DNA from: an uncultured Vogesella sp.
Lineage (GTDB): Bacteria; Pseudomonadota; Gammaproteobacteria; Burkholderiales; Chromobacteriaceae
Assembly: GCA_946479405.1 (NCBI GenBank)
Contig: CAMLGD010000077.1
Span: 1-13,905, forward strand
Reading direction: 5' to 3'
DNA length: 13,905 nucleotides
Shown here: piece by piece, positions 1 through 13,905 of the stretch
Layout: each line of letters begins with the position of its first letter
Numbering within the stretch: position 1 is the first letter of the stretch
Position numbers and translations under genes: made by a program
The notes under the pieces: generated by a model
Told to the model about the DNA's origin: nothing
The model's input: only the letters and a program-made list of their open reading frames with translations
Databases searched by the model: none

Positions 1-1
1 C

Positions 2-778
2 TTCATCAACGAGCGCGTGCACGCCAACATCCAGAAGGACGGCACCTACTCGGTGGTGCCGCGCATGTGGGGCGGTGTGACCAACCCGTCCGAGCTACGC
101 CGCATCGCCGACGTGGCCGACAAGTATGAAATCCCGATGGTGAAGGTGACCGGCGGCCAACGTATCGACCTGTTGGGCGTGAAGAAGGAAGACCTGCCCA
201 AGGTATGGCAGGAGCTGGACATGCCGTCCGGCCACGCCTACGGCAAGAGTCTGCGCACGGTGAAGACCTGCGTCGGCAGCGAGTTCTGCCGCTTCGGTAC
301 CCAGGATTCCACCCAGATGGGCATCGACCTGGAAAAAGACCTGTTCGGCATGTGGAGCCCGGCCAAGGTGAAGCTGGCGGTATCCGGCTGCCCGCGCAAC
401 TGCGCCGAATCCGGCATCAAGGACGTGGGCATCATCGGCGTGGATTCCGGCTGGGAGCTGTACATCGGCGGCAACGGCGGTATCAAGACCGAGGTGGCCG
501 AGTTCTTCTGCAAGGTGAAGACCCGCGAGGAGGTGATGGAGTACAGCGGCGCCTTCCTGCAGCTGTACCGCGAGGAGGCGTTCTACCTGGAGCGCACTGT
601 GCACTTCTTGCAGCGCGTGGGCATGGACTACATCAAGCAGCGCGTGCTGAGTGACAACGTTGGCCGCAGCGAGCTGTATGCGCGGCTGAAGTTTGCGCTG
701 TCGTTCGAGCAGGACCCGTGGGCCGAGCGCTACGCCAAGGGCGTCGCCAACCACGAGTTCGCCCCGCTTACCGTGTAA
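2..778 (+). CDS. nirB: Nitrite reductase large subunit, C-terminal part (5' end outside window)
   Basis: This is the C-terminal sirohaem/[4Fe-4S] domain of the NAD(P)H-dependent cytoplasmic nitrite reductase, which reduces nitrite to ammonium. The frame is open from the first bases (FINERVHANIQ...) and ends in TAA at 776-778, so about 258 residues are seen of a family usually over 800. The cluster ligands are present: Cys codons at 269 and 287 form C-x5-C (CVGSEFC), and those at 389 and 401 form C-x3-C (CPRNC), the sirohaem-bridged cluster signature. The GTG at 17 is not a credible start because homology to NirB continues upstream of it. nirD, nasA and cobA follow on the same strand, which makes this the assimilatory nitrate/nitrite cluster. 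The FAD and NADH-binding N-terminal domains must lie outside the window. The family call is very secure. Confidence 0.96.
   Translation, partial: FINERVHANIQKDGTYSVVPRMWGGVTNPSELRRIADVADKYEIPMVKVTGGQRIDLLGVKKEDLPKVWQELDMPSGHAYGKSLRTVKTCVGSEFCRFGTQDSTQMGIDLEKDLFGMWSPAKVKLAVSGCPRNCAESGIKDVGIIGVDSGWELYIGGNGGIKTEVAEFFCKVKTREEVMEYSGAFLQLYREEAFYLERTVHFLQRVGMDYIKQRVLSDNVGRSELYARLKFALSFEQDPWAERYAKGVANHEFAPLTV
656..669 (+). repeat. Dispersed motif, 13 of 14 match, in nirB
   Basis: AACGTTGGCCGCAG, one base from the consensus AAGGTTGGCCGCAG. Read in the nirB frame it encodes N-V-G-R-S. Confidence 0.7.
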
Positions 779-784
779 TGCCGA

Positions 785-807
785 GCCCCCGGTGCCTGGC
801 CGGGGGC
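785..807 (+). other. Intercistronic GC-rich hairpin between nirB and nirD
   Basis: The arms GCCCCCGG (785-792) and CCGGGGGC (800-807) pair perfectly over 8 bp around a 7-base loop, in the 54-base gap between nirB and nirD. No T-run follows, so it is not a canonical terminator. It could be an mRNA processing or stability element, or could tune nirB:nirD expression. The role is inference; the pairing is seen. Confidence 0.5.
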
Positions 808-832
808 CACTCTGAAGCAAAGGAAACCAACC

Positions 833-1147
833 ATGACCGAATGGAAAGCCGTCTGCCAGCTGGCCGACATCCCGTCGCAGGGCGCCCGCGTGCTGAAGCG
901 CGAAGGCAAGGTGGACATCGCCATCTTCCGCACCGCCGACGACCAGCTGTTCGCGTTGCACGACAAATGCCCGCACAAGGGTGGCCCGCTGTCGCAGGGC
1001 ATCGTCTCGGGCCGCAGCGTGGCCTGCCCGCTGCACAACTGGAACATCGATCTGGCCACCGGCCAGGCCTGTGCGCCGGACGAAGGCTGCACCGGACACA
1101 TCGCGCTGAAGCAGGAAGCCGGCACCGTGTTCCTGGCGCTGGACTGA
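833..1147 (+). CDS. nirD: Nitrite reductase small subunit, Rieske-type
   Basis: Small subunit of the cytoplasmic NAD(P)H nitrite reductase, 104 aa, the usual NirD length. It carries a complete Rieske signature: CPH near residue 46, then 17 residues, then CPLH near residue 66 (C-x-H...C-x2-H). This suggests a bound [2Fe-2S] cluster, unlike enterobacterial NirD proteins in which these ligands are lost. The ATG at 833 is preceded by an AAAGGAAA ribosome binding site with good spacing. It lies 54 bases after nirB and 87 bases before nasA, in the same orientation, so co-transcription is likely. The protein presumably docks on NirB to complete electron transfer to the sirohaem. The call rests on the motif, size and position. 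Confidence 0.94.
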   Translation: MTEWKAVCQLADIPSQGARVLKREGKVDIAIFRTADDQLFALHDKCPHKGGPLSQGIVSGRSVACPLHNWNIDLATGQACAPDEGCTGHIALKQEAGTVFLALD

Positions 1148-1165
1148 CAACACCACCCGGCAGGC

Positions 1166-1177
1166 AAGGTTGGCCGC
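1166..1177 (+). repeat. Dispersed motif, 12-base core, intergenic
   Basis: AAGGTTGGCCGC lies between nirD and nasA, directly against the left arm of the 1178-1223 palindrome. Confidence 0.75.
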
Positions 1178-1223
1178 TAGAGCCTGCTCACGCGCTAGCG
1201 AGCTAGTGCGAGAACAGGCTCTA
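1178..1223. repeat. Long imperfect palindrome (about 20 bp stem) upstream of nasA
   Basis: TAGAGCCTG (1178-1186) pairs with CAGGCTCTA (1215-1223). The stem continues inward with two mismatches and a G-T pair through CGCG (1191-1194) with TGCG (1207-1210), to CTAG/CTAG at the tip around a CGAG loop (1199-1202). The structure fills most of the nirD-nasA gap and ends exactly at the AAGGAG ribosome binding site (1223-1228) of nasA. There is no T-run. It may be a dispersed palindromic element or a structure controlling nasA translation or readthrough. The pairing is seen; the function is unknown. Confidence 0.6.
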
Positions 1224-1234
1224 AGGAGACAAAC

Positions 1235-3919
1235 ATGACAGCAACAACGGGACACAACAACACGGTCTCCTCCATCTGCTGCTACTGCGGCACCGGCTGC
1301 GGCGTGCAGGTCACCCCGCTGGGCGATGGTACGGTGCGGGTGATCGGCGACGACAGCCACCCGGCCAACTTCGGCCGCCTGTGCAGCAAGGGCCGCACTC
1401 TGGGTGACACTACCGGCCGTCCCGGTGCGCGCCTGCTGCGGCCAACCTTGCGGCTGGCAAAAGACGCGCCGGCGCAAGCAGTCAGCTGGGACAGCGCGCT
1501 GGCGACGGTCAGCGACAAGCTGGCGGCGGCGATTAGCGAACACGGCCCGGATTCGGTGGCGTTCTACCTGTCCGGCCAGCTGCTGACCGAGGACTACTAC
1601 CTGTTCAACAAGCTGGCGCGCGGCCTGGTGGGCAGCAACAACATCGATACCAACTCGCGGCTGTGCATGTCCAGTGCGGTAACTGGCTACAAGCTGACGC
1701 TGGGTGCCGATGCGCCGCCAGCCTGTTACGACGACCTGGAGCTGGCCGGCTGCGTGTTCATCGCCGGCGCCAATATGGCCTACGCCCACCCGGTGCTGTT
1801 CCGCCGTCTGGAAGAAGCCAAGGCGGCCAACCCGGACATGAAGATCATCGTCGTCGACCCGCGCCGCACCGACACCGCCAGCATCGCCGACCTGTACCTG
1901 CCGGTGCTGCCGGGCACCGACGTGGCGCTGTTCCACGCCATGCTCAATGTGATGATCTGGGAAGACCTGATCGACCGCGATTACATCGAACAGCACACCG
2001 AAGGCTTTGCCGCGCTGCGCGCGCGGCTGCGCGAATTCACTCCGCGCGCCGCCAGCGAGCTGTGCGGCGTGCACGAGGACGACATCGTCACTGCCGCGCG
2101 CTGGTTCGCCAGCAGCCCGGCCACGCTGTCCTGCTACACCATGGGCCTGAACCAGTACAGCAACGGCAGCGACAAGAACGCGGCGCTGATCCATCTGCAC
2201 CTGGCCACCGGCCACATCGGCAAGCCGGGCGCCGGCCCGTTCTCGCTCACCGGCCAGCCCAATGCCATGGGCGGGCGCGAAGTCGGTGGCCTCGCTACCG
2301 TGCTGCCGGGGCACCGCGATCCGGCCAATGCCGCGCACCGCGCCGAAGTGGCGGCGCTGTGGGACGTGCCGGCGCTGCCGGCGCAGCCGGGGCTGTCGGC
2401 GGTGGAGATGTTCGAGGCCGCCGCCGAGGGCAAGATCAAGGTGCTGTGGATCGCCTGTACCAATCCGGCGCAATCGCTGCCGGACCAGGCGCTGGTGCGT
2501 GCGGCGCTGGAAAAAGTGGACTGCGTGATCGTGCAGGAGGCGTTTGCCGGCAGCGAGACGCTGGCCTACGCCGACATCGTGCTGCCGGCCGCCACCTGGC
2601 CGGAAAAGGACGGCACTGTCACCAACAGTGAACGCCGCATCAGCCGCGTGCGCGCCGCGTTGCCGGCACCGGGCGAGGCACGCGAGGACTGGCGCATCGT
2701 CGCCACGGTGGCGCAAAGGTTGGCCGCAGCCATCGCACCGCAGCACGTGGCGAAGTTTGCCTTTGCCGACGGCGCCAGCGTGTTCGCCGAGCATGCCGCC
2801 ACCACCGCCGGCCGCGACCTGGACTACAGCGCGCTCAGCTACGCCATTCTGGATGCGCGCGGCCCGCAGCAGTGGCCGTTCGACGGCAAGGTTGGCCGCA
2901 GCCGGCTGTACGGCGACGGCGTATACCCCACCGCCAGCGGCCGTGCGCAGTTTCTGGATGTGACCTGGCGCACGCCGGCGGACAAGGTGTCGGCGCATTT
3001 CCCCATTCGCCTCACCACCGGCCGCCTGCGCGACCACTGGCACAGCATGAGCCGCACCGCGCTGGTGCCGACGCTGACCCGCCACGTGGAAGAGCCGACC
3101 CTGGCCATGCACCCGCGTGACATGCAGCGCCACAAACTGCAGGCCGGCGAGCTGGTGAAGGTGCGCAACAAGCGTGGCGTGCTGTACCTGCCGGTGCAGC
3201 CCGACGACAGTCTGCGCGCCGGCGTGGCCTTCATTCCCATGCACTGGGGTGGTGCCGCGCTGGGCGGGCAGGGCGTGAACGCTCTCACCAGCCGCGCGCT
3301 GGACCCGCAGTCGAAACAGCCGGAGCTGAAGCTGGCCGCGGTCAGCGTGGAGCCGGCCAAGCTGCCATGGCGGGCCACGCTGCTGCTGCGCGGCGACGTG
3401 CAGACGCTGCGCCCGCAGCTGGACACGCTGCGCGCCGCCTTCCCGTATGCGGTGGCGGTGCCGGTGAGCCTGGATGGGGCCGAGCATCTGCGTCTGCGCC
3501 TGGCCGCCGCTGCCGCGCCATCCGGCGAGCTGCTGGCCGAGCTGGCTACCCGTCTGCTGCCGCATCAGGCCATGCAGGCGGCGTTCGACGATCCGGCACG
3601 CGGCGTGCTGCGCCGGGTGTGGCTGGCCGGCAAGACACCACTGGGCTTCGTACTGGCCGGCGATGTGCGTGCCGATGCCGCGCTGAGCGCATGGCTGGAT
3701 GGCGGCGAGGCGCCCGGCAGTCTGGCCTCGCTGCTGCTGGGGCGGGCCAGCGGCGCGACGCGGGCACGGGTGGTGTGCGCCTGCGAAGGCGTGCGCGAAG
3801 ACGCTATCTGTGCCGGCATCCAGCGTGGGCTGGACGTGGATGGTCTGAAGCGCGAATTGCGCTGCGGCACCGGCTGCGGCTCCTGCGTGCCGGAGCTGAA
3901 GCGGCTATGCGCCGCCTAG
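1235..3919 (+). CDS. nasA: Assimilatory nitrate reductase, molybdopterin catalytic subunit
   Basis: Cytoplasmic molybdoenzyme that reduces nitrate to nitrite for the neighbouring NirBD, 894 aa. The N-terminal [4Fe-4S] ligands are C15, C18, C22 and C50 (CYCGTGC and LCSKG). The Mo-ligand cysteine of the Nas/Nap group is C144 (NSRLCMSS). The molybdopterin-dinucleotide-binding domain lies near residues 590-700 (TGRLRDHWHSMSRT; MHWGG). The last 50 residues hold a BFD-like [2Fe-2S] domain with C848, C850, C881 and C884 (C-x-C-x30-C-x2-C), as in Klebsiella NasA and unlike NarB proteins that lack it. The ATG at 1235 has AAGGAG six bases upstream. No NasC-type NADH-dependent reductase partner is in the window, so the electron donor is unknown. 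Three copies of the AAGGTTGGCCGCAG motif fall inside the gene in three different codon phases. Confidence 0.95.
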   Translation: MTATTGHNNTVSSICCYCGTGCGVQVTPLGDGTVRVIGDDSHPANFGRLCSKGRTLGDTTGRPGARLLRPTLRLAKDAPAQAVSWDSALATVSDKLAAAISEHGPDSVAFYLSGQLLTEDYYLFNKLARGLVGSNNIDTNSRLCMSSAVTGYKLTLGADAPPACYDDLELAGCVFIAGANMAYAHPVLFRRLEEAKAANPDMKIIVVDPRRTDTASIADLYLPVLPGTDVALFHAMLNVMIWEDLIDRDYIEQHTEGFAALRARLREFTPRAASELCGVHEDDIVTAARWFASSPATLSCYTMGLNQYSNGSDKNAALIHLHLATGHIGKPGAGPFSLTGQPNAMGGREVGGLATVLPGHRDPANAAHRAEVAALWDVPALPAQPGLSAVEMFEAAAEGKIKVLWIACTNPAQSLPDQALVRAALEKVDCVIVQEAFAGSETLAYADIVLPAATWPEKDGTVTNSERRISRVRAALPAPGEAREDWRIVATVAQRLAAAIAPQHVAKFAFADGASVFAEHAATTAGRDLDYSALSYAILDARGPQQWPFDGKVGRSRLYGDGVYPTASGRAQFLDVTWRTPADKVSAHFPIRLTTGRLRDHWHSMSRTALVPTLTRHVEEPTLAMHPRDMQRHKLQAGELVKVRNKRGVLYLPVQPDDSLRAGVAFIPMHWGGAALGGQGVNALTSRALDPQSKQPELKLAAVSVEPAKLPWRATLLLRGDVQTLRPQLDTLRAAFPYAVAVPVSLDGAEHLRLRLAAAAAPSGELLAELATRLLPHQAMQAAFDDPARGVLRRVWLAGKTPLGFVLAGDVRADAALSAWLDGGEAPGSLASLLLGRASGATRARVVCACEGVREDAICAGIQRGLDVDGLKRELRCGTGCGSCVPELKRLCAA
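1436..1449 (-). repeat. Dispersed motif, exact 14-base copy, in nasA
   Basis: The + strand reads CTGCGGCCAACCTT, the exact complement of AAGGTTGGCCGCAG, encoding L-R-P-T-L with the next base. Confidence 0.85.
2716..2729 (+). repeat. Dispersed motif, exact 14-base copy, in nasA
   Basis: AAGGTTGGCCGCAG in the phase that encodes R-L-A-A, different from the copies at 1436 and 2888. Confidence 0.85.
2888..2901 (+). repeat. Dispersed motif, exact 14-base copy, in nasA
   Basis: AAGGTTGGCCGCAG in the phase that encodes K-V-G-R-S, only 158 bases after the previous copy. Confidence 0.85.
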
Positions 3920-4076
3920 CGGATTACGGCACGGCGCTTGCTTTGCTACGTTGCTGGCGCCGGCGCTTGAGATAGCTATTTGGTTATAAAAAATCGGTCT
4001 GGCAGAACTTTTGGTATTCGGTATCGTGGCAGCCTGGCCTGTTGGCCCCGTCGCCCGCACACGCAAAGGAAGCAGC

Positions 4077-4832
4077 ATGAATGGCAAAGTATGGTTGGTA
4101 GGCGCCGGTCCCGGTGATGCGGAGCTGTTGACGCTCAAGGCGCTGCGCGTGATTCAGGCCTGCGACGTGTGGCTGGTGGACGACCTGGTTGGCCGCGACA
4201 TTCTGGAGTTTGCCCGTCCCGGCACGCGCATTGTGGAGGTGGGCAAGCGCGGTGGCTGTAAGTCCACGCCGCAGGACTTCATCCTGCGGCTGATGGCGCG
4301 CTATGCGCGGCAGGGCAGGCAGGTGGCGCGGCTGAAAGGCGGCGACCCGTTCATCTTCGGCCGTGGTGGCGAGGAGTGGGCATGGCTGGCCGAGCGCGGC
4401 ATCGAGGTGGAGGCGGTTGGCGGTATCACTGCTGCCTTTGCCGCCGGCACCGATCTGGGCCTGCCGCTGACTCATCGCGGCGTGGCGCGCGGCGTGGCGC
4501 TGGTGACCGCACACACCATGGACGGCTCGCGTCCGGACTGGCAGGGCCTGGCTGCGGCCAACCTTACCGTGGTGTGCTACATGGGCATGGCCAATATCGA
4601 CACGCTGTGCGCTGAGCTGATCACCGCCGGTTTTGCCGCCGAGCTGCCGGTGGCGGTAGTGCATCGTGCCGGCTGCGCCGACCAGCGCCATATCGTTTCC
4701 AGCCTGCAAACGTTGGCCGCAGACGTGGCCAGCAGCGGCCTGGCCAGCCCGGCGGTAATCGTGCTGGGCGAGGTGGTGGCGCACGCCTGTGCCGTGCACG
4801 GCCAGCTTGCCGGACAGGCGGTGGCGGCCTGA
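4077..4832 (+). CDS. cobA: Uroporphyrinogen-III C-methyltransferase (SUMT)
   Basis: Transfers two methyl groups from S-adenosylmethionine to uroporphyrinogen III to give precorrin-2, the precursor of sirohaem and cobalamin. It has 251 aa, the size of a stand-alone SUMT without the dehydrogenase/ferrochelatase part found in CysG. Motifs in order: VGAGPGD at residues 8-14, then RLKGGDPFIFGRGGEE, GITAAFAAGTDLGLPLTHR, and VTAHTMDG. The ATG at 4077 follows CAAAGGAAG with proper spacing; the upstream TTG at 4011 lies in non-conserved sequence. Sirohaem is the NirB cofactor, so placement after nasA makes this the dedicated supply gene of the nitrite reductase operon. The 157-base gap after nasA could also hold its own promoter, but I see no convincing one. 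The gene could equally be named nirE or sumT. Confidence 0.92.
   Translation: MNGKVWLVGAGPGDAELLTLKALRVIQACDVWLVDDLVGRDILEFARPGTRIVEVGKRGGCKSTPQDFILRLMARYARQGRQVARLKGGDPFIFGRGGEEWAWLAERGIEVEAVGGITAAFAAGTDLGLPLTHRGVARGVALVTAHTMDGSRPDWQGLAAANLTVVCYMGMANIDTLCAELITAGFAAELPVAVVHRAGCADQRHIVSSLQTLAADVASSGLASPAVIVLGEVVAHACAVHGQLAGQAVAA
4552..4565 (-). repeat. Dispersed motif, exact 14-base copy, in cobA
   Basis: The + strand reads CTGCGGCCAACCTT, encoding A-A-A-N-L across it, a different phase from the same word at 1436. Confidence 0.85.
4709..4722 (+). repeat. Dispersed motif, 13 of 14 match, in cobA
   Basis: AACGTTGGCCGCAG, encoding T-L-A-A-D across it. Confidence 0.7.
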
Positions 4833-4988
4833 TCGCCACATAGTCGGCAGTGGCAATTTGTGCGGACGACGGTCAATTACGACATGCGCTTGAATCGGGT
4901 CGCTGGTAATTGGCGATATTGCCGTATTTGCCGGCAGGTTTAATCTAAGCTTAACAGCCGATAAATATTTGGTCGTTACATTATGGGC

Positions 4989-5003
4989 TTCGTTGCAAAC
5001 GAA
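4989..5003. promoter_or_regulatory. Small inverted repeat in the porin leader
   Basis: TTCGTT (4989-4994) and AACGAA (4998-5003) are separated by three bases, about 30 bases before the porin start. This could be an operator half-site pair or a weak stem in the 5' untranslated RNA. The surrounding 4935-5030 is clearly AT-richer than the neighbouring genes, as expected for a promoter region, but I cannot assign -35 and -10 boxes with confidence. Confidence 0.25.
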
Positions 5004-5035
5004 ATACCCGAATTAACCACCACTGAGAAATTATC

Positions 5036-6100
5036 GTGCTGAATAAAAAGCTGCTTGCCGTTGCCGTTTCGTCCACTCTGCTGGCGCCGTTTGCCATGGC
5101 GGATGTCACTATTTACGGCACCATTAATGAATCGGTTGAATCGGTAAAAGCCACCGGTGCCGCTAATGCCGCCAATGACCTGCAGTCGGTTGGCCGTGTT
5201 AGCTCCAATGTGTCCAAAATCGGTTTCAAAGGCACCGATGATCTGGGCAATGGCATAAAGGGTGTATGGCAGATCGAGCAGGAAATCTCGATCGACGATG
5301 GCGGTACCCGCAAAGGCTCTTTCGCAACCCGTAACAGCTTTGTGGGCGTGGATAGCAGCTACGGCAAGCTGCTGCTGGGTAACAACGACACGGCGTACAA
5401 GTCGGTACTGAAGGCCGCCATGGTGAACCCGATGGCCGACACCATTGCCGACATGTGCACCGACAAGGCCGTGTTCTGCCGTGGCGATGCCCGTCTGCAA
5501 AACTCGGTGCATTACTACACCCCTGCATATAACGGTCTGCAGGCCGGTGTTTCCTACGGCTTTGACGAAACCCGCGCTGTGGTTGGCACCGAGCGTACCG
5601 ACAAGGCACTGTGGAGCCTGGCCGCGTTGTATACCATCGGCGATTTCAATGCCGGTATCGGTTATGACGTTCGCCAGCAGAAAAATGCGGTTGCCAATAA
5701 TGTTGACCTGGACCAGAGTTTCCTGAAACTGGTGGCCAGCTATAAATTTGGTGATAGCAAAATTGGTGTTGGCTACGAACACGAGAAGAATGAAAAATCC
5801 ACCGGCGATGTCAAGCAGAATGCCTGGACCATCAGCGGTGAGCAGAAATTTGGTAATCTGGGCGTGAATCTGGCCTATGCCAAGCTGGGCGAATCCAAGT
5901 CCGGTGCCAAGGATGGTGCCGACCAGTGGACCCTGGGCGCGACCTACGATGTGTCCAAGCGCACCCAGACCTATGCCTACTACACCCGCATCAATAACCA
6001 GGACGCCGCTACCCGTACCTTTGGCAATGCCGGCCTGAGCGGCATCGGTGCCGGTTCCAACCCGACCGGCATGGGCGTGGGCATGAAGATCGCCTTCTAA
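5036..6100 (+). CDS. General outer-membrane porin (Gram-negative porin family)
   Basis: Trimeric beta-barrel porin for passive diffusion of small hydrophilic solutes, 354 aa. It begins with a clear signal peptide, MLNKKLLAVAVSSTLLAPFAMA, with likely cleavage after AMA-22, followed by DVTIYGTI, the usual first strand of betaproteobacterial porins. Residues 100-125 (SFVGVDSSYGKLLLGNNDTA) match the family, and the protein ends in Phe (MKIAF), the signal for the outer-membrane assembly machinery. Two close cysteines (DMCTDKAVFC) probably form a disulfide in an external loop. The start is a GTG at 5036 with only a weak GAGAAA upstream; no better start fits the signal peptide. The gene is flanked by non-coding DNA and its own terminator, so it is probably monocistronic. 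Codon use is less GC-rich than its neighbours, which suits a highly expressed gene. Confidence 0.92.
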   Translation: MLNKKLLAVAVSSTLLAPFAMADVTIYGTINESVESVKATGAANAANDLQSVGRVSSNVSKIGFKGTDDLGNGIKGVWQIEQEISIDDGGTRKGSFATRNSFVGVDSSYGKLLLGNNDTAYKSVLKAAMVNPMADTIADMCTDKAVFCRGDARLQNSVHYYTPAYNGLQAGVSYGFDETRAVVGTERTDKALWSLAALYTIGDFNAGIGYDVRQQKNAVANNVDLDQSFLKLVASYKFGDSKIGVGYEHEKNEKSTGDVKQNAWTISGEQKFGNLGVNLAYAKLGESKSGAKDGADQWTLGATYDVSKRTQTYAYYTRINNQDAATRTFGNAGLSGIGAGSNPTGMGVGMKIAF

Positions 6101-6131
6101 GCATCTGCAGCTTCAATTTCATGTGTTCCTT

Positions 6132-6161
6132 TGCCAGCGCCGCCGCGCTGGCATTTTCTTT
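6132..6161 (+). terminator. Rho-independent terminator of the porin gene
   Basis: TGCCAGCGC (6132-6140) pairs perfectly with GCGCTGGCA (6145-6153) around CGCC, followed by TTTTCTTT. It lies 31 bases after the porin stop codon. Confidence 0.88.
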
Positions 6162-6303
6162 GACTGGGTGGGCGGCGGCCTGCCCTGGTGGCAAGGCATG
6201 ATCGTGGGGCTGGGAATGCTGCTGAGGCGCAATATTTTGCCATGTGATGATTTTGAGGTTTTTTACTGCTCATTATTGCGAATTGCCGTGCTGCTCTGAT
6301 CTT

Positions 6304-6330
6304 TTGTCGACTTTGTGGTAGCTTTATATG
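6304..6330 (+). promoter_or_regulatory. Possible sigma-70 promoter of tyrB
   Basis: A TTGTCG box (6304-6309) and a TATATG box (6325-6330) are separated by 15 bases, about 68 bases before the tyrB start, in locally AT-rich sequence. The spacing is short and the boxes are imperfect, so this is tentative. The rest of the 6162-6397 gap shows nothing else I can support. Confidence 0.3.
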
Positions 6331-6397
6331 GTTTGCAGCCCTTGGCGCAGCGGCCCGTCCGCAGCGTCCGCCACCCAAAGAGAGAAACCACAAGATC

Positions 6398-7594
6398 ATG
6401 TTTGCTCATGTCGAAGCCTATGCCGGCGATCCGATCCTGACCCTGGTTGAAACCTTCAACAAGGACACCCGCAGCCCGAAAGTGAACCTGGGCATTGGCC
6501 TGTATTACGACGAGGAAGGCCGCATTCCGCTGCTGCCATCGGTGCAGAAGGCCGAAGCGCAGCGCGTGGCAGTGGCCGGCAACCGTTCCTACCAGCCGAT
6601 GGAAGGTGCGGCCAACTATCGCGCCGCGGTGCAGGCGCTGCTGTGGGGTGCAGGTCACGAGGCGGTGCAGGCCGGCCGCATCGCCACCATCCAGACTATC
6701 GGCGGCTCCGGCGCGCTGAAGATCGGTGCCGATCTGCTCAAGCGGTACTTTCCGGCCAGCGAGGTATGGGTCAGCAGCCCGACCTGGGACAACCACCGCG
6801 CCATGTTCGAAGGCGCCGGCTTCGTGGTGCACGACTACCCCTACTACGACGCAGTCAGCGGCGGCGTGAAATTCGACGAGATGATCACCTGCTTCAAGCA
6901 GCTGCCGGCCAAGACCGTGGTGCTGCTGCACCCGTGCTGCCATAACCCGACCGGTGTCGATCTCTCCAACGCGCAGTGGCGCGAGGTGATCGCCGTGGTC
7001 AAAGAGCGCGATCTGATCCCCTTCCTCGACATCGCCTACCAGGGCTTCGGCGACGGCCTGAACGAAGACGCTTACGCCATCCGCGCCATGGCCGACGCCG
7101 GTATCAGCTTCTTCGTCAGTAACTCGTTCTCCAAGAACCTGTCGTTCTACGGCGAGCGCTGCGGCGGTCTGTCGGTGGTGTGCCAGGACGCCGAGGAGGC
7201 CGAGCGCGTGCTGGGCCAGATGAAGGCCACCGTGCGCCGCAACTACTCCAGCCCGCCGACCCATGGCGGCCAGGTGACGGCACTGGTGATGAACGAGCCG
7301 GCGCTGCGCAGCGAGTGGGAAGGCGAAGTCACCGAGATGCGCGAACGCATCAAGGCCATGCGCCAGAAGCTGTACGAGGTGATTTCCGCCAAGGTGCCGG
7401 GCCGCGACTTCAGCTACTTCGTCAAGCAACGCGGCATGTTCAGCTACACCGGCCTGACGCCGGAGCAGGTGGACCGTCTGCGCGAGGAGTTCGCCGTGTA
7501 TCTGGTGCGCTCCGGCCGCATGTGCGTGGCCGGTCTCAACAGCCGCAACGTGGAATACGTGGCGGACGCGATGGCCGAAGTGCTGAAAGGCTGA
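6398..7594 (+). CDS. tyrB: Aromatic amino acid aminotransferase (class I PLP-dependent)
   Basis: Transfers the amino group between aromatic amino acids or aspartate and 2-oxoglutarate, the last step of tyrosine and phenylalanine synthesis. It has 398 aa, the family length. Visible family motifs are [12 protein letters not shown], the cofactor-binding [11 protein letters not shown], and [14 protein letters not shown] with the Schiff-base lysine at K246. The C-terminal segment [14 protein letters not shown] resembles TyrB ([10 protein letters not shown]) more than AspC (SGRVNVAG), hence the symbol, although aspartate activity is likely too. The ATG at 6398 follows AAAGAGAG with acceptable spacing. 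It stands alone between the porin and a tandem terminator, so it is probably monocistronic. Substrate preference between aromatic and acidic amino acids is the uncertain part. Confidence 0.93.
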
Positions 7595-7604
7595 GCCTTT
7601 TTTG
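7586..7604 (+). terminator. First terminator of tyrB, overlapping its stop codon
   Basis: AAAGGC (7586-7591) pairs with GCCTTT (7595-7600) around the stop codon TGA, and a T-run continues to 7603. The stem is only 6 bp, so it is probably a helper to the stronger hairpin that follows. Confidence 0.55.
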
Positions 7605-7612
7605 CAAGAGCG

Positions 7613-7639
7613 AATGCCCCGTTGTTACGGGGCATTTTT
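7613..7639 (+). terminator. Main rho-independent terminator of tyrB
   Basis: AATGCCCCGT (7613-7622) pairs perfectly with ACGGGGCATT (7627-7636) around TGTT, with the T-run ending at 7639. The A-rich left arm is short, so termination should act mainly on the + strand. Confidence 0.92.
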
Positions 7640-7742
7640 CATGGCGCGATAAAATGTCCCTGCGCCCGCCGTGACGGCAGCGGCTGTTGCAGGGGGCACG
7701 CTCGCCGCCCAGGCTGACAGGCAGGGGCAAACAATCGGCCGG

Positions 7743-7773
7743 AAAAACACAAGGCACCCCGTGGGGTGCCTTG
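7743..7773 (-). terminator. Rho-independent terminator of the 55-aa gene
   Basis: CAAGGCACCCC (7750-7760) and GGGGTGCCTTG (7763-7773) form a perfect stem. Read on the - strand it is followed by TGTTTTT (7749-7743), a proper U-tract. It starts 10 bases after the stop of the small - strand gene, which supports that gene being real. Confidence 0.88.
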
Positions 7774-7783
7774 CTCGTGGTGC

Positions 7784-7951
7784 TTATTCGCGGGCGTCGC
7801 GTTCCAGTCGCCGCCGTTCTATCTCGCGCCGGGCGTTGGCGTTGCGTACATCCTTGGGCGTGGTGCGCGGCATCGGTTTGCCGGCCAGTTCGTTGCTGCG
7901 CACTTCGGCGCGTACTTGCAGGTATTCGGGGCTGGGATTAAAGCGACGCAT
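7784..7951 (-). CDS. Small basic protein of 55 aa, function unknown
   Basis: The - strand carries an ATG at 7951 with GGAG seven bases upstream, 55 sense codons and a TAA, followed at once by a strong terminator. The protein begins MRRFNPSPEYLQVRAEVRSN and ends in a charged, probably helical tail with RREIERRRLERDARE. It has no cysteine, no membrane segment and no signal peptide, and many Arg residues, so a soluble nucleic-acid- or protein-binding role is possible. Third codon positions are mostly G or C, like the neighbouring genes. I do not recognise the family; a loose resemblance to other short Arg/Glu-tailed bacterial proteins is not enough for a name. It is convergent with tyrB and lies downstream of the BLUF operon but is separated from it by a terminator. 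Confidence 0.72.
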   Translation of the reverse strand: MRRFNPSPEYLQVRAEVRSNELAGKPMPRTTPKDVRNANARREIERRRLERDARE

Positions 7952-8040
7952 GAGGCTTCTCCATTCAACGACCAGAAGTAGTGGTAAGGCAGTTGTCGGG
8001 TATTACCAAGCACACCCTATGCCTGACACTTTGCTACTGT

Positions 8041-8058
8041 ATTACAGCCGTTTGTAAT
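8041..8058. promoter_or_regulatory. Dyad ATTACA-N6-TGTAAT, possible operator
   Basis: A perfect 6-bp inverted repeat with 6-base spacing lies 90 bases upstream of the 55-aa gene, in the 252-base stretch (7952-8203) without a gene. The half-site spacing fits a dimeric helix-turn-helix regulator. No regulator is encoded nearby and I cannot identify clear promoter boxes, so this is a suggestion only. Confidence 0.3.
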
Positions 8059-8140
8059 CTGGCACCTCGCCGATGATGCAGTTGCCATTTTGGTCTGTCG
8101 CTGTGGTGTCAATGCCGCAAACTACAACATGTCGGGCCAT

Positions 8141-8182
8141 AAAATGACCACGGCCCGACAGCTTGTGGCTGACGGGCCGTGG
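8141..8182 (-). terminator. Terminator of the folE-BLUF operon
   Basis: CCACGGCCCG (8148-8157) pairs with CGGGCCGTGG (8173-8182), with an inner CAGC/GCTG stem. On the - strand it is followed by TCATTTT (8147-8141). It lies 21 bases after the BLUF stop codon. A second sequence, GTCGGGCC at 8131-8138, can pair with GGCCCGAC at 8152-8159 and would compete with the terminator stem. Confidence 0.75.
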
Positions 8183-8203
8183 TAGTGCACAGTTGGCGCG
8201 GGG

Positions 8204-8635
8204 TCAGTGGCTGCTGCGGCCAACGATGGAGGCGGTGGCAATCAGTTCTTCCAGCAGCGCCAGTGCGCTGCCGCCACTCATGCAGAACGGGTCCAGCTGC
8301 GATTTTTCCGAATAGCGCAGCAACAGCGACGGGTTGACCTTGTTCAGGTTCACCTGGCCCATGGTCCAGCCGGCAAAGCGGCGTTCGCTGATTTCCTCGA
8401 AGCTCAGCAGCTCGACATCCTGATGGCGCGAGTCACTGGCGATGTGGTTGTACAGGGCGGACACTTCGCTGCGGCCGCCTTCCAATACTTGCATGAAAAT
8501 ATCGCCGCTGTAGCACAGTACCCCGGTAATGCCGTGGCTGGGGTTGTGCTGCTGCGAGCGGCTCAGGATGGCTTCCAGCAAATCCTGGGTGTGCGGCTGG
8601 GCACAGCGGCTAGCGTAGAGTAGGCGAACGAGCAT
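8204..8635 (-). CDS. Short BLUF-domain blue-light photoreceptor
   Basis: FAD-binding blue-light sensor of 143 aa, a stand-alone BLUF domain of the PixD/BlrB type with a short helical tail and no output domain. The photochemical residues are all present: Y7 (LLYASR), N31 (NPSHGITGV), Q49 (FMQVLEG), W90 (FAGWTMG) and M92, each one position short of the cyanobacterial PixD numbering. It should therefore bind flavin and show the red-shifted signalling state, and act through a partner protein that cannot be seen here. The ATG at 8635 follows AGAGAG. It starts 17 bases after the folE stop and shares that operon, which is an unusual partner. The C-terminal residues (SIVGRSSH) overlap a partial copy of the dispersed GTTGGCCGC motif at 8214-8225. 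Confidence 0.95.
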   Translation of the reverse strand: MLVRLLYASRCAQPHTQDLLEAILSRSQQHNPSHGITGVLCYSGDIFMQVLEGGRSEVSALYNHIASDSRHQDVELLSFEEISERRFAGWTMGQVNLNKVNPSLLLRYSEKSQLDPFCMSGGSALALLEELIATASIVGRSSH

Positions 8636-8652
8636 GATGGTTTCTCTCTGGC

Positions 8653-9366
8653 TTATTTCTTGGGCAGCAGGGACAGGAATTCGCGGCGCAGATCCGGGTT
8701 GGTCAGGAACACGCCACGCATCACACTATTCACCATCTGCGAATTGCTGTCCTTGACGCCGCGCCAGTGCATGCAGAAATGATCGGCCTCCATCACGATG
8801 GCCAGGCCATCCGGGTTCATCTTGTCCTGCAGGGTATTGGCCAGCTGGATCACGGCTTCTTCCTGAATCTGCGGGCGATTCATGATCCATTCGGCGATGC
8901 GGGCATATTTGGAGAGGCCGATCAGGTTGGAGTGCTCGTTTGGCATCACGCCGATCCACACGCGCCCCAGAATCGGGCACAAGTGGTGCGAACAGGCGCT
9001 GCGCACGGTGATCGGGCCGACGATCATCAGCTCGTTCAGTCGCTCGGCATTGGGGAATTCAGTCACCGCAGGCGGCTGCACGTAGCGGCCGCGGAACACT
9101 TCATTCAGGTACATCTTTGCCACGCGGCGGGCGGTGTCCTGAGTGTTGTGGTCGCTTTCGGTGTCGATCACCAGGCTTTGCAGCACGTCGCGCATCTTGG
9201 CTTCGACTTCGTTCAGCAGCTCGTCCAGCTCGCCCGGCTCGATGAAATCGGCAATATTGTCATTGGCATGGAAACGGCGTTGTGCGCCTTTCAGTCGCTC
9301 GCGGATGCGGGCGGATACCGGTACCCGGTAATCGGCTGGATGTTGCTTCGGGCTTTCTTTGCTCAC
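8653..9366 (-). CDS. folE: GTP cyclohydrolase I, slightly divergent type
   Basis: Converts GTP to 7,8-dihydroneopterin triphosphate, the first step of folate and other pterin synthesis. With this start the protein has 237 aa. The zinc ligands fit the family: C125 and H128 in SACSHHLCPILG, and C198 in ADHFCMHWRGV, with GLSKYARI and PQIQEEAVIQLA between them. The segment CSHHLCPI replaces the more common CEHHLLPF, so this is a sub-type. I chose the GTG at 9366 because AGGAG lies 9 bases upstream; the ATG at 9375 abuts AGGAG with no spacing but is possible, and the TTG at 9459 is unlikely. A good promoter lies at 9431-9459. The BLUF gene follows after 17 bases. The product could feed folate, and also methenyl-THF or pterin cofactors of photolyases, which is an inference from the neighbour. 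Confidence 0.92.
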   Translation of the reverse strand: MSKESPKQHPADYRVPVSARIRERLKGAQRRFHANDNIADFIEPGELDELLNEVEAKMRDVLQSLVIDTESDHNTQDTARRVAKMYLNEVFRGRYVQPPAVTEFPNAERLNELMIVGPITVRSACSHHLCPILGRVWIGVMPNEHSNLIGLSKYARIAEWIMNRPQIQEEAVIQLANTLQDKMNPDGLAIVMEADHFCMHWRGVKDSNSQMVNSVMRGVFLTNPDLRREFLSLLPKK

Positions 9367-9430
9367 GCGGTTCATCTCCTGGGCATGCCGGCGGGCGTGC
9401 CTCGGGTTTGTATAGTAGACAGGCGTTTGG

Positions 9431-9459
9431 AAGATAGCCGCGAAGCAGGGGAATGGCAA
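9431..9459 (-). promoter_or_regulatory. Sigma-70-like promoter of folE-BLUF
   Basis: On the - strand TTGCCA (9459-9454) is followed after exactly 17 bases by TATCTT (9436-9431). This predicts a start near 9424 and a leader of about 60 bases before folE. Confidence 0.6.
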
Positions 9460-9484
9460 CTGTTCGGCGGGTAGGGTTATGCGT

Positions 9485-9523
9485 CAAGGATGCGGCCAAC
9501 CTGGCAGGTTGGCCGCATCCTTG
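9485..9523. repeat. Perfect 17-bp inverted repeat built from two copies of the dispersed motif
   Basis: CAAGGATGCGGCCAACC (9485-9501) and GGTTGGCCGCATCCTTG (9507-9523) are exact reverse complements around TGGCA. Each arm contains the GTTGGCCGC core of the motif found throughout the window. No T-run follows on either strand, so it is not an ordinary terminator of fliW, which has its own at 9701-9737. It lies just upstream of the folE promoter. Inverted DNA-uptake-sequence pairs in Neisseria have the same architecture. Confidence 0.85.
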
Positions 9524-9531
9524 GCATCCGT

Positions 9532-9700
9532 TCATAACTTTGTCATCAGCGTGGTCAGTTGGTCCGGGCGGCGATCGTCACGGTTCAGGCGCTGGCATAG
9601 ATCGCGGTCGGTCTGGATACCACCACCACGTCGCTGGCATCGAGCAGGAGCAGCTCGAAGAAATCTGCTGCCAACTGGCGGCGGTGCGTTCGTGGGGCAT
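9532..9700 (-). pseudogene. Possible frameshifted gene remnant between fliW and folE
   Basis: This 380-base gene-free gap contains, on the - strand, two adjacent stretches with normal coding base use in different frames. The first (about 9680-9615) reads LAADFFELLLLDASDVVVV. The second (about 9615-9532) reads GIQTDRDLCQRLN and RDDRRPDQLTTLMTKL and ends in TGA. A change of frame at a GTGGTGGTGG run would join them into one peptide. No start codon with a ribosome binding site serves either part, and the fliW terminator stands just upstream. I do not recognise the protein. It may be a decayed gene, a sequencing error in a real small gene, or chance. Confidence 0.3.
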
Positions 9701-9737
9701 AAACAAAACAGCGCACGGCGATGACGCGGTGCGCTGT
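9701..9737 (-). terminator. Rho-independent terminator of fliW
   Basis: ACAGCGCAC (9708-9716) pairs with GTGCGCTGT (9729-9737). On the - strand the stem is followed by the T-rich TTTTGTTT (9708-9701). It lies 19 bases after the fliW stop. Confidence 0.85.
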
Positions 9738-9755
9738 GGCGTGAGCTGCTGAAGA

Positions 9756-10196
9756 TCAGCGGTTGTGGAACACGATGTCGCAATCCAGATTGGTTTTCTG
9801 CAGCCCCTGCAGCTTGGCAAAATTGATGATCAGCGGGTTGCGCACATTGGCGCGCAGGTGCGTCAGCAGCGGCTGCTGCGGGTCTTCCTGGCCATCGCGA
9901 TAGATGATCAGCAGCACGCCAACATCCTCCGGGCGGGTCAGCTGCAGGGAGGCTACTTCGGCATCATCCAGCTGCACTTCGTAGCGGATGCCCAGATTGC
10001 CCGGCTCGGTCACGCTGAACAGCACATCCGGTTCGTCCAGCGACTGCAGCCAGTGCACGCGCGGGCTGTCGCAGTCGGCATCGTGGAACAGCTTGAAGCG
10101 CTTGCAGTGTTCGAATGCCGGCAGGCCATCGGCAAAAGTGATGATGCTTTGTTCGTCGACATCCACTTCGCCCAGCAGGCTGGTGTTGAACAGCAT
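9756..10196 (-). CDS. fliW: Flagellar assembly factor FliW
   Basis: FliW binds flagellin and the translational repressor CsrA, so that free flagellin level controls flagellin mRNA translation. The 146-aa length is typical. Family features are visible in order: ITFADGLPAFEHCKRFKL at residues 19-36, WLQSLDEPDVLFSVTEP at 49-65, and near the C-terminus LRANVRNPLIINFAKLQGLQ, the usual N-(A/V)-x-(A/N)-P-hIIN element. The ATG at 10196 has a strong TGAGGAGA site eight bases upstream, a TTGCCA/CATAAT promoter, and a terminator close behind, so the gene is monocistronic. Neither csrA nor any flagellar gene is in the window, whereas fliW is often beside csrA. The cell is therefore expected to be flagellated, with those genes elsewhere. 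Confidence 0.93.
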   Translation of the reverse strand: MLFNTSLLGEVDVDEQSIITFADGLPAFEHCKRFKLFHDADCDSPRVHWLQSLDEPDVLFSVTEPGNLGIRYEVQLDDAEVASLQLTRPEDVGVLLIIYRDGQEDPQQPLLTHLRANVRNPLIINFAKLQGLQKTNLDCDIVFHNR

Positions 10197-10225
10197 GGTG
10201 TTCTCCTCAGGTCTTTGGTGGCTGA

Positions 10226-10253
10226 ATTATGCATCATGGCAGTTTGCTGGCAA
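10226..10253 (-). promoter_or_regulatory. Sigma-70-like promoter of fliW
   Basis: On the - strand TTGCCA (10253-10248) and CATAAT (10231-10226) are 16 bases apart, predicting a start near 10219 and a leader of about 23 bases. Being sigma-70-like, it suggests that fliW is not tied to a flagellar-class sigma factor, though other promoters cannot be excluded. Confidence 0.65.
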
Positions 10254-10301
10254 TGACAAATCGCAAGCGTGCGCCAGCTGTGCCGCTGACCGCCGGCACA
10301 G

Positions 10302-10307
10302 TACAAT
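10302..10307 (+). promoter_or_regulatory. Possible -10 box very close to the DUF455 start
   Basis: TACAAT, one base from the -10 consensus, ends 8 bases before the ATG at 10316. No good -35 box is seen 16-18 bases upstream and no ribosome binding site precedes the ATG. Together this fits a leaderless or nearly leaderless mRNA, but it is tentative. Confidence 0.35.
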
Positions 10308-10315
10308 GCCGCCCC

Positions 10316-11167
10316 ATGAATGCAGATGCTTCCCTATATCCGGCCATCGAGCAGCAGTTGCTGGCGACGGATATCGATAACAAGCCGTCAGCGGTACAGG
10401 CCTTGTATGCGCGCTGGCAGCAGCGGCTGATGTTGCGCGATGCGACGGCGTCGCTGTATCCGGTGCCGGAGCCGGGGCGGCCATTGCGGCCAACCCTGGT
10501 ACGACCGGCGGACGTGCCGCGGCGGCGGCTGGGTAGTCCGGAAGGTCACGCCGCGATGGTGCATGCCATCGCCCATATTGAATTCAATGCCATCAATCTG
10601 GCACTGGATGCGGCCTGGCGCTTCCGGGACATGCCGGACAGCTATGTGGACGACTGGCTGCGCATTGCCGCCGAAGAGGCCGAGCACTTCCAGCTGCTGC
10701 GTGCACGGCTGCAGGCGCTGGGTTTCGACTATGGCGATTTCCCCGCCCACAATTCGCTGTGGGAAATGGCGGTGAAGACCGACCACGACGTGCTGGTGCG
10801 CATGGCGCTGGTGCCACGGGTGATGGAAGCGCGTGGGCTGGATGCCATACCGGGGGTGCGGGACAAGTTGCGCCATATCGGTGACCTGGAGACGGCCGCA
10901 GTGCTGGACATCGTGCTGCGTGATGAAGTGGGGCACGTGCGTGCCGGTAATTACTGGTTTACCACACTATGCGATGCACGCGGGCTGGAGCCACTGGCGA
11001 CCTTCCGTGATTTGCTGTGTGGTTACCGTGTGGGCGAGTTGCGCGGTGCGTACAACTGGGATGCCCGCATTGATGCCGGTTTCAGTGCCCTGGAATTGAC
11101 CATGTTGCAAGACTTCACCGTGACGCGTGAACGTCGGGAGAAAGACACAGATGCAAGCGTTGTTTGA
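10316..11167 (+). CDS. DUF455 family ferritin-like di-iron protein
   Basis: Predicted soluble four-helix carboxylate-bridged di-iron protein of 283 aa; its reaction is not known to me. The ferritin-like ligand pattern is complete: E89 (AHIEFNAIN), E121 and H124 (EEAEHF), E171 (RVMEARG), and E204 and H207 (RDEVGHVRAGN), which is E...ExxH...E...ExxH. The long conserved stretch around YGDFPAHNSLWEMAVKT is typical of DUF455 proteins, which are relatives of MiaE-like hydroxylases. The start at ATG 10316 gives MNADASLYPAIEQQ; the upstream ATG at 10229 would add unconserved residues overlapping the fliW promoter. No ribosome binding site is seen before 10316. The next gene overlaps its end by 17 bases, so the two are translationally coupled. 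The family call is secure and the function unknown. Confidence 0.88.
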   Translation: MNADASLYPAIEQQLLATDIDNKPSAVQALYARWQQRLMLRDATASLYPVPEPGRPLRPTLVRPADVPRRRLGSPEGHAAMVHAIAHIEFNAINLALDAAWRFRDMPDSYVDDWLRIAAEEAEHFQLLRARLQALGFDYGDFPAHNSLWEMAVKTDHDVLVRMALVPRVMEARGLDAIPGVRDKLRHIGDLETAAVLDIVLRDEVGHVRAGNYWFTTLCDARGLEPLATFRDLLCGYRVGELRGAYNWDARIDAGFSALELTMLQDFTVTRERREKDTDASVV

Positions 11168-11363
11168 CAAAATGAAGACCAATCGCCGCCTGGCGATTGC
11201 CGTAGTGGTGGCGGGGACGCTGCTGTTTATCCTGGCATCCGCCAGTCGCCAGGCCGCAGGCGATTCGTGGCTGGTGGAGCTGCTGTCCTCGCTGTGCATG
11301 TTGCTGGGTATTGCCGGCCAGTTCCTGGGCCTGGCTGCCTTGCTGAAAAATCCGCGTCGCTGA
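11151..11363 (+). CDS. Small two-helix membrane protein, function unknown
   Basis: A 70-aa protein whose ATG at 11151 lies inside the last codons of the DUF455 gene, with GGGAG 10 bases upstream. The N-terminal 13 residues are charged (MQALFDKMKTNRR), then come two hydrophobic stretches, RLAIAVVVAGTLLFILASA at about 13-31 and WLVELLSSLCMLLGIAGQF at about 40-58, and a short basic tail KNPRR. By the positive-inside rule both ends are probably cytoplasmic. Its overlap with the di-iron protein suggests co-translation and perhaps a membrane anchor or partner role, which is inference. An upstream in-frame ATG at 11127 is less likely. I do not recognise the family. Confidence 0.72.
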   Translation: MQALFDKMKTNRRLAIAVVVAGTLLFILASASRQAAGDSWLVELLSSLCMLLGIAGQFLGLAALLKNPRR

Positions 11364-11413
11364 AATGGCATTAAAAACAGTGGCTTAATGTCGCATTGCT
11401 GACTGGGTGATTC

Positions 11414-11442
11414 TTGACGCCCCGTTGGGTGGCGCGCATAAT
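11414..11442 (+). promoter_or_regulatory. Strong sigma-70 promoter upstream of the 139-aa protein
   Basis: TTGACG (11414-11419) and CATAAT (11437-11442) are 17 bases apart, each one base from consensus. This is the best promoter in the window. The predicted start is near 11449, so the transcript meets the hairpin at 11452-11498 at once. Confidence 0.75.
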
Positions 11443-11451
11443 CGCACCGCA

Positions 11452-11498
11452 ACAAAACACATGTAAAAGGCTCCGGATCGGGGCCTTTTATGTTTTGT
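11452..11498 (+). terminator. Terminator-shaped hairpin in the leader of the 139-aa gene
   Basis: AAAAGGCTCCG (11465-11475) pairs with CGGGGCCTTTT (11479-11489) with one G-T pair. An outer stem of ACAAAAC (11452-11458) with GTTTTGT (11492-11498) extends it. The A-rich left flank and T-rich right flank fit a bidirectional terminator, perhaps ending the DUF455 operon. It lies between a strong promoter and the ATG at 11518, so it could also act as an attenuator. Confidence 0.7.
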
Positions 11499-11517
11499 CT
11501 TGTACCCGGAGACACGC

Positions 11518-11937
11518 ATGGATTACCAGGCATTTCTGCGCGCGCTGGAAACACACGCGCTGCCTGCAGAGCAGTTCAATCACCAGGCCCACCTGCAGGC
11601 GGCCTGGGCCTATCGCCGCAGCTACGCCGCCCGCGAGGCAGCGGCACGCTGTGCGCGGGCTTTGTCGCGCTATGCCATGGCCAAGGGTGCGCCGCAAAAA
11701 TATCACCACACCGTTACCCTGGCGTTTCTTACCATCATCTACAACCGGCTGGAGCAAACCCCGGCCCAGGTGATGGACTGGCACGCCTTTGTGGCGGCCA
11801 ACGCCGATTTGCTGCACGATGCGCGCAGTCTGCTCGGCCAGCATTACTCAGAGCAAAAACTGCAGGATGACAATGCGCGCCGCCGCTTTGTCGAACCGGA
11901 CCTGGCACCACTACCAGTGTCCTGTCTTACCCACTGA
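11518..11937 (+). CDS. Uncharacterised 139-aa protein with conserved-looking His motifs
   Basis: The ATG at 11518 has CGGAGA eight bases upstream; the TTG at 11500 overlaps the hairpin and is unlikely. The sequence is helical and soluble, with no membrane segment. Its notable elements are FNHQAHLQAAWAYRRSY at residues 20-36, KYHHTVTLAFLTIIYNRL at 61-78, and near the end QDDNARRRFVEPDLAPLP. I have an impression that FNH-x2-HL-x-AW-x-Y and YHxTxT recur in uncharacterised bacterial proteins, but I cannot name the family. The His residues 22, 25, 63 and 64 could bind a metal. trhP follows after 23 bases on the same strand and probably shares its transcript. Confidence 0.75.
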   Translation: MDYQAFLRALETHALPAEQFNHQAHLQAAWAYRRSYAAREAAARCARALSRYAMAKGAPQKYHHTVTLAFLTIIYNRLEQTPAQVMDWHAFVAANADLLHDARSLLGQHYSEQKLQDDNARRRFVEPDLAPLPVSCLTH

Positions 11938-11960
11938 ATACGCGAAAGACCACCCCACCG

Positions 11961-13310
11961 ATGAAAGCCCCCGAACTGCTGCTGCCGGCCGGTACGCTGG
12001 ACAAGATGCGTGCCGCCTACGATTTTGGCGCCGATGCCGTTTACGCAGGCCAGCCGCGTTACTCCCTGCGCGCGCGCAACAATGATTTCAAGCTGGAAGA
12101 GCTGCGCATCGGCATCGAAGAAGCCCATGCCCGCGGCAAGAAGCTGTTTGTGGCCAGCAACATCCTGCCGCACAACAGCAAGATCAAGACTTACATGTCG
12201 GACATGGAACCGGTGATCGAGATGAAGCCGGACGCGCTGATCATGGCCGACCCGGGGCTGATCATGATGGTGCGCGAACGTTGGCCGCATGTGCCCATCC
12301 ACTTGTCGGTGCAGGCCAACACCACCAACTACATGGGGGTGAAGTTCTGGCAGAAGATGGGCGTGGAACGCATCATCCTGTCGCGCGAACTGTCCCTCGA
12401 TGAGATCGCCGAGATCCGTCAGGAATGCCCGGACATGGAGCTGGAGGTGTTCGTGCACGGCGCGCTGTGCATTGCCTATTCCGGCCGCTGCCTGCTGTCC
12501 GGTTACTTCAACCACCGCGACCCGAACCAGGGCACCTGTACCAACGCCTGCCGCTGGGACTACAAGGTGCACGACACCCAGGGCGACGATGCCGGCGACG
12601 TGAAGCCGCAGAAGATCGACTTCGATTTCGGCAAGGCGCTGGAAGAAGCCAACCAGAGCTTCTCTTCCTGCGGCAGCCAAGAGCGCCACCCGCTGGCCGA
12701 CAAGACCTACCTGATCGAAGAGGCCAACCGCCCGGGCGAGATGATGCCGATCATCGAAGACGAGCACGGCACCTACATCATGAACTCCAAGGACCTGCGT
12801 GCAGTGGAGCAGGTGGAGAAGCTGGTGAAGATCGGCGTGGATTCGCTGAAGATCGAAGGCCGCACCAAGAGCCTGTACTACGTGGCGCGTACCGCGCAGA
12901 CCTACCGCCGCGCCATCGACGACGCCGTCGCTGGCCGTCCGTTTGACTACAGCTTGCTGGCCGAGCTGGAAGGTCTTGCCAACCGTGGCTACACCCCGGG
13001 CTTCCTCGAACGCCACCAGACGCAAGAGCACCAGAACTACCTGTCGGGGCATTCCATCGCCAAGCAGAGCCAGTACGTCGGTGACGTGATGGAAGTGGAC
13101 GCCGACGGCTGGGCGCTGATCGACGTGAAAAACCGTTTCGCCGTCGGCGACCGCGTGGAAATCATCCATCCGAGCGGCAACCGCGTGGTGGAGCTGGCCA
13201 GCATGACCCGCAATGGCGAGGCCATCGAAGTGGCCTCCGGCAACGGTTTCAAGGTGCGGATTCCGGACATGGCTGGCATGGAAAAGGCGCTGCTGGCGCG
13301 CCTGCTCTAA
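11961..13310 (+). CDS. trhP: tRNA 5-hydroxyuridine synthesis protein, peptidase U32 family
   Basis: TrhP (formerly YegQ) takes part in prephenate-dependent hydroxylation of U34 in tRNA, giving 5-hydroxyuridine, the precursor of cmo5U/mo5U in the wobble position. The 449-aa length matches the E. coli protein. It begins KAPELLLPAGTLDKMRAAYDFGADAVYAG, shown here only by its key words (PELLLPAG, GADAVY). The U32 signature is EVFVHGALCIAYSGRCLLSG, with C170 and C177, followed by C193 and C197 in GTCTNACRW, probable [4Fe-4S] ligands. The C-terminal beta-barrel part includes KNRFAVGDRVEIIHPSG. The ATG at 11961 has only a weak ribosome binding site, which fits coupling to the gene 23 bases upstream. 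A terminator follows at 13334. Despite the family name, peptidase activity is not expected. Confidence 0.92.
   Translation: MKAPELLLPAGTLDKMRAAYDFGADAVYAGQPRYSLRARNNDFKLEELRIGIEEAHARGKKLFVASNILPHNSKIKTYMSDMEPVIEMKPDALIMADPGLIMMVRERWPHVPIHLSVQANTTNYMGVKFWQKMGVERIILSRELSLDEIAEIRQECPDMELEVFVHGALCIAYSGRCLLSGYFNHRDPNQGTCTNACRWDYKVHDTQGDDAGDVKPQKIDFDFGKALEEANQSFSSCGSQERHPLADKTYLIEEANRPGEMMPIIEDEHGTYIMNSKDLRAVEQVEKLVKIGVDSLKIEGRTKSLYYVARTAQTYRRAIDDAVAGRPFDYSLLAELEGLANRGYTPGFLERHQTQEHQNYLSGHSIAKQSQYVGDVMEVDADGWALIDVKNRFAVGDRVEIIHPSGNRVVELASMTRNGEAIEVASGNGFKVRIPDMAGMEKALLARLL
12277..12289 (+). repeat. Dispersed motif variant in trhP
   Basis: AACGTTGGCCGCA in the third phase, encoding R-W-P-H across it. 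Confidence 0.65.
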
Positions 13311-13333
13311 GCCGACCCGGCCGAGCCGCTACC

Positions 13334-13359
13334 AAAGCCGCGCCCTGGTGCGGCTTTTT
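13334..13359 (+). terminator. Rho-independent terminator of trhP
   Basis: AAAGCCGC (13334-13341) pairs with GCGGCTTT (13350-13357), with two further inner pairs, and the T-run reaches 13359. It lies 24 bases after the trhP stop. Confidence 0.88.
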
Positions 13360-13390
13360 GCTGCCTGCCAATGGTGGTCGCGGCACATTC

Positions 13391-13404
13391 AAGGTTGGCC
13401 GCAG
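13391..13404 (+). repeat. Dispersed motif, exact 14-base copy, between trhP and argS
   Basis: AAGGTTGGCCGCAG lies in non-coding DNA 32 bases after the trhP terminator, so protein coding cannot explain it. Confidence 0.85.
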
Positions 13405-13440
13405 CCCGCTTTGGCCGTAAAATTGCTGCATTGCATTTAT

Positions 13441-13470
13441 ACCGGACGCCATCGCGTCCGGTTTTGATTT
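13441..13470 (+). terminator. Terminator-shaped hairpin just upstream of argS
   Basis: ACCGGACGC (13441-13449) pairs perfectly with GCGTCCGGT (13454-13462) around CATC, followed by TTTGATTT. It lies only 12 bases before the argS start codon and about 80 bases after the trhP terminator, so there is no upstream gene left for it to terminate. It may be an attenuator in the argS leader. Confidence 0.6.
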
Positions 13471-13481
13471 CCAGAGGCCCC

Positions 13482-13905
13482 ATGACCATTCAGCAACTGA
13501 TTAACGACCGTGTCGCCGCCGCACTGGCAGCTGCCGGTGCGCCGGACGCTCCGGCGGTGGTACAACCCGCATCCAAGCCGGAATTCGGCGACTATCAGGC
13601 CAACGGTGTAATGGGCGCGGCCAAAGCGCTGAAAACCAATCCGCGCGCACTGGCCGAACAAGTGATCGCCAAGCTGGATCTGGCCGGTATTGCCGACAAG
13701 GTGGAGATCGCCGGCCCGGGCTTTATCAATATTCATCTGGATCCGACCTTTCTGGCCGGCCGTGTCGAGGCCGCGCTGGCCGACGACGCGCTGGGCATCG
13801 GCAAGGCCGCCAGCAAGAAGGTGATGGTGGAGTATTCCTCGGTGAACCTGGCCAAGGAAATGCACATCGGCCACCTGCGCGGCGGCATCATCGGCGACGC
13901 GCTGG
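13482..13905 (+). CDS. argS: Arginyl-tRNA synthetase, N-terminal part (3' end outside window)
   Basis: Class I aminoacyl-tRNA synthetase that charges tRNA-Arg. The first 141 codons are visible. They start [19 protein letters not shown] with an AGAGG site 7-11 bases upstream, and include the Add-1 N-terminal domain motif [13 protein letters not shown] and GPGFINIHL. At residues 128-131 is HIGH in the context [20 protein letters not shown], which is the ArgS-specific form of the ATP-binding signature. The remaining three quarters of the gene, including the KMSK-equivalent loop and anticodon domain, lie beyond the window. The leader carries a terminator-shaped hairpin and, 78 bases upstream, an exact copy of the dispersed 14-base motif. 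Confidence 0.95.

Follow-up and report, generated by a model that had tools for sequence, protein, structure and literature searches.

A stretch of 13,905 nucleotides from an uncultured Vogesella sp. (the window, meaning the whole stretch of DNA analysed) carries a short word, AAGGTTGGCCGCAG, at scattered sites on both strands, within and between genes. The question raised by this locus is what such a word is kept for. A first-pass annotation, made from the letters, had proposed a dialect of DNA uptake sequence (DUS) or another genome-wide signal, and this proposal is supported by the counts, sister words, spread, weak polarity and comP-like pilin described below. The motif is very probably an uptake signal of the DUS type in Vogesella, read by a candidate ComP.

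Motif copies in the window

Direct motif search recovered the following copies of the exact 14-mer, its close variants and its 9-base core, GTTGGCCGC.

153..161, minus strand: core GTTGGCCGC, nirB fragment
656..669, plus strand: copy with 13 of 14 bases, AACGTTGGCCGCAG, nirB fragment
1166..1179, plus strand: 12-base copy (first 12 bases exact, two mismatches to the 14-mer), between nirD and the nitrate reductase gene
1436..1449, minus strand: exact 14-mer AAGGTTGGCCGCAG, assimilatory nitrate reductase gene
1823..1831, minus strand: core, nitrate reductase gene
2716..2729, plus strand: exact 14-mer, nitrate reductase gene, peptide RLAA
2888..2901, plus strand: exact 14-mer, nitrate reductase gene, peptide VGRS
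4188..4196, plus strand: core, uroporphyrinogen-III C-methyltransferase gene, peptide VGRD
4552..4565, minus strand: exact 14-mer, uroporphyrinogen-III C-methyltransferase gene, peptide AANL
4709..4722, plus strand: copy with 13 of 14 bases, uroporphyrinogen-III C-methyltransferase gene, peptide TLAA
6608..6616, minus strand: core, aromatic amino acid transaminase gene, peptide AANY
8216..8224, minus strand: core, BLUF-domain gene, near the 3′ end, peptide VGRS
9485..9523, no strand: perfect inverted repeat with 19-nt arms and a 1-nt spacer, between fliW and folE
9492-9500, minus strand, and 9508-9516, plus strand: cores inside this repeat, in opposite orientations (motif search)
10486..10494, minus strand: core, DUF455 gene
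11794..11802, minus strand: core, ORF 11500-11937, peptide AANA
12277..12290, plus strand: two-mismatch copy, AACGTTGGCCGCAT, trhP (U32 peptidase family); core conserved in 9 of the 10 Vogesella sequences
13391..13404, plus strand: exact 14-mer, in the intergenic DNA that follows trhP; core conserved in 10 of 10 aligned Vogesella sequences

The five exact copies claimed in the first-pass annotation were all found again at the same positions and on the same strands, and its weaker copies proved accurate as well: those at 656 and 4709 have one mismatch each, that at 1166 is exact in its first 12 bases, and the related copy at 12277 has two mismatches. Its count of 18 cores, where well under one would be expected by chance, also holds, since 18 were counted in 13.9 kb against a shuffle mean of 0.56 (largest 4). 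Matches to AAGGTTGGCCGCAG with three or fewer mismatches number 15 in the window, whereas 200 dinucleotide-shuffled versions average 2.28 and reach 7 at most.

It had further been claimed that the copies occur in both orientations and in different codon phases, write unrelated peptides and also lie between genes. Indeed, 14 of the 18 cores fall in predicted genes, in several codon phases and both directions, where they write VGRS, LRPT, AANP, RLAA, VGRD, AANL, TLAA, AANY, AANA, GGQR and RWPH, and the other 4 of 18 are intergenic. Two of these four form the arms of the inverted repeat at 9485-9523, which folds as RNA into a hairpin of -34.5 kcal/mol. This repeat is absent from the list of features in the earlier annotation.

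Abundance and dialects in Chromobacteriaceae genomes

Genome-wide statements refer to relatives of the window's organism, that is, to other Vogesella and Chromobacteriaceae genomes. The exact 14-mer occurs 117-251 times per genome in all seven Vogesella genomes, compared to 0-1 times in all 18 other genomes. In the sampled chromosome of one Vogesella (LIG4), GTTGGCCGCA is the top 10-mer found de novo, with 574 copies against 11.5 expected. The pattern AGGTTGGCCGMR is abundant in 23 of 61 family genomes, with 88-1173 copies (reversed control 0-4), and the remaining 38, which include named Chromobacterium and Aquitalea isolates, have 2-22 (reversed control 0-11). The first-pass annotation had proposed counting the word across whole genomes and comparing relatives; the counts in Vogesella and the family lie far above chance and controls, and the comparison uncovered sister words.

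The motif is short, non-palindromic and, as in a DUS, the most over-represented word, with exceptions in rank and a low count in one genome. It is the top de novo 10-mer in six of eight other motif-bearing genomes sampled and ranks second in the other two (G052 and G061), while G060 has the fewest copies of AGGTTGGCCGMR among motif-rich genomes, 88. Neither the Aquitalea nor the Chromobacterium sample had it as top de novo 10-mer.

Two sister words, GTTGGCCGAA and GTTGGCCGAG, are characteristic of Gulbenkiania, Crenobacter and others. Position +10 holds A in both Vogesella and the AA dialect, and G in the dialect of Crenobacter cavernae and C. luteus. In Vogesella, the strictly kept 10-mer GTTGGCCGCA is preceded by a softer 5′ extension, AAG, and single-base variants of the core are nearly absent. 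The core of Crenobacter cavernae is softer, with 29 copies carrying C at the second G of GGTTGGCCGAG compared to 118 regular copies, and one of its 20 sampled stretches contains no motif.

Placement, selection and alternative explanations

Placement was determined in 40 stretches around the LIG4 chromosome (0.8 Mb), using gene calls made for this analysis. Confinement of the copies to one region or one gene family had been named in advance as evidence against a genome-wide signal, and the copies are not so confined; all 40 stretches contain them. Predicted genes hold 358 of the 574 copies, written there with rare codons, and 216 are intergenic, compared to 95.1 expected. Spacing is more even than random in Vogesella (variance ratio 0.63, P 0.037), and not significantly so in Crenobacter cavernae (variance ratio 0.93, P 0.46). 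With GC bins as a crude proxy for core versus acquired DNA, motif density is 26.5 per 100 kb in low-GC DNA compared to 95.8, and the ratio to the composition-based expectation is only mildly lower, 79.5 in low-GC DNA compared to 124.7, with a minimum of 71.7 in the 55-60% bin. Copies in genes are under strong synonymous selection acting at the DNA level: Leu-Ala-Ala is written TTG GCC GCA in 116 of 641 cases, compared to 1.4 expected.

Several other kinds of element have some of these properties. A KOPS- or Chi-like signal for chromosome polarity, segregation or recombination, or a macrodomain mark, would also be short, asymmetric and genome-wide, and Vogesella has a small but nominally significant strand excess, with 315 copies on the G-rich and 259 on the C-rich strand by GC skew (P 0.02). 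However, the strands are near-equal, in Crenobacter cavernae as well (115 versus 103 relative to GC skew), copies are present in every LIG4 stretch, and inverted pairs would cancel polarity, making such a role very unlikely. The strong strand bias relative to replication that is expected of KOPS or Chi, and that the first-pass annotation had said would favour a polarity signal over uptake, was not found. The inverted pairs themselves would fit an element that acts as a hairpin or transcription terminator, single copies then being by-products. There are 52 such pairs in 0.8 Mb, and 46 are intergenic, 20 in convergent and 26 in tandem gaps; none of the 46 lies in a divergent gap, although divergent gaps make up 102 of all 489 (P 2e-5). 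Three examples that were folded gave stable hairpins. However, the pairs hold just 104 of the 574 copies, most copies are genic, and a lone copy forms no hairpin, yet rare codons are spent on it; this explanation is therefore highly unlikely for the motif as a whole.

The core contains GGCC, and selection could keep a protein site, which would be consistent with the target of a DNA methyltransferase or of another DNA-binding protein without a role in uptake. This is improbable, since ten base pairs with a soft extension exceed usual methylation sites, and we know of no other class of site that combines comparable numbers with genus-level dialects and inverted pairs. A mobile short repeat of the REP or MITE kind would likewise be dispersed and could account for palindromic intergenic pairs, but 192 pooled copies show little flank conservation beyond the motif (12 bases upstream and 15 downstream were compared), most LIG4 copies are genic and those in the window encode differing peptides, so that a mobile origin is extremely unlikely.

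A ComP-type minor pilin and competence genes

In Neisseria, the DUS is read by ComP. The first-pass annotation had suggested looking for a comP-like minor pilin, and one is present: minor pilins of the ComP clade were placed in the tree for 22 of the 23 motif-rich genomes, and the 23rd has a profile match. The tree puts Neisseria ComP (reference row L261) in the same clade as the Chromobacteriaceae pilins and PilE rows outside it. The best PDB match of the pilin is ComP, and solved ComP is the first fold match of the Vogesella ComP model, whereas a PilE control model matched PilV, a Shewanella pilin and PilE ahead of ComP, which still matched at 5e-4. By sequence and modelled fold, the pilin appears to be kin to solved ComP and distinct from other minor pilins. 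The border with PilV is not sharp, because a PilV-like row from Neisseria (L274) lies within the ComP clade or adjacent to it, as do two pilins from Aquitalea and G058; the WP.L stretch is missing from the Neisseria row and, in the sequences as listed, from the other two.

Unlike Neisseria ComP, whose rows have four cysteines, Chromobacteriaceae ComP keeps only the C-terminal pair and lacks the pair stapling the DD loop, so that one of the two ComP disulfides, the one joining beta1 to the DD loop, is missing (the other joins beta4 and beta5). A few Chromobacteriaceae rows have extra cysteines in or near the N-terminal helix.

A profile of the ComP-type pilin (A1), built from motif-bearing genomes, also matches all 38 motif-poor genomes, at 52-134 bits, overlapping the four lowest motif-bearing genomes (120-134 bits), and the eight rows from motif-poor genomes that were included in the tree all grouped within the ComP clade. 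Therefore, with ComP relatives in motif-poor genomes, the presence of the pilin is by itself no predictor of the motif. ComEC was over the cut-off in 17 and DprA in 18 of 18 genomes, 12 of them motif-bearing (reading frames are broken in G058), which is weak support because both families are common in other bacteria. Pfam PF16732 (ComP_DUS) matches minor pilins in 50 of 51 genomes, motif-bearing or not, and is shared, like the fold, with PilE and PilV; it therefore does not single out ComP. PF11773, tried as a ComP family, is actually ComGE and had no matches in 17 genomes. Two pilins considered as Neisseriaceae ComP were set aside, the one from L121 having PilV as best match and the one from L123 (Alysiella) having no ComP among its listed matches.

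Comparison with known uptake sequences

Frye et al. (2013, PMC3630211) reported no obvious DUS in the Chromobacteriaceae genomes then available; Table S1D of that paper is given as covering over-represented 10-mers of Pseudogulbenkiania, Lutiella, Laribacter and Chromobacterium. DUS are defined by an invariant 5′-CTG-3′ core at +6 to +8, and DUS 10-mers reach 943-5918 copies per genome (PMC3630211). The present motif resembles the Neisseriaceae DUS, a strict 10-mer with a softer 2-base 5′ extension, in its construction and in the register of the 10-mer, which spans +1 to +10 and retains C at +6 and G at +8. It also shares genome-wide copies on both strands, genic and intergenic, inverted pairs between genes at gene ends and absent from divergent gaps, genus-level dialects, a ComP-clade minor pilin, and ComEC and DprA. 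In contrast, all three dialects have CCG in place of the CTG that Neisseria needs, the 5′ half is different (GTTGG), the last two bases are CA, AA or AG by dialect, and copies of AGGTTGGCCGMR are fewer than those of DUS 10-mers. The CTG core being absent, the motif is not filed as a canonical DUS dialect.

The USS of Pasteurellaceae are likewise genome-wide, on both strands, divided into dialects and partly arranged in inverted pairs; their sequence, with a GCGGT core, is unrelated. The USS receptor is not regarded as settled; ComN has been proposed (PMC12616744).

Function of the motif

The DUS-type reading is based on the genome-wide enrichment, the dialects, the selection at the level of DNA, the placement of the copies, and the presence of ComEC and DprA together with a ComP-clade pilin. 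A Neisseria-like repeated word together with a ComP relative makes password-guided uptake probable in a family thought to be without it. In the proposed mechanism, GTTGGCCGCA with its soft AAG extension would label the Vogesella chromosome, so DNA released by kin would bear the mark. The ComP-type minor pilin of the type IV pilus would bind this mark at the cell surface and bias uptake, the pilus would draw the DNA inward, and ComEC and DprA would carry it onward. Recombination would then spread marked alleles, and the mark would therefore accumulate. Sister dialects GTTGGCCGAA and GTTGGCCGAG would serve Gulbenkiania, Crenobacter and relatives, and intergenic inverted pairs may double as hairpins or terminators. 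Tagging donor DNA with GTTGGCCGCA or GTTGGCCGAA may allow laboratory transformation of Vogesella, Gulbenkiania and Crenobacter.

Origin of the system

This explanation concerns function and is silent on descent from the Neisseria DUS. The chances are about even that the ComP-DUS system is older than Neisseriaceae, having been present in an ancestor shared with Chromobacteriaceae with a word near AGGTTGGCCGAA and a core that was once CCG, and having later disappeared from Chromobacterium and most Aquitalea, leaving a drifting ComP there. Within the DUS-type reading, it is possible, if rather doubtful, that the signal arose independently and that a related pilin came to serve it by parallel recruitment. 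The words resemble DUS modestly: AGGTTGGCCGAA agrees at 9 of 12 positions (random P about 0.01) and each of the other two dialects at 8 (for the Vogesella motif against DUS dialects, random P 0.06-0.09, not significant alone); the CTG core is not kept, and named Chromobacterium and Aquitalea isolates are motif-poor. Against independent origin stand the shared register, in which +6 is C and +8 is G as in DUS, and the grouping of the receptor candidates in one clade with Neisseria ComP.

To our knowledge, uptake words with a known receptor have been described from one family. Own dialects, a related and structurally simpler receptor, and neighbouring genera free of the word would form a natural experiment on the co-evolution of password and reader. 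The origin of the DUS system has been dated after the split from Chromobacterium (PMC3630211), and a second family with its own uptake dialects would revise this date.

Other occurrences of the motif

Literature occurrences of GTTGGCCG, among the matches listed, appear to be chance hits within sequence text. In viral contigs, at least 120 stretches carry the exact 14-mer, with one match each among the 80 matches listed.

Copies in the window and their source lineage

The 9-base core GTTGGCCGC occurs in 18 exact copies on the two strands of the window together, where 0.56 are expected, and the exact 14-mer AAGGTTGGCCGCAG occurs five times, each at the position reported in the first-pass annotation. 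It had also been claimed that the copies fall in different codon phases and both orientations, as well as between genes, and this is borne out: 14 of the 18 core copies lie inside genes, where they run in either direction and fall in several phases, while four are intergenic, two of these forming a perfect inverted repeat in the fliW-folE gap. One genic copy encodes the terminal VGRSSH at the end of the following gene:

8204-8635 (-), BLUF blue-light sensor gene

The window can be placed in Vogesella because its trhP product is 96–97% identical to counterparts in seven Vogesella genomes, one of which (G001) is deposited under the name 'Beta proteobacterium L13'. Over the aligned columns of positions 8212-13905, its identity to V. 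oryzae (L005) is 88%. In an alignment of the window with nine other Vogesella sequences, each sequence carries 6–8 copies, at 17 positions overall, of which 13 are common to at least two sequences and one to all ten (the intergenic alignment is poor). Copy positions therefore turn over, while copy density holds. ComP, the minor pilin that reads the DNA uptake sequence (DUS) of Neisseriaceae, evolves fast in Vogesella, because identity among its sequences (L134-L155) falls to about 47% within the genus despite an unchanged motif.

Taxonomic distribution

The exact 14-mer is present on both strands in 117–251 copies per genome in all seven Vogesella genomes, with none of the reversed motif in the same genomes, and in 0–1 copies in each of 18 other genomes tested. 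The looser word AGGTTGGCCGMR reaches 88–1173 copies (reversed control 0–4) in 23 of 61 Chromobacteriaceae genomes and 2–22 copies (reversed control 0–11) in the remaining 38. An order-wide sample of 300 evenly drawn genomes contained five motif-rich ones, all Chromobacteriaceae; the others had at most 19 copies.

Table. Motif-rich Chromobacteriaceae genomes
Vogesella clade, 13: G001-G007, G062-G067 (G062-G067 assigned to the clade by ComP)
Crenobacter, 3: G014, G051, G052
Gulbenkiania, 1: G012
Aquitalea MAG, 1: G032
Others in the family, 5: G053, G058-G061

G060 is a weak member of this set, with 88 copies of AGGTTGGCCGMR. The motif-poor G048 and G049 are slightly above control (22 and 19 copies versus 0–1), and these copies are perhaps remnants of a lost motif. 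In G058, comEC (C3:1541296-1543079) and dprA (C3:1180068-1180705) look frame-broken, through either assembly error or recent competence loss, and the genome still has 602 motif copies.

Dialects and strictness of the word

De novo ranking of 10-mers by excess over a fourth-order expectation, done for 12 DNA samples, put GTTGGCCGCA first in Vogesella sp. LIG4 (G067), where 0.8 Mb of the single-contig chromosome gave 574 copies versus 11.5 expected. In Crenobacter cavernae (G051, P0013) the top word was GTTGGCCGAG (202 versus 7.7), which also leads in C. luteus; the name LIG4 rests on identity of the genome's ComP with P0021. GTTGGCCGAA leads in Gulbenkiania, G053, G058 and the Aquitalea MAG, and ranks second in G061 and G052, where the first place goes to a word overlapping it within the same motif and to a homopolymer run, respectively. 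No such word was among the ranked 10-mers in 200 kb sampled from each of an Aquitalea-type (G027) and a Chromobacterium-type (G041) genome, whose genera are inferred from ComP-like sequence or score and listing position.

The core is nearly all-or-none in Vogesella: a single-base scan found 288 copies of GGTTGGCCGCA and at most six for each alternative base inside GTTGGCCGC. At the word edges, the final A is slightly softer (12 C, 15 G) and the leading G much softer. The C. cavernae core is less strict: beside 118 copies, 29 have the second G of GGTTGGCCGAG replaced by C, and 12 have C in place of the second T.

Selection, placement and polarity

Codon choice in LIG4, with genes called by a codon model made for this analysis, follows the motif and points to selection on DNA. 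Leu-Ala-Ala is written TTG GCC GCA in 116 of 641 cases versus 1.4 expected from codon use, even though both codons are rare, TTG making up 4.7% of Leu codons and GCA 8.4% of Ala codons; Ala-Ala-Asn is GCG GCC AAC in 190 of 225 (31.5 expected), and Val-Gly-Arg is GTT GGC CGC in 70 of 118 (3.9 expected).

Intergenic copies number 216 of 574 in LIG4 versus 95.1 expected, and 92 of 218 in C. cavernae versus 38.6. Inverted neighbours at most 45 bases apart form 52 pairs (104 copies) in LIG4, 46 of them intergenic: 20 in convergent gaps, 26 in tandem gaps and none in divergent gaps, which make up 102 of the 489 gaps (P 2e-5 for their absence there). The motif is far from the strand pattern of a KOPS or Chi signal, copies on the G-rich and C-rich strands being near-even in LIG4 (315 versus 259, P 0.02) and C. 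cavernae (115 versus 103, P 0.46). Copies occur in 40 of 40 LIG4 stretches, and one of 20 C. cavernae stretches has none. In LIG4, 20-kb bins differ less in copy number than random placement would give (P 0.037); evenness beyond random was not found in the C. cavernae counts.

Comparison with known uptake sequences

DUS dialects are defined in Frye et al. 2013 (PMC3630211) by a CTG that never varies at +6 to +8, together with A at +10. That study saw no obvious DUS in the five Laribacter, Lutiella, Pseudogulbenkiania and Chromobacterium genomes it covered, found no ComP by BLAST in C. violaceum, and concluded that the DUS system post-dates the split from Chromobacterium. The Neisseriaceae DUS, as described there, and the present motif have the same register, with AG at -2/-1, C at +6, G at +8 and the strict 10-mer spanning +1 to +10; however, the DUS core is CTG, whereas the Chromobacteriaceae word has CCG. 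AGGTTGGCCGAA agrees with both mucDUS and simDUS in 9 of 12 positions (random P about 0.01), and the Vogesella and Crenobacter words match DUS dialects at 8 of 12 (random P 0.06–0.09). On sequence evidence, the motif would work like a DUS, yet it is not classed as a canonical dialect, its core being CCG. Among the open papers listed on uptake, competence or transformation in Vogesella, Chromobacteriaceae, Chromobacterium or Pseudogulbenkiania, no title or abstract opening reports the motif; none links Vogesella with an uptake sequence, and those listed for DNA uptake and competence in Chromobacteriaceae deal with Neisseria.

Two Neisseriaceae MAG loci carry DUS-like words of their own. Across the whole locus of Neisseria sp. 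MAG S32M_Sa_16 (L042), C stands at +9 after GCCGTCTG in 31 of 31 copies, giving ATGCCGTCTGCA. This DUS dialect is reportedly not among the eight of Frye 2013. In a goat rumen Neisseriaceae MAG (L049), the simDUS-like AGGCTGCCTGAA fills the locus, whose 21 kb contain CTGCCTGAA 29 times.
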